DNA of 64,000 nt from Arthrobacter sp. TPD3018 (GTDB lineage: Bacteria; Pseudomonadota; Alphaproteobacteria; Sphingomonadales; Sphingomonadaceae): assembly GCA_003075315.1 (NCBI GenBank), contig QDFQ01000001.1, positions 657,870 through 721,869 on the forward strand. The letters run 5' to 3'. A model generated the notes under the pieces. That model searched no databases and was not told the origin of the DNA. It saw only the letters and a program-made list of their open reading frames with translations. Within the stretch, counting starts at the first letter, position 1; each line of letters opens with the position of its first letter. A program made the translations under genes and the position numbers. Shown piece by piece: positions 1 through 64,000 of this stretch.

Positions 1-511
1 CGCCCGGCGGGGCGAGTGCTGCGATCGCCGGATCGCCCAACTCGGCCACATAGGCTGCGGCACCGGCCGTGTCGGGATAGGCGGCCTGCGCGATGCCATG
101 CGCCTTCAGCCAGTGACGGCATTGGCCCAGCGCCTGCGGGTGGCTCATCGCCTCGCGCACCTGGTCGCGCGTGCCCGGTCCCATCAGGGCATGGCGGATC
201 GACAGAAAATGTTCGCCGGTGATGACCAAACCCGATTCCGGCAGCAGAAAATGCATGTCCGCGACGCGGCCGTGCAGGGAGTTTTCAATCGGTATGACCG
301 CGCAATCGGCACGCCCGTCGCGCACCGCGTCGATCGCATCCTCGAAGCTGAAACAGGGCAGCGGCAGGCCGCCGGGAAAGGTTTCGGTGACGGCGACGTG
401 GCTGTTCGCGCCCGGCGCGCCCTGAAAGGCGACGGCCCGTTCCGGCTCGGCGGCGGCGGCGGCGGTCATCGCGGCGACGATCGGGCGGGCGGGGGCGGCG
501 TAGGTCTCCAT
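1..511 (-). CDS. pheA: Prephenate dehydratase, N-terminal part (cut by window edge)
   Basis: Reads from an ATG at 511 down to the window edge without a stop, giving about 170 residues. The translation has the catalytic-domain pattern of prephenate dehydratase: AFQGAPGANSHVA near the N-terminus, then a CFSFEDAIDAV segment, then the substrate-site hallmark IPIENSLHGRV. The enzyme converts prephenate to phenylpyruvate in phenylalanine synthesis, in the cytoplasm. The C-terminal ACT regulatory domain expected for the family lies outside the window, so feedback control by phenylalanine cannot be judged. It diverges from the cytochrome gene at 626. Family assignment is secure; only the downstream part is unseen. 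Confidence 0.9.
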   Translation of the reverse strand, partial: METYAAPARPIVAAMTAAAAAEPERAVAFQGAPGANSHVAVTETFPGGLPLPCFSFEDAIDAVRDGRADCAVIPIENSLHGRVADMHFLLPESGLVITGEHFLSIRHALMGPGTRDQVREAMSHPQALGQCRHWLKAHGIAQAAYPDTAGAAAYVAELGDPAIAALAPPG

Positions 512-625
512 GGGGCCGCGGACCTAGTGGCGTGGGGGCCGACCGGCAAGCGATGCTTGCGGACGGCCCGCGGCTTTCCTATGGGTTCGCTGCGCAAAGT
601 ATAAAACAGGGGCAGCGTTAGGCAG

Positions 626-1345
626 ATGGATAACCGCACCAATACGATCGCCGGGTGGACGCTGGCAGCCTGCGGGCTCGCGCTCGGTCTGTCGATCGTC
701 GGCGGCATGGCCTTCCACAGCGAGCGCCCCGAAAAGATGGGCTATGCGATTGAGGGCGTCGAGGAAGCCGGCGGCGGTGGCGAGGCCGCTGCGGTGCCGA
801 TCGCGACGCTGCTGCCGACCGCCGATGTCGCCAAGGGCGCGGAAGTGTTCAAGAAGTGCGCCGCCTGCCACACCGTCAACCAGGGCGGGGCGAACGGCAT
901 CGGTCCGAACCTGTACGGCACGCTCGGCGAACCGATCGGTCAGGGCAAGGGCGGCTTCGCCTTCTCGGATGCGCTGAAGGGCGTCGGCGGCAACTGGGAC
1001 TTTGACAAGATGAACGCGTGGCTGACGTCGCCGCGCAAGTTCGCGCCGGGCACGAAGATGACCTTCGCGGGCCTCGGCAACGCGCAGGATCGCGCCAACG
1101 TCATCGCCTATCTGAACAGCCAGGGGTCGAACCTCCCGCTGCCGGCGGCACCGGCTGCGGGTGCAGTGCCCGCCGCTGGCGGCGAAAAGGGTGCTGGGCC
1201 GGAGAAGCCCGCGACCAACGCCGCCAAAGATTCGGTGACGAACGCCGACGCTGCGAACAACCTCGGCAACACCGGCACGCCCGCATCGGGCGCGCCGTCG
1301 GTGGATCCCAACGCCGCCAAGGAAGGCGCGAAGGCGGGGAAGTAA
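626..1345 (+). CDS. Membrane-anchored class I cytochrome c (CycM/c552-like)
   Basis: A 239-residue protein with an uncleaved-looking N-terminal membrane helix (about residues 9-30) followed by a periplasmic cytochrome c domain. The heme site is C78-A-A-C81-H82 and the likely axial methionine is M145 in a GTKMTFAG motif, as in mitochondrial-type cytochromes c. An Ala/Pro/Gly-rich tail of about 70 residues follows the heme domain and is poorly conserved in such proteins. By analogy with CycM it would carry electrons between the cytochrome bc1 complex and a terminal oxidase at the outer face of the inner membrane. It is alone in its orientation, so no partner is suggested by context. Confidence 0.9.
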   Translation: MDNRTNTIAGWTLAACGLALGLSIVGGMAFHSERPEKMGYAIEGVEEAGGGGEAAAVPIATLLPTADVAKGAEVFKKCAACHTVNQGGANGIGPNLYGTLGEPIGQGKGGFAFSDALKGVGGNWDFDKMNAWLTSPRKFAPGTKMTFAGLGNAQDRANVIAYLNSQGSNLPLPAAPAAGAVPAAGGEKGAGPEKPATNAAKDSVTNADAANNLGNTGTPASGAPSVDPNAAKEGAKAGK

Positions 1346-1456
1346 ACCGGATTTCCGCCGCCGAGGTTTCTCCCGGCGGACCGTCTACGTGCAACCGCCG
1401 CCCCGGACGTGTTCCGGGATTTACCGCGCCGCAGCGAGCGGCAAGAGACCATCGTT

Positions 1457-1556
1457 CGTCACCCCGGCCTTGAGTCGGGGTCCCGCTTCGCCTTCGGCAG
1501 CAATGCCGGCTCACGTGACGTGAGAAGCGGGACCCCGGGTCAAGCCCGGGGTGACG
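1457..1556. repeat. REP-like bipartite palindrome, GGGGTCCCG type
   Basis: Two arms of about 32 bases face each other across a 35-base spacer: the left arm begins CGTCACCCCGG and the right arm ends CCGGGGTGACG. Each arm is itself a small imperfect palindrome. It lies between the convergent cytochrome and LOG genes. The same arm sequence recurs at 18425-18531. The rest of 1346-1632 holds no gene that I can support. Confidence 0.8.
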
Positions 1557-1632
1557 GTGCGTAGTGAGAGGTTGCTGGAAACGGGTATTCCGTCAGATGG
1601 CGCAATGCCGCGCTGACAGGGCGAAACCGCGC

Positions 1633-2508
1633 TCAGCCCTCCTGCTTCGCCTGTTCCTCATAGAAGGCACGCACCACGTCCCACGCCTCTTCGGCCGTTT
1701 CGACGTAGGTGAAGATGCCGAGGTCGCGCTGGCTGACGACGCCTTCGTCGACCAACGCCTGGAAGTTCACCACCTTTTCCCAGAATTCGCGGCCGAATAG
1801 CAGCACCGGGATCGGCTTGATCTTGCCGGTCTGGATCAGCGTCAGCAGTTCGAACAGTTCGTCGAACGTGCCGAACCCGCCGGGGAAGGCCGCCAGTGCG
1901 CGGGCGCGGAGCAGGAAGTGCATCTTCCTGAGCGCGAAATAGTGGAACTGGAAGCTCAGCGCCGGCGTGACATAGGGATTGGGCGCCTGTTCGTGCGGCA
2001 GGACGATGTTCAGGCCGATCGATTCGGCGCCGACATCGGTCGCGCCGCGGTTGGCCGCTTCCATGATCGACGGGCCGCCCCCGGAGCAGACGACGAACTG
2101 GCGCATCCCCTTCTGATCGCGCGGCACGCGGCTGGCGATCTGGGCGAGTTCGCGCGCGACCTCGTAATAGCGGCTCTTGTCGACCAGTCGCTGCGCGATC
2201 GCACGGCTCGTGTCGTCGGTGGCGAGCTCCAGCATCGCCTGTGCCTTGGCAGGCTCGGGAATACGCGCCGAGCCGTACATGACGAAGGTGGAGGCGATCT
2301 TCGCCTCTTCCAGCAGCAGTTCGGGTTTCAGCAGTTCGAGTTGGAAACGGACGGGGCGCAGATCCTCGCGCAGCAGGAAGTCCATGTCCTGGAAAGCGAG
2401 CTTGTAGGCGGGATGCTCGGTCTGCGGCGTCGAAATCGCCTGTTGGGCGGAGGCGGCATCCTGGCTGGCGCGGGGGAAGACCCGCTCGGGTACGCGTGTA
2501 TCGGTCAT
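1633..2508 (-). CDS. LOG-family (TIGR00730) Rossmann-fold hydrolase
   Basis: About 291 residues from ATG 2508; a TTG at 2526 in frame is an alternative start, and neither has a clear ribosome site. The protein carries the LOG-family signatures GGGPSIMEAANRGA and PGGFGTFDELFELL, which form the nucleotide-monophosphate phosphoribohydrolase site. Family members cleave cytokinin riboside 5'-monophosphates or other nucleoside monophosphates to base and ribose 5-phosphate; many are mislabelled lysine decarboxylases. The N-terminal extension of about 90 residues places it in the longer bacterial subgroup whose substrate is less certain. It follows the extensin-like gene on the same strand with a 39-base gap. 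Confidence 0.85.
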   Translation of the reverse strand: MTDTRVPERVFPRASQDAASAQQAISTPQTEHPAYKLAFQDMDFLLREDLRPVRFQLELLKPELLLEEAKIASTFVMYGSARIPEPAKAQAMLELATDDTSRAIAQRLVDKSRYYEVARELAQIASRVPRDQKGMRQFVVCSGGGPSIMEAANRGATDVGAESIGLNIVLPHEQAPNPYVTPALSFQFHYFALRKMHFLLRARALAAFPGGFGTFDELFELLTLIQTGKIKPIPVLLFGREFWEKVVNFQALVDEGVVSQRDLGIFTYVETAEEAWDVVRAFYEEQAKQEG

Positions 2509-2547
2509 CCGAGGGAAGTAGAGCAAAGCTTCCGCCTGCTCAACGGC

Positions 2548-3222
2548 CTATCGGCAAAGGCCGGCGTGATCATCCTCCAGGTGCAAATGGTTGCGATGTG
2601 CCGCGTTATACGCCGGGGACAGGACCGTGCCGAACCGCCGGCAAGCCGAGGCGTGAATCGTCGTCAGGAAGCGTTGCACCGCCGGGTCCGGCGAGCTCCA
2701 GTCGTTGAGGATCGAGACGCGCCGCCCGTCCTTCAGCGTGACGCCGCCGATATCGATCGCGTTGGCGATCGCATGACCGGAGCGTCGCCCCCCATAGGCG
2801 GTGCCGACGACGTTGCGGCAGGCATAGCTGCCCATGCTCTGCACACTTGCCAGTTCGCTGCCCAGAATCTGATACGCGGCCGGGGCCACCGCGTTGCGCA
2901 CCCATGCCGAAAAGGCGCGCGCTTCCCCGCAGCGAACCGCGCCCAGGCCGGGAACGGGTACGCCGATCTCTACGAGTTGCACCGCGCCGGACAGGCCGCA
3001 GCCGTTGCCGTAATCCTTGTCCGGCAGCACGCGATAGGCGACGTTCATGCTCCGCAGGTCGGCGAGACATTGCGCGGTTTCACGGATTGACGGGGTGGCG
3101 ATCGACGCGCGTGGCGCTTGCGCCGGCGCTGGTGCGGGACGTTCGCGGCTGCCGCAACCGGTGAGCGCGAGCAGTGCCGCGGTCGAAAGTCCGGCCCGGC
3201 GACGGTCAATTCGGAAGGTCAT
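2548..3222 (-). CDS. Extensin-like C-terminal domain lipoprotein
   Basis: A 224-residue protein with a lipoprotein signal: Arg-rich start, hydrophobic stretch and a lipobox LTGC near residue 23, then a Pro/Ala-rich linker. The rest matches the extensin-like C domain (PF06904): conserved Cys residues, GGRRSGHAIANAIDIGG, a Trp before the VQRF segment, and an NAAHRNHLHLE ending. The His/Asp pattern resembles D,D-peptidase-type metal sites, so a cell-wall role is plausible, but the family is not biochemically settled. Its start overlaps the end of the upstream DUF4328 gene by 17 bases, so the two are probably co-transcribed. Confidence 0.85.
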   Translation of the reverse strand: MTFRIDRRRAGLSTAALLALTGCGSRERPAPAPAQAPRASIATPSIRETAQCLADLRSMNVAYRVLPDKDYGNGCGLSGAVQLVEIGVPVPGLGAVRCGEARAFSAWVRNAVAPAAYQILGSELASVQSMGSYACRNVVGTAYGGRRSGHAIANAIDIGGVTLKDGRRVSILNDWSSPDPAVQRFLTTIHASACRRFGTVLSPAYNAAHRNHLHLEDDHAGLCR

Positions 3223-3937
3223 GCTCCGCTATAGGCGTATCGAAGCTTGCGGGCACCTGACCGTCGGCTGATGGTGCCGGAAACGCCCCGGTGTGTAGCG
3301 CCGCATGCTGCATCGCGGTCAATTTGCGGATGATGCCGATCAGCACGATGGCGAGCGGCAGGTCGATCAACAGGTTGAGCGCGGTGAGCGAATGGGCCGC
3401 CATCAACTGGTCGGTCGTATCGGTATGGCGCCAGGCGCGGAACGTGAGATTGCCCCAGAAATTGGTGACGATCCACAGCCCCCACCAGAGCCGCAGTGCC
3501 CAGGGAACCTCCACCGCTGCGATGTCGCGCGGATTGATGGTCGCCCGCCAGGTCTCGCTGACGCCCTTGAAAGGCATGTAGAAGTTCGCGAACGGTATGA
3601 AGAACCAGCCGATGGACCAGCGTGGCGAGACGGTCATCTGATCGCCGGAGTCTTGTGCGAAGCCGTGCGCATTGCGGTTAGTGACCAAAATCCAGCGCAG
3701 GATCGCGAAACCGGCGATGCAAAAGGCGATACCGGACAGCGCCGAGGTCGGCAGGTTGATCGCATCGGACAGGCGCGCCTGACGCATTACGTCCGGCGTC
3801 ACCCCGCCCGAAAACTGGTTGAGCACGGAGATGGTATAGACGGACGATGCCGCGTCGATCGCAGTCAGCGTTATCCAGGCCGCCGTCGCGATGACGGCGA
3901 ATCGGCCTGCCTTCGTCGGATCGCGTTGTTCGTACAT
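3206..3937 (-). CDS. DUF4328 membrane protein
   Basis: Starts at ATG 3937, chosen because GAGGAGG sits just upstream on the coding strand; an in-frame ATG 18 bases earlier lacks one. The 243-residue product has about five hydrophobic segments and the DUF4328 core SPRWSIGWFFIPFANFYMP followed by an LRLWWGLWI helix. The family is of unknown function and lies in the inner membrane. The 3' end overlaps the extensin-like gene by 17 bases. Nothing in the sequence points to a substrate. Confidence 0.8.
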   Translation of the reverse strand: MYEQRDPTKAGRFAVIATAAWITLTAIDAASSVYTISVLNQFSGGVTPDVMRQARLSDAINLPTSALSGIAFCIAGFAILRWILVTNRNAHGFAQDSGDQMTVSPRWSIGWFFIPFANFYMPFKGVSETWRATINPRDIAAVEVPWALRLWWGLWIVTNFWGNLTFRAWRHTDTTDQLMAAHSLTALNLLIDLPLAIVLIGIIRKLTAMQHAALHTGAFPAPSADGQVPASFDTPIAEHDLPN

Positions 3938-4103
3938 GGTCCGCCTCCTCGTCACGATAGGACCGTATTCGACTCATACGGCAGGTGAAAGATCAATCCG
4001 TCCTCGGCCGATCCGGACTTGCCAGCCCGCGTCCGCATCTCTAGGGCCGTCGGCGGGCCACGCCGTCCCAACGCGGCGCGCGCTCTCTGTGAGGAGAGAT
4101 ACA

Positions 4104-5255
4104 TTGACGGATACTGCCACCGCACCCGCGTCGGGTGTGAAGCCTGCGACCAAGCCGGCACGCCCCTTCTTCAGCTCCGGTCCCTGCGCCAAGCCTCCGG
4201 GCTGGGATGCGTCGAAGCTCGCTACCGAATCGCTCGGCCGTTCGCACCGCTCCAAGATCGGCAAGCAGCGCCTCCAATATTGCATCGATCTGATGCGCGA
4301 GCTGCTGAACCTGCCCGACACGCACCGCATCGGCATCGTGCCGGGTAGCGATACCGGCGCGTTCGAGATGGCGATGTGGACGATGCTCGGCGCGCGTCCC
4401 GTGACCGCGCTCGCCTGGGAAAGCTTCGGCGAAGGCTGGGTGACGGACGCCGTCAAGCAGCTCAAGATCGACCCCACCGTCATCCGCGCCGATTACGGCC
4501 AGCTGCCCGATTTGAATGCGATCGACTGGTCGACCGACGTGCTGTTCACTTGGAACGGCACCACCAGCGGCGTGCGCGTGCCGAACGCGGACTTCATTCC
4601 CGCGGAGCGCGAGGGCCTGTCCTTCGCCGATGCGACCAGCGGCGTGTTCGCCTATGACATCGACTGGTCGAAGATCGATGTCGCGACGTTCAGCTGGCAG
4701 AAGGTGCTGGGCGGCGAGGGCGGTCATGGCGTCCTGATCCTCGGGCCCCGTGCGGTCGAGCGGTTGGAAAGCTACACGCCGGCCTGGCCGTTGCCCAAGG
4801 TGTTCCGCCTGGTATCCAAGGGCAAGCTGACCGAGGGCATCTTCAAGGGTGAGACGATCAACACGCCGTCGATGCTGGCGGTCGAAGATGCGATCGCGAG
4901 CCTCGAATGGGCGAAGTCGCTGGGCACGGGCGGTCTGATCGCACGCTCGGACGCCAATGCCGCCGCGCTCGACCGGATCGTCGACGCGCGCGACTGGCTC
5001 GGCCATCTTGCCGCGGACCCCGCGTCGCGGTCGAAGACCAGCGTGTGCCTGACCGTGGAGGGCGCCGACGAGGCGTTCATCAAGGCGATGGCCGGCGCGC
5101 TGGAAAAGGAAGGCGCTGCGTTCGACGTCGCCGGATATCGCGACGCCCCGGCGGGCTTGCGCATCTGGTGCGGCGCCACGGTCGATACCGCGGATATCGA
5201 GGCGCTCGGCCCGTGGCTCGACTGGGCCTACGCGACCGCGAAGAACGCCGCCTAA
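4104..5255 (+). CDS. serC: Phosphoserine aminotransferase
   Basis: Transfers the amino group of glutamate to 3-phosphohydroxypyruvate, the second step of serine synthesis; PLP-dependent, cytoplasmic. The open frame extends further upstream, but a GAGGAGA site at 4091-4097 sets the start at TTG 4104, giving 383 residues, the usual length of the alphaproteobacterial form. Visible features are the PFFSSGPCAKPPGW start, the GSDTGAFEMAMW segment and the PLP lysine in TFSWQKVLGGEGGHG. It is followed by serA at 5384, with one REP-like element between them, so the two serine genes may be read together. Confidence 0.95.
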   Translation: MTDTATAPASGVKPATKPARPFFSSGPCAKPPGWDASKLATESLGRSHRSKIGKQRLQYCIDLMRELLNLPDTHRIGIVPGSDTGAFEMAMWTMLGARPVTALAWESFGEGWVTDAVKQLKIDPTVIRADYGQLPDLNAIDWSTDVLFTWNGTTSGVRVPNADFIPAEREGLSFADATSGVFAYDIDWSKIDVATFSWQKVLGGEGGHGVLILGPRAVERLESYTPAWPLPKVFRLVSKGKLTEGIFKGETINTPSMLAVEDAIASLEWAKSLGTGGLIARSDANAAALDRIVDARDWLGHLAADPASRSKTSVCLTVEGADEAFIKAMAGALEKEGAAFDVAGYRDAPAGLRIWCGATVDTADIEALGPWLDWAYATAKNAA

Positions 5256-5266
5256 CCCACTCACTT

Positions 5267-5360
5267 CGTCATTCCCGCGAAGGCGGGAATCCAGACACGC
5301 AGGTCGTCGAAGGAGTCGCAACGTCAGCGGCTCTGGATCCTCGCCTTCGCGGGGATGACG
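5267..5360. repeat. REP-like bipartite palindrome, ATTCCCGC type
   Basis: Left arm CGTCATTCCCGCGAAGGCGG, right arm a degenerate reverse complement ending GGGGATGACG, with about 40 bases between them. Each arm contains its own hairpin (ATTCCCGC facing GCGGGAAT), much like the dRS3 core described in Neisseria. Same type as 24424-24519 and 32698-32792. It sits between serC and serA, which share orientation. Confidence 0.8.
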
Positions 5361-5383
5361 ACCGAATTTGAAGGGATAGCTCA

Positions 5384-6961
5384 ATGCCCAAAGTCCTCAT
5401 CAGCGACAAAATGGACCCCAAGGCCGCTCAGATCTTTCGCGAGCGCGGTGTCGAGGTCGACGAGATCACCGGCAAGACGCCGGACGAACTGAAGGCGATC
5501 ATCGGCCAGTATGACGGCCTCGCCATCCGAAGCTCGACCAAGGTCACCAAGGACATTCTCGAGCACGCGACCAACCTAAAGGTCGTCGGCCGCGCCGGCA
5601 TCGGCGTCGACAATGTCGATATCCCCGCAGCGAGCGCCAAGGGCGTCGTGGTGATGAACACGCCGTTCGGCAATTCGATCACCACCGCCGAACACGCCAT
5701 CGCGCTGATGTTCGCGCTCGCGCGCCAGCTGCCCGAGGCGGATGCGTCGACGCAGGCCGGCAAGTGGGAAAAGAACCGCTTCATGGGCGTCGAGCTGACC
5801 GCGAAGACGCTGGGTCTGATCGGCGCGGGCAATATCGGTAGCATCGTCGCCGATCGCGCGCGCGGGCTTAAGATGAAGGTCGTCGCGTTCGATCCGTTCC
5901 TCACCCCCGAACGTGCGATCGAAATGGGTGTCGAGAAGGTGACGCTGGACGAACTGCTGGCGCGCGCCGACTTCATCACGTTGCACACGCCGCTGACCGA
6001 CCAGACGCGCAACATCCTGTCGGCGGAGAATCTCGCCAAGACGAAGAAGGGCGTGCGCATCATCAATTGCGCGCGCGGCGGCCTGATCGACGAGGCAGCG
6101 CTGAAGGAAGGCCTCGACGCGGGCCATATCGCCGGTGCTGCGCTCGACGTGTTCGTGGAAGAGCCGGCCAAGGCGTCGCCGCTGTTCGGCACGCCGAACT
6201 TCGTCAGCACGCCGCACCTCGGTGCATCGACCACCGAAGCGCAGGTCAATGTCGCGATTCAGGTCGCGGAGCAGATGGCCGATTTCCTCGTCTCCGGCGG
6301 CGTCACCAACGCGCTCAACATGCCGAGCCTGTCGGCGGAGGAAGCGCCCAAGCTGAAGCCGTATATGGCGCTCGCCGAAAAGCTCGGCAGCCTTGTGGGG
6401 CAGCTCACTACCGGCGCGATCACGCGCATCTCGGTCCACACCGAAGGCGCGGCGGCCGACCTCAACGCCAAGCCGATCGTCAGCGCAGTGCTCGCCGGCT
6501 TCCTGCGCAACCAGACCGACACGGTCAACATGGTCAACGCGCCCTTGCTCGCCCGCGATCGCGGTGTCGAGGTGCGCGAGGTGCGGACTGAACGCGAGGG
6601 CGATTACCACACGCTGCTGCGCGTGTCCGTGAAGACCGCGGACGGCGAACGCTCGGTCGCGGGGACGTTGTTCGGCGATCAGGCGCCGCGCCTGGTCGAG
6701 CTGTTCGGCATCAAGGTGGAGGCCGATCTTGCCGGCCCGATGCTCTACGTCGTCAATGAAGACGCGCCGGGCTTCATCGGCCGTCTGGGTACCACGCTGG
6801 GCGAGGCGGGTGTCAACATCGGCACCTTCCACCTCGGCCGCCGTTCGGCGGGCGGCGAGGCGGTGCTGCTGCTCTCGGTCGACGAAGCGGTGAGCGCGGA
6901 CCTGCTCGCCAAGGTCAAGGCGCTGCCCGGCGTGAAGACGGCCATGGGCCTGGCGTTCTGA
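5384..6961 (+). CDS. serA: D-3-phosphoglycerate dehydrogenase
   Basis: Oxidises 3-phosphoglycerate with NAD to start serine synthesis. The 525-residue protein has the long form: a substrate-binding half, the NAD fold with GLIGAGNIGS near residues 145-153, the catalytic arginine in INCARGGLID and histidine in STPHLGAST, then the ASB intervening domain and a C-terminal ACT domain (LYVVNEDAPGFIGRLG). The ACT domain implies serine feedback or allosteric control, although not all long forms respond to serine. It follows serC, the next enzyme of the pathway. Confidence 0.97.
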   Translation: MPKVLISDKMDPKAAQIFRERGVEVDEITGKTPDELKAIIGQYDGLAIRSSTKVTKDILEHATNLKVVGRAGIGVDNVDIPAASAKGVVVMNTPFGNSITTAEHAIALMFALARQLPEADASTQAGKWEKNRFMGVELTAKTLGLIGAGNIGSIVADRARGLKMKVVAFDPFLTPERAIEMGVEKVTLDELLARADFITLHTPLTDQTRNILSAENLAKTKKGVRIINCARGGLIDEAALKEGLDAGHIAGAALDVFVEEPAKASPLFGTPNFVSTPHLGASTTEAQVNVAIQVAEQMADFLVSGGVTNALNMPSLSAEEAPKLKPYMALAEKLGSLVGQLTTGAITRISVHTEGAAADLNAKPIVSAVLAGFLRNQTDTVNMVNAPLLARDRGVEVREVRTEREGDYHTLLRVSVKTADGERSVAGTLFGDQAPRLVELFGIKVEADLAGPMLYVVNEDAPGFIGRLGTTLGEAGVNIGTFHLGRRSAGGEAVLLLSVDEAVSADLLAKVKALPGVKTAMGLAF

Positions 6962-6968
6962 TGACTGG

Positions 6969-6999
6969 CCGGGCAGCGCCGCGATACGGCGTTGCCCGG
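6969..6999 (+). terminator. Strong hairpin after serA
   Basis: A 13-pair stem (CCGGGCAGCGCCG with its complement, one G-T pair) and a five-base loop begin 7 bases after the serA stop. No U-run follows, so it is either a factor-dependent stop, a weak intrinsic terminator, or a 3' stabiliser. Confidence 0.55.
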
Positions 7000-7029
7000 T
7001 TCGGCGGCTGGCGATAGGGCGGCGTGATC

Positions 7030-8130
7030 ATGACTCCCCTGCTTCCCGAAGGTTTTCGCGACCGCCTGCCGCCCCACGCCGATGCCGCCGCGGCGATCGA
7101 GGCGCGCGCCTTGGAGGCGGCGCGCCTTTACGGCTACGAGCGCGCCGATCCGCCGTTGGTGGAATATGCCGATGCGTTGGGATCGCGCTTGAAGGACGGC
7201 GCGCTGACCGACGCGGTGCGTTACGTCGATCCCGTGTCGCAGCGGACGCTGGCGATCCGGCCGGACGTGACCGCGCAGATCGCGCGCATCGCGGCGACGC
7301 GCATGGGGCATCATCCGCGGCCCGTGCGCCTGTCCTATGCTGGGCCCGTGCTGAAGCTGCGCAGTCCCGAACTCGCGCCGGCGCGGGAATGGCGGCAGAT
7401 CGGCTGCGAGCTGATCGGCCTCGATTCGATACCCGCAGCACAGGAAGTGGTGTCGGTCGCGGTCTCGGCGCTGACCGCGGCGGGAGCGAGTGGCCTGTCG
7501 ATCGACTTCACTTTGCCCGATCTGGTTGACACGCTCGCCGCCGGGCCGTTCCCTGTTCCCGCCGACAAGATCGACACGTTGCGCGAGCGGCTGGACGCCA
7601 AGGATGCCGGCGCAGTGGCGGCGCTGGCGCCCGATTATCTGCCGCTGGTCGAGGCGGCGGGGCCGTTCGCATCGGCACTGGAACGACTGCGCGCCTTCGA
7701 TCGCGATGGTGTGCTGGCGAGCCGGCTCGATGGCCTGGCTGCGATCGCCGCGGGGCTAGGCGACGGCGTCACGCTGACGCTCGATCCGACCGAGCGGCAC
7801 GGCTTCGAATATCAGACGTGGCTGGGGTTCTCGCTGTTCATCGCCGGGGCGCCGCGCGAGGTGGGCCGTGGCGGCACCTATACGGTGATGCACGAAGGCG
7901 GCGCGGAGGAGGCGGCAACCGGCTTCTCCCTCTACGCCGATGCGATTCTGGCAACCGCTGGCCCGGTCGAGCGGCGGCGGTTGTTCCTGCCTTTCGGCAC
8001 GCCGGCCGAGGCGGGGGCGGCGATGCGCGCGGAGGGCTGGGTCACGGTCGCGGCGCTGGAGGCAGGCGATACGCCCGAGGCGCAGCTTGCGACGCACGTG
8101 TACGCCGACGGGGCGGCGCGGGCGCTCTAG
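7030..8130 (+). CDS. hisZ: ATP phosphoribosyltransferase regulatory subunit
   Basis: HisZ is a catalytically dead histidyl-tRNA synthetase-like protein that binds short-form HisG and mediates histidine feedback in the first step of histidine synthesis. The 366-residue protein begins LLPEGFRDRLPP, keeps the class II motif 2 pattern (LAIRPDVTAQIARI), and has the shortened length typical of HisZ; it lacks the C-terminal anticodon-binding domain of true HisRS. ATG 7030 is preferred over GTG 7024 because AGGGCGG lies 8 bases before it. hisG is not in the window. Position between serA and purA is common in sphingomonads as I recall. Confidence 0.9.
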   Translation: MTPLLPEGFRDRLPPHADAAAAIEARALEAARLYGYERADPPLVEYADALGSRLKDGALTDAVRYVDPVSQRTLAIRPDVTAQIARIAATRMGHHPRPVRLSYAGPVLKLRSPELAPAREWRQIGCELIGLDSIPAAQEVVSVAVSALTAAGASGLSIDFTLPDLVDTLAAGPFPVPADKIDTLRERLDAKDAGAVAALAPDYLPLVEAAGPFASALERLRAFDRDGVLASRLDGLAAIAAGLGDGVTLTLDPTERHGFEYQTWLGFSLFIAGAPREVGRGGTYTVMHEGGAEEAATGFSLYADAILATAGPVERRRLFLPFGTPAEAGAAMRAEGWVTVAALEAGDTPEAQLATHVYADGAARAL

Positions 8131-8324
8131 TACCAACGCTCGTTTCATCCTCTCCCTCACACGTCGCCAGCGCAGCGCCGGAAGGGTGAGGCCGATCCAC
8201 CACTACCCGGTTGACCCGCCGCGCGCATGCCGGTAGCTGCGCGCTCGTATTTCAGGACCATCCGTTGCGCCGAGTCCTGTCGAAGGGCGCCACGGACCAC
8301 GCCGGCAGGCGGAGACCTGTATCC

Positions 8325-9614
8325 ATGGCCAACGTAGCAGTCATCGGCGCGCAATGGGGCGACGAGGGCAAGGGCAAGATCGTCGATTGGCTCGCCGAGC
8401 GCGCCGACATGGTCGTGCGCTTCCAGGGTGGCCATAACGCCGGCCACACGCTCGTCGTCGGCGAGAACGTCTATAAATTGTCGCTGCTGCCGTCGGGCAT
8501 CGTGCGCAGCACGCCCTCCGTCATCGGCAATGGCGTGGTGCTCGACCCCTGGGCGCTCAAAGCCGAAATCGAGCGCCTGGGCGAGCAGGGGGTTTCAGCG
8601 ACGCCGGAGACGCTGCGCATTGCGGATACCTGTGCGCTGATCCTGCCGCTGCACCGCGATCTCGACGGGCTGCGCGAGGATGCATCGGGTGCGGGCAAGA
8701 TCGGCACCACGCGTCGCGGCATCGGTCCGGCCTATGAGGACAAGGTCGGCCGCCGCGCGATCCGCGTATGCGATCTGGCGCATCTCGACGATCTGGGGCC
8801 GCAACTCGATCGGTTGCTCGCGCATCACGACGCGCTGCGCGCCGGGTTCGGAGCGGCACCAATCGATCGGGCGGGCCTGCTCGCCGAACTGCGCGCGATT
8901 GCGGGCTTCGTCCTGCCCTTCGCCAAGCCGGTGTGGCGTGACCTCAACGAAGCGCGTGGCCGCGGCAAGCGCATCCTGTTCGAAGGCGCGCAGGGCGTGC
9001 TGCTCGACGTCGATCATGGCACCTATCCGTTCGTCACCTCGTCCAACACGATCGCGGGTACCGCGGCGGGCGGATCGGGCCTGGGGCCGGCCGCGGTCGG
9101 CTTCGTCCTGGGCATCGCCAAGGCCTATACGACCCGCGTCGGATCGGGGCCGTTCCCGACCGAGCTGGATGACGAAACGGGCGAGCGGCTGGGCCAGCGC
9201 GGTCACGAATTCGGCACGGTGACGGGGCGGAAGCGGCGCTGCGGCTGGATCGACACGGTGCTGCTGCGCCAGTCGGCGGCGGTAGGCGGCATCACCGGCA
9301 TCGCGCTGACCAAGATCGATGTGCTCGACGGGTTCGAGACGGTGAAGATCTGCACCGGCTATCGCCTGAATGGGCAGGAACTCGATTATTTCCCGGCGCA
9401 CGCCGCGGATCAGGCGAATGTCGAGCCGATCTATGAAGAGATGGAAGGCTGGCAGGAGTCGACCGCAGGCGCACGGAGCTGGGCGGACCTGCCGGCACAG
9501 GCGATCAAGTATATCCGCCGCGTCGAGGAACTGATCCGCTGCCCTGTTGCCCTGGTATCGACCAGCCCCGAGCGGGAGGATACGATCTTGGTTCGCGATC
9601 CTTTCGCGGATTGA
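8325..9614 (+). CDS. purA: Adenylosuccinate synthetase
   Basis: Joins IMP and aspartate using GTP, the first committed step from IMP to AMP. The 429-residue product has the GTP loop GDEGKGK at residues 12-18 with catalytic Asp13, [10 protein letters not shown] for the IMP site, and the [12 protein letters not shown] segment; length is normal. Start ATG 8325 follows GGCGGAG. The region 8131-8324 upstream has no gene I can support. A clear terminator follows at 9621. Confidence 0.97.
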
Positions 9615-9622
9615 GGATGCAA

Positions 9623-9660
9623 AAAAGGGCCGGGTAGCCAAGCGACCCGGCCCTTTTTTT
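9623..9660. terminator. Bidirectional intrinsic terminator
   Basis: A run of A, then stem GGGCCGGGT, loop AGCCAAGCG, the complementary arm ACCCGGCCC and seven T. The A-run on one side and T-run on the other let it stop both purA (plus) and the convergent Gly/Thr-repeat gene (minus). Confidence 0.9.
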
Positions 9661-9676
9661 AGGCGTCAGCCGTCGA

Positions 9677-10102
9677 TTACGGGGTCGGCGTGGTGGTGCC
9701 GGTCGTGCCGCCCATGGTGCCACCCATCGTTCCGGTGGTCGACGTACCGCCCATGGTGCCGGTCGTGCCGGTGCCGCCCATCGTGCCCGTCGTCGTGCCC
9801 GTGCCGGTGCCGGTGGTGCCACCCATCGTATCGGTCGTGCCCGGGGCGGGGGTGGTGGTCGTCGTCGAATTCGTCGTGCCGGTCGTGCTGCCGTTCATGC
9901 CGGCGGTACCGCTACGGCCACGCTTCATCGACTTGGACGAGCGGCTCTGTGTCGTGGTGGTGGTGGTGCTCTGGTCGGTGGGCGACGTGGTCGTCGTCTG
10001 GCCGCCCATGGAACCGGTGGTCGAACCGCCCGTCGTGGTCTGGGCGAAAGCGGCGGTCGGGATCAGCATGGCAGCTGCCATGATTGGAAGGACCTTACGC
10101 AT
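9677..10102 (-). CDS. Secreted Gly/Thr-rich low-complexity protein
   Basis: Starts at ATG 10102, 5 bases after a GGAGAG site. The 141-residue product opens with a clear Sec signal peptide (MRKVLPIMAAAMLIPTAAFA, cleavage before QTTT). The mature part is almost all Gly, Thr, Ser and Met, with a short basic island (SRSSKSMKRGRSG) near the middle and repeated TMGGT/TTGTMGGT units toward the C-terminus. No enzymatic motif is visible. Such proteins are exported and probably disordered; a structural or cell-envelope role is only a guess. The DNA shows matching short tandem repeats at about 9,690-9,840. Confidence 0.75.
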   Translation of the reverse strand: MRKVLPIMAAAMLIPTAAFAQTTTGGSTTGSMGGQTTTTSPTDQSTTTTTTQSRSSKSMKRGRSGTAGMNGSTTGTTNSTTTTTPAPGTTDTMGGTTGTGTGTTTGTMGGTGTTGTMGGTSTTGTMGGTMGGTTGTTTPTP

Positions 10103-10170
10103 TGTTCTCTCCTGCAAAAATTGCTTGACCCCAACGGGTTGGCATGGAGAGTGTTCCGCCCTGTGTGCCC

Positions 10171-11241
10171 TCAGCGGCCCGTCTGGCCCCGGTGAAGCAA
10201 CGCTTGGTCCGCTAAGACCAATGCCATCATCGCCTCGACGACGGGCACGCCGCGGATGCCGACGCAGGGGTCGTGGCGGCCTTTTGTGGCGATTTGAGTC
10301 TCCTCGCCGGTGCGCGTGATCGTGTCGACGGGGGTCAGGATCGAACTGGTCGGCTTGAACGCGACGCGCAACGTGATCGGCTGGCCGGTGGCGATGCCGC
10401 CGGCAATGCCGCCCGCATGATTGGCGAGGAAGCGGGGGCCGGTATTGCCGGCGCGCATCGGGTCGGCATTCTGTTCGCCGGTCAGCGCCGCGGCGGCGAA
10501 GCCGTCCCCGATCTCGAAACCCTTCACCGCATTGATGCTCATGCAGGCCGACGCGAGTTCGCTGTCGAGCTTGGCATAGAGCGGCGCGCCCCAGCCGGCG
10601 GGCACGCCCGTTGCCTCGCATGCCACGATCGCGCCGACGGACGAGCCGGACTTGCGCGCCGCATCGACGATCGCTTCCCAGCGGGCGGCGGCCGCAGCAT
10701 CGGGGCAGAAGAAGGGGTTGGCGTCGATCTGTGCATCGTCGAACGCGGCGTAATCGATCCGGTCGCCGCCAATCGCCTCGACCCAGGCACGGATTTTGAC
10801 CTGTGGGATCACCGCACGCGCCACCGCGCCCGCCGCGACCCGGCTCGCCGTTTCGCGCGCCGATGACCGCCCGCCACCGCGGTAATCGCGACAGCCATAT
10901 TTGGCGTCATAGGCGTAATCGGCATGGCCGGGACGATAGGCGAGTGCGACCTCGGAATAATCCTTCGAACGCTGGTCGACATTCTCGATCATGAGGCTGA
11001 TCGGCGTGCCGGTCGTCTTGCCTTCGAACACGCCGGACAGGATGCGCACCTGATCGGGCTCGCGCCGCTGCGTGGTGAAGCGGCTGGTGCCCGGGCGGCG
11101 CTTGTCGAGCCAGGGCTGGATGTCGGTCTCGCTCAGGGCGATCCCCGGCGGGCACCCATCGACGACCGCGCCGATCGCCGGCCCGTGACTCTCGCCCCAG
11201 GTGGTGAAGCGGAACAGATGGCCGAAGCTGTTGATGCTCAT
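10171..11241 (-). CDS. aroC: Chorismate synthase
   Basis: Makes chorismate from 5-enolpyruvylshikimate 3-phosphate, the last shared step of aromatic amino acid synthesis; needs reduced FMN. The 356-residue protein begins [20 protein letters not shown], the family signature, followed by [16 protein letters not shown], the [15 protein letters not shown] segment and a late GRHDPC motif. The start overlaps the stop of the upstream GNAT gene by 4 bases (ATGA), so the genes are translationally coupled. It ends a minus-strand run that includes fabI. Confidence 0.97.
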
Positions 11242-11756
11242 TGCGTTGCCCCCAGTCGCGCAAAGGCGGGTGCGTGCGCCGCCTCGCCCCGTACGCCGCA
11301 CGGGATCAGTCCGCCCTGCAGCGGCAGCGCCATGAAATAGTCGCCCGCATACGGCGACGCGAACCCGCTCGCGACATCGGTGGCGAAGCCGAAACGGGTG
11401 TAGAAAGCCGGCTCGCCGAGCGCGAAGCAGAGCACGATACCCGCCGCCTCTAGTTGTTCGATCCCGGCGGCGACCAACGCCTCCGCCACACCCTGCCGCC
11501 GCCATTCCTGGGCGACGGCGAGCGGTGCCAACGCGACCGCAGCCACGGATTTGCCGCCGACATCGACCCGCATCCGGCTGAACGCGACAAGGCCGGCGAG
11601 CGCACTGTCGATCTCGGCGACGAGGACGAGCACCATGTCGCCCTCCACGCATAGGTCACGCACCAGCGTCGCCTCGTCGGGCGCCGGGAAACAGTCGCGC
11701 AGCAGCGCGTCGATTGCGGCGACGTCGCGGCCTGCGGCGGGGCGGATCGTCGGCAT
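11238..11756 (-). CDS. GNAT-family N-acetyltransferase
   Basis: A 172-residue protein with the GNAT fold: N-terminal [14 protein letters not shown], a central [19 protein letters not shown] acetyl-CoA pyrophosphate loop, then FYTRFGFA, a pattern seen in the YhbS subgroup. Acceptor unknown. The ATG overlaps the fabI stop codon by one base (TGATG), and the gene's stop overlaps aroC, so it is embedded in the fabI-aroC run. Confidence 0.85.
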
Positions 11757-12559
11757 CACGCCAGCGCGATGTCGGGCGCGTCCTCTGCCTTCATGCCGAT
11801 GACGTTATAGCCGGCGTCGACATGGTGGATTTCGCCGGTGACGCCCGCCGACAGGTCGGACAGCATGTAAACGCCCGCGCCGCCGACATCCTCGATCGTC
11901 ACGGTGCGACGCAGCGGGCTGTTCAGCTCGTTCCACTTCAGGATGTAGTTGAAGTCACCGATGCCACGCGCCGCCAGCGTCTGGATCGGGCCGGCCGAGA
12001 TGGCGTTGACGCGGATGTTTTCCGGGCCGAGGTCGACTGCGAGATACTTCACGCTCGTCTCCAGCGCGGCCTTGGCGACGCCCATGACGTTGTAATGCGG
12101 AATGACCTTTTCCGCGCCGTAATAGGTGAGCGTCAGGATCGACCCGCCCTGCGGCATCATCGCCCGCGCGCGTTGTGCGACGGCGACCAGCGAATAAGCC
12201 GAAATGTTCATGGTCATCAGGAAGTTGTCGAGCGTGGTATCGTAGAACTTACCGCGCAGCTGCGACTTGTCGGAAAAGCCGATTGCATGGACGACGAAGT
12301 CGATCGTCGGCCATTCCTGCGCCAGGGCCGCGAAGGTCGCATCCAGTGCCGCCATGTCCGACACGTCGCAATCGAACAGGCGGGCGACGCCGAGCTGTTC
12401 GGCGAGCGGACGCACGCGCTTTTCCATCGCGGCGCCCTGATAGGAAAAGGCAAGTTCCGCGCCCTGCTGCGACAATTGCTTGGCAATGCCCCAGGCCAGC
12501 GACTTGTCGTTGGCGAGGCCCATGATCAGCCCCCGCTTGCCTGCCATCAAACCCGTCAC
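11756..12559 (-). CDS. fabI: Enoyl-[acyl-carrier-protein] reductase (NADH)
   Basis: Reduces trans-2-enoyl-ACP in the last step of each fatty acid elongation round; target of triclosan-type inhibitors. The 267-residue SDR-fold protein has GLIMGLANDKSLAWGIA at the NAD site and the FabI catalytic pattern TYYGAEKVIPHYNVMGVAK, in which Tyr is six residues before Lys rather than three as in classical SDRs. Length is normal. Sits between the YihY gene and the GNAT gene on the same strand. Confidence 0.96.
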   Translation of the reverse strand: MTGLMAGKRGLIMGLANDKSLAWGIAKQLSQQGAELAFSYQGAAMEKRVRPLAEQLGVARLFDCDVSDMAALDATFAALAQEWPTIDFVVHAIGFSDKSQLRGKFYDTTLDNFLMTMNISAYSLVAVAQRARAMMPQGGSILTLTYYGAEKVIPHYNVMGVAKAALETSVKYLAVDLGPENIRVNAISAGPIQTLAARGIGDFNYILKWNELNSPLRRTVTIEDVGGAGVYMLSDLSAGVTGEIHHVDAGYNVIGMKAEDAPDIALA

Positions 12560-12571
12560 GCGCTCATTACC

Positions 12572-13507
12572 TTATTCTGTGGTCGCGGCCTCCTGTAGCG
12601 CCGGTTCGGGGGGTTCCGCCAGTGCTGCGTTGAGATGGGCACCGAAGACGAGGCCCAGACCGATCAGATAGAAGAACAGCAGCATGACGACGACGCCCGC
12701 GAGGCTGCCGTAGGTGAGGTCGTATCCCCCAAGCTGGCTGAGCACGAGCGGCAGAAGCGCGGTCATGCTGACCCACCAGCCTGCGGTGAACAGCGCGCCT
12801 GGCCATTTCGGGCAGTTGCTGTGGCGATATTTGCCCGGCGTCACCGAGTAGAACAGCAGATAAAGCGCCCCGAACATGATGAGGCCGGGGATCAGTCGCG
12901 ACAGGCCAACCCAGCCCGCGGCGTCGCGTGCGAAGGGCAGCAGGCGATAGATGAACTGTTCCGCCGCGGTCAGGATACCCTGCACCAGGAAGCTCATCAG
13001 CGCGATGATGACCGACAGGATAATGACCCCCGACGACGACAGGCGCGACCGCCAGAAGGGGACGCTCGCCTTCACGCCATAGGCGCGATGGAAGATGTCG
13101 CGGATCGTCTCGACGAAGCTGCCGACGGTCCACAGGCCTACGAGGCCGCCCAGCCACAACAGCGATCCCGTCCGCGCGACCAGCACGTCGGCGATCGGCT
13201 TGCGCAGGATATCGGCGACGTTGGGCGGCAGGACGTGGAGGAAGGAACTGACCGCGCGTTGCGTTTCGGCGCTCTGCCCCAGCAGCGACAGTACCGCCGC
13301 GGCGGTAATGAAGAACGGGAACACCGTCATCAGCGCGAGATAGGCAAGATTGCCGGCGTGGATGAACCCGTCGTTGAACACGCCGAGTCCGGCCCGCTTG
13401 GCGACCTCGATCGCGGCGGGGCCGGGCTTCAGCTTGGCCAGTTGATGACGGGCGCCCTTGCGCAGATGCGCGCGAGCTTCGGGGGTCAGGGCTGTCGTAT
13501 CGGTCAC
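12572..13507 (-). CDS. YihY/BrkB (UPF0761) family inner-membrane protein
   Basis: About 311 residues if read from GTG 13507, just after the stop of the DnaJ-like gene; an ATG at 13558 in frame would add 17 residues and overlap that gene. Six membrane spans and the family pattern DGFIHAGNLAYLALMTVFPF near the N-terminus are clear. The family was once called ribonuclease BN in error; its true role is unknown. The soluble C-terminal tail after the last span is short. Confidence 0.85.
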   Translation of the reverse strand: MTDTTALTPEARAHLRKGARHQLAKLKPGPAAIEVAKRAGLGVFNDGFIHAGNLAYLALMTVFPFFITAAAVLSLLGQSAETQRAVSSFLHVLPPNVADILRKPIADVLVARTGSLLWLGGLVGLWTVGSFVETIRDIFHRAYGVKASVPFWRSRLSSSGVIILSVIIALMSFLVQGILTAAEQFIYRLLPFARDAAGWVGLSRLIPGLIMFGALYLLFYSVTPGKYRHSNCPKWPGALFTAGWWVSMTALLPLVLSQLGGYDLTYGSLAGVVVMLLFFYLIGLGLVFGAHLNAALAEPPEPALQEAATTE

Positions 13508-13515
13508 TACCCTCG

Positions 13516-14457
13516 TCAGACGCCCATCGCGGCGCGCGGGTTCCGTGGGTCCTGCCATCCGTCAACGAACTGTTGCAACGCTGCATCATCGGACGGAAGG
13601 TCGATCATCACCGTGACCAACTGGTCGCCGCGGCTGCCATCTTTCTTGTGGAAGCCCTTGCCCTTCAGGCGCAGCGTCTTGCCCGAACTGGTCCCCTTCG
13701 GGATCGTCAGCATCACGGCTTTGTCGACGGTGGGCACGCGAACCGAACCACCTTTCACCGCTTCGGTGAGCGTGATCGGCAGGTCGAGCCGCACGTCGTC
13801 GCCGTCGCGCGTGAAGAAACGATGCCCCTGCACTTCGATCGCGACGATCGCGTCGCCCGCACCGCCGGGGCCGGCTTCGCCCTTGCCAGCGAGCTTCATC
13901 TGCGTGCCCGTCTCGACGCCGGCGGGCAGCTTCAGATCGATCGCCTTGCCGTCGCCCAGCGTCACGCGCTGGGGCGCGAGCGTCGCGGCATCGACGAAGG
14001 GCACCTGCAACCGGTACGTGATCGTCGCGCCCTTGGGCTGCGGTCGCCGGCCGAAGCCACTGGCGAAGCCGCCACCACCGCCACGCTGCGCGCCGCCGAA
14101 CAACCCTTCGAAAATGTCGCTCATGTCCGCGTCGCCCGCGCCGAATTCGAAGCCGGCGCTGCTGAAGCCGCCGCCCGCATTGGTGCTCCCGCCGCCGGGG
14201 CGTGCGCCGCCGCCAAAGCCGAAGGGCGACGCGGGGTTGCCGTCGCCGTCGATCTCGCCGCGATCGAAGCGGGCGCGCTTGTCCTTGTCGGTGAGCAGAT
14301 CGTAGGCGCCGGTCACCTGGCTGAAGCGTTCGGCCGCCTTGGGATTGTCCTTGTTGCGGTCGGGATGCAGCTCTTTGGCGAGCTTGCGATACGCCTTCTT
14401 GATGTCGGCCTCGGACGCGCCCCGCGCGACGCCCAAAGTCTGATATGGATCGGCCAT
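13516..14457 (-). CDS. DnaJ/CbpA-like co-chaperone without zinc finger
   Basis: A 313-residue Hsp40 of the type B kind. The J domain occupies residues 1-70 with the essential HPD at 31-33, which activates DnaK ATPase. A Gly/Phe-rich linker follows (residues about 78-140), then the two beta-sandwich substrate-binding domains of DnaJ_C, with no CXXCXGXG zinc motifs. Likely role is delivering unfolded clients to DnaK. It opens a minus-strand run through yihY, fabI, GNAT and aroC. Confidence 0.92.
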   Translation of the reverse strand: MADPYQTLGVARGASEADIKKAYRKLAKELHPDRNKDNPKAAERFSQVTGAYDLLTDKDKRARFDRGEIDGDGNPASPFGFGGGARPGGGSTNAGGGFSSAGFEFGAGDADMSDIFEGLFGGAQRGGGGGFASGFGRRPQPKGATITYRLQVPFVDAATLAPQRVTLGDGKAIDLKLPAGVETGTQMKLAGKGEAGPGGAGDAIVAIEVQGHRFFTRDGDDVRLDLPITLTEAVKGGSVRVPTVDKAVMLTIPKGTSSGKTLRLKGKGFHKKDGSRGDQLVTVMIDLPSDDAALQQFVDGWQDPRNPRAAMGV

Positions 14458-14551
14458 TGGTTCCCCGTTGGTGTATTATGAACCTATGTGGGGGAGGCCG
14501 CGCCGCAACGCAATCGGTGGCTGCTTCGTTGGTGGATCATCGAGGAGAGTG

Positions 14552-14818
14552 ATGATGACCGACACACAGCCCACGCAGGCGATGAGCACGGATCGCGGCG
14601 GATCGAACGACGGCGTCGAGGCGCCGGGCGGCAAATCTGCCAGCGAGAGCAACGGTGGCGCCTATCCCAATCCGCATACGGGCAAGGATGCGAAGGACCG
14701 CGACGATGTCGGCGGAGGCTTTCTGGGCCATGGCGGGCAGAGCGGGATGGATTATTCCGGCACGGGTGATGGCGATACGGACGAGGACGTCGGGAACGCG
14801 AATGCGGTGACGAAGTAA
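14552..14818 (+). CDS. Small hydrophilic Gly/Asp-rich hypothetical protein
   Basis: 88 residues from ATG 14552, preceded by GAGGAGA; a second ATG follows at once. The product is very hydrophilic, rich in Gly, Asp, Ser and Asn (GGAYPNPHTGKDAKDRDD in the middle), with no signal peptide, membrane span or Cys. The composition resembles stress-induced hydrophilin-type proteins, but that is only a resemblance. It is divergent from the DnaJ-like gene. I do not recognise a named family. Confidence 0.65.
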   Translation: MMTDTQPTQAMSTDRGGSNDGVEAPGGKSASESNGGAYPNPHTGKDAKDRDDVGGGFLGHGGQSGMDYSGTGDGDTDEDVGNANAVTK

Positions 14819-14836
14819 TCCTGGCTTCCTAACCTT

Positions 14837-14941
14837 CGTCATCCCGGCGCACGCCGGGATCCATGGTTGCGATGAGGCCGATGGTGCGCGTAGCACCGGC
14901 GCACGCCGTGCCCATGGATCCCGGCGTGCGCCGGGATGACG
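14837..14941. repeat. REP-like bipartite palindrome, ATCCCGGCG type
   Basis: Left arm CGTCATCCCGGCGCACGCCG, right arm its inverted copy ending GCCGGGATGACG, about 45 bases apart. Lies between convergent genes. The same type is at 27135-27241, and a half copy of related sequence is at 37985. Confidence 0.85.
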
Positions 14942-14951
14942 AAATGACGGA

Positions 14952-15845
14952 TTATGACAGAGGCGCCACGTCCACGCTGACCGACATGCTCTGCGCCTGC
15001 GAGCCCAGCACCACGCCATCGACCGGTGCGATCTCGGCATAGTCGCGGCCGACCGCCATCACGATATGGTCGCCCGCCATCCAGATGCCATTGGTCGGAT
15101 CGAGCCCTATCCAGCCGCGCGCCGGGCCGCACCACAACAGCACCCAGGCATGCGTCGCATCGGCGCCGACCAGCCGCGGCTGCCCCTCCGGCGGGATCGT
15201 ACGGATATAGCCGCTCGCATAGGCCGCGGGCAGGCCGGCGGCGCGCAGGCCGGTGATCATGATCTGCGCGAAGTCCTGGCACACGCCCTTGCGCTGGCGA
15301 AACGCCTCGCGCGGGGGCGTATCGACCAGCGTCGCATCCGGATCGAAGGCGAAATCGCGCTGGATGCGGCGGGCGAGCGCGATCCCCGCCTCCAGGCTGC
15401 CGCGCTCGGGTGACAGGTCCTCCGCGCAATAGGCCGCGATGTCGCCATCGAGCGGGATGAGCGGCGAGGGGAACAGATAATTGGCCGGCCCCGCCGCCGA
15501 CAGGTCGCGGCTGGCGAGGGCCAGCGCGGCGATCTCGCCCAGCGTGGGGTCGTCGGCGGCGGGCACCGGCACCAGCCGGTCGACCGTCAGGCGCGCGACG
15601 CTTTCGATCGTCAGGCTGCGCACCGGCGTATCGACCACCAGTCGCGTGACATGGGCAAGCCCCGCTTCGGCAAGGCCGGTGCTCGTCCGCCCGGCGGGTT
15701 CGACGGTCAGGCGGTAATCTTCCAGCACCTGCCCCGGCCAGTCGATCGGCTTCAGGCGCAGGTTGCAGCGCGCGAACTTGACGTTGCCGCCATAGTCGAA
15801 ACGGGTGACGTGGCGGACGTCGTAACGCATCGGGTGCGTGGTCAT
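14952..15845 (-). CDS. Transglutaminase-like cysteine protein (bacterial, COG1305)
   Basis: 297 residues from ATG 15845, which follows GAGGTGG. The N-terminal half is the beta-rich transglutaminase N domain (RYDVRHVTRFDYGG start); the second half is the catalytic core with Cys in RKGVCQDFAQ, His in DATHAWVLLW and Asp in LDPTNG. No signal peptide, so cytoplasmic. It is directly downstream of the ATP-grasp/alpha-E protein with a 10-base gap, the pairing noted by Iyer and Aravind for predicted peptide-ligating systems, where the transglutaminase-like protein is thought to act as a peptidase or amide-bond enzyme. Confidence 0.88.
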   Translation of the reverse strand: MTTHPMRYDVRHVTRFDYGGNVKFARCNLRLKPIDWPGQVLEDYRLTVEPAGRTSTGLAEAGLAHVTRLVVDTPVRSLTIESVARLTVDRLVPVPAADDPTLGEIAALALASRDLSAAGPANYLFPSPLIPLDGDIAAYCAEDLSPERGSLEAGIALARRIQRDFAFDPDATLVDTPPREAFRQRKGVCQDFAQIMITGLRAAGLPAAYASGYIRTIPPEGQPRLVGADATHAWVLLWCGPARGWIGLDPTNGIWMAGDHIVMAVGRDYAEIAPVDGVVLGSQAQSMSVSVDVAPLS

Positions 15846-15855
15846 GCGCCCCACC

Positions 15856-18330
15856 TCATGCCAGAGTAAGGCCCACGGCGCGCAGCGGCTCGGCGCCTTG
15901 CAGGAAGTAGCGGCGCGCGATCGCGTCGGACAATTGCGCAAGGCGCCGCTCGATATCGCCGAGCGCATCGGCGTCGATCGCCGCCGCATCGGTCATCGCC
16001 AGCGTCGCGGCGAGCGCGGCGGCGTGGCTTTGCTGCGGTTCGGGCATGCCGTCGTCGCTCAGGACCGGCAGGTCGGCGAGCCGCTGGGTGATGCGCTCGG
16101 CCTGATAGGCGAGGCTGCGCGGGTTGCCGGGATCGAGGGCGACGAGATCGACAACAGGGACGCGCGCGATGCCGGTCAGATACCGCTGGCGATAGCTGAT
16201 CTGGCTGTCGGCGAGGTCGAGCAGCGTCGACAGATCGTCCGCAGTCGCGCCGGGCATGCCGAACAGGCGCAGCGCGCGCGTCATCGCGATGGCGCGCTCG
16301 ATGCGCCGGCCGATGTCGTGGAAGCGCCAGGCGGCGGTGCGCCCCATATGCTCCGCCGACAGGCCGAGGATCGCGGCATAGCGGCGCTGGAGCGAGCCCG
16401 CCCGGTCGAGCATGCCGCGATGGGTGGGGAAGGGCGCTTCGAGCAGCCGCATCATGTCCGCGGACAGGCGGTCGCGCGATCCTTCGCCGATACCACGGGC
16501 CAGGCGGTTGATCTTCGCGACCGAATGCCAGCCCTCGTCCTCCATCGCGGTGCGCGCGAAGGCGGTGAGGTCGCCGCGGCGCATCGAATCGGGGTGGGGC
16601 GCGGCGCCATTGCCCGCGATCAGGCCGACCAGTTTGGCGACGGTGGCGTCGGACAGGGCCGCACCACCGTCCGCCGCGATCGAATGGCCCAACATCACGC
16701 GGATCGCTGCGAGCAGCGCCTCGCCACGCTCCAGATAACGGCCAAGCCAATAGACGTTGTCAGCGACGCGGCTGGGCAGGGTCCCGGGATTGCGGCGGAC
16801 GTGATGCGAATCGGGGGCGGGGAGGAGCGAGACGGGCTCCACCGCCTCGGCACCATGGACGCAGACGTCGGCGGACCATAGGCCTTCGCCCAGCACGCTG
16901 GCGCGTGGGTCGGTCGCCTCGCCGATGCGGGCGAAGCCGCCGGGCATGACGGTCCAGCCACCGCTCGCGTCGCGTGCCGCGAAGACCCGCAGCGTAAAGG
17001 GGCGCGGTTCCAGCGTATCGCCGATGACGACGGGCATGGTCGACAGGCGCACGATCTCCTGCCCGACATAATCCTGCGGGCGCCGGTCCATGTCGGCGAG
17101 GAGTATCGCCTGGGCGTCGTCGTCCAGCTCGCCGCCATGCACGGTGCGGCCCTGCGGCAACCCAAGCGGGGCGGGACCGAAGGCGGTGCCGATCAACATG
17201 CGATCGAGGTCTTCGGCGACGCGTGCGCGCTCGGTCGGCTGGCCGCACCACCAGGTCGCGATATTGGGCAGATGCAGGCTCTCGCCCAGCAACCGTGTCG
17301 CGAGCTGCGGTAGGAAGGCGCCGAATGCCGGCGCCTCCAGCACGCCCGCGCCCGGCGCGTTCGACAGCACGACATTGCCCGCCGCATAGGCGTCGATCAG
17401 GCCGGCGACGCCGATCTGCGAGTGCGAATCGAACGCCAGCGGATCGAGCATGCGCGGATCGACCCGGCGCCACAGCGCATCGATACGCTTCAGCCCGGCG
17501 ATGGTGCGGACGTAGAGCTGGTTTTCCAGTGCGGCGAGGTCGGCGCCCTCGACCAGCAGCAGGCCGAGATAGCGCGCGAGATGCGCCTGTTCGGGATAGC
17601 TCGGGTTGTAGCGCCCCGGCGTCAGCAGCCCGATGCGCGGGTCGGCACGGCGGCACATCGCGGCGATCCCGGCGCGGAAGGCGGCGAAGAAGGGCGCGTG
17701 GCGCTGGACGTTGAGCCGCGCCTGCAATCCGCCAAGCGTGCGGCTGACTGCCAGCCGGTTCTCGAGCGCATAGCCGGCACCCGCCGGCGCTCGCAGATGA
17801 TCGGCAAGCACGCGCCATTCGCCGGTCGGCCCACGGCCGAGGTCGATCGCGATGAAATGCAGATGCTTGCCGCCCGGCGGATCCAGCCCCACCATCGGCC
17901 GCAGGAAATAGGGGCTGCCGGTGACGAGCGCGGCCGGGATCAACCCGCGCTCGACGAAACGTTGCGGGCCGTAAAGATCGGCGATCACCGTCTCCATCAG
18001 CTCGGCGCGCTGCGTGACGCCGCGCGCGATCCCGGCCCATTCCTCCGCCTCGATCAGCAGCGGCACCGGGCTGACCGGCCAGGGGCGCTCGTCCGCCTCG
18101 CCGATGATGCGAAAGCCGGTGCCGATGTCGGCGGCGTGGCGGCGGACGCGTTCGCGGACATGGTCAAGGTCGTCGGAAGCGACGCTCGCGAGCTCGGCGA
18201 ACATCGCGCCCCAGGCGGGATCGCCGCTATCGCACAGCACGTCGCCGCCGCGCGTGCGGGCGCAATAGTCGGCGATCCAGCGCCGGGCATGCGTCTCGGC
18301 ATCGAATATGGGCGCCGCCTGCGTCGCCAT
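15856..18330 (-). CDS. Circularly permuted ATP-grasp protein fused to alpha-E domain
   Basis: About 824 residues from ATG 18330 (an ATG 30 bases earlier is less likely). The first 480 or so residues match the circularly permuted ATP-grasp family 2 (PRPFTLRVFAA and SQIGVAGLIDAYAAGNVVLS are recognisable), and the remainder is the helical alpha-E domain (DNVYWLGRYLERGEALL onward). ATP-grasp enzymes form carboxylate-amine bonds through an acyl phosphate. The usual bacterial arrangement has these two domains as neighbours or fused, next to a transglutaminase, as here. Substrate and product are unknown; addition of amino acids or peptides to a peptide or protein is the published prediction. Confidence 0.88.
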   Translation of the reverse strand: MATQAAPIFDAETHARRWIADYCARTRGGDVLCDSGDPAWGAMFAELASVASDDLDHVRERVRRHAADIGTGFRIIGEADERPWPVSPVPLLIEAEEWAGIARGVTQRAELMETVIADLYGPQRFVERGLIPAALVTGSPYFLRPMVGLDPPGGKHLHFIAIDLGRGPTGEWRVLADHLRAPAGAGYALENRLAVSRTLGGLQARLNVQRHAPFFAAFRAGIAAMCRRADPRIGLLTPGRYNPSYPEQAHLARYLGLLLVEGADLAALENQLYVRTIAGLKRIDALWRRVDPRMLDPLAFDSHSQIGVAGLIDAYAAGNVVLSNAPGAGVLEAPAFGAFLPQLATRLLGESLHLPNIATWWCGQPTERARVAEDLDRMLIGTAFGPAPLGLPQGRTVHGGELDDDAQAILLADMDRRPQDYVGQEIVRLSTMPVVIGDTLEPRPFTLRVFAARDASGGWTVMPGGFARIGEATDPRASVLGEGLWSADVCVHGAEAVEPVSLLPAPDSHHVRRNPGTLPSRVADNVYWLGRYLERGEALLAAIRVMLGHSIAADGGAALSDATVAKLVGLIAGNGAAPHPDSMRRGDLTAFARTAMEDEGWHSVAKINRLARGIGEGSRDRLSADMMRLLEAPFPTHRGMLDRAGSLQRRYAAILGLSAEHMGRTAAWRFHDIGRRIERAIAMTRALRLFGMPGATADDLSTLLDLADSQISYRQRYLTGIARVPVVDLVALDPGNPRSLAYQAERITQRLADLPVLSDDGMPEPQQSHAAALAATLAMTDAAAIDADALGDIERRLAQLSDAIARRYFLQGAEPLRAVGLTLA

Positions 18331-18424
18331 CGCTGTCAGCCCCCGTGTGTTGCGGCGCATCGTCTACACATGCTGGGGCGGATGCAACAGGCTTTGGGGA
18401 GGGCGGCGGTCACAACAACCACAT

Positions 18425-18531
18425 CGTCACCCCGGACTCGTTCCGGGGTCCACTCCGCGGCGAGGGGGATGGGTTAAGCTTATTGCCGCGTCCTTGCGGC
18501 CCGGTGGACCCCGGAACAAGTCCGGGGCGAC
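18425..18531. repeat. REP-like bipartite palindrome, GGGGTCC type
   Basis: Left arm CGTCACCCCGGACTCGTTCC, right arm GGAACAAGTCCGGGGCGAC, about 45 bases apart. Same family as 1457-1556. Lies between the ATP-grasp gene start and the ligD stop, both on the minus strand. Confidence 0.8.
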
Positions 18532-18557
18532 TGGGGTGTTGCGGCAACCGCGGCGCC

Positions 18558-21086
18558 TCACACGTCCGGCAGCACCTGGTCCGCCACGCCCCAGCCCGCC
18601 AGTGCGCGTGACGTCGCCCGCTTCAGCAGTTCGTCCGCGTCGCGTACGGTCCAGCGTGCTGCCGTGTCGATGTCGCGCAATTCCGTCCACGACACGGGGG
18701 CCGACACCGGTGCGCCGGCCCGTGCCCGCGCCGAATAGGGCATGATCGCGGTGCTGCCGCGCTGGTTGCGCAGATAGTCAATGAAGATGCGGCCCTTGCG
18801 CTTCGCCTTGGTCGCGACCGCGACGAAGCGGTCCGGCTCCGCCGCGGCCAGCGCGCGCGCGAAGCGGTCGGCGAAATCCTTTACCGCGGGCCATTCCGCC
18901 TCGGGCTTGAGCGGCACGACGACATGGACGCCCTTGCCACCCGACAGCAATGGGAAGCTGACGAGGCCGATTTCCGCAAGCTGTGCACGGACGTGATCCG
19001 CGGCGGCCTTTGTTTCGGCGAAGCCCAGGCCCTCGTCGGGGTCGAGATCGATCACCAGCCGGTCGGGCCTCTCAATCGCGTCGACGTGGCTCCCCCAGCC
19101 GTGAAATTCGATGCCCCCCATCTGCACGCAGGCGACCAGACCGTCGGCGCTGTCGACGTACAGGTACGGCTCGACGCTGCCGTCCTTTTCGCGCACGTCG
19201 ACATGGTGGACGTGTTCGCCGAAGCTGCCCGCGTCGTGCTTCTGGAAGAAGCATTGTTTGGCGCGGCCTTGCGGACAGCGGACCAGACTGAGCGGGCGGC
19301 GCGCGACCCAGGGCAGCATGATCGGGCTGAGCGCCGCATAATAATCGGCGAGTTCGCCCTTGGTGACGTTGCTTTCGGGGAAGATCACGCGGTCGCGATT
19401 GCTGACCTTGACGTGGATGTCCGGCGTGTCGCCTTGGTCGGGGGCGGGTTCGGGCACTTCCGCGACGACCGTTTCGGCGGGTTTGTCGCCGCGCAGGCCC
19501 AGGAAGCTCGCATGGCGCAGCAGGCCATCGGGCGTCGTCTCCGCAAAGGCAATCTCCGCGACCAGCTCGGGGCGAACCCAGCGGGCGCCGCGGATGGCTG
19601 CGCGAAAGGGTTTCAGCGCGGTCGCGTCGACCGGGGGCGCGTCCGTCTTGAGCGTCGCGAGGCGTTCGGCCAGATCGTCCATCGTCGCGGCATCGAAGCC
19701 GGTGCCGACCTTGCCCGTGTACCGCCAGCCCCCGGTCTTGCCATCGCCTTCGCGCACGCCCAGCAGCAGTGACTTGAAGCCCCGGCGCTTGTCGGACGGC
19801 ACCCAGCCGAGGATGACGAACTCCTGGCGGCGCGTGCATTTCGCCTTCAACCATGTGCGGTTGCGCCCGCCGGTATAGGGCGCGTCGGCGCGTTTCGACA
19901 CTACGCCTTCCATCCCCTCGCGGCACATCGCATCGAACAATTGCTCGCCCGAGCCGAGGACGTGTTCGGAGAATTGCAGGCGCCCGTCGTCGCCGACGAT
20001 GCCGCGCAGCCGCTCCTTGCGTTCGACGGTCGTCAGGCCGGTCAGGTCCTCGCCGTCGAGCGACAGCAGATCGAAGGCGAACAGCGTCATCGCGCCGCCC
20101 GCACCGATCGCGTCCTTCAGTGTCGAGAAATCGGGCTTGCCGTCCTTGAACGCGACGATCTCGCCGTCGATCAGCGCAGACGAAACGGGGAGGGCGGCAG
20201 CGGCTTCTGCGATGCCCGCAAACTTGTCGGTCCAGTCGAGGCCGTTGCGGGTGTAGACCTTGGCCGCTCCATCCGCGACCGCGACGAGCGCGCGATAGCC
20301 GTCGTACTTCATTTCGTGCAGCCAGCCGGTGCCGGCGGGCACGCTGTCGACCAGGGTGCAGAGTTGGGGGTCCCGGAAAGCGGGCAGATCCCCGCCCGAC
20401 CGCCGGGACCGAGGGCGCCTTTGCGCCTTGGCGGAGGCCGCTTTCTTCGGGGTGGGCGCTGCCTTCGTCGTGCTGCGCTTGCTGCGCGCCCCGCTCCGCG
20501 CCGGGGCGGGTTTGCCTTCGGCGATCTCCATCATCGTCCGGCCGGTCGACACGCTCGTCAGCGCTTCCTCGACCAACGTGTCGGTACCACCGGCGTGCGC
20601 GTCGTCGATCTTGCGCAACAGCCAATTCTCGCGCTTTTCTTTGCCGCGCGGCGTCAGGCGGATCAGCAGCCATTCGCCCTTCATCCGCTCGCCATCGAGG
20701 ACGAAGTGGAGGTGCCCCTTGTCGATATCGTTGGCAGACTTGCCCGCAACCGGCGCCCAGGTGCCGCGGTCCCACAGCATCACCGTGCCGCCACCATATT
20801 CCCCTTCGGGGATCGTGCCCTCGAACGTCGCGTACGACAAAGGATGATCCTCGGTGCGCACCGCGAGGCGCTTTTCGTCGGGGTCGAGGCTGGGGCCGCG
20901 CGTTACCGCCCAGCTTTTGAGGACACCGTCCGCTTCGAGGCGGAAGTCCCAGTGGAGGCGGGTGGCGTCATGCTTCTGCACGATGAAGCTGTTGCCGTTG
21001 CCGGGTGCGAGCGTACCCGCCGGCTCCGCCGTCCTCGCGAAATCCCGCTTGGCGTTATAGCGGGCGAGCGGATCGGTCTCAGGCAC
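18558..21086 (-). CDS. ligD: Multifunctional ATP-dependent DNA ligase D
   Basis: Seals double-strand breaks by non-homologous end joining together with Ku. The 842-residue protein has the Pseudomonas-type order: 3'-phosphoesterase (residues about 30-190; His39, His45 and His81 visible), a Lys/Ala/Arg-rich linker (about 192-230), ligase with the nucleotidyl lysine K260 in EMKYDGYR and the OB domain, then the primase-like polymerase (from about 545) with the DLDPDEG metal site and SGGKGVHVVVP. The start is GTG 21086, overlapping the end of ku by 8 bases, so the two are co-translated. Confidence 0.96.
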   Translation of the reverse strand: MPETDPLARYNAKRDFARTAEPAGTLAPGNGNSFIVQKHDATRLHWDFRLEADGVLKSWAVTRGPSLDPDEKRLAVRTEDHPLSYATFEGTIPEGEYGGGTVMLWDRGTWAPVAGKSANDIDKGHLHFVLDGERMKGEWLLIRLTPRGKEKRENWLLRKIDDAHAGGTDTLVEEALTSVSTGRTMMEIAEGKPAPARSGARSKRSTTKAAPTPKKAASAKAQRRPRSRRSGGDLPAFRDPQLCTLVDSVPAGTGWLHEMKYDGYRALVAVADGAAKVYTRNGLDWTDKFAGIAEAAAALPVSSALIDGEIVAFKDGKPDFSTLKDAIGAGGAMTLFAFDLLSLDGEDLTGLTTVERKERLRGIVGDDGRLQFSEHVLGSGEQLFDAMCREGMEGVVSKRADAPYTGGRNRTWLKAKCTRRQEFVILGWVPSDKRRGFKSLLLGVREGDGKTGGWRYTGKVGTGFDAATMDDLAERLATLKTDAPPVDATALKPFRAAIRGARWVRPELVAEIAFAETTPDGLLRHASFLGLRGDKPAETVVAEVPEPAPDQGDTPDIHVKVSNRDRVIFPESNVTKGELADYYAALSPIMLPWVARRPLSLVRCPQGRAKQCFFQKHDAGSFGEHVHHVDVREKDGSVEPYLYVDSADGLVACVQMGGIEFHGWGSHVDAIERPDRLVIDLDPDEGLGFAETKAAADHVRAQLAEIGLVSFPLLSGGKGVHVVVPLKPEAEWPAVKDFADRFARALAAAEPDRFVAVATKAKRKGRIFIDYLRNQRGSTAIMPYSARARAGAPVSAPVSWTELRDIDTAARWTVRDADELLKRATSRALAGWGVADQVLPDV

Positions 21087-21954
21087 GTTTCTTCGCCGGC
21101 GCGCGTTTGGCGGGGGCCTTCTTGGCCGTGGGCTTTTTGCTCGGCGTCGCCTTGGCTGCCGACCCGCCCGATTTCTCCATCGACTTCTTCAGCGCCGCCA
21201 TCAAGTCGACGACGTTGCTACTCTTGGCGGGTGTGTCGTCGTCGACCTCCTCGATCACCTTGCCCTTCGTCTTGCGCTTGCGCTCGATCAGGTCCTTCAG
21301 CGCGTCGACGTAGCGGTCGTGGAACTCCTGCGGGTCGAAGGCGGCGCTCTTCTTGTCGATCAGCGCCTCGGCAAGGTCGAGCAATTCGCTGTCGGGCTTG
21401 GCGTCGGGGATTTCGCGGAAATAGCTCTGCGCCTTGTTCACCTCGTCCGCGTAGCGCAGCGTTTCCAGTACCATGCCGCGGCCACATGGCTTCAGGCTGA
21501 CGACATATTCGCGCCCGCGCATCGCCAGTTGACCGAGCCCCACTTTCTTCGTCCGCCGCAACGCCTCGCGCAGCACGATGAACGCCTCCTCGGCCAGATC
21601 GTCCGCGGGCACGACGAAATAGGGCTTTTCGTAATAGAGGACGGGAATCTCGTCGGCGTCGACGAACTGGGTCAGCTCCAGCGTCTTCTTCGATTCGAGC
21701 TTCACCGCGTCGATCTCGTCCTGCTCCAGCAGCACGAACTCGCCCTTCGACACCTCATAGCCCTTCATGATCTCGTCGGTGTCGACGGGGCCGACGCCGG
21801 TGACGACCTTCTCGTAATGGATCGGCTTGCCGCTGGGTTCGTGGATCTGCTTGAAGGCGACGCTGGCGCCGCTTTTCGTGGCCGAATAGATTTCGACCGG
21901 TATCGACACCAGCGCGAGCCGGATCTGTCCTTGCCAATAAGCGCGTGCGGGCAT
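21079..21954 (-). CDS. ku: Non-homologous end-joining protein Ku
   Basis: The 291-residue bacterial Ku forms a ring on DNA ends and recruits LigD. It begins [20 protein letters not shown], the family start, and contains the [12 protein letters not shown] and AMRGREYVV segments of the beta-barrel core. A Lys/Ala/Pro-rich C-terminal tail of about 40 residues is of the kind linked to DNA threading and LigD contact. Overlaps ligD by 8 bases. Divergent from pdxH. Confidence 0.96.
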
Positions 21955-22075
21955 TGCGAGGGCTTTCCGTTGCGGAAGCGATTCAATTCATGGAAGAAAG
22001 AGTCGTTCCCGCTACTCCTCCCCCTGGCGAGGGAGGAATTTTCCCTTGGCATGTTTTTCCGCTAAGGGGCCGGCC

Positions 22076-22654
22076 ATGGCCGACGATCCCTTCGCGCTGT
22101 TCGACGCCTGGTATGCCGAGGCGAAAGACAGCGAACTCAATGACCCCAATGCGATGGCGCTCGCCACCGTCGATGCCGCCGGGCAGCCTTCGGTACGCAT
22201 GGTGTTACTGAAGGGGCACGACCCCGACGGCTTCGTGTTCTACACCAACCGCGAAAGCCGCAAGGCGGGCGATCTGGCGGCGGTGCCCAAGGCGGCGCTG
22301 CTGTTCCACTGGAAGTCGCTGCGCCGGCAAATTCGCATCGAGGGCGCCGTGACCCAGGCGACCGACTCCGAGTCGGACGCGTATTTCGCGTCGCGCGGCC
22401 GCGATTCGCAGCTGGGTGCCTGGGCATCGGACCAGTCGCGGCCCCTTGATACGCGCGAAACGTTCGAGGCCCGCTTCGCCGAGATGCAGGCTCGGTTTGA
22501 GGGGGGCGACGTGCCGCGGCCGCCGCATTGGGGCGGCTATCGCGTGACGCCGCAGACAATCGAATTCTGGCAGGATCGTGCGCATCGCCTGCACGAACGC
22601 CGCCTGTTCAAGCGGACCGATACGGGCTGGACCGAAGGATTGCTGTTCCCATGA
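22076..22654 (+). CDS. pdxH: Pyridoxamine 5'-phosphate oxidase
   Basis: Oxidises pyridoxine or pyridoxamine 5'-phosphate to PLP with FMN and oxygen. 192 residues from ATG 22076. Recognisable features are [18 protein letters not shown] for FMN and phosphate binding, [27 protein letters not shown] and the C-terminal RLHERRLF. The frame is open from further upstream but homology begins at MADDPFALF. It is followed by a cation transporter and a PhzF protein through TGA/ATG overlaps, an apparent operon. A small inverted repeat (TCCTCCC facing GGGAGGA) precedes it at about 22,016-22,036. Confidence 0.95.
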
Positions 22655-23604
22655 CGCGCGACGAACAACGCCGTTTCCTGCCGCTGGCGACCCGCGCCGC
22701 GCTCGCCAGCGTCAGCATGGCCTGCTTCCTGCTGGCGCTGAAAAGCTTTGCGGCATGGCACACTGGATCAGTCGCGATGCTCGGCAGCCTGGCCGACACC
22801 GCGCTCGATCTGCTTGCCAGCCTCGTGACGCTGTACGGCGTGCGACTCGCGGCGACGCCGGCGGATCACGATCACCGCTTCGGCCATGGCAAGGCGGAGG
22901 CGCTGGCGGCGCTGTTCCAGGTCGCGCTGATCACCGCATCGGCGGCGGGCATCGCGTGGCGCGCGATCACGGCGCTGGGCGAGAACGGGCCGACGGCGGA
23001 CGCCGAATTCGGCATCGGCGTGTCGCTGATCGCGATCGTCGCGACGATCGTGCTGCTCTGGTATCAGCGCCGCATCATCCGATCGACGGGTTCGGTCGCG
23101 ATCATGGCGGACAACGTCCATTATCAGTCCGACGTGCTGCTCAACGGATCGGTGATTCTGGCGCTGGTGGTCGACCAGTATCTGGGCTGGCACAAGGCGG
23201 ACCCGATCTTCGGCATCGCGATCGCGTTGTGGCTCGCCTGGGGTGCGTTCCAGGCGTCGTCCAACGCGATCGACCAGCTGATGGACAAGGAATGGCCCGA
23301 GGATCAGCGCGCCGCCTTCCTCGACGTCGCCGCGCGCCAGCCGGGACTGAAGGGCATCCACGATTTCCGGACGCGCCGATCCGGCAGCCACGATTTCGCG
23401 CAATTCCACATGGAGGTCGATCGCAACCTGACGGTCGGCGCTGCGCATGACATCGTCGAGGGCGTCGAGCGCAACCTCAGGCAGATGTTTCCGAAGGTGG
23501 AAGTGCTCATCCACCTCGATCCCGAAGGCCATGTCGATACCGACAATCCGCTGGTCGAGGCCGACGTGACGCCGCACTGGTTCGGCAAGCGGGTGGGCTA
23601 TTGA
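22651..23604 (+). CDS. Cation diffusion facilitator (FieF-type) metal exporter
   Basis: 317 residues with six membrane spans and the cytoplasmic C-terminal domain of CDF proteins. The metal site aspartates of span 2 lie in [14 protein letters not shown] and the span 3 start has [17 protein letters not shown], the FieF signature; the second site is in [12 protein letters not shown]. By family it exports Fe(II), Zn(II) or Cd(II) in exchange for protons. The cytoplasmic domain ends with [12 protein letters not shown]-like sequence (here [14 protein letters not shown]). ATG overlaps the pdxH stop (ATGA). Confidence 0.93.
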
Positions 23605-24401
23605 TGCGTATCCCCTTCGCCCAGATCGATGCCTTTGCGGAAAGCGCGTTCGGCGGCAATCCGGCGGCGGTGATGCCGCTCGCCGCGTGGCTGGCCGATG
23701 ACGTGCTCCAGCAGATCGCCAGCGAGAACAACCTCAGCGAGACGGCCTTCATCGTGCCGCATGACGGCGATGATGCCGATTTCGATCTGCGCTGGTTCAC
23801 CCCCGCCGCCGAGGTGGCGCTGTGCGGCCACGCGACGCTCGCGAGTGGGCATTTCGTGCTGTCGTCGGATGCGGCGCTGACGCGGGTGCGCTTCGCGACG
23901 CGGCAGGCGGGCATCCTGGAGGTGGCGCGCGATGGCGACCGCTATCGCGTGGCGCTGCCGGCATGGGGGCCCAGCCCAGAACCGTTGGCCGGCGTCGTCG
24001 CGGCGCTGGGCGTGACCGACCCGGTCGAGACGCTGTGGCACGACAAGGGCTATGCCGTGGTCGTCGTCGCCGACGAGGCGGCGGTGCGCGCCGTCCGCCC
24101 GGACGATCGCGCGTTGACCGCAGAGGGGCCGATCGTCGCGATCGTCACCGCGCGCGGGCAGGCGACCGACATAGTCAGCCGCGCCTTCACGCCCTATTAC
24201 GACATTTCCGAAGACCCGGTGACCGGCGCGGCGCATGCGGTGGTCGTGCCCTATTGGGCGCAGAAACTGGGGCGGGATCGCTTTACGGCGTATCAGGCGA
24301 GCAAGCGCGGCGGGCTGCTGTCCTGCGCACTGGAAGGCGACCGCGTGGTGCTGGGCGGGGCGTGCGTGACGGTGATCGAGGGGACGTTTCTGCTGCCGTA
24401 G
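23604..24401 (+). CDS. PhzF-family isomerase/epimerase-like protein
   Basis: 265 residues with the two-domain diaminopimelate-epimerase-like fold of PhzF proteins: PFAQIDAFAESAFGGNPAAV at the N-terminus, the catalytic Glu in ENNLSETAFI, and WFTPAAEVALCGHATLA. The second domain carries the DPVTGAAHAVV motif. PhzF itself isomerises a phenazine precursor, but no phenazine genes are here, so the substrate is unknown. ATG overlaps the transporter stop by one base. Confidence 0.9.
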   Translation: MRIPFAQIDAFAESAFGGNPAAVMPLAAWLADDVLQQIASENNLSETAFIVPHDGDDADFDLRWFTPAAEVALCGHATLASGHFVLSSDAALTRVRFATRQAGILEVARDGDRYRVALPAWGPSPEPLAGVVAALGVTDPVETLWHDKGYAVVVVADEAAVRAVRPDDRALTAEGPIVAIVTARGQATDIVSRAFTPYYDISEDPVTGAAHAVVVPYWAQKLGRDRFTAYQASKRGGLLSCALEGDRVVLGGACVTVIEGTFLLP

Positions 24402-24423
24402 GGTGGCCCCGTCTCATAACCAA

Positions 24424-24519
24424 CGTCATTCCCGCGAAGGCGGGAATCCAGACGCGCGGACCTTCGCGAAAGAGCCGCACCGTTAGCGGTTCTGGATTCC
24501 CGCCTTCGCGGGAATGACG
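24424..24519. repeat. REP-like bipartite palindrome, ATTCCCGC type
   Basis: Left arm CGTCATTCCCGCGAAGGCGG, right arm its near-perfect inverted copy ending GCGGGAATGACG. Between the convergent PhzF and UvrB/C-motif genes. Confidence 0.88.
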
Positions 24520-24537
24520 GCGGGCGGGGGCAGGCGC

Positions 24538-24792
24538 CTACCGCTTCCGCCCCTTGGTCATCGGATCGGGCTTCTTCGGCTTCACCCATCCCGCCGGCGG
24601 TTCGACCTGCTGGCGACTCGTGCCGAGACCCATTGCGCCGGGCTGTTGACGCGTCAGACCGGCGGGGTCCGCGTCCTCGCCGCCGGCGCGCAACAGGCTG
24701 ATGCGGTCGCGTAATTCCGCGGCCTTGGCGAAATCGAGCGCTTCCGCTGCTGCCTCCATCTCCGCCTGCAGCGCCGCGATCGAGACGGTCAT
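24538..24792 (-). CDS. Small UvrB/UvrC-motif protein
   Basis: 84 residues. The N-terminal 35 residues are a UVR motif ([20 protein letters not shown] then LRDRI), a helical hairpin used for protein contacts in UvrB, UvrC and some Clp-related proteins. The rest is a Pro/Lys-rich tail without known domain. It cannot be a nuclease on its own; an adaptor role is likely. The start overlaps the mnmA stop by 4 bases, so it is co-translated with mnmA. Confidence 0.8.
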
Positions 24793-25901
24793 GCCGCCGC
24801 CGCGAGTGCTGCGGCTTCGGTCGCCGCGATCCAGCCGCCGCCGAGCACCCGGTCATCGGCGTAGAGTACCGCCGCCTGGCCCGGCGCGACGCCATATTCG
24901 GGGGCATCGAACATCAGGCGGTCGCCCTCCAGTCGCGCTGGTACCGGCTTGGCCATCGAGCGCACCTTGGCGGTCAGCGGCCCGTCATGGTCGCCGCCGA
25001 TCCAGTTCACGCCGCTTAGCCGCGCCGCCGCCACGGCCAGCGCCGCGCGGGGGCCAACGACCACCTGCCGGCTCGCGGCATCGACCCGCACGACATAGAG
25101 TGGTTCGGGGCTGCCGCCAATTTCGAGACCGCGGCGCTGGCCGACGGTAAAGTGGATGATGCCGCGATGCGTGCCGAGCTTGGCGCCGTTGAGGTCGACG
25201 ATATCCCCCGCGGTATCGGCCTCGGGCCGCAATTTGCGCACCAGCCCGGCATAATCGCCGTCGGGGACGAAGCAGATGTCCTGACTGTCGGGCTTGCCCG
25301 CAACGGCAAGGCCCATCTCCGCCGCGATCTCGCGCACCCGCGCCTTGGGCAGGCCGCCCAGCGGAAAGCGCAGATAGTCGAGCTGCTCCTGCGTCGTCGC
25401 AAACAGGAAGTAACTCTGGTCTCGCGCGGGATCAGCGCCGCGATGCAACTCGGCGCCGGTGGCCCCCGCGATACGACGGACATAATGGCCCGTGGCAAGG
25501 CAATCGGCACCGAGATCGCGGGCGAGGGCGAGCAGATCGGTGAACTTGGGGCCGGTGTTGCACTGGACGCAGGGAATCGGCGTCTGGCCGGCGAGATAGG
25601 CGTCGGCGAAGGTATCGACCACCGTCTCGCGAAATCGGCTTTCATGGTCGAAGACGTAATGCGCGATGCCCAGCCGGTCGCACACCGCGCGTGCGTCGCG
25701 AATATCGCGGCCGGCGCAGCAGCTGCCCGAGCGCCCCGTCGCCTCGCCATGATCGTAAAGCTGCAAGGTCACGCCGATCGTCTCGGCGCCGGTGCGCGCG
25801 GCGAGCGCCGCCACCACCGAACTGTCGACGCCGCCCGACATGGCAACGACGATGCGCCGCGCGGAGAGGGGGGCGGGCAGCTGGAAATCCGTGTCGTCCA
25901 T
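24789..25901 (-). CDS. mnmA: tRNA-specific 2-thiouridylase
   Basis: Adds sulfur to U34 of tRNA Lys, Glu and Gln. 370 residues from ATG 25901; the frame continues upstream but the family begins here. The PP-loop [13 protein letters not shown] is near residue 20, the catalytic cysteines lie in [12 protein letters not shown] and [13 protein letters not shown], and the tRNA-binding and beta-barrel domains follow ([10 protein letters not shown]). An unusual [12 protein letters not shown] segment matches the alphaproteobacterial form. Confidence 0.95.
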
Positions 25902-26392
25902 AACGGTCGTCTCATACGCCGTTGGCGGTGGAACCGCAAAGTAAGGATGGTTCACATATTCTTGCACCGGGCTTTACCCGACCTTCACCCCGGCGGGGAT
26001 AAAGCCGTTTCTCCCTAGTGAGTAACACGAGTGCAGCCGCGTTGGATCTCAGCTTTCCCGGTTTCGACAGACGCAGCGAAGTCAGCCGGCTTCCCCGCGA
26101 TCTGTCCGCGGCCGTGGCGGATGTGGCGACGCGGCAGGGTGTGCCACCGGCGCTCCGTTCCGACATGCGGAGCGGCCGGACGGGACATCGTTCACGGCTG
26201 CTGCACCCGCTCGACTGTGCCTTCAACGGCGCGGTGGCGATGCTGTTGCGGACGTTGACCGGTGCCGGAAACGGCGATGCTCACGAACATGAAGACGGCG
26301 TTTACCTAGGCGTTTCAGCCGATCTTCAAGACCGTGTCGCTAGGGACAGTGCTGCTTTCAGAGAGGGGGCCCCCCGCCCCGATCGAGGTTGA
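25902..26392. other. Intergenic region between mnmA and sciP, no supported gene
   Basis: A plus-strand frame from GTG 26018 to 26392 (124 codons) and a minus-strand frame at 25912-26226 cross it, but neither has a ribosome site or recognisable domain. The plus frame ends directly against the sciP start. The region presumably holds the divergent mnmA and sciP promoters; I see no convincing operator. Confidence 0.4.
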
Positions 26393-26695
26393 ATGATGAT
26401 TGAAAATCAGAAAATCCGCCCCGCCAAGGTCATCGGCCCGCTCGGCGAGTCGCTGACGCTCGATACGCTGCCGCCGCCGTCGACGACGCGCTGGGTGGTG
26501 CGCCGCAAGGCAGAGGTGGTCGCCGCGGTGAACGGCGGGCTGCTGACGGTGGACGAGGTCTGCACGCGCTATGGTTTGACGGTGGAGGAATTCGCCGGGT
26601 GGCAGCGCGCGATCGACCGGTCGGGCATGCCGGGACTGCGCGTCACGCGCATCCAGCACTATAAGTCGCTGTACGAGCGCCAGCAGAAATATTGA
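26393..26695 (+). CDS. sciP: SciP-type CtrA inhibitor (DUF1153)
   Basis: 100 residues (99 if the second ATG at 26396, better spaced from GAGG, is used). The protein is the DUF1153 helix-turn-helix: IGPLGESLTLDTLPPPSTTR, VRRKAEVVAAVNGGLLTVDE, CTRYGLTVEEFAGWQRAID, then RVTRIQHYKSLYERQQKY. In Caulobacter SciP binds the response regulator CtrA and blocks its transcriptional activation in G1 cells. The role here is by family; ctrA is not in the window. Confidence 0.9.
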   Translation: MMIENQKIRPAKVIGPLGESLTLDTLPPPSTTRWVVRRKAEVVAAVNGGLLTVDEVCTRYGLTVEEFAGWQRAIDRSGMPGLRVTRIQHYKSLYERQQKY

Positions 26696-26793
26696 TCGAT
26701 ATCGTACGCTAGACCGAAACGCGTGCGGAACATTTATCCGGCCTCATGAGTCTTTCCGCCAGAGCCCACGCCGGGCGATAAACGGAGGGACTT

Positions 26794-27051
26794 ATGGGTA
26801 TCATTCTTTGGCTCATCATCGGCGGTGTCATCGGTTGGCTCGCCAGCATCATCATGCGCACCGACGCGCAGCAGGGCATTTTCCTGAACATCGTCGTCGG
26901 TATCGTTGGCGCCTTCATCGGCGGCCTGATCATCTCGGGCGGTTCGATCAACAACGCGCCGCTGAACGTCACGTCGTTCCTGGTGTCGCTGCTGGGTGCG
27001 GTGATCCTGCTCGGGATCGTGAACCTCGTGCGTCGTGGCAGCGTGCGCTAA
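26794..27051 (+). CDS. GlsB/YeaQ/YmgE-family small membrane protein
   Basis: 85 residues with three closely spaced membrane spans: GIILWLIIGGVIGWLASIIM, NIVVGIVGAFIGGLII and SFLVSLLGAVILLGIVNLV. Glycine-rich spans and the RTDAQQGI loop are characteristic of the transglycosylase-associated protein family (PF04226). Members are often induced by stress in stationary phase; the molecular role is unknown. Monocistronic, with its own terminator. Confidence 0.92.
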   Translation: MGIILWLIIGGVIGWLASIIMRTDAQQGIFLNIVVGIVGAFIGGLIISGGSINNAPLNVTSFLVSLLGAVILLGIVNLVRRGSVR

Positions 27052-27078
27052 GCGCCGCATCCCCTCGAGGTTGAAGAA

Positions 27079-27109
27079 AGGGCCGTCCGGGCAACCGGGC
27101 GGCCCTTTT
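27079..27109 (+). terminator. Intrinsic terminator after the GlsB-like gene
   Basis: Stem GGGCCGTCCGG, loop GCAA, arm CCGGGCGGCCC, then four T. About 28 bases after the stop codon. Confidence 0.85.
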
Positions 27110-27134
27110 CCGTGCGCCGGATCGACCGCTTCTT

Positions 27135-27241
27135 TCGGCATCCCGGCGGACGCCGGGATCCACGGACCGGGTGCCGTGGCAAAGTGGGTGGCCACTTCGA
27201 ACGCGTCGCAACCATGGATCCCGGCGTGCGCCGGGATGACG
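27135..27241. repeat. REP-like bipartite palindrome, ATCCCGGCG type
   Basis: Left arm GCATCCCGGCGGACGCCGGG, right arm ending GCCGGGATGACG, about 45 bases apart, with GGATCCA/TGGATCC at the inner edges. The first base pairs of the left arm have diverged. Between convergent genes. Confidence 0.8.
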
Positions 27242-27287
27242 AAGGGTAGGGGCGGTCGGCGAATGCCGCGAACCGCCCCGCCTCACC

Positions 27288-28022
27288 TCACTGCAGCAGG
27301 TAGCGTACCGACAGCGTGACGGTGACGTCCTTCTCGCCCGGTGCGATCTGCGTGGCGGCATCCGCCTTCATGGCGCGGACCATCATCGGCATGATCGGCG
27401 ATCCGCCATCGTTCTGGCCTGCTTCGGCAATCGAGATGACGCGCACCACGCGCATACCGGCGGCCGACGCGTACAGATCGGCGCGGGCACGGGCGCGCTT
27501 CACCGCATCCGCGCGTGCTTCGTCCAGCGCGGCATCGGGCTTGTCGATCGACAGGTTCGGCCCTTCGATCTGGTTAGCGCCTTCCGCCACCAACGCATCG
27601 AGCACGGTGCCGGCGCGCGCGACGTCGCGGAAGCGGACGCTGACCGTGTTGGTCGCCTGATAGCCGGTGATCGCCGGCGGCTGGCCGTCGGTGTAGCGAT
27701 ATTGCGGGTTGAGGCCGACGGTCGACGTCGCGATGTCGCGGGGCGCAATGCCGGCGCGCTTCAGGCTCGTCATCACGCGCGCCATCCGCTGCGCATTGTC
27801 GGACAGAGCGGCGGCGGCGGTCGGCGCCTGCGAAACGACGCCGGCCCGGATCGTCGCGATATCGGGCACGCGCGTGGTGCGGCCTTCCGCCTGGATGTCG
27901 AGGATCGTGCCCTGCGCGGGCACCAGCGGCTCGACCGTGGTCGGCAGGCTCTGCGCGTGCGCGGCGCCCGTCATCGTCACCAATCCGGCGGCAGCTCCTG
28001 CCAGCGCGGTCCAATATTTCAT
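27288..28022 (-). CDS. Periplasmic SIMPL-domain protein (DUF541)
   Basis: 244 residues from ATG 28022, preceded by GGGAG. A Sec signal peptide (cleavage after GAAHA, about residue 22) is followed by the SIMPL/DUF541 fold: ILDIQAEGRTTRVPDIATIR near the start and the KDVTVTLSVRYLL ending. Proteins of this family form oligomeric periplasmic or surface rings; one was linked to oxidative stress (YggE in E. coli). No operon partner is visible; it diverges from the RND adaptor. Confidence 0.9.
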   Translation of the reverse strand: MKYWTALAGAAAGLVTMTGAAHAQSLPTTVEPLVPAQGTILDIQAEGRTTRVPDIATIRAGVVSQAPTAAAALSDNAQRMARVMTSLKRAGIAPRDIATSTVGLNPQYRYTDGQPPAITGYQATNTVSVRFRDVARAGTVLDALVAEGANQIEGPNLSIDKPDAALDEARADAVKRARARADLYASAAGMRVVRVISIAEAGQNDGGSPIMPMMVRAMKADAATQIAPGEKDVTVTLSVRYLLQ

Positions 28023-28242
28023 CGCACGACTCCCGTTGTTGCGTGTCTGGGCGGTCTCTGCCGCCGATAAGGTCAACCGTTGCTGAACGACGTCGATCCG
28101 TTGCGTAGATCAATGGCTTGCGGCATGACGCGGCGACCGTGCGCCCATCGTAGCGACCAGGGCTTGAGTGCGGTGATATATTCCGATAACACAGTGTGAC
28201 GGGTACAGGCCGGACGTAAGCCGGGACGGGGATGGGACGGGC

Positions 28243-29418
28243 ATGAACGAATATAACGGGTCGATCGGTCACGAAGAGCGGATGGCGCTGCCGGGGGAAC
28301 CGGCGCCGTCGAGCCGTGGACGGACGATCGTCATCACCGTGATCGTGATCGCGCTCCTCGGCATGCTCGCCTATGTCATGTTCGGGCACAAGAAGGCCGA
28401 TCCTAACGCCGGCAAGAAGACCGAGCAGATGCCGGCCGTCACCTATGTGGTGCCGGGTCGCAAGACGGTGGACCGCAAGATCAACGCCACCGGCACGCTG
28501 GCCGCGCGGCGCGAGATGCCGGTCGGCGTCGCGGGCGAAGGCGGCATGATCACGCGCGTGCTGGTCGAGCCGGGCCAGTGGGTGAATGCGGGGCAGGTGC
28601 TCGCCACCGTCGACCGCTCCGTGCAGACGCAAACCGCGCAAAGCCTCGCCGCGCAGGTGGCGGTCGCGCGCTCCGACCAGACGATCGCCCAGGCGGAACT
28701 CGACCGTGCCCAGCAGCTGGTCGACCGCGGCTTCATTTCCAAGGCCGACCTCCAGCGCAAGGCCGCGACGCGCGATGCCGCCGCCGCCCGCGTGCAGGTG
28801 GCCGCTGCCGGCTTGCGCGAGGCACAGGCGCGCAACGGCCGCCTCGACATCCGCGCGCCCGCCGCGGGCCTCGTCCTGACGCGCCAGGCCGAACCCGGCC
28901 AGATCGTCAGCGCTGGATCCGGCGTGCTGTTCCGCATGGCGCAGGGCGGCCAGATCGAAATGCGTGCGCAGCTTTCAGAAGCCGATCTCGCGACGCTCCA
29001 CACGGGCGCGCGGGCGCAGGTGACGCCGGTCGGCAGCGACCGCAGCTTTGCGGGCGAGGTGTGGCAGGTGTCGCCAGTCATCGATACGCAGACGCGACAG
29101 GGCATCGCACGCGTCGCACTGCCCTATGATCCGGCGCTACGACCGGGCGGCTTCGCGTCGGCGATGATCGTCGGCGGGGCGGCGGTGGCGCCGCTGCTGC
29201 CCGATTCGGCGATCCAGAGCGACGACAAGGGCAGCTTCGTCTATATCGTCGGCAAGGACGACAAGGTCGAACGCCGCAACGTCAAGATCGGCCAGGTGTC
29301 GGATGCGGGCGTGACGATCACCTCGGGCTTGGACGGCAGCGAGCGTGTGGTGCGGGCGGCGGGTGGCTTCCTCGTCCCGGGCCAGAAGGTGAAGCCGGTC
29401 GTGGGAAAGGCGAGCTGA
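28243..29418 (+). CDS. RND efflux periplasmic adaptor (MFP)
   Basis: 391 residues: a cytoplasmic N-terminus, one membrane helix (about residues 28-46), then lipoyl, alpha-hairpin and beta-barrel domains of membrane fusion proteins. Visible are GMITRVLVEPGQWVNAGQVL (lipoyl), the hairpin with repeated Ala/Gln heptads (about 140-195) and IRAPAAGLVLTRQAEPGQIV. It would bridge the RND pump to an outer-membrane channel, which is not encoded here. The pump gene starts 2 bases after its stop, so they form one operon. Confidence 0.93.
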   Translation: MNEYNGSIGHEERMALPGEPAPSSRGRTIVITVIVIALLGMLAYVMFGHKKADPNAGKKTEQMPAVTYVVPGRKTVDRKINATGTLAARREMPVGVAGEGGMITRVLVEPGQWVNAGQVLATVDRSVQTQTAQSLAAQVAVARSDQTIAQAELDRAQQLVDRGFISKADLQRKAATRDAAAARVQVAAAGLREAQARNGRLDIRAPAAGLVLTRQAEPGQIVSAGSGVLFRMAQGGQIEMRAQLSEADLATLHTGARAQVTPVGSDRSFAGEVWQVSPVIDTQTRQGIARVALPYDPALRPGGFASAMIVGGAAVAPLLPDSAIQSDDKGSFVYIVGKDDKVERRNVKIGQVSDAGVTITSGLDGSERVVRAAGGFLVPGQKVKPVVGKAS

Positions 29419-29419
29419 C

Positions 29420-32400
29420 ATGAGCTTTCGCAACATCTCCGCCTGGGCGATCCGGAACCCGGTTCCGCCGATCGTCTTGTTCATCGCGCTGACCCTGGCG
29501 GGCATCGTCAGCTTCATGCGGATGGACGTGAACAACGACCCCGACATCGATTTCCCGGTCGTCATCGTCGTCATCAGCCAGCCGGGCGCGGCGCCCACCG
29601 AACTCGAAAACCAGGTCACCAACCGCGTCGAATCGGCGGTGCGTTCGCTGCAAGGCATCGACGAGATTACCTCGACGGTGACCGAGGGCCAGTCGACCAC
29701 CGTCGTCCAGCTTGCGATCGGCACGCCGATCGACCGCGCGGTCAATGACACGCGCGACAAGATCGCGCAGATCCGCAGCAACCTGCCCGAAGGCATCCTC
29801 GAACCGCAGATCTTCCGCGCGGACACGACGGACAACGATCTCGCCAGCTATTCGGCGATCGCCAGCGACATGACGGTCGAACAGCTCAGCTGGTACATCG
29901 ACAACACCGTCGCCAAGGAACTGCTGTCGGTGCCCGGCATGGCCGCGGTCAACCGCAACGGCGGCGTCAGTCGCGAAATCCGCGTCATCCTCGATCCGCT
30001 GAAGCTGCAGGCGCAGGGCCTCACCGCGGCGCAGGTCAATGCGCAGCTGCGTCAGATCAACCTCAACGCCGCCGGTGGTCGCGCCGAGATCGCCGGGTCC
30101 GAACAGTCGGTCCGCGTGCTCGGCAACGCGCGCAATGCCAACGACCTTGCACAGACGCGGATCAGCGTCGGCGACGGGCGCACCATCCGCCTGGCAGACA
30201 TCGCGACGGTGCGCGACCTCTATGCCGAACAGCGCAGCCGCGCTGCGGTCGATGGGCGTCAGGCGATCAGCTTCGACTTCCAGCGCGCCAAGGGTGCCTC
30301 GGACGTCAGCGTCTTCAACGAGGCGGTGAAGAAGCTGCAAGCGCTCGAAAAGCGCAACCCGAGCGTGCATTTCGTGCTGCGCTCGAACAGCGTCAAATAT
30401 ACCGAAGCGCAGTATAAGTCCGCGATCCATGCGATGATCGAGGGCGCGGTGCTGGCGGTGCTCGTCGTGCTGCTGTTCCTGCGCGACTGGCGTGCGACGC
30501 TGATCTCGGCGCTGGCGATCCCGCTGTCGGCGATCCCGACCTTCTGGTTCATGGAGCTGTTGGGCTTCAACCTGAACCAGATGACGCTGCTCGGCCTCAG
30601 CCTCGTCGCGGGTGTGCTGGTCGACGACGCGATCGTCGAGATCGAAAACATCGTCCGTCACATGCGCATGGGCAAATCGGCCTATCAGGCGTCGATCGAT
30701 GCGGCGGACGAGATCGGCCTCGCCGTGCTGGCGACGACGATGTCGATCGTCGCGGTATTCATGCCGGTCAGCCTGATGCCGGGTATTTCCGGCCAGTATT
30801 TCCAGAACTTCGGCCTGACCGTCGTCGTGTCGGTGTTGATGAGCCTGGCCGTCGCGCGCCTCATCACGCCGATGATCGCGGCCTATTTCCTCAAGAGCTT
30901 CGGCCACGCCAGCCACGGCGAGGGCAAGCTGATGGACGCCTATATGGCGGTCCTGCGCTGGACGCTCGACAGCACGCGGCAAAAGGCGAGCGCGGCGCGT
31001 GGCGGCTTCCACCGCGTTACCAGCCGCTGGCGCGACCATCGCATGTGGGTGATGGGCCTGGGAATCCTCGCGTTCGTCATGACGATCGCGATGTTCTTCG
31101 TCATCCCGATGCAATTCTCGCCGCCGCAGGACAATGATGATTCGACCGCGACGATCGAGATGGTGCCGGGCACCACGCTCGCACAGACCGACGCGGTGGT
31201 GACGCGCGTATCCGATTTGCTCCGCCGCCAGCCGGAGGTGCAGGCGGTCTATGCGCGCACGGGTTCGAACGGATCGGTCGCCAATGGCCGCGTGACGGCG
31301 ACGCTGCGCGACGACCGCAAGGTCACCAGCACGGAGTTCGAACGCAAGCTTGCGCCCGAACTCGCCAAAATCCCCGACGCGCGCGTCGGCTTCCGGTCGC
31401 AGTTCGGCTGGGGCTCGTCGGGTCGCGACATGACCGTCGTGCTCGGCAGCGACGATCCCGAGCTGCTCCAGAAGACCGCGAATACCCTGGTCGACCAGAT
31501 GGCGAAGCTGGGGACGATTACCCAGCCGCGCATTTCGGGCAACCTCCAGCGGCCCGAGATCATCATCAAGCCGCGCTTCGACCTCGCCGCCAATCTGGGC
31601 GTGACGACGCAGGCCCTGTCCAGCGCGATCCGCATCGCGACCCTGGGTGATATCGACCAGAATTCGGCGCGATTCAGCCTGGCCGACCGTCAGGTGCCGA
31701 TCCGCGTCGCGCTCGACCAGGGTGCGCGGACCGAGCTGTCGACGATCCAGAACCTGCCGGTCGCGACGCAGACCGGTGGATCGGTGCCGCTCAGCCTGAT
31801 CGCCGACATCAGCCTGGGTTCGGGGCCGACGCAGATCGACCGCGTCAATCAGCAGCGCCGCATTGCAGTGGGTGCGGACCTGGCGCCCGGCATCATTTCC
31901 GGCGTCGCGCAGAAGCAGATCGACAATCTGCCGATCATGAAGAATCTGCCGATCGGCGTGAACAAGCTGACGCTCGGCCAGGCGAAGTGGCAGGCGGAGA
32001 TGTTGCAGAACTTCGTCGTCGCGGTGATCTCGGGCACGTTCCTCGTGTTCGCGGTACTGGTGCTGCTGTACCGCCGGGCGCTGCCCCCGTTCGTCAACAT
32101 GGCGTCGCTGCTGCTGGCACCGCTGGGTGGCCTGATCGCGCTGTGGGCGACGGGCAATCCGCTGTCGCTGCCGGTGTTCATCGGCCTGCTGATGCTGCTC
32201 GGGATCGTCGCCAAGAACTCGATTCTGCTGATCGACTTCGCCCTCGAGGAAATGAACAAGGGCGTCGACACGCTGACCGCGATCATCGACGCCGGGCACA
32301 AGCGCGCGCAGCCGATCGTGATGACCACGGTCGCGATGGTCGCGGGCATGATCCCGACGGCGCTGTCGATCGGCGGCGACGGATCGTGGCGCGCGCCGAT

Positions 32401-32641
32401 GGGCATCGTCGTGATCGGCGGCCTGATCCTGTCGACCATCCTGACGCTGGTGATCGTGCCCGCGGCGTTCAGCCTGGCGGTGGGGGTCGAGCGCTATATC
32501 GGCCCGCGGTTGGGCCGGCGCCTGCTGACCTACCGCCCCGGTGACGACGGCAGCACGGTGGTCGGCATCGCGGGTCCGGACACGCCGTTGCTGGGGCCGG
32601 TGCCCGGGCGACTGGGCCATGGCGGGCAGCCAGCGGAGTAG
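29420..32641 (+). CDS. RND efflux pump inner-membrane subunit (AcrB/HAE1-like)
   Basis: 1073 residues, the normal size for a tripartite RND pump. It begins [20 protein letters not shown], has twelve membrane spans in two blocks separated by large periplasmic loops, and the proton-relay aspartates are in [20 protein letters not shown] on span 4. The second half has the matching [21 protein letters not shown] pair of His/Arg-rich cytoplasmic stretches near residues 505-540 is longer than usual. Substrate cannot be inferred; the closest broad group is drug or solvent efflux. Co-transcribed with the adaptor at 28243. Confidence 0.95.
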
Positions 32642-32697
32642 GGGCGGGACACGCGTTCGCCGGGATGGCGGAGGGAAAGGGTTGCATGGCTTCCCCC

Positions 32698-32792
32698 CGT
32701 CATTCCCGCGAAGGCGGGAATCCATAACCGCTAAGATGGCGAGTATTTCGCGGAGGTAGCGTGTCTGGATTCCCGCCTTCGCGGGAATGACG
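32698..32792. repeat. REP-like bipartite palindrome, ATTCCCGC type
   Basis: Left arm CGTCATTCCCGCGAAGGCGG, right arm its perfect inverted copy ending GCGGGAATGACG. It fills a third of the 312-base gap between the RND pump and DUF445 genes; the rest of that gap shows no feature I can support. Confidence 0.9.
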
Positions 32793-32953
32793 AAGTAGGG
32801 GCGTGGCGAAGTCAGGGTGTGACGGACAAGGAGGCGCGACGGAGGGGCAGGTGCAGCACCAATGACGTCCGGCGACAGACGACGCGGTGACCAACGCATC
32901 CGCCATCCATCACGGCTCTTGAACTTCCCCGGCTTTCGGGGATTGTTTCGCCG

Positions 32954-34219
32954 ATGACGTCCGTTCCCCGTATCCGCGCCGGCGAGGCGGCCCCGCCAGC
33001 CCTCGTCAGGATGCGGCGGATCGCGGGCGGGCTGCTGTTGGCGATGGCCGCGATCTTCCTCGTCAGCCGGCATTATGCGCCCATCTACCCCTGGGCGGGA
33101 TTCGTGCAGGCGTTCAGCGAGGCGGCGATGGTCGGCGGTCTGGCCGACTGGTTTGCGGTGACCGCGCTGTTCCGCCATCCGCTGGGGTTGCCGATCCCGC
33201 ATACGGCTATCGTGCCGCGCAACAAGGATCGGATCGGCGACACGCTCGCGATCTTCCTGCGCACCAACTTCCTGCTGCCCGCCATTATCGCGCGTCAGAT
33301 GCGCCGGGTCGATGTCGCGACGGCTATCGCCCGCTGGCTGACCGATCCGCCGGAAGGGGCGGGGGGGCGGTTCCGCCAGGGTGCGTCGAAGCTGGTGGCG
33401 CAGGTGCTCGACGGCCTCGATCCGCAGCGGCTGGGCGGCATGGTGAAGGCGGGGATCGCCGCGCGGCTGCGCGAGACCGATGTGTCGCCCATCCTCGGCC
33501 GGATCCTCACCGCCACGGTTGCCGACAATCGCCATGCCCCGCTGCTCGACGGCGCGATCCGCTGGAGCGCCAAGGCGCTGGCCGCCAACGAACATTTGAT
33601 CCGCCAGATGGTGCACGATCGAGCGGGATCGATCCTGCGCTGGACGGGGCTCGACGAAACCGTTGCGGACAAATTGATCGACGGTCTCGACCGGCTGATC
33701 GTCGACATGGCCGAAGACCCGCAGCATCCGCTGCGTCTGAAGGTCGAGGAGGGGCTGGATCGTCTCGCCTGGGACCTGCAATTCGATCCCGAAACGCAGG
33801 CGAAGGTGGAGGCGATGAAGGTCGAGCTGATCGCCAATCCCGCGATGCAGCGCTGGATGGACGGCCTGTGGGAATCGGCGCGTGCCGGCCTGTTGCGCAT
33901 CGCCCGCGATCCCGAAGGCGCGATGCAGGGTCAGATCGGCGACCTGCTGCGCCAACTCGGGCAAACGCTGACCAGCGATCCGCGCCTTGCGCGCACGATC
34001 AATCGCTTCGTGCGCCGTACCGTCGTGGGCATCGCCGCGGATTATGGCGAGGGCATCGTCGCACTCGTGTCGCAAACCGTTCGTGGCTGGGACACGCGCA
34101 CGATCACCAGCCGGTTGGAAAATGCCGTCGGCCGCGATCTGCAATATATCCGCATCAACGGGACGCTGGTGGGCGGGCTCGTCGGCCTCGTCATCCATAG
34201 CGTCGACGTTCTGCTATAA
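32954..34219 (+). CDS. DUF445-family membrane protein
   Basis: 421 residues. An N-terminal membrane helix (about residues 25-42) is followed by the DUF445 signature FSEAAMVGGLADWFAVTALF and HPLGLPIPHTAIVPRNKDRI, then a long alpha-helical periplasmic or cytoplasmic region, and a final membrane helix at the C-terminus (INGTLVGGLVGLVIHSVDVL). The family (YjiN-like) is uncharacterised. It stands 120 bases before the mla genes in the same orientation but need not be co-transcribed. Confidence 0.9.
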   Translation: MTSVPRIRAGEAAPPALVRMRRIAGGLLLAMAAIFLVSRHYAPIYPWAGFVQAFSEAAMVGGLADWFAVTALFRHPLGLPIPHTAIVPRNKDRIGDTLAIFLRTNFLLPAIIARQMRRVDVATAIARWLTDPPEGAGGRFRQGASKLVAQVLDGLDPQRLGGMVKAGIAARLRETDVSPILGRILTATVADNRHAPLLDGAIRWSAKALAANEHLIRQMVHDRAGSILRWTGLDETVADKLIDGLDRLIVDMAEDPQHPLRLKVEEGLDRLAWDLQFDPETQAKVEAMKVELIANPAMQRWMDGLWESARAGLLRIARDPEGAMQGQIGDLLRQLGQTLTSDPRLARTINRFVRRTVVGIAADYGEGIVALVSQTVRGWDTRTITSRLENAVGRDLQYIRINGTLVGGLVGLVIHSVDVLL

Positions 34220-34342
34220 ACGGTATCGCGCATTTAAGGCGCGGCGATTGATCGAACCGGGGCTGAACACGCCGACCGTCCCGCCGTGGGCCGTCGCACC
34301 TGCGAAACGCCTTGCCGTTTAGGGCAACTTGCCGCACAAGCC

Positions 34343-35449
34343 ATGGCGATGAGCGGCTCACCGGACTTCCAGCAGGATAGCGGCGGAACGCTGCGCTTTT
34401 CCGGCGATCTGCTGCTGCGTACCATCGGTACGCTGCCCGAACGACTCGATGGCGTCGCAGGACCGGTCTCGCGTATCGATCTCAGCGATGTCGGGCGGAT
34501 CGATACGGTCGGCGCCTGGGTGATCCACCGCTTCGCCGCCCGCCACGACGCCCAAATCGATGGCCTGGACGAGGGCGGGCGCTACCTGCTCGATCATGTC
34601 GTTGCCGCAGACCAGCCGGTCGCGCTGCCGCAGCGCCCGTCGAATGCCTTCGTCCGTCTGCTGGGCGAGATGGGCGATGCGGTCGTCATCACCTTCCGCA
34701 CCCTGTACGGCCTGCTCGGCTTTCTGGGCGCGACGACGATCGCGTTCGTCAACGTCGTGCGCCACCCCAGCCGCTTCCGCTTCAACGCGACGGTTCACCG
34801 GTTCGAGGTGGTCGGCGTGCAGGCGCTGGCGATCGTCGGGCTGATGAGTTTCCTGATCGGCATCGTCATCGCGCAACAGGGCGCAGTGCAGCTCCGACAA
34901 TTTGGTGCGGAGGTGTTCACGATCAACCTCGTCGGGCGCCTGACCTTGCGCGAACTCGGCGTACTGATGACCGCGATCATGGTGGCGGGTCGCTCGGGAT
35001 CGGCCTTTGCGGCGCAGCTCGGCACGATGAAGCTGACCGAAGAGATCGACGCGATGCGCACGATCGGTGTTTCGCCGATGGAGGCGTTGGTGCTGCCGCG
35101 CACGATCGCGGCGGTGCTGCTGATGCCGCTGCTCGGCTTCTATTCGTCGCTGATTGCGATCATGGGCGGTTGCCTGCTCGCCTGGGCGTCGCTCGACATT
35201 CCGCCGGTCACCTTCATCCAGCGTATTCGCGAAGTCGTGCCGATCACCGATCTGTACATCGGCCTGATCAAGGCGCCGGTGTTCGGGGCGATCATCGCGA
35301 TCGCCGGTTGTTTCCAGGGCATGCTGGTCGAATCAGATGCGGAGCAGGTCGGCCTGCGCACCACGTCGGCGGTGGTGCAGGCGATCTTCCTCGTCATCGT
35401 GCTCGACGCCTTCTTCGCGGTGTTCTTCACCTGGGTGGGGTGGAACTGA
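34343..35449 (+). CDS. mlaE: MlaE-type lipid ABC transporter permease with STAS-like N-terminus
   Basis: 368 residues from ATG 34343 (weak ribosome site; GTG 34286 is possible). E. coli MlaE has about 260 residues; the extra 110 at the N-terminus look like a STAS-type domain (FSGDLLLRTIGTLPERLDGV and IDLSDVGRIDTVGAWVI), the role played by separate MlaB in E. coli. The permease part has the MlaE signature LTLRELGVLMTAIMVAGRSG and GTMKLTEEIDAMRTIGVSP. It moves phospholipids between the inner membrane and MCE protein. Stop and mlaF start overlap (TGATG). Confidence 0.93.
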   Translation: MAMSGSPDFQQDSGGTLRFSGDLLLRTIGTLPERLDGVAGPVSRIDLSDVGRIDTVGAWVIHRFAARHDAQIDGLDEGGRYLLDHVVAADQPVALPQRPSNAFVRLLGEMGDAVVITFRTLYGLLGFLGATTIAFVNVVRHPSRFRFNATVHRFEVVGVQALAIVGLMSFLIGIVIAQQGAVQLRQFGAEVFTINLVGRLTLRELGVLMTAIMVAGRSGSAFAAQLGTMKLTEEIDAMRTIGVSPMEALVLPRTIAAVLLMPLLGFYSSLIAIMGGCLLAWASLDIPPVTFIQRIREVVPITDLYIGLIKAPVFGAIIAIAGCFQGMLVESDAEQVGLRTTSAVVQAIFLVIVLDAFFAVFFTWVGWN

Positions 35450-36345
35450 TGGCGCAGCGCAACACCGCCCCCGGCGACGACGGCGAGCATGTCATCCAGG
35501 TCCGCGGCCTGAAGAATGCCTTCGGGGATTCGGTGATCCACGACGGGCTCGACCTCGACGTGCGGCGCGGCGAGATTCTGGGCGTGGTCGGCGGATCGGG
35601 CACCGGCAAGTCGGTGCTGATGCGCTCGATCATCGGGTTGCAGACGCCGGTCGAGGGCGAGATCACCGTCTTCGGCGAACCGACGATCGGCCGCGAGGAA
35701 ACCGAGGCCACCAATATCCGCAAACGCTGGGGCGTGCTGTTCCAGGGCGGTGCGCTCTTCTCGACGCTGACCGTCGCCGAGAACGTGCAGGTGCCGCTGC
35801 GCGAATTCTATCGCGACCTGAACCCCGCGCTGATGGCGGAAATCGCCGCGTACAAGGTTGTGATGACCGGCCTGAAGCCCGATGCCGGCCCCAAATATCC
35901 GGCCGAACTGTCGGGTGGCATGAAGAAGCGCGCCGGCCTTGCGCGGGCGCTGGCGCTCGATCCCGAACTGCTGTTCCTCGACGAACCGACGGCGGGTCTC
36001 GACCCGATCGGCGCCGCGGCGTTCGACGATCTCACCCAATCGCTCCAGAAGACGCTGGGGCTGACCGTGTTCCTGATCACCCACGATCTCGATACGCTGT
36101 ACGCGATCTGCGACCGGGTCGCGGTGCTGGCGGACAAGAAGGTGATCGCGGTTGGGACGATCGACGAGCTGCTCGCGCTCGATCACCCCTGGATCCAGGA
36201 ATATTTCAAGGGCCCGCGCGGCCGCGCCGCGATCGCCACGCAAGAGGCGAATGCGCGCGATCACCCCACTGAAGTGAAGACCAACCAACTCGCGGCAAGT
36301 CCCGCCGCAGCGACCGAACCGGCCGAACAGGCGAGAAGCGACTGA
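35449..36345 (+). CDS. mlaF: MlaF-type lipid ABC transporter ATP-binding subunit
   Basis: 298 residues. Walker A GGSGTGKS, signature LSGGMKKRAGLARAL, Walker B LLFLDEPTAGLDP and the switch His in LITHDLD are all intact, so it should hydrolyse ATP. A C-terminal tail of about 45 residues rich in Ala, Glu and Thr is longer than in E. coli MlaF. Overlaps mlaE and mlaD by one base each (TGATG), so the three are translated together. Confidence 0.95.
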   Translation: MAQRNTAPGDDGEHVIQVRGLKNAFGDSVIHDGLDLDVRRGEILGVVGGSGTGKSVLMRSIIGLQTPVEGEITVFGEPTIGREETEATNIRKRWGVLFQGGALFSTLTVAENVQVPLREFYRDLNPALMAEIAAYKVVMTGLKPDAGPKYPAELSGGMKKRAGLARALALDPELLFLDEPTAGLDPIGAAAFDDLTQSLQKTLGLTVFLITHDLDTLYAICDRVAVLADKKVIAVGTIDELLALDHPWIQEYFKGPRGRAAIATQEANARDHPTEVKTNQLAASPAAATEPAEQARSD

Positions 36346-37307
36346 TGGAAACCCGTTCCAACCATGTGATCGTCGGCGCGGTCGTACTGATCCTGCTCGC
36401 CGTGCTTGCGATCTTCACCGTCTGGATCGCCCGTCTCGGCGGCGCGAAGACGCATGAATACGACATCTTCTTCAAACAATCCGTCGACGGATTGGCGACC
36501 GGATCGACCGTCACCTATTCGGGCGTCCCCACGGGGCAGGTTAAGAAGATCGCGCTGTGGAAGCCCGATCCCCAGTTCGTGCGCGTGCGCGTTTCGCTCA
36601 ACGAGGATACGCCGATCCTGCAGGGCACGACCGCGACGATCCAGGGCAGCTTCACCGGTACCAGCACCGTCGCATTGGATGGCGCGCGCAAGGGTGCGCC
36701 GCCGATCGTCTGCCCGGAACGGCCCGATCCGACGCAATGCCCTTATGGCGTGCCGGTCATCCCGACCAAGCAGGGTGGCATCGGCGCGATCCTGAACAGC
36801 GCGCCGCAGCTGCTCGAGCGCCTGTCGACGTTGACCGAGCGGCTGACCGGCCTGCTCACCGACCGCAATCAGGCGTCGATCGCCGGCATCCTCGACAATA
36901 CCAATCGCCTGACCGATGCGCTCGCCGATCGCGGGCCGGAGATTGCGGCGACGCTGGCGCAGACCCGCATCGCGATCCAGCAGGCGGGCGATGCCGCACA
37001 GTCGATCGGCAAGCTCGCCGACACGACGAACGGCGTGCTGGCGGAGGACGTGAAGCCGACGCTCGCCAACCTCAACCAGACGATCGCTGCGGCCAAGCAG
37101 AGCGCGGAGACGCTTAACTCGGCGATTCAGGATGCGCGGCCGGGCCTGCAGACCTTCTCGAAGCAGACGATTCCGGAAGCCAACCGTCTGGTGCGCGACC
37201 TGCGCGTCACCGTGACCGCGCTGTCCTCGATCGCCGACAAGGTCGATCAGGGTGGGGCAGGATCGCTGATCGGCCAGCAGAAGCTCCCCGATTACAAGGG
37301 CAAGTGA
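36345..37307 (+). CDS. mlaD: MlaD-type MCE protein, substrate-binding subunit
   Basis: 320 residues. An N-terminal membrane anchor (VIVGAVVLILLAVLAIFTVW) precedes a single MCE domain (DIFFKQSVDGLATGSTVTYS and GVPTGQVKKIALWKPDPQ), then a long helical stretch (about residues 150-300) that likely forms the central hydrophobic tunnel or needle. It is longer than E. coli MlaD (183 residues), closer to the extended alphaproteobacterial forms. A possible disulfide is in the PIVCPERPDPTQC insert. Confidence 0.94.
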   Translation: METRSNHVIVGAVVLILLAVLAIFTVWIARLGGAKTHEYDIFFKQSVDGLATGSTVTYSGVPTGQVKKIALWKPDPQFVRVRVSLNEDTPILQGTTATIQGSFTGTSTVALDGARKGAPPIVCPERPDPTQCPYGVPVIPTKQGGIGAILNSAPQLLERLSTLTERLTGLLTDRNQASIAGILDNTNRLTDALADRGPEIAATLAQTRIAIQQAGDAAQSIGKLADTTNGVLAEDVKPTLANLNQTIAAAKQSAETLNSAIQDARPGLQTFSKQTIPEANRLVRDLRVTVTALSSIADKVDQGGAGSLIGQQKLPDYKGK

Positions 37308-37311
37308 GATC

Positions 37312-37899
37312 ATGAAGACCAGACTTCTCCTTCTCGCCGCGGCCCTGCCGCTCGCCGGCTGCATCAGCTTCGGCGCCAAGCCGCCGCCCTCGCTGCTGAC
37401 GCTGGAAGAGGCGGCGATGCCGGCGGTCGGCAAGGTCGAGAATTCGGCTAACGCCCGCTCGATCGTGATCCAGGTGCCGACGACGCCCGCCGCGATCGCG
37501 GTGACGCGCGTGCCGGTCGAAGAGACGCCGACCAGCCTCGCCTATGTCAAGAACGCGCAATGGGCCGAGCCGCCCGCGCGCCTGTTCGCACGATTGTTGG
37601 CCGACACCGTCACCGCGCGCACCAACATGGTCGTGCTGTCATCGGTCCAGTCGATCGCCGATCCGTCCGCGACGCTGGCGGGCGAACTGCGTCGGTTCGG
37701 CCTCGACGCGACCCGGCGCGAGGCCGTGGTGGTCTATGACGCGGCGCTGACGCCGGCGGGCACGGACAATGTCGTCAAGCGCCGCTTCGAGGCGCACGTG
37801 CCGATCGGCGCGATCGATGCGGCCAATGCCGGCCCGGCGCTCAGCAACGCCGCCAATCGGGTCGCTGGCGAAGTCGCGACCTGGGTCGCAGCGAACTGA
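37312..37899 (+). CDS. ABC-type transport auxiliary lipoprotein (PqiC-like)
   Basis: 195 residues with a lipoprotein signal ending in lipobox LAGC (Cys at about residue 17). The mature part matches the ABC_trans_aux family (PF03886): SIVIQVPTTPAAIAVTRVPV, AQWAEPPARLFARLL and a final ARVAxEVATWV-like helix. In PqiABC and some Mla systems such a lipoprotein links the MCE needle to the outer membrane. It starts 4 bases after mlaD, so it closes the four-gene operon. No MlaC or MlaA gene is in the window. Confidence 0.9.
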   Translation: MKTRLLLLAAALPLAGCISFGAKPPPSLLTLEEAAMPAVGKVENSANARSIVIQVPTTPAAIAVTRVPVEETPTSLAYVKNAQWAEPPARLFARLLADTVTARTNMVVLSSVQSIADPSATLAGELRRFGLDATRREAVVVYDAALTPAGTDNVVKRRFEAHVPIGAIDAANAGPALSNAANRVAGEVATWVAAN

Positions 37900-37901
37900 T
37901 C

Positions 37902-37924
37902 CCGGGGGCGGCAATCGCCCCCGG
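37902..37924 (+). terminator. Hairpin after the mla operon
   Basis: A perfect 9-pair GC stem (CCGGGGGCG) with a five-base loop begins right after the lipoprotein stop codon. A U-run is missing, so termination is likely but not certain. Confidence 0.55.
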
Positions 37925-37984
37925 CTTGGTCTGCGTATTGACAGGTGTGGGGACGGCGGTACGCGGCCCGCCAAACGACACGAA

Positions 37985-38010
37985 CGTCATCCCAGCAAAG
38001 GCCGGGATCT
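37985..38010. repeat. REP-like single arm
   Basis: A solitary arm, CGTCATCCCAGCAAAGGCCG and on to GGGATCT, related to the ATCCCGGCG type but with no inverted partner nearby. Between the convergent mla lipoprotein and cyclophilin-like genes. Confidence 0.6.
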
Positions 38011-38059
38011 CTCGGTAGCCGTCTAACGTGGGTCCCGTCGAGCCTAACGCTCCCCGGCC

Positions 38060-38914
38060 TTACGGCCGCCGACGCACCGCCGGCAGTACATCGCACACCG
38101 CTGCGCCGCCCAGGCTGACCATCGGCGCGTCGGGGTTCTCGCGCCGGGCGACTGCCGCGGCGAAGCGGGGATTGTCCGCCGCACGATATTGGAAGTGCGG
38201 CCGCTGCGCGGCCGGCACGTCGCTCGCCAGCCGTACAGACACGATGCCGGTACGCTCGCCCGGCGTCGCATAGACCCCCATCGGCGCATCGCTACGCGGC
38301 AGGCCGGACAGATAGCCCATGCCCTCCACGATCCGCCCGACGACGGTATAGTTACGGTCCAGCCGCCGCGCCGACTGGCCGATCGGGGTGAACAGCTCTG
38401 CCCCCGATCCGGTGCTCGGCAACGCATCGCGTGCGACGCCGACCATGCCATAGCAATGCGTCAGCCATGCCTGTCGTCCATTGGTCGCGACCGGCCAGCC
38501 GTCCGCGGTAATCCCGGATGCGGTAGAATAGGGATCGGCCCGCGTCATCCGCACCGCGGGGTCGAACGCCGCAATCTCGAATTCCGCCGCCGGCCGGTCG
38601 GTCACGCCGGCGGGCAGCGGCTTCTTCTCGGTCGCATCGCCCCATTGCGCGACCCAATTTTCCTGCACGCGATAGACGCTGGCATCGTCCCACCAATGCG
38701 CGTGCGCGAGCGTGCGGACATTGCCGACATGCGCGGGCGCGAACCGCGGCGCGAGCCGGATGACGACCTGCTTGCCGCTGGCGAGCGTCATCACCAGCAG
38801 TTCGTCATCGGGGATCGTCCGCCAATCGGCCTCGATCGGATCGGCGGGCGTTGCGGCCGGGGCGGGGGGCGTCGCCTGGAGCGGCGCGGCGGCGAGAAGC
38901 AGGCTCAGGATCAT
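38060..38914 (-). CDS. Secreted cyclophilin-type peptidylprolyl isomerase
   Basis: 284 residues from ATG 38914; the frame runs on upstream through the tRNA gene but that part is noise. A short signal peptide (MILSLLLAAAPLQA) is followed by a cyclophilin domain (GKQVVIRLAPRFAPAHVGNV, then VYRVQENWVAQWGDA, then YTVVGRIVEGMGYL). The catalytic FHR of classical cyclophilins is YRV here, keeping the Arg only, so activity may be low. The last 60 residues are outside the domain. Acts on proline bonds in the periplasm by family. Confidence 0.88.
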   Translation of the reverse strand: MILSLLLAAAPLQATPPAPAATPADPIEADWRTIPDDELLVMTLASGKQVVIRLAPRFAPAHVGNVRTLAHAHWWDDASVYRVQENWVAQWGDATEKKPLPAGVTDRPAAEFEIAAFDPAVRMTRADPYSTASGITADGWPVATNGRQAWLTHCYGMVGVARDALPSTGSGAELFTPIGQSARRLDRNYTVVGRIVEGMGYLSGLPRSDAPMGVYATPGERTGIVSVRLASDVPAAQRPHFQYRAADNPRFAAAVARRENPDAPMVSLGGAAVCDVLPAVRRRP

Positions 38915-39000
38915 GGCGCCAGACTGACGCAACCCACGGTCACGCGCAATCACTTGCAGCGCGCCGACGGACAGGCTAGGCGCCCCCTTCCAGGACATGC

Positions 39001-39091
39001 GGAGCGGTGGCCGAGTGGTCGAAGGCGCTCGCCTGGAAAGTGAGTATACGCCAAAAGCGTATCGAGGGTTCGAATCCCTCCCGCTCCGCCA
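39001..39091 (+). tRNA. tRNA-Ser (anticodon GGA)
   Basis: Acceptor stem GGAGCGG pairs with CCGCTCC, then G and an encoded CCA. The anticodon loop is CTGGAAA, giving GGA, which reads UCC and UCU serine codons. A long variable arm (TATACGCCAAAAGCGTA) marks a class II tRNA and fits serine. The T-arm is GAGGGTTCGAATCCCTC. Serine tRNA genes are common integration sites, and gene content changes immediately to the right. Confidence 0.97.
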
Positions 39092-39268
39092 TTTCAGCCA
39101 AGTTCTGGTCTCGCTGATCAAACCCATAACTGAAACAAAGCCGCAGAAATCAGGCGTTTTTGTTCCGCTGATGTAGGCGGCGATCCACCCCAATCCATGC
39201 TCAGCTGTTGGCTAGACCGTGGGCCAATACGCGGAGGGGCAAGCTCACTGCGCTGAAGGTGAAAACTC

Positions 39269-39418
39269 TTAGCGAACCGAGCAGCCGATACCGGCGAAAC
39301 CCGTGCCGATGATGATTGTGGGCCATTGGCGGCCGGCGCCACGCTGTTCGGGGCCTGCCGTCGGGCGCTCTTGCGTGCGTGGCATGCGTATCATCGTGTC
39401 TGCCATGTCGAGCGACAT
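39269..39418 (-). pseudogene. Truncated FAD-dependent monooxygenase (N-terminus only)
   Basis: ATG 39418 has an excellent ribosome site (GGGAGAG, 5 bases away). The 49 codons end in WPTIIIGTGFAGIGCSVR, the FAD-binding dinucleotide fold that opens Baeyer-Villiger and related flavin monooxygenases, and then meet a stop exactly where the first helix should continue. The following sequence shows no monooxygenase similarity in any frame that I can recognise. It is therefore a decayed or deleted gene rather than a small protein. It lies 180 bases from tRNA-Ser, consistent with a deletion or insertion boundary. Confidence 0.65.
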
Positions 39419-39583
39419 GCATCTCTCCCATTGCCGATCACGCCGGCTATTCAAGACAGAGTGGTATCTCGTTCTCCGGCAGTGAAGAGCGGGGCAGGCC
39501 ATCACCGATCGAATAGGCCAAGTTAGGGCGTCCAAGCGCCTGCGAGGCGGTTTTCGCAGGGTCAGGCTGCCGCACGAGCGATC

Positions 39584-39617
39584 TTGGCAGTAACGGTTGC
39601 GTGATATGGTATAACAT
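39584..39617 (+). promoter_or_regulatory. Putative promoter with Zur-like operator
   Basis: TTGGCA (39584-39589) could be a -35 box, with a TA-rich -10 region near 39607-39615. Overlapping the -10 is ATGGTATAACAT (39606-39617), a 12-base palindrome with one mismatch and close to the GTTATAAC-centred operators known for alphaproteobacterial Zur. It lies 40 bases before the TonB receptor start. Confidence 0.5.
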
Positions 39618-39657
39618 TGCAGTGAGCGCCCTCATTCAAAAGGGGGACTAGACGTCG

Positions 39658-41901
39658 ATGCTACCGAATTTCATCCTGCTGGCGGTTGCCGCAGGACCTG
39701 CTGCCGTACCGCCCGAGCCCAACAAGGCGGCGTCCACGATCGTCGTAGAGGGGCAGCGCGATGATTCTTCCGCCGCCCAACGTCTGTCGAGCGCGTCGGG
39801 CGCGACGGTCGACGGGGCGGAACTCGAACGGCGCCGGGCACCGACGCTGGGCGAGACCGTATCGCGGGTGCCGGGCGTGCAGAATGACTATTTCGGCCCG
39901 GCGGTCGGCCGCCCGACGATCCGGGGCCAGACCGGCGGCCGGGTCGCGATCCTGGTCGACGGTCTGCCGACACAGGATGCCTCCGGAATAGGGGCGGAAC
40001 ATGCCGCGGCGGTGGAACCGTTCCTCGCCGACCGGATCGAGCTGCTCAAGGGCAGCGCCGCAGTCCCCTATGGCGGCGGCGCGATCGGGGGCGTCGTGAA
40101 CGTGATCGACGGTCGTATACCGACGCAGCGGCATGGCGGCGCGCCCACCGGCCGGGCGGAAGTCCGCAGCGGCGACAATGTCGGCGTGACGACCATGACG
40201 CGCCTCGACGGCGGACGTGGTGCGTTCGCGTGGCACCTCGATGGCCTGTATCGGTATCAGGGGGATCAGGCGATACCGGGCCTGGCGAAAGCCGATACGT
40301 GCCGGACGTGGTCGTCGCTCGTCTCGAACACCGGGCTTCAGGCGCTGTGCCAGGTCCGGTTGGCACGGCCGACCTATGTGTATGACGCTACGGTCAAACG
40401 CTATGTCGATGCGACGCCGCTGTCGGGGCAGATCATCACGAACCTCGATCCCACCGGCGACGCGGACGGGCGCCTGCCCAATAGCGCAATCCGAACGACC
40501 GCCGTCACGGCGGGCGGCAGCATCATCGTCGATGGCGGCTTTCTGGGCCTGTCGATCGGCCGGTACGACAACAGCTATGGCGTGCCCGGCTTCGCCCTCA
40601 TCACATCGTCCAGAACCGGCGCCAGCCCGATCGGCGTGACCGTGGGGCAGACACGCTTCGACCTAAAGGGCGCGTTGTACGATCCGCTGCCGGGTGTCGC
40701 GACGGTAACGCTGCGCGCGGCGCATGTCCGGTCACGGGACCGCGAACGCGTGCCAGATCGTGACTGGAGCCGGTTCGATGGCAATGGTGAGGAGATGCGA
40801 GTCGAGATTACCCATCGTCCGCTCGGCCCCCTGAGCGGATCGATCGGCGGGCAGATCGCCGATCGCACCCTGCGCACCGCCGAGACGACCTCCTACCTCC
40901 CCAGCGTCGCCACGGCGGATCGATCGGCGTTCCTGGCCGAACAATTAATTCTGTCGCCGCTGACGCTCAGCGGAGGCATCCGATATGATCGGGTGCGCTA
41001 TGATCTCGACGAGGCCAGCGTGCGCGCGGGCCGCGGGCAGGGGGCGGCCTATGCCCGCGATGCCGACTTCCATCTGCTGAGCGGCGATGTCGGTGCGCGT
41101 CTGGCGCTGTTCAGTTCGCTGTATCTGCGGGGGCGTTGGTCGCATGCCGAGCGGGCGCCGGGGATCAACGAGCTTTACGCCAACGGCAACCATTTCTCGA
41201 TCCTGACCGAGGAGCAGGGAGACGCCCGATTGCGCAAGGAGCGCGCCGAGACGGTCGAAGTCGGCGGCGGGATCGACACATCCTGGCTGTCCGCCTCCGT
41301 GTCCGCTTACAGCACCAAGTTCGTGGACTATATCTATCTCGGCAACACCGGCGTGTCGCGGACCCTGCCGGTACGCGAATGGCGACAGGGCGATACCCGC
41401 TTCCGCGGTATCGAGGGGGAGGCGACGTTCCGGGCGACCACGCGCGTCGGACGATTCGCGCTGCACGGCTTCGGCGATTATGTGCAGGTCCGCCCGATCT
41501 TCACCCTGCCGGATGGCTACAGCCCGTTCGACAGTGGTTCGACCGCTGCCCTGGATCGACAATATTATCGGCAGCGGCTCGACGGCGATTATCTGCCGCG
41601 CACACCGATGTCGCGCTATGGTGGCGATCTGGGCTGGGAAAGCGGCGCGTGGCGCGCGTCGATCGGCGCGGTACGCTATCTGCGGCAGGCCGATGTCGCG
41701 AAGGGCGAGCCGATCTCGAACGGCTTCACATTGGTCGATGCCCATGCCGCCTATCGCTTCGGCACCGCGGCCCGGTACGAGGCGTTTGTCGACGTCGCCA
41801 ATCTGACGAATGCAGAGGCGCGGTTACACAACTCCTTCCTCCGCCTGCGGGCCCCTTTGCCCGGACGTGCGGTGGCGGTGGGCCTGCGCACGGCATTCTG
41901 A
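39658..41901 (+). CDS. TonB-dependent outer-membrane receptor, ZnuD-like
   Basis: 747 residues. A short signal region is followed by a TonB-box-like segment (STIVVEGQ), a plug domain (TLGETVSRVPGVQNDYFGPA, IRGQTGGRVAILVDGLPTQD, IELLKGSAAVPYGGGAIGGV) and a 22-strand barrel ending in Phe. The ERAPGINELYANGNHFSILT then E-GDARLRKERAETVEVG pattern is shared with the ZnuD zinc and heme receptor group. The Zur-like box upstream supports zinc. A terminator follows directly. No ABC importer is adjacent. Confidence 0.88.
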   Translation: MLPNFILLAVAAGPAAVPPEPNKAASTIVVEGQRDDSSAAQRLSSASGATVDGAELERRRAPTLGETVSRVPGVQNDYFGPAVGRPTIRGQTGGRVAILVDGLPTQDASGIGAEHAAAVEPFLADRIELLKGSAAVPYGGGAIGGVVNVIDGRIPTQRHGGAPTGRAEVRSGDNVGVTTMTRLDGGRGAFAWHLDGLYRYQGDQAIPGLAKADTCRTWSSLVSNTGLQALCQVRLARPTYVYDATVKRYVDATPLSGQIITNLDPTGDADGRLPNSAIRTTAVTAGGSIIVDGGFLGLSIGRYDNSYGVPGFALITSSRTGASPIGVTVGQTRFDLKGALYDPLPGVATVTLRAAHVRSRDRERVPDRDWSRFDGNGEEMRVEITHRPLGPLSGSIGGQIADRTLRTAETTSYLPSVATADRSAFLAEQLILSPLTLSGGIRYDRVRYDLDEASVRAGRGQGAAYARDADFHLLSGDVGARLALFSSLYLRGRWSHAERAPGINELYANGNHFSILTEEQGDARLRKERAETVEVGGGIDTSWLSASVSAYSTKFVDYIYLGNTGVSRTLPVREWRQGDTRFRGIEGEATFRATTRVGRFALHGFGDYVQVRPIFTLPDGYSPFDSGSTAALDRQYYRQRLDGDYLPRTPMSRYGGDLGWESGAWRASIGAVRYLRQADVAKGEPISNGFTLVDAHAAYRFGTAARYEAFVDVANLTNAEARLHNSFLRLRAPLPGRAVAVGLRTAF

Positions 41902-41909
41902 CGCCGATG

Positions 41910-41950
41910 CCCTCGGTCGCATAGCGCGCGACCGAGGGAGGGTTTCTTTT
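41910..41950 (+). terminator. Intrinsic terminator after the ZnuD-like receptor
   Basis: An 11-pair stem (CCCTCGGTCGC and complement), seven-base loop, then AGGGTTTCTTTT. Begins 9 bases after the stop codon. Confidence 0.85.
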
Positions 41951-42046
41951 ATGGCTACACCATTGGAAGAACTCGGCCGTCTCGACCGCCATCCGCGTGC
42001 GAGACGGCCAGATGCAGGGAAGGGTGGCATCTGCTAGGATCGCTCA

Positions 42047-42787
42047 ATGGCAAGGTTCGACAACAAGCGCGTCCTTATCACGGGCGGAACGAGCGGCATG
42101 GGGCTGGCGGGGGCGACGCGCATCGTCCGGGAGGGCGGAAGCGTCATCGTCACGGGGCTCGATCCGGATCGTATCGACACGTCACGCAGTGCTCTCGGTG
42201 ATCGCGGCCGGGTTCTCGCCAATGATGCCGCCGATCCTTCCAGCGTCGCCATGCTGGTCGAGGTGGCGAAGGATGCAGGCGGGCTGGACGGGTTATGGCT
42301 CAACGCCGGCTATGCCGCGCTCGGTGCGCCGGAAGAGGTCGACGCCGACGCCTTCGACCGCATGATGGCCGCCAACGTGCGCGGACCGATGCTGCAACTT
42401 GCCGCCCTGTCCGAGCACCTGACGCGTGGGGCATCGGTCGTCGTGACCTCGTCGTCGTCCACCTATGAGGGGGCGGCCGCGACAGGTCTGTACGCGGCCA
42501 CCAAGGGCGCCCTGATTGCGATGGCGCGGTCTTGGGCAACCGCGCTGGCGCCGCGCGGCATTCGCGTGAACGTCGTCGTGCCGGGACCGATCGACACCAA
42601 TTTTCGCCACTTCCTGCCGGACGACGCAAAGCGTGGTTTCGAGGATTTCGTCGTCGGACAGGTCCCGCTCGGCCGCGCGGGCACAGCGGACGAAGCCGCA
42701 GCCGTCGCGCTGTTCCTCCTGTCGGACGAGGCTTCCTATGTCACGGGTAGCCAATATGCCGTCGATGGCGGCCTCATCATGCTGTAG
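42047..42787 (+). CDS. Short-chain dehydrogenase/reductase
   Basis: 246 residues of the classical SDR type: cofactor loop GGTSGMG at 13-19, NAG at 86-88, catalytic Tyr149 and Lys153 in YAATK, and the conserved PGPIDT after them. The first-strand end has TGLDPDR rather than an acidic residue directly, so NADP or NAD preference is unclear. Substrate unknown. It follows the receptor by 145 bases beyond a terminator, so it is a separate unit. A hairpin (GCCAACGA facing TCGTTGGC) follows the stop codon. Confidence 0.9.
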   Translation: MARFDNKRVLITGGTSGMGLAGATRIVREGGSVIVTGLDPDRIDTSRSALGDRGRVLANDAADPSSVAMLVEVAKDAGGLDGLWLNAGYAALGAPEEVDADAFDRMMAANVRGPMLQLAALSEHLTRGASVVVTSSSSTYEGAAATGLYAATKGALIAMARSWATALAPRGIRVNVVVPGPIDTNFRHFLPDDAKRGFEDFVVGQVPLGRAGTADEAAAVALFLLSDEASYVTGSQYAVDGGLIML

Positions 42788-42939
42788 CCAACGATCCTCG
42801 TTTCGTTGGCCGTTCCCGATCCGAAAGGCGGGAGGCTTGTTCGATGTTGTTTTTTGACAGATGCTGCCGCGGTGGCCGTGCCCCTCCTCGCGGAACCGCG
42901 CCGCCGGTGAACGGCAGCGCAGCAGTCGGGCCGACAGCA

Positions 42940-43836
42940 TTAGTCCATCGACAGGCCATGCGTAGCGTCCACTGCGTGACTGGCGTTAGGTCGCTCGCCG
43001 CGAACGACGACGATGCTGCCGAGCACAATCAGCATTCCGCCGAGTAGGACTGGCCATCCCACCGGATCACCGAACAGGCCGATGCCCAGCGTGGCACCGA
43101 TCAGCGGTTCGATGTTGATGAACACGCCTGCACTGGCGCTATCGACCCGGGCCGCGCCATATTGCCACGCGGCCGTGGCTAGGAAGGTGGAGAGGAGACC
43201 CTGCCCAACGATTCCGCTCCACGCGACGGGGCTGAGCGCGAGCGGGGGCGCGCCATGGAGCAGCAGAGCGATGGGTAGCACGGTGAGCGTCGCTACAACC
43301 AATGTGACGGCAGGCACCGTCATCGCCGATCGGGTCGCAGGCACGCGCTTTAGCGCCAGCAGCCACGCCAGGAAGATCAGGAGCGACGCCAGCGAAAGCG
43401 CGATGCCGATCGCGGTGCCGGCACCGCCCGGCTTGCCCGCGATCAAAGCCGCGCCACCCGTCGCCGCGACGACCCCGATCCACGAGGCGCGCGTGACGCG
43501 TTCGCCCATCAGATACGCCGAGACCGCGATCAGTGCGGGCATCGCTCCGACCAGCAGGGCAGCCAGCGTAACGGTGACTCCGGCCAGCCCCTCGAATTGG
43601 ACGACGAATGCCAATCCGTACAGCGCGCCCGCCAGCAGCACCGGTGGCGAATGGAACAGCGCTCGTGCCGCCTTCGTGGCGAGGGCAAAGGGAGCAGCGA
43701 CGATACAGGCGACAATGAAGCGGAGCAGCACCATATGCGCCGGGTCGATTTCACGCAGGGCTAACTTGCCGAGGGGAAAGCCAAGCCCCCAGGCGAGCCC
43801 AGCCAGCGTGAGGGCCAAAAATGCGAGACGGTTCAT
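42940..43836 (-). CDS. EamA-family (DMT) transporter
   Basis: 298 residues from ATG 43836 (an ATG 18 bases before is possible). Ten membrane spans arranged as two EamA repeats; the first begins LALTLAGLAWGLGFPLGKLAL, the second LASLLIFLAWLLALKRVPAT. Family members export amino acids, nucleotide sugars or other metabolites. No partner gene. Convergent with the SDR gene, divergent context on its other side is the pectate lyase end. Confidence 0.9.
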   Translation of the reverse strand: MNRLAFLALTLAGLAWGLGFPLGKLALREIDPAHMVLLRFIVACIVAAPFALATKAARALFHSPPVLLAGALYGLAFVVQFEGLAGVTVTLAALLVGAMPALIAVSAYLMGERVTRASWIGVVAATGGAALIAGKPGGAGTAIGIALSLASLLIFLAWLLALKRVPATRSAMTVPAVTLVVATLTVLPIALLLHGAPPLALSPVAWSGIVGQGLLSTFLATAAWQYGAARVDSASAGVFINIEPLIGATLGIGLFGDPVGWPVLLGGMLIVLGSIVVVRGERPNASHAVDATHGLSMD

Positions 43837-44014
43837 CGCGGCTCGGTGCCGCATTGCGCGCCTTTTGGCGATAGGCGGAGCGCGATCGAGCGAGACGCGC
43901 TGGTGCCGGGCCGGAAACGCGCCGCCGTCGCGCAGGGTAAGCCGATCCTCCAGTCAATCATTGGTCGTCGCCGTGAACCAGCGGGAGGGCGAGCGCCCCC
44001 ACTAATGCTCGAGC

Positions 44015-45295
44015 TCAGCTGCCATAGCGGCGGCGCCATTTCGCATAGGCCGCGGCGACGTTTGCGCCGGTGGTGTTGAACCATGCGTAGCCGTTGCGGC
44101 GCTCCTCGCTGATATCGTTGACGTCGTCGTGGATCGACCGGTCGCGATCGCCGAATACCGGGCGTTCGGTGGTGGGGTCATAGAAGCGCGCCCATAACGT
44201 CCTGGCGCCGCGCTGATCGATCAGCCGCCTGCCACCCGGCGTGGTAGCATCCGTCCAGGCATGGTTTTCGATGCCATGGGCGGCGAACCAGACGGCGCCG
44301 GACGTGATTGCCTCGCGCATCGCCGGCGATGGGTCGGGTTCCTCCATCAGAAAGCGCAGCACCGCGGCGCTTTCGGCGGTGGCGAGCGCGATCGGTTCGA
44401 AATTGCGTGCGCCGACCGGGCGGAGCGTGAGCGGGTCGTATTGCTGCGCCCAGATCGTGCGCCGTCCGTTCACGACCACCTGGGTCGCGAGCAGCGTCGC
44501 CACCGCACGCGCCGCGGCCTCTCGCGCGGCGATGCGCAACGCCGGCGGCACGAAGCCATAGTCGCCGGACCCGGCCGCGGTACGCTGCAGCAGCGCGGTC
44601 GCCCGCAGCATCGCATCGTCGTTCAGCGTCAGCGCGTCGTGATAGCCGCCCTGTAACGGATAGACCTGCGGCCAGCCGCCCGATGGCTGCTGCGCCTGCA
44701 ACAGATAGCGGATGCCGTCGACGAAGGCGGTGCGATACCGCGCGCCGTCAGCGCCCGGCCGCCCGGCCTGCGCGCGCGCCAGAAAGGCGAGTTCGGTGGT
44801 CGTCGCATCGTTATCGATCGTACCCACGAAGCCCCAGCCGCCCGCAAGATCGGCGGCCGCATGCGCGCCGGCCTTGCTATCGAAGGGGATGTACATCTGG
44901 CCACGGACGCGGGCCGGAGCGCTGCGATCCTGATTCTTGCCCCAGCCGCCCGTGGGCGTCTGGAAGCTGACGATATTGTCGGCGATCGCGCGCGCGGCGT
45001 CGCCGGCATACCAGGCCGGTTCGCGATCGAGCGGCATGGTCTTGATCTTGCCTTCGGGCGGCGGCGCCGGAATCGCGGCGAGGCCCTGCCGTTCGGCGGC
45101 CAAAGCTGCTTTGTCGCGCGCCATCGCGGCGGTCGAACGCGCGATATAGTCTGCCCAGGCGGTCCGCTGCACCGGGGGCAGGGCGCCCAGTCGGTCGATG
45201 GTCAGGGACGGGGGCGGCGCCATATGCCCGATCACCGTCGCGGCTGCCGGGACCATGAATGTGGTCAACACACACGCCAGAACAAAGCCCTTCAT
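44015..45295 (-). CDS. pelA: Pectate lyase, PL10 family
   Basis: 426 residues from ATG 45295, set by GGAGAGG upstream. A Sec signal peptide (KGFVLACVLTTFMVPAAA) precedes the PL10 catalytic domain: GGWGKNQDR, GTIDNDATTTELAFLA, SGGWPQVYPLQGGYHDALTLN, and GARTLWARFYD with DISEERRNGYAW toward the end. It cuts polygalacturonate by beta-elimination, yielding 4,5-unsaturated ends, outside the cytoplasm. The upstream operator at 45347 overlaps its promoter, so it should be controlled with the hexuronate genes. Confidence 0.93.
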   Translation of the reverse strand: MKGFVLACVLTTFMVPAAATVIGHMAPPPSLTIDRLGALPPVQRTAWADYIARSTAAMARDKAALAAERQGLAAIPAPPPEGKIKTMPLDREPAWYAGDAARAIADNIVSFQTPTGGWGKNQDRSAPARVRGQMYIPFDSKAGAHAAADLAGGWGFVGTIDNDATTTELAFLARAQAGRPGADGARYRTAFVDGIRYLLQAQQPSGGWPQVYPLQGGYHDALTLNDDAMLRATALLQRTAAGSGDYGFVPPALRIAAREAAARAVATLLATQVVVNGRRTIWAQQYDPLTLRPVGARNFEPIALATAESAAVLRFLMEEPDPSPAMREAITSGAVWFAAHGIENHAWTDATTPGGRRLIDQRGARTLWARFYDPTTERPVFGDRDRSIHDDVNDISEERRNGYAWFNTTGANVAAAYAKWRRRYGS

Positions 45296-45332
45296 CGCGC
45301 GATCCTCTCCAACTTTTGTGTCTGTGCGAAGC

Positions 45333-45361
45333 ATCGTGCCAGTTAATGACACCGGTGACAA
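45333..45361 (-). promoter_or_regulatory. pelA promoter containing LacI-type operator
   Basis: On the minus strand TTGTCA (45361-45356) and CACGAT (45338-45333) are 17 bases apart, a plausible -35/-10 pair with a weak -10. The operator TGACACCGGTGACA (45347-45360) overlaps the -35, so binding should repress. Confidence 0.55.
45347..45360. promoter_or_regulatory. LacI-family operator site 1 (pelA)
   Basis: TGACACCGGTGACA, a palindrome with one mismatch from TGACACCGGTGTCA and a central CG, as LacI-family proteins usually bind. One of six related sites between 45 and 63 kb. Confidence 0.7.
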
Positions 45362-45443
45362 TAAACGCTTGCGACTTTCTCCGAAATGAATAGCTTCACC
45401 CCTGCCATCAGAGTTCGACGGGACCATTGGCAAGGAGGGGGCG

Positions 45444-45695
45444 ATGACAGATAGTATGGCGAAACTACAAAGACTTAAGTTGTTACGTCATGCTTGGCGC
45501 GGGCCGAAAGATGCCGCGGCTGGGGCGACGGCCTCTCCACTCTCCGCATCGCCCTTCAGGCCGAAAACAACTTGCTATGACACCGGTAACAAACGCTTTT
45601 TAGCTGCGGTGACGCGTTATGCCGCCCGTTTCGAGCGCGTGCGAATCGCAATCGCACCGGCGCCCGCACGGCGCGTCCCTCACGCACATATCTGA
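45444..45695 (+). CDS. Possible small ORF with strong ribosome site
   Basis: 83 codons from ATG 45444, preceded at the ideal distance by AAGGAGG, one of the best ribosome sites in the window. The product (MTDSMAKLQRLKLLRHAWRG start) is basic, has no signal peptide or span, and matches nothing I know. The second LacI-type operator lies inside the frame, so the ORF may be a remnant or a leader rather than a real gene. Confidence 0.25.
   Translation: MTDSMAKLQRLKLLRHAWRGPKDAAAGATASPLSASPFRPKTTCYDTGNKRFLAAVTRYAARFERVRIAIAPAPARRVPHAHI
45578..45591. promoter_or_regulatory. LacI-family operator site 2 (large TonB receptor)
   Basis: TGACACCGGTAACA, 192 bases before the receptor start. TTGCTA just before it could be the -35 of the receptor promoter, giving the same layout as at pelA. 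Confidence 0.65.
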
Positions 45696-45782
45696 CCGGT
45701 GACGGGGCTGCGGCCCCGCGCCGGACGCACGTCGACAAGGCCGGGTCCCATGAGGTCGCCGGCCATATCCTGGGAGAAGATG

Positions 45783-48700
45783 ATGACCTGCTCGACCATG
45801 CCCTTCCTCAAACTCGGGGCGTCGCTCGGCGCGCTGTCGCTTGCCAGCCTGTTTGCCGGATCGGCGCAGGGACAGGCCACCCCGATCGCCCCGGCGCAAC
45901 AGGCCGCTCCGGTCGCGACCAGCGGCACTCCCGCGCCGACCCATGCCGACGGCAAAGCATCGGGCACTCACGAAGCCCAGGCGAAGGTCACGCATACGGC
46001 AGCGACCGTCGGTGGCCAGAAGGGCGCGCACGCCGACAATTTCGATCCGACCCAGGATATCGTCATCACCGGCTTCCGCGGATCGATCCAGAATTCGCTC
46101 AACCAGAAGCGTTATTCGGACGTGCAGATCGATGCGATCAACGCTCAGGATATTGCCGATTTTCCGGACGCCAATCTGGCGGAGTCGCTCCAGCGCCTGC
46201 CCGGCGTGTCGATCGATCGCGACAACGGCGAAGGGCGCGGCATCACCGTTCGCGGCCTGGGCGGCGATTTCAACCGCACGCGCCTCAACGGGATCGAGGC
46301 GCTGTCCACGGCGGGATCAAACGATTCGGGCACCAGCCCCAACCGCAGCCGCAGCTTCGATTACTCGACCTTCGCCTCCGAATTGTTCAGCGCACTGAAG
46401 GTGCAGAAAACCGCGTCGGCGGAAACCGACGAGGGCTCGCTCGGCGCGACGATCGATCTGGAGACGGGCAAACCCTTCGATTTCAAGGGGACGCGCATCG
46501 GCGGATCGGCGACCGCCAGCTATAATGAGAACAGCAAGAAGGCCAATCCGCGCCTTGCTGGGCTCGCCTCCTTCCGCTTTGGGGCGGACAAGAGGATGGG
46601 GCTGCTCGTGTCGGGCGCGTACAACAGGACCGACAATATCATCGACCAGTATAACCGCGGCGTCGGCGCTTCGGACTATCTGTACCGCAGCAGCCAGTTC
46701 GTCGGCGAAGGGACGCCGCAACGCGCCGGCTTTTCGGCGCCGGTCGGCGCGATCAATTATGCCAATCCCGACGCAACGGCCTTCCAGACGGGATCGGATC
46801 CGACGGCCTATGCCAAGCTCTACCCGGGCGCGCCGTACAATACGCCGGGTCGGTTCGACGATTCCACGGTGCGTATTCCCGCTCTGCCGTCGCTGACGCA
46901 CCAGGTCGTGCGCAACCAGCGCCTGGGCCTCACCGCGGCCTATCAATGGGACGTGACCGACAAGACGCGCATCTCGATCGACGGGCTCTATTCGCGCTTC
47001 CACAACAGCAGCGAAAACGACCAGCTCTCGCCGGTCGGGCTCAATCGCAACAATACGAGCGCCGCCTACAACACGGCCGCGGGGCGGCTGACGCCGGCGG
47101 CGGCACGTGCCTCTTATCCGGGGCTTTGCACCCCGGCGGCAGGCAGCGACATCGCCGTGTCGCAGGATTGCGGCCAGTCGCTGTACGGGACGAAGCCGGC
47201 GTTCGGCACGGCGCTCAACGCGCAAGGGCAATTGGTATCCTCGGTCCTCGGCACTGCGGCGGTGGTGCCGGGCGCGACCAACCCCAGCAATGCCAATATC
47301 TTCTCGACCAACCCCCATAATCTCGACCCGTATGACTATTACAACAATCCGAATTCGGTCGGGTATATTCCGTCGAGCAACGGCCTTGCCTATCGCGGCC
47401 AACTGATCGGTCGGCCGAGCGTCGACGTCCTGGACGCGAATGTGACGAACGGGCTGGCCGATTATCTGGTCCTGCGTAACGTCGATATGCGATCGGCGGT
47501 CGATTATTCGGAATATACGACCAAGTTCTGGCAGGGCACGTTCCGCCTGGATCAGGAATTTACCGACAATTTCAAGATGACCGCCATCTACGGCCGGTCG
47601 AAGTCGGTAAACTACAGCACCGGGCTGCTCGTCGAATTCAATCGTATGGATTCGCCCCAGAACTTCGTGTACGATGACCGTGCCCACGGCGACATGCCAT
47701 TGCTCGACTTCGGGTTCGACGTCGCCGATCCGGCGAACTGGACGACGGTGAAGGGCTTTTCGGCGATCCGCCACTATGAACGCTACGTCAGCAACACCTA
47801 TCAGGCGATGCGCGCCGATTTCGACTGGCGGGTCAACGATCAGTTCAACATCGGCTTCGGCGGTACGCTCCGACGCTTCGGTTTCTTCACGTCGCAGGGC
47901 GAGCGCAACCTTGATACGCTCAACCCGACGCTGCTGGAGGCGGGGTCGACCACCGCGGCGAACAGCAAGATCGTGTCGTTCGGTCAGGGCCTGCAGACGC
48001 CGGCAGGCACCGTGTCGCGTTTCCTCGTTCCCGACCTTGCCAAATTCAACGACCTGCTCGGCTTCCAGTGCGACTGCATCAACAAATATGGCGACTGGCG
48101 TCTGACCACCAAGCGCAATGGCGGGTCGGCGACCTATGGCGTCGACGAATATGACAAGGGGCTCTACCTCCAGTTCGATTTCAACACGGAGATTTTCGGC
48201 CGCTCGCTACGCGGCAATGCGGGCACGCGCGTCGCCTTCACCGACGTGACGTCGATCGGGACGTCGCAGGCGGGGCGTCCGATCGTCGGGCGGAACAGCT
48301 ACACCGACTGGCTGCCTTCGATGAACCTCAATTACGAGATCGTCCGCAACCTCATCCTGCGGCTCGGCGTGTCGAAGGTGATGGCGCGCCCGCTGCTGGG
48401 CAATCTGTCCCCCACGATCACCTCGATCTCGATCCCGAGCAACGGCGACAATCAGGGCGCCTCGTTCACCATCGGCAATCCCAAGCTCGCGCCGTTCCGG
48501 TCGACCAACATCGACCTTAGCGCCGAATGGTATTTCACGCGCAGCAGCCTGTTCTCGGTTGCGGTGTTCAAGAAGGACGTCGAGAATTTCCCGCAGACGG
48601 TGCTGTTCGCCGCGCCGTTGTCGCAATTCGTCGACGATACGACGCGCGCCGCGATCCGCGCGCAATATACCAACATCAATCAGCTTGCCTATCTCGACAA

Positions 48701-49328
48701 CAACAATCCCTTCATCGCCCGCCAGTATCGCGATGCGCCGGGCGGTTACATCAAAGGCATAGAGATCAATTTTCAGCAGAACCTCACGTTCCTGCCGTGG
48801 GTATTCCGCAACTTCGGCGTGCTCTTCAACTACACGCACATCAAATCGGAGCTGAACTACATCCTCGATCCGGGCGCGGTGTCCGGGACCGGCGTGACGA
48901 TCCGGCCGCAGCTGTTGGGCAAGGGCCCGTTCCTCGGCGTCTCGCCGGACGCGATCAACGCGACCCTGTTCTACGAGACCAAGGGGTTCCGCGCCCGCGT
49001 GTCGCTGGCACAGCGGGCGGGCTACAGCACGACCTATCCGCTGGCGGCGGGATCGTGCAGCCCGGGCCTGATCACCGTCGGCGGCGGCAGCGTCGAAAGC
49101 GTCGGCTGCGACAGCCCGTTGATCAATGACTTCGCCTACAGCCGGGCGACGACCAACGTCGATGCCTCGCTCAACATCAACCTGATGAAGGGACTGTCGA
49201 TTTCGGCTGAGGGGCTGAACCTGACCAACCAGACCAGCAATCGCTACGCCTATTCCGGGCAGGAGGCGGTGTCGCAATATGGCAGCTCGGGCCGCGTCTA
49301 TCGTCTGGGCGCGCGCTTCAGCTTCTGA
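45783..49328 (+). CDS. Large TonB-dependent receptor (TonB-Xanth-Caul type), probable pectin oligomer importer
   Basis: 1181 residues from ATG 45783 (GGGAG 6 bases before; ATG 45780 is adjacent). A Sec signal (FLKLGASLGALSLASLFAGS) is followed by about 60 residues rich in Ala, Thr, Pro and His, then the plug domain with the subfamily start DIVITGFRGSIQNSLNQKR, DIADFPDANLAESLQRLPGV and RGITVRGLGGDFNRTRLNGI. The barrel ends with RVYRLGARFSF. This subfamily is the main TonB route for plant oligosaccharides in Caulobacter and Xanthomonas. Its place between pectate lyase and GH43 and the upstream operator suggest oligogalacturonide uptake. Confidence 0.92.
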   Translation: MTCSTMPFLKLGASLGALSLASLFAGSAQGQATPIAPAQQAAPVATSGTPAPTHADGKASGTHEAQAKVTHTAATVGGQKGAHADNFDPTQDIVITGFRGSIQNSLNQKRYSDVQIDAINAQDIADFPDANLAESLQRLPGVSIDRDNGEGRGITVRGLGGDFNRTRLNGIEALSTAGSNDSGTSPNRSRSFDYSTFASELFSALKVQKTASAETDEGSLGATIDLETGKPFDFKGTRIGGSATASYNENSKKANPRLAGLASFRFGADKRMGLLVSGAYNRTDNIIDQYNRGVGASDYLYRSSQFVGEGTPQRAGFSAPVGAINYANPDATAFQTGSDPTAYAKLYPGAPYNTPGRFDDSTVRIPALPSLTHQVVRNQRLGLTAAYQWDVTDKTRISIDGLYSRFHNSSENDQLSPVGLNRNNTSAAYNTAAGRLTPAAARASYPGLCTPAAGSDIAVSQDCGQSLYGTKPAFGTALNAQGQLVSSVLGTAAVVPGATNPSNANIFSTNPHNLDPYDYYNNPNSVGYIPSSNGLAYRGQLIGRPSVDVLDANVTNGLADYLVLRNVDMRSAVDYSEYTTKFWQGTFRLDQEFTDNFKMTAIYGRSKSVNYSTGLLVEFNRMDSPQNFVYDDRAHGDMPLLDFGFDVADPANWTTVKGFSAIRHYERYVSNTYQAMRADFDWRVNDQFNIGFGGTLRRFGFFTSQGERNLDTLNPTLLEAGSTTAANSKIVSFGQGLQTPAGTVSRFLVPDLAKFNDLLGFQCDCINKYGDWRLTTKRNGGSATYGVDEYDKGLYLQFDFNTEIFGRSLRGNAGTRVAFTDVTSIGTSQAGRPIVGRNSYTDWLPSMNLNYEIVRNLILRLGVSKVMARPLLGNLSPTITSISIPSNGDNQGASFTIGNPKLAPFRSTNIDLSAEWYFTRSSLFSVAVFKKDVENFPQTVLFAAPLSQFVDDTTRAAIRAQYTNINQLAYLDNNNPFIARQYRDAPGGYIKGIEINFQQNLTFLPWVFRNFGVLFNYTHIKSELNYILDPGAVSGTGVTIRPQLLGKGPFLGVSPDAINATLFYETKGFRARVSLAQRAGYSTTYPLAAGSCSPGLITVGGGSVESVGCDSPLINDFAYSRATTNVDASLNINLMKGLSISAEGLNLTNQTSNRYAYSGQEAVSQYGSSGRVYRLGARFSF

Positions 49329-49362
49329 TCTTCCCCCATCTCCCCGGGGGCGACTTCGGCTT

Positions 49363-49378
49363 CGTGTACCGGTAACGG
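49363..49378. promoter_or_regulatory. LacI-family operator site 3 (GH43 gene)
   Basis: CGTGTACCGGTAACGG keeps the ACCGGTAAC core but its left half is degenerate. 84 bases before the GH43 start. Confidence 0.45.
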
Positions 49379-49461
49379 TATGCGGAGTCGCTTTCTTTGG
49401 GAAAAGGCGTGCCAATGCAACGGTATGACGTGTCGCTCCGCCGCCCGATCCGAGACGCTGC

Positions 49462-51066
49462 ATGACCGAGTATAATCGGCGCGATGCCTTCGGTCTTGCC
49501 GCGCTAGCCGGTGGCGGCGCTCTGATTCCCGCCACTCCGGCCGCCGGAGCCGGAGCGGCAGCCAGGCGGTCGCCCTGGCGCCGCGGGTACGAAGGGCAGC
49601 GGATCGCCGATCTCGGCGATGGTCGCTTCCTCAATCCGCTGATCGGCGGCGACCGGCCCGATCCCGCGATCCTGAAGGACGGCGCGGATTATTACATGAC
49701 CTTTTCCAGCTTCGACAGCTATCCCGGTCTGACGATCTGGCACAGCCGCGACCTGGTCAATTGGCGCCCGCGAAAGGCGGCGCTGACCCGCAACATCGGG
49801 TCGGTCTGGGCGGTCAGCCTCGACAAGCATGCCGGCCGCTACCTGCTGTACATCCCGGTCAAGGCGAGTCCCCGGAACGACATCTACGTCATCCACGCCG
49901 ATCATATTGATGGCCCCTGGTCCGACCCGATCAGCCTCGGCCTCCACGACCATATCGATCCCTGCCACGCCGTGGGCGAAGATGGTTCGCGCTGGCTGTT
50001 CATGTCCGGCGGCGACCGCATCCGCCTGGCCGACGATGGCCTGTCGACGGTTGGATCGGTCGAGCATGTCTACGATCCCTGGCGTTACCCCGACGATTGG
50101 GACGTCGAAGGCTTCAGCCCCGAAGGCCCCAAGATCCATCGCCACGGCGATTGGTTCTACATGATCACCGCGGTCGGCGGCACCGCCGGACCGCCGACGG
50201 GGCATATGGTGATCATCGCGCGATCGCGCTCGATCCACGGCCCCTGGGTCAACGATCCGGGCAATCCCGTCGTCCGCACCGTTTCCAACGACGAGACATG
50301 GTGGTCCCGCGGCCATGCTAGCCTCGTCGAGGGGCCGGACGGCAGCTGGTGGTCGGTGTATCACGGCTATGAAAACGGGTTTTGGACGCTGGGGCGGCAG
50401 GTGCTGCTCGATCCCGTACGCTGGACCGCCGATGGCTGGTTCCGCATGCTGGGCGGCGACCTGTCGAAGCCGCTGCCCAAACCGAAAGGCGGTGAGGGCG
50501 GTCCGCACGGGCAGCCGCTGTCGGACGATTTTACCCGGCGGCTGGCGCTCGGCGCGCATTGGAATTTCTTTCGCCCCGGCCCTGCCGAACAGGAGCGGGT
50601 GCGGGTCGACGCGGGCACGCTGTATCTGGCGGCACGTGGCACGGCACCCGTGGATTCCGCGCCGTTGCTGTTGACCGCCGGCGATCAGGCCTACGAATTC
50701 CAGTGCGATGTGGAGATTTCGCCGGGTGGTACGGCGGGTCTGATCCTGTTCTACGACGACAAGCTCTATTGCGGGCTCGGCTTCGACGAAAAACGCTTCG
50801 TCACCCACCAATATGGCAATGAACGCGGGCGCCCCGCCAATCCGCACGGACGCCGCATGCTGATCCGCATCGCCAACACACGGCACATCGTCGCGATCCA
50901 TACGTCGGGAGACGGCGGTGCCACCTGGCAGCGGTTCGATCGGGGGATGGAGGTGTCCGGCTACCACCACAATGTCCGCGGCGGTTTCCTGATGCTGCGG
51001 CCGGGGCTGTATTCGGCCGGCGCGGGCGAGGCGCGCTTCCGCGATTTCCGGTTCCGCGCGCTGTAA
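49462..51066 (+). CDS. Glycoside hydrolase family 43 protein
   Basis: 534 residues. The N-terminus has a twin-arginine style signal (NRRDAFGLAALAGGGALIPA). The five-bladed propeller catalytic domain shows the GH43 base Asp67 in GGDRPDPAILKDG and the general acid Glu in EGFSPEGPKIHRHGDW, with GPPTGHMVIIARS and WWSVYHGYENGF further on. From about residue 350 a beta-sandwich of the GH43 C-terminal kind follows. Family activities are alpha-L-arabinofuranosidase, beta-xylosidase or galactosidase; in a pectin locus arabinan or side-chain trimming is the likely job. Convergent with the DUF885 gene. Confidence 0.9.
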   Translation: MTEYNRRDAFGLAALAGGGALIPATPAAGAGAAARRSPWRRGYEGQRIADLGDGRFLNPLIGGDRPDPAILKDGADYYMTFSSFDSYPGLTIWHSRDLVNWRPRKAALTRNIGSVWAVSLDKHAGRYLLYIPVKASPRNDIYVIHADHIDGPWSDPISLGLHDHIDPCHAVGEDGSRWLFMSGGDRIRLADDGLSTVGSVEHVYDPWRYPDDWDVEGFSPEGPKIHRHGDWFYMITAVGGTAGPPTGHMVIIARSRSIHGPWVNDPGNPVVRTVSNDETWWSRGHASLVEGPDGSWWSVYHGYENGFWTLGRQVLLDPVRWTADGWFRMLGGDLSKPLPKPKGGEGGPHGQPLSDDFTRRLALGAHWNFFRPGPAEQERVRVDAGTLYLAARGTAPVDSAPLLLTAGDQAYEFQCDVEISPGGTAGLILFYDDKLYCGLGFDEKRFVTHQYGNERGRPANPHGRRMLIRIANTRHIVAIHTSGDGGATWQRFDRGMEVSGYHHNVRGGFLMLRPGLYSAGAGEARFRDFRFRAL

Positions 51067-51085
51067 CACGCGCGCGCCGCGGCGC

Positions 51086-52276
51086 TTATCCTGTGATCTG
51101 TTCGGTCCGGCGCCGGCCGAAGGCGAGCAGGGGCGTATGGAACTGCGGCCACCGATGGCGCGCGCGCGGGCGCGCGGCGGTGATGCGCAGGGGCACCCAC
51201 GCCTCCGCGGCGCGCAATCCCGGATCGCTGGTGATCCGCACCACGTCGCGGTCGATGGGGGCAAAATAAACGGATTCGCCAAGGCTCTCGCGTATCCGGG
51301 CCGCCGCGCGGTCCGCGTCGACGCCACGCACATGCAGATCGATGTCGGCAAGGCCACGAGTCACCCGAAACAGCATCCAATGGATGTGCCCCAGCATGGT
51401 CGCGGGATCGCTGAACAGGCCGGCGTCGGCCATCAGCTTTTCGGCATAGACGCCCCAGCCTTCGCTGAAGCCGGCTGCATAGCGGAGCCGCAACGGATGG
51501 GGGTGGGCGAGCGTCTCCAGCGGCATCTGCGCCATATGGCCGGGCAGAAGCTCATGCGCGACGACGCTGGGCAAGGAAAAGCGCGGGCGGCGCCGGATGT
51601 CCTTCAGGTCGACGACGTACAGGCCCTGCACGCCCGGGGCGGGCAAAATGCGGTAACCGCCCTTGCCGGCGGCGATCTCGGCGGCGTCGAGCGGGCGGAC
51701 GTCGACCGACAGGCATGCCGCGGGCAGCGACCCGATCAGGCGAGGCATTTGCGGGCGGATCGTCGCCAGCGTCGCGCGCATCGCCGCCACCGCCGCGTCT
51801 CGCCCGGCGGCATCGTCGGCGAACAGCCAGCGCGGGTCGTGCCACAGCGCCTCGAACCGGGCGCCCGTCGTGCCATCCGCGATGCCCACCCGGTCGAACA
51901 GGCGCGCCGCACGCGCTTCCAGCGAGGCTTTGGCGGCGGCGAGGTCGCGCGCGACGATATCCAGCCGCGCGTCGTTGCCCGCGACCCGTTGCGTCTGCAA
52001 CGAAAAGCGCGTCGCCGCATCGCTCGCGTTCGTCAGGGCGGCGTCGATCGCAAGGCCGGCGCGGGCGGCTTGCAGGTCGAGGCGGCGGCCGGTGCTTGCG
52101 CCAGCTGCGGATAGCGGGGCGAGCAGGTTCAGCGCCTGGGCGGCCGGCAGCGTCGCCGCCGTGTCGAGCGCGGCGCCGATCGTCTGGTCGTCGTCCGTTC
52201 GGGCGAAGACCGGCGCGGCGAGGGCGGAGGCCGCTCCCGTACCGAGCGCAGCAAGGACCTGCCGCCTGCGCATCAT
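51086..52276 (-). CDS. DUF885-family probable metallopeptidase
   Basis: 396 residues. Tat-type signal (RRRQVLAALGTGAASALA). The DUF885 metal site is intact: HELLPGH at 241-247 and SEGWGVYAEKL with Glu272. DUF885 proteins are usually about 550-600 residues, so this is a short member missing much of the N-terminal region. The start overlaps the stop of the LamG gene by 4 bases, so it is translated with it as the last gene of the exuT operon. What a peptidase-like protein does in a hexuronate operon is unclear. Confidence 0.8.
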   Translation of the reverse strand: MMRRRQVLAALGTGAASALAAPVFARTDDDQTIGAALDTAATLPAAQALNLLAPLSAAGASTGRRLDLQAARAGLAIDAALTNASDAATRFSLQTQRVAGNDARLDIVARDLAAAKASLEARAARLFDRVGIADGTTGARFEALWHDPRWLFADDAAGRDAAVAAMRATLATIRPQMPRLIGSLPAACLSVDVRPLDAAEIAAGKGGYRILPAPGVQGLYVVDLKDIRRRPRFSLPSVVAHELLPGHMAQMPLETLAHPHPLRLRYAAGFSEGWGVYAEKLMADAGLFSDPATMLGHIHWMLFRVTRGLADIDLHVRGVDADRAAARIRESLGESVYFAPIDRDVVRITSDPGLRAAEAWVPLRITAARPRARHRWPQFHTPLLAFGRRRTEQITG

Positions 52277-55200
52277 CGCGCGGCGTCCAGCACCACGCGG
52301 TTGTTCAGCCGCGTCACCTCGGGCGCGTCGTTGGGCAGGGCGATTTCGACGCTCGTCGCTTTGGCCGGCGAAGCCGCGATGCGGATCGTGGCGGTGCGGG
52401 GACGCAGATCGGTCGGCGCGGCGAGCGGCGGGATCGCCGATGTTGCCAGCACCGCGCCGTCGGCGCCGCGTACGGTCAGCGTGCCCCCGGTCGTCGGCTG
52501 CGCACCGAGACTGTGGACGGTCACCGTCAGGCCGCGGCCGTTGCGCACCACGTCGTCGCGGCCGATGCCGATATCGGGACGCTGCTCGACGGGCGCGATC
52601 GGCTTGGCGAGCGTAAAGTCATAGACGGTGGTGGTGTGCGGCGCGAAGGCGACGGTGGTGGCGAGGCTGCGTTCGAGCGGCAGCGTGGTTGCGCCGCCAT
52701 CGGGAACCAGCGTCTTGCCGTCGTCGCGGCTCGTCGCGCGCTGCATCGTCCATTGGCCCGCGGTGACGTTCCATGTCGTCATCTCCGCCCGCTGCACCCG
52801 GTCGGTGCGGTTATAGGCGATGACGCGGAAGTGGTCCGGCGTCGCGTTCGGCATCAGGATCGCGACGTCGCCGGCGGCGTCGGCCTCGGCGAAGCGCCAC
52901 GACACCGTATTGCCCGGCCACGTCTGGTTCCGGCGCAGCGCGATCCCGCCTAGCCGTTCGCGTTGCAGAATTTCATTGGGCTGTTCGACGCGGTCGGACC
53001 ACCAATGGCCTTCGGTGTACATGTATTCGTGCCGCGCCTTGTCGGCGATGGCGTCGGCATGCAGCCGTTCGAGCGCGGTCATATCCCCCGTCGCATCCCA
53101 GCGTGTGTACAGCGCGAAGGGATCGTCCTTCGCCGCCGCGGCGATGGCGTCGCGATAGCTCGTGCCTTCGGGCAGGACGGCGAAGGCATTTTCGTTCATT
53201 TCGGCAAGCGCAGTCGGTCCCGATTTGGCGATGCGGCTGGTCAACGGGCGAAGGTATTTGGCATCGCCGGTGAAGCGCCACGCGCTCCACGCGCTCTGCA
53301 ACGGCGTCGAGATGCCGCCGCCGTCGCCGGCCCGTTCGGCGTCGCTGTCCCAGTGGATTTCGTTGGGATAGGTCCAGACGCCCTTCGCATCCTGCTTGCC
53401 GTGCGCCATCCAGCCGTCGATCACACCGGTCACCAGCCCGCGGGCGGCGGGATTGCCGTTGTACAGACCGATCAGGATCGGCGCGTGCATTACGGTGAAG
53501 GCATAGGGCTTCTGCCACGCCCACGGTGCGTCGCGATACATCTTGCGCCCGCCGTACCAGCTGGAGGCGAAATGCAGGTGCCCGGCGGGGTTCTTCAGGA
53601 TCACGCCCTGCAAGGCGCGCGTCGTTTCCATCAGCCGCTCGACCGCCTTGGGCTCGCCCCAGTTGAGGTACAGGCGTTCGGCGTCGGAGTTCAGCCCCTC
53701 CTCATAGGCGTGGAGCTCGTCGCTGGTGATATAGCCCAGGCCGTTGACGCGCATGCCGTTGGTGAAGACCGCATCGGACAGCGCGCGCAGCGAGGCGTTC
53801 ACCTTGTCGGGCTCGACCCCCATCAGCGCCAGGCCCGGCCACTGCTGCGTCAGGTCGGTGTCGTCCGAAATGCCGCCGCCGAAGTCGCCATAGGGGACCT
53901 GGCGGTGATCGATCCACCAGTCGACGAAGCGGCGGACGTATTTCAGGTCCTCGAGCTGGCGGAACGCCCACAGCGGCTCGCCTTTGGTCGGGACCGGCTG
54001 GGTAAAGGGCGGCAGGTTTTCGGGCCGATAGTCGATATCCGCCCAATAGGCCTGCGCCTCCTTATGGTCCGGACCGACGCGCAGCAGGTCGGTGATGTCG
54101 GCGAACAGGCGGCGATACAGCGCCATCCGCTTCGATGCGGTATGTTCCTCGACCAGGAAGGCCCAATTGTCCTTTACCTGGTTGAAGCGGTCCGCGACAT
54201 GTTCGGTGATCGCCTGGGCGCGGGGCTTGAACACCAATCGGATGCGCGCGCCGTCGAGGCTTTTGGCTGAGAATGCGGGATCGGACGCGGCGATCGACAG
54301 ATACAGGCTGTCGTTGGGCAGGATGCGATCGCGCAGGTCGAGCCACAGCGTGCGCTTCTGCCCTGGCGGTACGGTGACCGACAGGTCGATCATGTCCCGC
54401 TCGGGCCAGATCGGATCCTTGACGCGGATGTCGAGCGCAACCGGCTTGGTGCCGGGCAGCGCGGGCAGGTCGATCGCGATGCCGTCCAGCCCGTCGCGCA
54501 AATTCTGCCAGCCGTAATCGAAGGCGCGGGCGACCGGCTGGTCGGGCAGCGCATCGCCCAGGCTCGCCGGGATCAGGATATGGACGATCGGCGCCATGCC
54601 GGCGGGGCGCGCTACGGTGCCGTCACCGCCCGCCGCGCCGGCGCCGACCGCGGCCTTTACGCCTGCGGTCGGCATCGCGACGACCGTCGCCCGCTCATCG
54701 GGAGCGTAGCGGCCGGCGATGAAGGCGTTGAGCGGTGCCAGCGCGGCGAGCGTCGGCGCCATGTCCGCCCGGATCGTATAGTCGAGCTTGAAGCTGCCCG
54801 CCGGTTCGGTGCCGGCGCCGATGTCATAGGCCCACAGCTCCTGGATCGGCTGTTCCTGCATCACATTGGTGAAGTGCAGCGTGCCACCGGTGCGGGGTTC
54901 GAACTGGTCGACGCTGCGCACCACGCCCTTCGGCCGGGTGGCGAGAATTGTGTCCTTGCCGTCACCCGTCCAGCTGAGGCTGCCATAGGCCGCGCCGCGC
55001 AGTTCGACGCGGTTGAACCGCTCGCCCGCCGGCACGGTCAGGTCGTACCGCTTGCCGCCCTCGACATAGACGTTCCAGTCAGGCAGCTCGAAATAATCGT
55101 CGCGACCCGGCAGGCGCGACCGGTTGTAGACGCCGGGCCAGGTCGTCTCGGCGATGCCGTCGACCCCCTTCCACATCCATTCCTTCAGGTCCTTCGCATC

Positions 55201-56076
55201 CGCAAACTCGACCTTGCGCACGCGGGTGACCGGCGCGTCGAGCACCGGCGGCAAGCTTTTGTCCCAGCCGTAGCGGTGCAGCCACGCCTGCCGCTCCCCT
55301 TGCGGATCGGCGGGGGGCAGGGGGCCTGCTTCCGCCTTCGCCGCCAGTGCGGCAATATTGGCGGGCGACAGCATCCGGTCATAGACGCGGATATCGTCGA
55401 CATCGGACCCGCGCATGAAATTGTAGCGGCTCTGCACCTGATGCGGCGCCATTACGCGCCCCGCGAGGCCGAACTGGTCGAGGCCGGTGTCGAGGTCGGC
55501 GGTCTGATCCTTGCGCGCGACCTCCTCGCCATCGACGTAGAGCGTCACGCCCTTGGTCTCGTCCCACGCGAAGGCGATATGCTGCCATGCCTTCGCATCG
55601 GGGATGGTCGGCATGCGCCACGACACGCGGATGCGCGACAGGTTCGTGTCGGTCACGAAGGCGTCGAAGCCGTGGCCGTTCCAGTCGATACGCAGGAACG
55701 CCATGTCCCAGCTGGTGTGATCGGCGAAGCCGGCGCGGAAGATCACGAACGGCGCCTCGCCCAGCGGTTCACGCGCGCGCCAGAAAAAGGAGAGGGTGCC
55801 GCGTGCCCCGCGCATGTTGCCCGGCGCTCGCCACGCGACATAGCCGTCGTCCGCCCAATGCGCCGCGCCGCCGATCGCGCCGTCGGGCACGATGCGCAGG
55901 TTGGCGCGGAAGTTCGGCACCGCTTCCCCGTGCGCGACCGTCGCGTCGAAGCCGGTGTCGAGCGGCGCGTGGAACAGCAGGCCGGGCGATGTCTCCTGCG
56001 CCTGCGCCGTGGTCGCCGCGAGGGCAGCGGTCGCCAGCGCGAGCGCGGAGGTCAGCGAACGCCTGCCGCCCCTCAC
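52273..56076 (-). CDS. Large secreted LamG-domain protein, probable new carbohydrate-active enzyme
   Basis: 1267 residues starting at GTG 56076, whose GTGA overlaps the exuT stop. A signal peptide (LTSALALATAALAATTAQA) leads into a LamG/concanavalin-like domain (residues about 30-230; GTLSFFWRAREP, WQHIAFAWDETKGVTLYVDG). Beta-rich modules follow to about 640, then a helical region that looks like an alpha/alpha toroid (DLKYVRRFVDWWIDHRQVPY, GDFGGGISDDTDLTQQWPGL, YEEGLNSDAERLYLNWGEP), then a C-terminal beta-sandwich. I do not recognise a characterised family. The repeated Asp/Glu-rich loops in the toroid suggest a glycosidase or lyase acting on a pectin component. Confidence 0.75.
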   Translation of the reverse strand: MRGGRRSLTSALALATAALAATTAQAQETSPGLLFHAPLDTGFDATVAHGEAVPNFRANLRIVPDGAIGGAAHWADDGYVAWRAPGNMRGARGTLSFFWRAREPLGEAPFVIFRAGFADHTSWDMAFLRIDWNGHGFDAFVTDTNLSRIRVSWRMPTIPDAKAWQHIAFAWDETKGVTLYVDGEEVARKDQTADLDTGLDQFGLAGRVMAPHQVQSRYNFMRGSDVDDIRVYDRMLSPANIAALAAKAEAGPLPPADPQGERQAWLHRYGWDKSLPPVLDAPVTRVRKVEFADAKDLKEWMWKGVDGIAETTWPGVYNRSRLPGRDDYFELPDWNVYVEGGKRYDLTVPAGERFNRVELRGAAYGSLSWTGDGKDTILATRPKGVVRSVDQFEPRTGGTLHFTNVMQEQPIQELWAYDIGAGTEPAGSFKLDYTIRADMAPTLAALAPLNAFIAGRYAPDERATVVAMPTAGVKAAVGAGAAGGDGTVARPAGMAPIVHILIPASLGDALPDQPVARAFDYGWQNLRDGLDGIAIDLPALPGTKPVALDIRVKDPIWPERDMIDLSVTVPPGQKRTLWLDLRDRILPNDSLYLSIAASDPAFSAKSLDGARIRLVFKPRAQAITEHVADRFNQVKDNWAFLVEEHTASKRMALYRRLFADITDLLRVGPDHKEAQAYWADIDYRPENLPPFTQPVPTKGEPLWAFRQLEDLKYVRRFVDWWIDHRQVPYGDFGGGISDDTDLTQQWPGLALMGVEPDKVNASLRALSDAVFTNGMRVNGLGYITSDELHAYEEGLNSDAERLYLNWGEPKAVERLMETTRALQGVILKNPAGHLHFASSWYGGRKMYRDAPWAWQKPYAFTVMHAPILIGLYNGNPAARGLVTGVIDGWMAHGKQDAKGVWTYPNEIHWDSDAERAGDGGGISTPLQSAWSAWRFTGDAKYLRPLTSRIAKSGPTALAEMNENAFAVLPEGTSYRDAIAAAAKDDPFALYTRWDATGDMTALERLHADAIADKARHEYMYTEGHWWSDRVEQPNEILQRERLGGIALRRNQTWPGNTVSWRFAEADAAGDVAILMPNATPDHFRVIAYNRTDRVQRAEMTTWNVTAGQWTMQRATSRDDGKTLVPDGGATTLPLERSLATTVAFAPHTTTVYDFTLAKPIAPVEQRPDIGIGRDDVVRNGRGLTVTVHSLGAQPTTGGTLTVRGADGAVLATSAIPPLAAPTDLRPRTATIRIAASPAKATSVEIALPNDAPEVTRLNNRVVLDAAR

Positions 56077-57359
56077 AACGCGTCGACCCGCGCGAGGCGT
56101 GGGCTGAGCAGATGGACGACGCCGACCGCGACCAGATAGACGCTGCCCGCCACCGCGAAGATGATCGTGTAGCTGCCCGTCGTCTGCAGGATGTAGCCGG
56201 TGAACTTCGCCATCATCATGCCGCCGATTGCCCCGACCGTGCCGCCGATGCCAACCACCGATCCGACCGCCGCCCGCGGGAACATGTCCGATGGGATGGT
56301 GTAGAGGTTGGCCGAGAAGGCCTGGTGCGCCGCGGTGGCCAGGCCGACGATCGCGACCGCCAGCCACAGATGGTCGACATATTGCGCGAAGAAGATCGGT
56401 GTCACCAGCAGCGCGCAGGCGAACATCGTCCATTTGCGCGCCGCATTGGCGGTGAAGCCGCGCTTCATCAGCCGCGACGACGACCAGCCGCCGGCGATGC
56501 TGCCGAAGTCGGAGATCAGATAGATGACGACCAGCGGCGGCCCGAAGCTGACGAGGTCGAGGTGATAGGTCTTGGCGAGGAAATCGGGCGTCCAGAAGAG
56601 GAACAGCCACCAGATGGGATCGATCAAGAACTTGCCGAGCGCATAAGCCCAGGTCTCCTGATAGCCGAGCAGCTTCAGCCAGCCGATCTTCTGGACCGGG
56701 TCGGCGGGATCGCTTTCGATATAGGCGAGCTCGGCCGCGGACACTTTCGTGCTTTCGCGCGGCCGGCGGTACAGCGCGATCCAGGCGACCAGCCACAACA
56801 AGCTGACGGCACCCGTCACGATGAACGCCATCCGCCAGCCGAAGGCGAGCGTGATGACCGGCACGATCAGCGGCGTCACCACGGCGCCGACGTTGGCGCC
56901 GGCGTTGAAGATGCCGGTCGCGAGCGCGCGCTCCTTGGCGGGGAACCATTCGGTCACCGATTTGAGGCCCGCAGGGAAGTTGCCGCTTTCGCCGATGCCC
57001 AGAATGAAGCGCGCCACCGAGAATTGAAACGCCGAGCCGACGAAGCCGCACAGCGTATGACCGAGCGTCCAGATGACGAAGGCGATCGAATAGCCGATCC
57101 GCGCGCCGACGGCGTCGACGATCCGCCCGAAGCTCAGATAGCCGATCGCATAGGCGGCCTGGAACCAGAAGATGACGTCGGCATAGGTCGTCTCCGACCA
57201 GCCGAGTTCGGCCGAGATCGTCGGCTTCAGCACCCCGATCATCTGGCGGTCGACATAGTTGATCGCGGTCGCTGCGAACAGCAGGCCGCAGATCACCCAG
57301 CGATAGCGCCCGACGGTGGCGGGTGTGGCCGTGACCTCCGGCGCTTCGATCGTTGCCAT
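56073..57359 (-). CDS. exuT: Hexuronate MFS transporter
   Basis: 428 residues with twelve membrane spans, of the ACS/ExuT family of the major facilitator superfamily. It begins RYRWVICGLLFAATAINYVD, has the DRQMIGVLKPTISAELGWS segment typical of ExuT and GudP, and the GIGESGNFPAGLKSVTEWFP loop. It would import galacturonate or glucuronate with protons. The stop overlaps the LamG gene start, and the hydratase-family gene lies 59 bases upstream. Confidence 0.93.
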   Translation of the reverse strand: MATIEAPEVTATPATVGRYRWVICGLLFAATAINYVDRQMIGVLKPTISAELGWSETTYADVIFWFQAAYAIGYLSFGRIVDAVGARIGYSIAFVIWTLGHTLCGFVGSAFQFSVARFILGIGESGNFPAGLKSVTEWFPAKERALATGIFNAGANVGAVVTPLIVPVITLAFGWRMAFIVTGAVSLLWLVAWIALYRRPRESTKVSAAELAYIESDPADPVQKIGWLKLLGYQETWAYALGKFLIDPIWWLFLFWTPDFLAKTYHLDLVSFGPPLVVIYLISDFGSIAGGWSSSRLMKRGFTANAARKWTMFACALLVTPIFFAQYVDHLWLAVAIVGLATAAHQAFSANLYTIPSDMFPRAAVGSVVGIGGTVGAIGGMMMAKFTGYILQTTGSYTIIFAVAGSVYLVAVGVVHLLSPRLARVDAL

Positions 57360-57418
57360 CGGTCTGTCTCTCCTGTGTCAGCGGCCTCTTGGCGGGCCGT
57401 TTGTCTTGGGATGGCGCG

Positions 57419-58213
57419 TTATTGCGCGGTGATCGTGCAGTGGATCGACAGGCGGCCGTCGAACCGCGCCTCCACCCGGTCGCCCACGGCGACCTGATGG
57501 ACGCCGGTGACCGCACCGGTCGAAATCCACTGTCCCGCCGTAACCGGGATATTGCGTGCGGCGAGATGCTGGAACAGGAAGCGCGCCGCGCCGAAGGGGC
57601 CGTCGAGCATGTCGGCGGCGATGCCGGTGCCGATCTCCGCATCGTTGATGTAGAGTGCGACCGGCCAGCAATTGAGGTCGGTATCCTGCCAGCCGTCGAT
57701 CGCGGCGCCGATGACGAGGCCGTTGTTGTTGCCAAAGTCCGAAATGGTGACGGTCGGCCCGTTGGTATTGATCCCGGGGAAGGGGGAACTCGCGATCTCG
57801 ATGCCCACATGCACCGCATTGATCAGCGCGCGCGCGTCCGCCATGGAAAATTCACGCTGCGCCGGATCGGGCGCACGGCCGATGCGCAGGAGGAATTCCG
57901 CTTCCGCTGCGCCGAATCCATCGGCGAAGATCGGCATCTCGCAATGTTCGGTGTTGGTGACCTGATCGGCGAAGATCGGGCCGGCCAGGCGGTCGAACCC
58001 TTCGGCGGGCGGGTTGATCCGGCCGACTTTCCAGCCGGCAACCGGACGATCGCTGAGCGCCAGCGCGGCATCCTGTACCGCATAGGCGTTCGCCAGATCG
58101 TGCGGAATCGTGCCTGGATAGTCTGGCAAAGCCGTGGCGGTCCGTCGCGCCTCCACGAACGCCTGCGCAACCTGCGCGATATCGCTGTCCGGCTTCACCG
58201 CAGCCCCTCCCAT
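57419..58213 (-). CDS. FAH/2-keto-4-pentenoate hydratase-family protein
   Basis: 264 residues from ATG 58213 (no clear ribosome site). The hydratase/FAH fold is shown by GWKVGRINPPAEGFDRLAGP, an AEAEFLLRIGR metal-site segment and GVEIASSPF then the SDFGNNNGLVIG stretch. Family members hydrate 2-hydroxypentadienoate or decarboxylate and cleave 2-oxo acids with Mg. It is not an established enzyme of the galacturonate isomerase pathway. The operator at 58241 is directly upstream and the gene precedes exuT, so its product likely acts on an uronate-derived keto acid. Confidence 0.85.
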   Translation of the reverse strand: MGGAAVKPDSDIAQVAQAFVEARRTATALPDYPGTIPHDLANAYAVQDAALALSDRPVAGWKVGRINPPAEGFDRLAGPIFADQVTNTEHCEMPIFADGFGAAEAEFLLRIGRAPDPAQREFSMADARALINAVHVGIEIASSPFPGINTNGPTVTISDFGNNNGLVIGAAIDGWQDTDLNCWPVALYINDAEIGTGIAADMLDGPFGAARFLFQHLAARNIPVTAGQWISTGAVTGVHQVAVGDRVEARFDGRLSIHCTITAQ

Positions 58214-58240
58214 GTCATTCGTCGTTATCGGATCGATATG

Positions 58241-58256
58241 GGAAACCGGTGTCATT
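58241..58256. promoter_or_regulatory. LacI-family operator site 4 (hydratase-exuT unit)
   Basis: GGAAACCGGTGTCATT, 28 bases before the hydratase start, in the 63-base gap after the reductase gene. The right half GGTGTCA is perfect. Confidence 0.6.
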
Positions 58257-58276
58257 GGCAAGCATGGCGAGCGTCC

Positions 58277-59707
58277 TCACGCGAAAAATCGCGGCCAGTC
58301 CGCCGATGCGGCGGCAGTCGCGGCAGAGACGATCGCTGCGCGCACCTCGGCGTCGGTGGCGATGGCGGACGGTACGAGATGGCCGGCCGCGATCAGCGCG
58401 TCGATCACCGCCGCGACGTCGCGTTGCTGCGCGATCGACAGCAGCGTTTCGGCCGCCGGATCGACGATCGCCGTATCCGTGCGTGCGCGCGCCATCAGGA
58501 ATGCGACCCAAGCGCCGAGGGCCCGAACCACATGGGCTGGCATGCGCCCCGCCTGCCGGTTGGCGACCAACGTATCGCCGAGGCGATAGGGCAGCTTCTG
58601 CGAGCCGTCCTGCGCGATCTGGTCCAGCCGGTGGACGATCGCGGGATTGCGGAACCGCGTCAGGATCGCTGCTGCATAGGCGTCGAGGTCGAAGCCCGCC
58701 ACCGGGGTCAGCATCGGCGCGATATCCTGTCGGATCATCGCGGCGACGAATGCGGCGAGGGGGCCATCCGCCATCGCTTCGGCCACGCTCGTCGCGCCGC
58801 GCAGCAGGCCGATATAGGCAAGCGTCGAATGCGCGCCGTTGAGGATGCGCAGCTTGGCCCGCTCGTAGCTGGCGACATCCTGCGTCAGCGTCGCACCCAC
58901 GCTGCCCAAGGCGGTGATGGCGTCCGCCCCGACGTCCTCGATCACCCATTGCACGAAGGCCTCGCGCTGGACGGGGGCGTCATCGTCCAAGCCGATCGCG
59001 GTACTCACGTCGGTGAGCAATGTCGCATCGCTTGCCGGCGTGATCGAATCGACCATCGTGGAGGGGACGCGCACAGTCTCGGCGATCCATGCTGCCAGTT
59101 CAGGGTCGCTGGCGGCGGCGAAGGCGACGAGCGCGGCGTGCAGCTTACGCCCGTTGCTCGCCAGATTGTCGCAAGGCATCGCCACGAACGGAGCGACGCC
59201 CGCTGTCCGGCGCGCGGCCAGCCCCGCCACCAGCCAGCCGACGATGCTGCGCCGCGGCTCGCCCGCCAGATCGTGGACGATATCCGCGTGGGCCATGTCA
59301 AGAGTGCCATCGGCCTGCAGACAATACCCCTTTTCGGTCACCGTCATCGTCACCAGCCGGACGTTAGGGTCGGCCAGCAGCGCCGCGACATCTGTATGAT
59401 CGTCCGGCCCCAAGAAGCGTTTGTGCGCCCCGATGATGCGCATCGCCGGTTCGGCGTCGCGCACCACGAGCGTATACAGGCCATCCTGAGCGGCCAATGC
59501 TTCTACCGTGCCGGCGCTGCGTAACGATACGGCTGCAATGCCCCAATTCGGGTCGCGCGCCAGCAGATCGTCGATGTAGGTCGCTTGATGCGCGCGGTGG
59601 AACGCGCCCGGACCGAAGTGCACGATGCCGATCTTGCTCTCCGGCCGCTCGCGCGGCGCCGCGATAGCGGCCGGGACCTGAGGCAGGGTGGCGCGGGATA
59701 GTCTCAT
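58277..59707 (-). CDS. uxuB: Fructuronate/tagaturonate reductase (mannitol dehydrogenase family)
   Basis: 476 residues of the polyol-specific long-chain dehydrogenase family: VHFGPGAFHRAHQATYIDDL (NAD site; residues 29-48), VTEKGYCLQADG, a VAMPCDNLASNGRKL segment and the catalytic Lys pattern in KLRILNGAHSTLAYIGLL. FHRAHQ is the fructuronate reductase/mannitol dehydrogenase mark rather than that of E. coli UxaB. With altronate dehydratase next door it may reduce tagaturonate to altronate in vivo, or both. Start overlaps uxaA stop by 4 bases. Confidence 0.88.
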   Translation of the reverse strand: MRLSRATLPQVPAAIAAPRERPESKIGIVHFGPGAFHRAHQATYIDDLLARDPNWGIAAVSLRSAGTVEALAAQDGLYTLVVRDAEPAMRIIGAHKRFLGPDDHTDVAALLADPNVRLVTMTVTEKGYCLQADGTLDMAHADIVHDLAGEPRRSIVGWLVAGLAARRTAGVAPFVAMPCDNLASNGRKLHAALVAFAAASDPELAAWIAETVRVPSTMVDSITPASDATLLTDVSTAIGLDDDAPVQREAFVQWVIEDVGADAITALGSVGATLTQDVASYERAKLRILNGAHSTLAYIGLLRGATSVAEAMADGPLAAFVAAMIRQDIAPMLTPVAGFDLDAYAAAILTRFRNPAIVHRLDQIAQDGSQKLPYRLGDTLVANRQAGRMPAHVVRALGAWVAFLMARARTDTAIVDPAAETLLSIAQQRDVAAVIDALIAAGHLVPSAIATDAEVRAAIVSAATAAASADWPRFFA

Positions 59708-61203
59708 AACGTGACGCCTCGTTTCCAGATCGCGATCTCGCGCTCGCCATTGCGTTCGGCGGCAGTGGTCTCGCCCGACGCAACTGCGACGATGCGCGCG
59801 AGCAAGGCCTCGGATGCCGCGCCGAACCCGGTGTCGAGCACCGCACCTGCGTCAAAATCGACCCAGCCGGGCTTGCGCGCTGCAAGGTCGCTGTTCGATG
59901 CGATCTTGATCGTTGGCACCGGGAAACCCAGCGGCGTACCGCGCCCGGTGGTGAACAGGATCGCGGTCGCCCCCGCGGCGGCAAGGGCGGTGGAGGATAC
60001 CGCATCGTTACCCGGCGCCTCCAGCAAGGTGAGGCCGGTCTGCGTGGCCTCCTCGCCGTAACCGATCACCGCGCCCACGCGGGCCCGTCCGGCCTTCTGC
60101 ACCGCGCCGAACGATTTTTCCTCCAGCGTCGTGATCCCGCCGGCGACGTTGCCGGGGGAGGGGTTTTCCGACACCGGCTCGCCGTGATCGAGGAAATAAC
60201 GTTTGAAGCCGTTCACCACGCCGACGATCCGGTCGAACGCCTGCGGCGCGGCGGCACGATCCATCAGCGTCTGTTCGGCGCCGAAAATCTCGGGGATTTC
60301 CGTGAAGACGACGCGCCCGCCCGCCGCGACGACGCGGTCGCTCATCTGCCCGACCAGCGGGTTGGCTGTCAGGCCCGACAGGCCGTCCGATCCACCGCAT
60401 TTCACGCCGAGGACCAGATCGCTTAGCGGGCACGGCGTGCGTTCCGTCCGCGCCGCCTCGGCAAGCGCGACGACCGCAGCGATGCCCTCTTCGACCTCGT
60501 CGGCGCTCAGCTGAGCGGTCAGCGTGCGAATCCGGCCGCGATGCGCTGCGGGAACCGCGTCGAGCAGCGCCGCAACCTGATTCTCTTCGCAACCCAGCCC
60601 GACGATCAGGACCCCGCCGGCATTGGGATGGCTCGCCAGCCCGGCGAGGATCGCGCGAGTGCCGCCTAAGTCATCGCCCAGCTGCGAACAGCCGTGCGGG
60701 TGGGTGAAGGCGTGGACGCCATCCACCGCATCGCCGACCTGCGCCGCAGCGCCTGCCGCTATCCGCTGCGCTGTCCGCGCGACGCAACCGACCGTCGGCA
60801 GCACCCAGATCTCGTTACGCGTCGCGACCCGCCCGTCCGCCCGGCGATAGCCCATGAAGGTCGGCGCCTCTACCTGTGGCAAGGTCGCCGCGGGGGTCGG
60901 CGCGTAGCGATAGTCCAGCGTCGCATCGAGCGCGGTCGACAGATTGTGGCTGTGAACGTGTGCGCCGGGCTGGATGGCGGCCGTGGCATGGCCGATCGGA
61001 AAGCCGTATTTGAGGACTGGGGTTCCCATGTCCATCGGCAGCAGCGCGACCTTGTGACCCCGCGCGATATCGTCGGCGAGGGTGATCACGCTCCCGATCG
61101 CGTCTCCGGCGGCCCCATCGATCGTCAGCGTGTCGCCGGCGCGTGCGTCGTCCAGCATCGTGGCGACCGTATCGGTCGGCGCCACCTTCCATGCCCTCGC
61201 CAT
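59704..61203 (-). CDS. uxaA: Altronate dehydratase
   Basis: Converts D-altronate to 2-keto-3-deoxygluconate. 499 residues from ATG 61203 with GAGAGG in front. The N-terminal SAF domain has GAHVHSHNLS (residues 81-90), and the main domain the metal-binding family pattern GYRRADGRVATRNEIWVLPT, THPHGCSQLGDD, GLGCEENQV, GVKCGGSDGLSGLTANPL and PGNDAVSSTALAAAGA. Iron-dependent by family. First gene of a two-gene unit with uxuB, divergent from lacI with a shared operator between them. Confidence 0.95.
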   Translation of the reverse strand: MARAWKVAPTDTVATMLDDARAGDTLTIDGAAGDAIGSVITLADDIARGHKVALLPMDMGTPVLKYGFPIGHATAAIQPGAHVHSHNLSTALDATLDYRYAPTPAATLPQVEAPTFMGYRRADGRVATRNEIWVLPTVGCVARTAQRIAAGAAAQVGDAVDGVHAFTHPHGCSQLGDDLGGTRAILAGLASHPNAGGVLIVGLGCEENQVAALLDAVPAAHRGRIRTLTAQLSADEVEEGIAAVVALAEAARTERTPCPLSDLVLGVKCGGSDGLSGLTANPLVGQMSDRVVAAGGRVVFTEIPEIFGAEQTLMDRAAAPQAFDRIVGVVNGFKRYFLDHGEPVSENPSPGNVAGGITTLEEKSFGAVQKAGRARVGAVIGYGEEATQTGLTLLEAPGNDAVSSTALAAAGATAILFTTGRGTPLGFPVPTIKIASNSDLAARKPGWVDFDAGAVLDTGFGAASEALLARIVAVASGETTAAERNGEREIAIWKRGVTL

Positions 61204-61226
61204 GCCATCCTCTCGACATTCGTTTC

Positions 61227-61240
61227 GGTAACCGGTGTCA
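61227..61240. promoter_or_regulatory. LacI-family operator site 5 (uxaA / lacI divergent region)
   Basis: GGTAACCGGTGTCA lies 24 bases before uxaA and 77 before lacI. One site could control both directions, including autoregulation. Confidence 0.7.
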
Positions 61241-61316
61241 GATGTGTCCTGTCCGGACGATCTTTGCAAGGGTGCGGGACTGGCGGGATTGTTTCAGCCG
61301 CTTTACACCCGATGCC

Positions 61317-62345
61317 ATGCAGAAGACCGGCCAGCCGACGATCAACGATGTGGCGCGCGTCGCCGGCGTATCGAAGAAGACCGTCAGCCGGGTCATCAAC
61401 CGCTCGCCATTGCTCAACGAAGACACGCGGAAACGTGTCGAAGAGGTCATCGCGGATCTCAGCTACATTCCGAACCCGCAAGCGCGGGCGCTGGCGCTGC
61501 GCCGCAATTTCCTGATCGGCCTCGTTCATGACAATCCCAATGCGCAGACGGTGATGAACGTCCAGCAGGGCATGCTGGAAGCGCTGCACGATACCGAATT
61601 CGAAATGGTGGTGCGCCCGCTCGATCGCGGCTCGGCGACGATGCTGGAGGATCTGCGTCACTTCCTCGAACGCCAGCGTTTGTTCGGCGTGTTGCTGATG
61701 CCGCCGATCAGCGAGAACGATTCGGTGGCGAAGCTGTGCGACGATATCGGTTGCCGTTACGTGCGCATGGGGTCGGCGGTGCTGGATGCGGCCGACCATA
61801 TGGTCGCCTCCAACGACCGAGAGGCAGTGCAGGGCGCGGTCGCCTATCTGATAGAACAGGGGCATCGCCGCATCGGCCTGGTCGCAGGCCCGCACGGTTT
61901 CCGCTCGGCGCGGGAGCGGCGGCAGGGGTTCGAGGACGCGCTGGCGGAGGCGGGGATCGCGCTGCCGCGATCAATGATCGCTGATGGCAATTATACCTTC
62001 GATTCGGGGCTGGTCGCGGCGGAGCGGCTGCTCGATGTCGTGCCGCGCCCGACGGCGATCTTCTCCTCGAACGACGAAATGGCCGCCGGCGTGATCCATG
62101 CCGCCCGCCAGCGTGGGCTGGAGATTCCGCGTGACCTTTCGATCATCGGCTTCGACGACACGCCGATCGCCGCGCATGTCTGGCCCCCGCTGACGACGGT
62201 GCGCTGGCCGATCGCCTCCATGGCCCGATCGGCGGCGCTCAAACTGATCGCAGGCGGCATGGAGCAGGAACCGGACGTGGAAGAACCCTCGCTCTTCCTG
62301 TCGACGCTGATCCGCCGTGCATCGGTCGCCGCGCCCCGCGAATGA
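61317..62345 (+). CDS. LacI-family transcriptional regulator of the hexuronate locus
   Basis: 342 residues from ATG 61317, the family start; no good ribosome site precedes it. Residues 8-28 are the helix-turn-helix (TINDVARVAGVSKKTVSRVI), with the hinge NPQARALALRR near 52-62 whose Leu would wedge into a central CpG, matching the CG centre of the operators around it. The rest is the periplasmic-binding-like effector domain (EQGHRRIGLVAGP, TAIFSSNDEMAAGVIHAARQ and IIGFDDTPIA). It is placed between uxaA and uxaC. Likely inducer is a pathway intermediate such as an uronate. Confidence 0.92.
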   Translation: MQKTGQPTINDVARVAGVSKKTVSRVINRSPLLNEDTRKRVEEVIADLSYIPNPQARALALRRNFLIGLVHDNPNAQTVMNVQQGMLEALHDTEFEMVVRPLDRGSATMLEDLRHFLERQRLFGVLLMPPISENDSVAKLCDDIGCRYVRMGSAVLDAADHMVASNDREAVQGAVAYLIEQGHRRIGLVAGPHGFRSARERRQGFEDALAEAGIALPRSMIADGNYTFDSGLVAAERLLDVVPRPTAIFSSNDEMAAGVIHAARQRGLEIPRDLSIIGFDDTPIAAHVWPPLTTVRWPIASMARSAALKLIAGGMEQEPDVEEPSLFLSTLIRRASVAAPRE

Positions 62346-62367
62346 GACTGGGGGTTGCGTCACGATT

Positions 62368-62381
62368 TGACACCGGTTACC
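62368..62381. promoter_or_regulatory. LacI-family operator site 6 (uxaC)
   Basis: TGACACCGGTTACC, 43 bases before uxaC. A perfect TTGACA (62367-62372) overlaps its left half and could be the -35 of the uxaC promoter. Confidence 0.7.
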
Positions 62382-62424
62382 AAGCTGTCAGCCGCCTGCC
62401 GAAGGGCGCTTCGAGAGGATAGAG

Positions 62425-63873
62425 ATGGCCCGGGCTTTGCGCCTCGACCCCGACCGCCTGTTCCCGGCTGATCCGACGACACGCAGCATCGCGCGCACGC
62501 TCTATGCCGGTGTCGCGGACCTGCCGATCGTCAGCCCGCACGGCCACACCGATCCCCGCTGGTTCGCCGAGAATGCGAACTGGACCGACGCGACCTCGCT
62601 CCTGCTGGCGCCCGATCATTATCTGTATCGCATGCTCTACAGCCAGGGCATCGCACTCGACACGCTCGCGATCCCGCACAAGGGCGGCGTGCCTGCCACC
62701 GATCCGCGCGCGGCGTGGCGCGTGTTCGCGGACCATTATCACCTGTTCCGTGGGACGCCCTCGCGCCTGTGGCTCGATCATGTCTTCGCGGAGGTGTTCG
62801 GGATCGACGTCGCGCTGGAGGCGGAAACGGCCGACCTCTATTTCGACGCAATCGGGGAGGCGCTCGCCACCGATGCGTTTCGGCCGCGCGCGCTGTTCGA
62901 TCGCTTCCGCATCGACTTTCTCGCCACGACCGAGGGCGCGCAGGACAGTCTCGATGCGCATCATACGATCCACGCGTCGGGCTGGGGCGGACGCGTCGTC
63001 ACCACCTATCGCCCCGATGGGGTGATCGATGTCGAACATGAGGCGTTCGTGCCGGCGATGGCGCGCTTCGCCGAGTTGACCGGCGAGGACGTCTATGGCT
63101 GGCAGGGCTATCTCGCTGCCCACCGCAAGCGCCGCACCCACTTTCGCGCAGCGGGCGCGACCGCGACCGATCACGGCCATCCGACGGCAGCGACCGCCAA
63201 TCTGACGCCGCAGGAATGCGAAGCGCTGTTCGCGCGCATCGTCGGCGGCGATTGGACCCCCGCGGACGCCGAGCTGTTCCGCGCGCAGATGCTGACCGAA
63301 ATGGCGGCGATGAGCACGGAGGATGGCATGGTCATGCAGATCCACCCCGGTAGTTTCCGCAACCACAATGCCGGTCTGTTCGCCAGTCACGGTCGCGACA
63401 AGGGTGCGGACATTCCGACGCGCACCGATTACGTCCGCGCGCTGAAACCGCTGCTCGACCGGTTCGGCACCTCGCCCGATCTGTCGATCATCCTCTTCAC
63501 GCTGGACGAGAGCGCCTATGCACGCGAACTCGCGCCGCTCGCCGGCCATTATCCGTGCCTGAAGCTGGGCCCCTCCTGGTGGTTCCACGACAGCCCCGAA
63601 GGCATGCGCCGCTTCCGCGAGATGACGACCGAGACTGCCGGATTTTATAACACCGTCGGCTTCAACGACGACACGCGCGCATTCCTGTCGATCCCCGCGC
63701 GGCACGACGTTGCGCGCCGCGTCGACTGTGCCTTCCTGGCGCGGCTCGTCGCCGAACATCGCATCGCGGACTGGGAGGCGGCGGACCTCGCACAGGAACT
63801 GACCGCCGGCCTCGTCCGCCGCGCCTATCGTATCGACCAGAGCACGGCCGCCCAGCGCGGCCCGAAGGAGTGA
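62425..63873 (+). CDS. uxaC: Uronate (glucuronate/galacturonate) isomerase
   Basis: Interconverts D-galacturonate and D-tagaturonate, or D-glucuronate and D-fructuronate. 482 residues of the amidohydrolase-like UxaC family; the metal histidines His39 and His41 are in [11 protein letters not shown], and further family segments are [45 protein letters not shown] and [17 protein letters not shown]. Length is normal (about 470). A GAGAGGATA site precedes the ATG. kduI follows after 2 bases. Confidence 0.96.
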
Positions 63874-63875
63874 CC

Positions 63876-64000
63876 ATGTACGACCGGACCTATTACGCGA
63901 CGCATCCGGACATGATGGAGTGCGTGTCGAACGACGAGTTGCGCGACCGTTATCTGATCCAGGGGCTGTTCCGCGACGGCGAGTGCGTGCTGAACTACAC
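63876..64000 (+). CDS. kduI: 5-keto-4-deoxyuronate isomerase, N-terminus (cut by window edge)
   Basis: Only 41 codons are present from ATG 63876, preceded by GAAGGAG. The start [20 protein letters not shown] and then [15 protein letters not shown] match the KduI opening (YATHP/ELRxxYLI). KduI handles the unsaturated monouronate left by pectate lyase, isomerising 5-keto-4-deoxyuronate to 2,5-diketo-3-deoxygluconate. Its presence directly after uxaC ties the cluster to lyase-derived pectin fragments. Confidence 0.85.

Follow-up and report, generated by a model that had tools for sequence, protein, structure and literature searches.

The LacI-family protein encoded at positions 61317-62345 of the analysed stretch of Sphingomonas DNA (64 kb, hereafter the window) is likely to act locally as repressor of a regulon for pectin and hexuronate use that would also include a second TonB-dependent receptor gene outside the window. 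This reading was built from sequence features: the operator-like sites themselves, how well they are conserved, how closely they go with the regulator, the way they are polarised and, at most promoters, their fixed distance from a -35-like element. We infer that a LacI dimer would bind TGACACCGGTTWCC-type operators in core promoters and, when the substrate is absent, block RNA polymerase, while a pectin-derived intermediate would act as the inducer that releases it. The putative target units in the window are pelA, the TonB receptor with GH43, hydratase-exuT-LamG-DUF885, uxaA-uxuB together with lacI itself, and uxaC-kduI-kduD; outside it, two or three sites upstream of the second TonB receptor, beside carboxylesterase, kdgK, kduD and kduI genes, would serve the same control.

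An earlier note on this DNA had proposed six operators, and ACCGGT cores are present at all six positions (45347, 45578, 49363, 58241, 61227, and 62368). The perfect palindrome TGACACCGGTGTCA, offered there as the best form, has no exact occurrence in the whole 4.01-Mb genome, and the consensus is better given as TGACACCGGTTWCC. A plain scan for TGACACCGGTGTCA with up to three mismatches is weak evidence, barely above chance: it returned 6 matches in the window against 2.30 expected, a number reached by 3 of 100 shuffles, and these matches include 58697 and leave out 49363. Because the mismatch scans gave weak enrichment, a matrix trained on relatives was used instead. It was built from 60 distinct lacI-upstream sites, none of them from this genome. 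These had been chosen to have the ACCGGT core plus five or more of the seven letters of TGACACC, so that the core is presupposed by the matrix. The matrix was applied to the window plus 157 kb from elsewhere in this genome. Five of the six proposed sites took ranks 1-5 in the window (58241, 62368, 61227, 45578, and 45347, scores 29.2 to 19.1), and only the one assigned to GH43 fell away, at rank 30 (Table 1). The sixth-best position, 53425, scored 12.9 and lies within a coding frame, which bears out the by-eye impression of the earlier note that the window holds no further sites; the reversed window, used as a control, gave a top score of 7.6. The matrix has the even palindromic-type form with a central CG that excerpts of PMC4052901 describe for LacI/GalR operators, for sites that had been selected for ACCGGT.

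Table 1. Predicted operators and genes of the pectin and hexuronate cluster (window coordinates; ranks and scores by the matrix)
Feature	Position	Strand	Remarks
pelA, pectate lyase family	44015..45295	-	TIGR02474 and PF09492 above cut-off; start from Shine-Dalgarno-like sequence
Predicted operator TGACACCGGTGACA, two TG-type halves	45347..45360	+	about 50 bp upstream of likely pelA start 45295; rank 5, score 19.1
Predicted operator TGACACCGGTAACA	45578..45591	+	about 190 bp upstream of TonB-receptor start 45783; rank 4, score 20.2
TonB-dependent receptor, TonB-Xanth-Caul subfamily, 1181 residues	45783..49328	+	TIGR01782 above cut-off
Rejected GH43 site	49363..49376	+	rank 30, score 1.25
GH43	49462..51066	+	PF04616
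DUF885 protein	51086..52276	-	PF05960
Large LamG protein, start not fixed	52273..55950	-	PF13385 the sole domain recognised
MFS transporter, exuT-like	56073..57359	-	PF07690; best NCBIfam model below cut-off
2-keto-4-pentenoate hydratase-like protein	57419..58198	-	weak NCBIfam and PDB matches; start from Shine-Dalgarno-like sequence
Predicted operator TGACACCGGTTTCC	58241..58254	-	between CTTGCC and CATATC, upstream of hydratase-exuT-LamG-DUF885 unit; rank 1, score 29.2
uxuB/uxaB-like oxidoreductase, mannitol dehydrogenase family	58277..59707	-	PF01232, PF08125; NCBIfam models below cut-off
uxaA-like altronate/galactarate dehydratase	59704..61203	-	PF20629, PF04295; NCBIfam galactarate dehydratase below cut-off
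Predicted operator TGACACCGGTTACC	61227..61240	-	between divergent uxaA (likely start 61203) and lacI (start 61317); rank 3, score 28.2
LacI-family regulator, recognition helix VSKKTVSR	61317..62345	+	PF00356, Peripla_BP_3
Predicted operator TGACACCGGTTACC	62368..62381	+	between lacI and uxaC; rank 2, score 28.2
uxaC, glucuronate isomerase	62425..63873	+	NF002794 above cut-off
kduI start, leaves window; then kduD	63876..64000	+	

Across the named loci of LacI orthologues, strong sites are found upstream of lacI in 73 of 80, at the hydratase promoter in 74 of the 75 having this gene, and at the uxaC promoter in 42 of the 44 with uxaC. The large LamG protein has counterparts of 60-77% identity in 11 of 19 fetched relatives; a Pfam search with the hydratase-like protein gave no matches. 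GH43 has no predicted operator of its own and is probably expressed by read-through from the receptor gene. The pelA gene was found in none of the 19 fetched relative regions and homologues of the 1181-residue receptor (41-43%) in three, so these two genes are tied to the regulon mainly by this genome.

The whole genome was searched with patterns and with a sequence model; of 1208 candidates, the model scored 150. The genome has seven matches to TGACACCGGTDWC: five belong to the cluster in the window, and two lie elsewhere, at the second TonB receptor. Since that receptor, on another contig, has two strong sites and one weaker one upstream, the description of the regulon as self-contained is wrong for this assembly. 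Its neighbours encode a carboxylesterase, KdgK, KduD and KduI, and a comparable kdgK/kduD/kduI/receptor block stands downstream of lacI in 9 of the 19 fetched relatives. Here the break coincides with a near-identical kduI-kduD repeat containing Ns and is possibly a misjoin. The 45347 site, whose exact form TGACACCGGT has only 9 copies genome-wide, was recovered by the sequence model, which was itself built from 61 sites with 45347 as the last, so that this recovery is not independent; 45578 is absent from the model's list of scored candidates. Outside the window, position C1:1528434 scores 21.7, above both 45347 and 45578, and lies inside a single ORF with matches to GDSL lipase and to polysaccharide deacetylase. 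Two other genome hits, C1:1196366 and C8:39944, are missing the second half (scores 8.2 and 9.7).

The predicted regulator carries a LacI HTH domain (PF00356, 64.3 bits against a cut-off of 27) and a periplasmic-binding-protein-like effector domain (PF13377, 139.2 bits). As the earlier note had it, this is the only LacI-family gene in the window; the genome has six LacI-type HTH genes. Its orthologues, at 66% identity or above, occur in 49 of 90 genus relatives; two relatives have second copies at 63-65% identity, and the best hits in the remaining ones do not exceed 49%. The string VSKKTVSR is invariant in 36 of 36 sequences (this LacI and 35 orthologues), and the operator agrees with the backbone TGNNANCGNTNNCA that excerpts of PMC2978694 give for the TVSR class. 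In 79 of the 80 named orthologue loci, the 300 bp preceding lacI contain ACCGGT, which is seen only 34 times in 80 x 900 bases of coding sequence. By sequence, the gene has a predicted operator of its own, the autoregulatory feature that is usual, not universal, among LacI/GalR transcription factors.

The number of operator-like matches follows the presence of this orthologue. At least two matches were counted in 45 of the 49 genus genomes with an orthologue versus 4 of the 41 without it (means 4.55 and 0.54), counts that are not independent because the genomes are relatives and the 80 named loci overlap them; the 4 becomes 3 once a palindrome counted on both strands is taken as one site, several of the 41 orthologue-less genomes are only 79-85% complete, and the cut at two matches was picked after the counts were seen, the rank test being free of that cut. 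The strict pattern scores a perfect palindrome once per strand, so G006, on rechecking, has one site and not two. Among the 30 of 49 orthologue-bearing relatives with every match listed, 87 of 123 matches fall no more than 40 kb from a lacI orthologue or second copy; the expected share is about 2%. The G010 genome has an orthologue at 66% identity yet no strict-pattern match, and TGTCACCGGTATCA stands upstream of its uxuB; both matches in G004 are off the contig of its lacI. Between two and four matches occur in each of four orthologue-less genomes; in one of these genomes they amount to a single perfect palindrome upstream of a TonB receptor with no match among our query proteins. A motif of this type is thus also read by other regulators. 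The LacI at 61317-62345 very probably reads the operator, judging from these sequence comparisons.

Three other explanations were weighed against this one. The core is common in a genome of 67% G+C (1065 copies, 917 in the reversed control, 26 in the window), and convenient copies could have been picked by chance, as the near-chance result of the plain mismatch scan would allow. That explanation is highly improbable for the set, given that an independently trained matrix places five sites well above all other window positions and that sites of this kind recur at three of the promoters across dozens of named loci; in our view chance is ruled out for these five and holds for 49363. It is also unlikely that the operators are real but mainly read by another regulator, for instance a LacI paralogue elsewhere, with the linked lacI as bystander or second reader. 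Five more LacI-type HTH genes exist in the genome, and similar sites occur in a few orthologue-less genomes near pckA and a TonB receptor, but the KK recognition pair is exclusive to this LacI, the other five having other residue pairs, and match number tracks this orthologue across the genus.

The cluster might otherwise combine two overlapping circuits, the mixed TG/GG catabolic sites being read by this LacI and the more symmetric sites of pelA and the 1181-residue receptor by a close relative, which we regard as rather unlikely. Both halves are TG-type at 45347 and at 45578, whose scores are 19-20 versus 28-29 for the mixed sites; in none of the 201 strong sites from the 80 named loci are both halves TGAYACC; and pelA and this receptor were found in 0 and 3 of the 19 fetched regions. 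However, G078 and G046 have two-TG-half sites within the same lacI cluster, with TGACACCGGTTGAC upstream of their 42-43% receptor homologues, and a second KK regulator is absent from the six LacI-type proteins of the genome. A LacI-type regulon that ties outer-membrane uptake to secreted enzymes and catabolism is strongly supported by the genus-wide comparison; the GH43 operator at 49363, the perfect palindrome as best form and the self-containment are not supported.

The operator is polarised toward catabolic genes and mostly lies at a fixed distance from -35-like TTG boxes, which fits promoter occlusion. In non-redundant promoters, the fixed offset was found for hydratase (55/59), uxaC (26/30), kduI (14/14), and the second receptor (6/8), and not for uxaA (best, 8/33), these orientation and distance counts being drawn from orthologous promoters and not independent. 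When the paired receptor sites (12 non-redundant pairs) were tested for helical phasing, the p values were 0.09 with a repeat of 10.0 bp, 0.06 with 10.5 bp and 0.04 with 11.0 bp, so repression looping remains a guess. Tentatively, selection may have kept the operator of this genus-wide regulon unequal and polarised, with the TGACACC half upstream and the GGTWWCC half toward the catabolic gene at a mostly fixed -35-like distance, operator and core promoter having evolved as one element; the two inward-facing operators of the second receptor, about 146-163 bp apart, may hold a repression loop.

Among the closest known systems is PtxS of Pseudomonas, a LacI-family regulator responding to 2-ketogluconate with the operator TGAAACCGGTTTCA and effector-released repression, according to excerpts of PMC3402500 and PMC5902321. 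Both systems would place sugar-acid catabolism under LacI-family control, and their 14-bp operators share the ACCGGT core and the outer TG bases; in each, the operator would lie within or close to the core promoter, and a site precedes the regulator's own gene. Unlike PtxS, the arms here are TGACACC and GGWAACC, so only the core of TGAAACCGGTTTCA is shared, and the targets are pectin and hexuronate genes instead of kgu and gad, as compared by operator and description. Comparative-genomics accounts of LacI-family sugar regulons (PMC4052901, PMC5507952, in part) likewise feature even palindromic-type motifs with a central CG and local autoregulated regulators, and name regulators of glucuronate and galacturonate use; those discussed come from Bacteroides (UxaR, UxuR, KdgR) and Algoriphagus (UxuR2), and neither main text mentions Sphingomonas. 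The locus combines a TonB receptor, degradative enzymes, an inner-membrane transporter and a regulator, as do the CUT loci of Xanthomonas and aquatic bacteria. In excerpts of PMC1790865, which describe these and a putative pectin CUT locus with a receptor gene induced by polygalacturonate, no pectin LacI operator motif was seen. Among the papers listed by searches of an open-access library, we recognised none that describes this regulon.

As a member of a familiar class of sugar-sensing circuits, the proposed one is clear and well conserved. If the proposal is true, about half of the genus genomes searched would control pectin use through one operator, from outer-membrane receptors to 2-keto-3-deoxygluconate kinase. 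One could then tell from operator sites which genes belong to a pectin locus, as illustrated by the block found on the other contig, and the conserved hydratase-like and large LamG proteins would be linked to pectin metabolism.

The LacI regulator encoded in the window (C1:657870-721869) very probably reads, presumably as a repressor, a set of operators at pectin and hexuronate genes; our confidence is slightly lowered because the pelA and first-receptor sites are little supported by relatives. The genome comprises 4.01 Mb in 56 contigs. S. aquatilis DSM 15581 encodes a LacI protein 100% identical to the one here, and DNA identity over the 9.3 kb around lacI is 94%; by sequence, the host is assigned to Sphingomonas or a very close relative. 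At the level of families, the assignments bore out the gene list of the earlier note: pectate lyase, TonB receptor, GH43, DUF885, a large LamG protein, MFS transporter, hydratase-like protein, mannitol-dehydrogenase-family oxidoreductase, altronate/galactarate dehydratase, LacI, and glucuronate isomerase, beyond which kduI and kduD lie past the window end. LamG is the sole domain recognised in the large protein, which has counterparts at 60-77% identity in 11 of the 19 regions fetched from relatives.

The ACCGGT core by itself means little, with 26 occurrences in the window and 1065 in the genome versus 917 in a reversed control. A matrix was trained on the best lacI-upstream site from 77 named relative loci, 76 of which yielded one (60 distinct), the training sites being selected for ACCGGT plus at least five of the seven letters of TGACACC. 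The five highest-scoring positions in the 64 kb (29.2 to 19.1) precede the hydratase, uxaC, uxaA/lacI, the first receptor and pelA; the sixth-ranked position (12.9) is within coding sequence, and the reversed window reached 7.6 at most. Five of six operators previously proposed thus stand, and the candidate at GH43 is rejected (score 1.25, rank 30). The GH43 gene lacks an operator of its own; its start lies 133 bp behind the receptor gene.

Positions of operators and related features (plain numbers, window; C, contigs; G, genomes of genus relatives; L, fetched DNA stretches)
Feature	Position	Fetched stretch
Site before pelA	45347	
Site before first TonB receptor	45578	
Rejected GH43 site	49363	
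LamG protein (~1225 residues)	52273-55950	
Site before hydratase unit	58241	
Site between uxaA and lacI	61227	
lacI	61317-62345	
Site before uxaC	62368	
kduI-kduD, first copy	63876 onward	L031:1746-3483
kduI-kduD, second copy		L096:11969-13706
Second-receptor promoter	C2:409 kb	L096:9195-9388
Site within ORF	C1:1528434	L101:9435-9452
Second lacI and kduI	G018:C1:3272079-3274039	
CoA-transferase/receptor site	G006, C47:3137	L119:1490-1525
pckA site	G015, C80:129168	L125:1490-1525

The matrix consensus, TGACACCGGTTWCC, carries TGACACC in one half and GGWAACC, read outward, in the other. The perfect palindrome put forward earlier as the best form has no exact occurrence in this genome. Of the 201 strong sites across 80 named loci, not one combines two TGAYACC halves; those of pelA and the first receptor come closer to symmetry. 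This layout agrees with the TGNNANCGNTNNCA backbone given for LacI proteins of the TVSR class in PMC2978694, where mixed half-sites are also discussed.

Exact TGACACCGGT occurs 9 times in the genome versus 2 for the reversed control: 5 at the pectin locus, 2 without a second half, and 2, spaced 148 bp, before a 1011-residue TonB receptor on another contig. A genome-wide sequence model missed the first-receptor site and gave 8 matches, comprising 4 locus sites, 3 in the second-receptor promoter and 1 within an ORF that has matches to GDSL lipase and to polysaccharide deacetylase (matrix score 21.7), which could be an additional target or chance. The regulon therefore reaches beyond the window and is not the self-contained one that had been suggested. 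Of the three operator-like sites in the second-receptor promoter, the two strong ones face inward, and relatives have similar pairs at 146-163 bp.

The second receptor neighbours a carboxylesterase, a kdgK-like PfkB kinase, kduD and kduI. The order kduI-kduD-kdgK-carboxylesterase-operator-receptor continues from lacI in 7 of the 19 fetched relatives, and in 2 more without kdgK in place; S. aquatilis has an uninterrupted uxaC-kduI-kduD-kdgK-carboxylesterase. The full order from hydratase through uxuB, uxaA, lacI and uxaC onward is found in 4 of the 19, orders varying in others; kduI is absent near lacI in 3, plus one with carboxylesterase and receptor only. The two kduI-kduD copies, one per block, are 98.6% alike over 1738 bp, with 24 mismatches, of which single Ns account for up to 19 (18 scattered in one copy, 1 in the other), and contigs end inside this pair in two close relatives. 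The split may reflect recent recombination at the repeat or an assembly crossover there; under either origin, their operators assign both blocks to one regulon.

A LacI orthologue (at least 66% identity) was found in 49 of 90 genus relatives searched. Two of these carry second copies at 63-65%, and all remaining matches are at most 49%; in one genome the second copy (65%) adjoins a second kduI, which suggests duplication of part of the regulon. TGACACCGGTDWC matches averaged 4.55 per genome with the orthologue versus 0.54 without, and at least two occurred in 45/49 versus 4/41 genomes (strictly 3/41, one lone perfect palindrome having been counted on both strands); the reversed control gave a total of 5 across all 91 genomes. 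In the 30 fully listed relatives, 87 of 123 matches have a lacI orthologue or second copy no more than 40 kb away, and 36 do not. ACCGGT is present upstream of lacI in 79 of the 80 named loci, or in 65 of 66 once redundant ones are removed; the runner-up six-base palindrome, CGATCG, is present in 56. The recognition helix VSKKTVSR is identical in all 36 sequences read, the window LacI included, and differs in the five other LacI-type proteins of the genome. Kinship among genomes weakens the counts, as does the fact that some named loci recur in the genomes searched, yet the pattern itself stands. Exceptions include G010, with the orthologue and no strict match, and G004, with both matches on contigs other than that of lacI. 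Four genomes (G006, G015, G025, G066) have matches without the orthologue, so similar motifs are apparently read by other regulators. G006 has a perfect TGACACCGGTGTCA flanked by a class III CoA-transferase gene and a TonB receptor gene; G015, 83% complete and with no orthologue detected, has an operator-like site near the beginning of pckA, which encodes an ATP-type PEP carboxykinase.

Of the 201 strong sites, 182 are close to a listed gene's start. The TG half comes first toward the gene at hydratase (75/75), uxaA (37/37), uxaC (42/42), kduI (14/14) and the second receptor (11/13), counts that, coming from orthologous sites, are nearer five independent cases than 179. Orientation is reversed at lacI (74/74), as expected for a site that also serves a divergent catabolic gene. 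Across non-redundant promoters, a TTG box starts 7 bases before the hydratase site (55/59), with a YATW box directly behind the 14-bp site (35/59); it lies 13 bases before the site at uxaC (26/30) and kduI (14/14) and one base before it at the second receptor (6/8), and uxaA has no fixed offset (best 8/33). The window hydratase and uxaC sites have their respective arrangements. Given these fixed offsets, the operator appears superimposed on the core promoter; this would agree with simple repression by promoter occlusion, a mode published for PtxS. Hexuronate intermediates common to the regulated enzymes would be natural candidate inducers.

Among known operators encountered, the closest is the one bound by Pseudomonas PtxS, TGAAACCGGTTTCA (PMC3402500, PMC5902321), which has the same core but different arms and targets. 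Established kinds include both local LacI regulons with autoregulation that serve sugar-acid use (PMC4052901, PMC5507952) and TonB-receptor sugar loci (PMC1790865). The Sphingomonas regulon is a new, well-conserved case of these kinds, and its sole unusual trait is the polarity of its operator.
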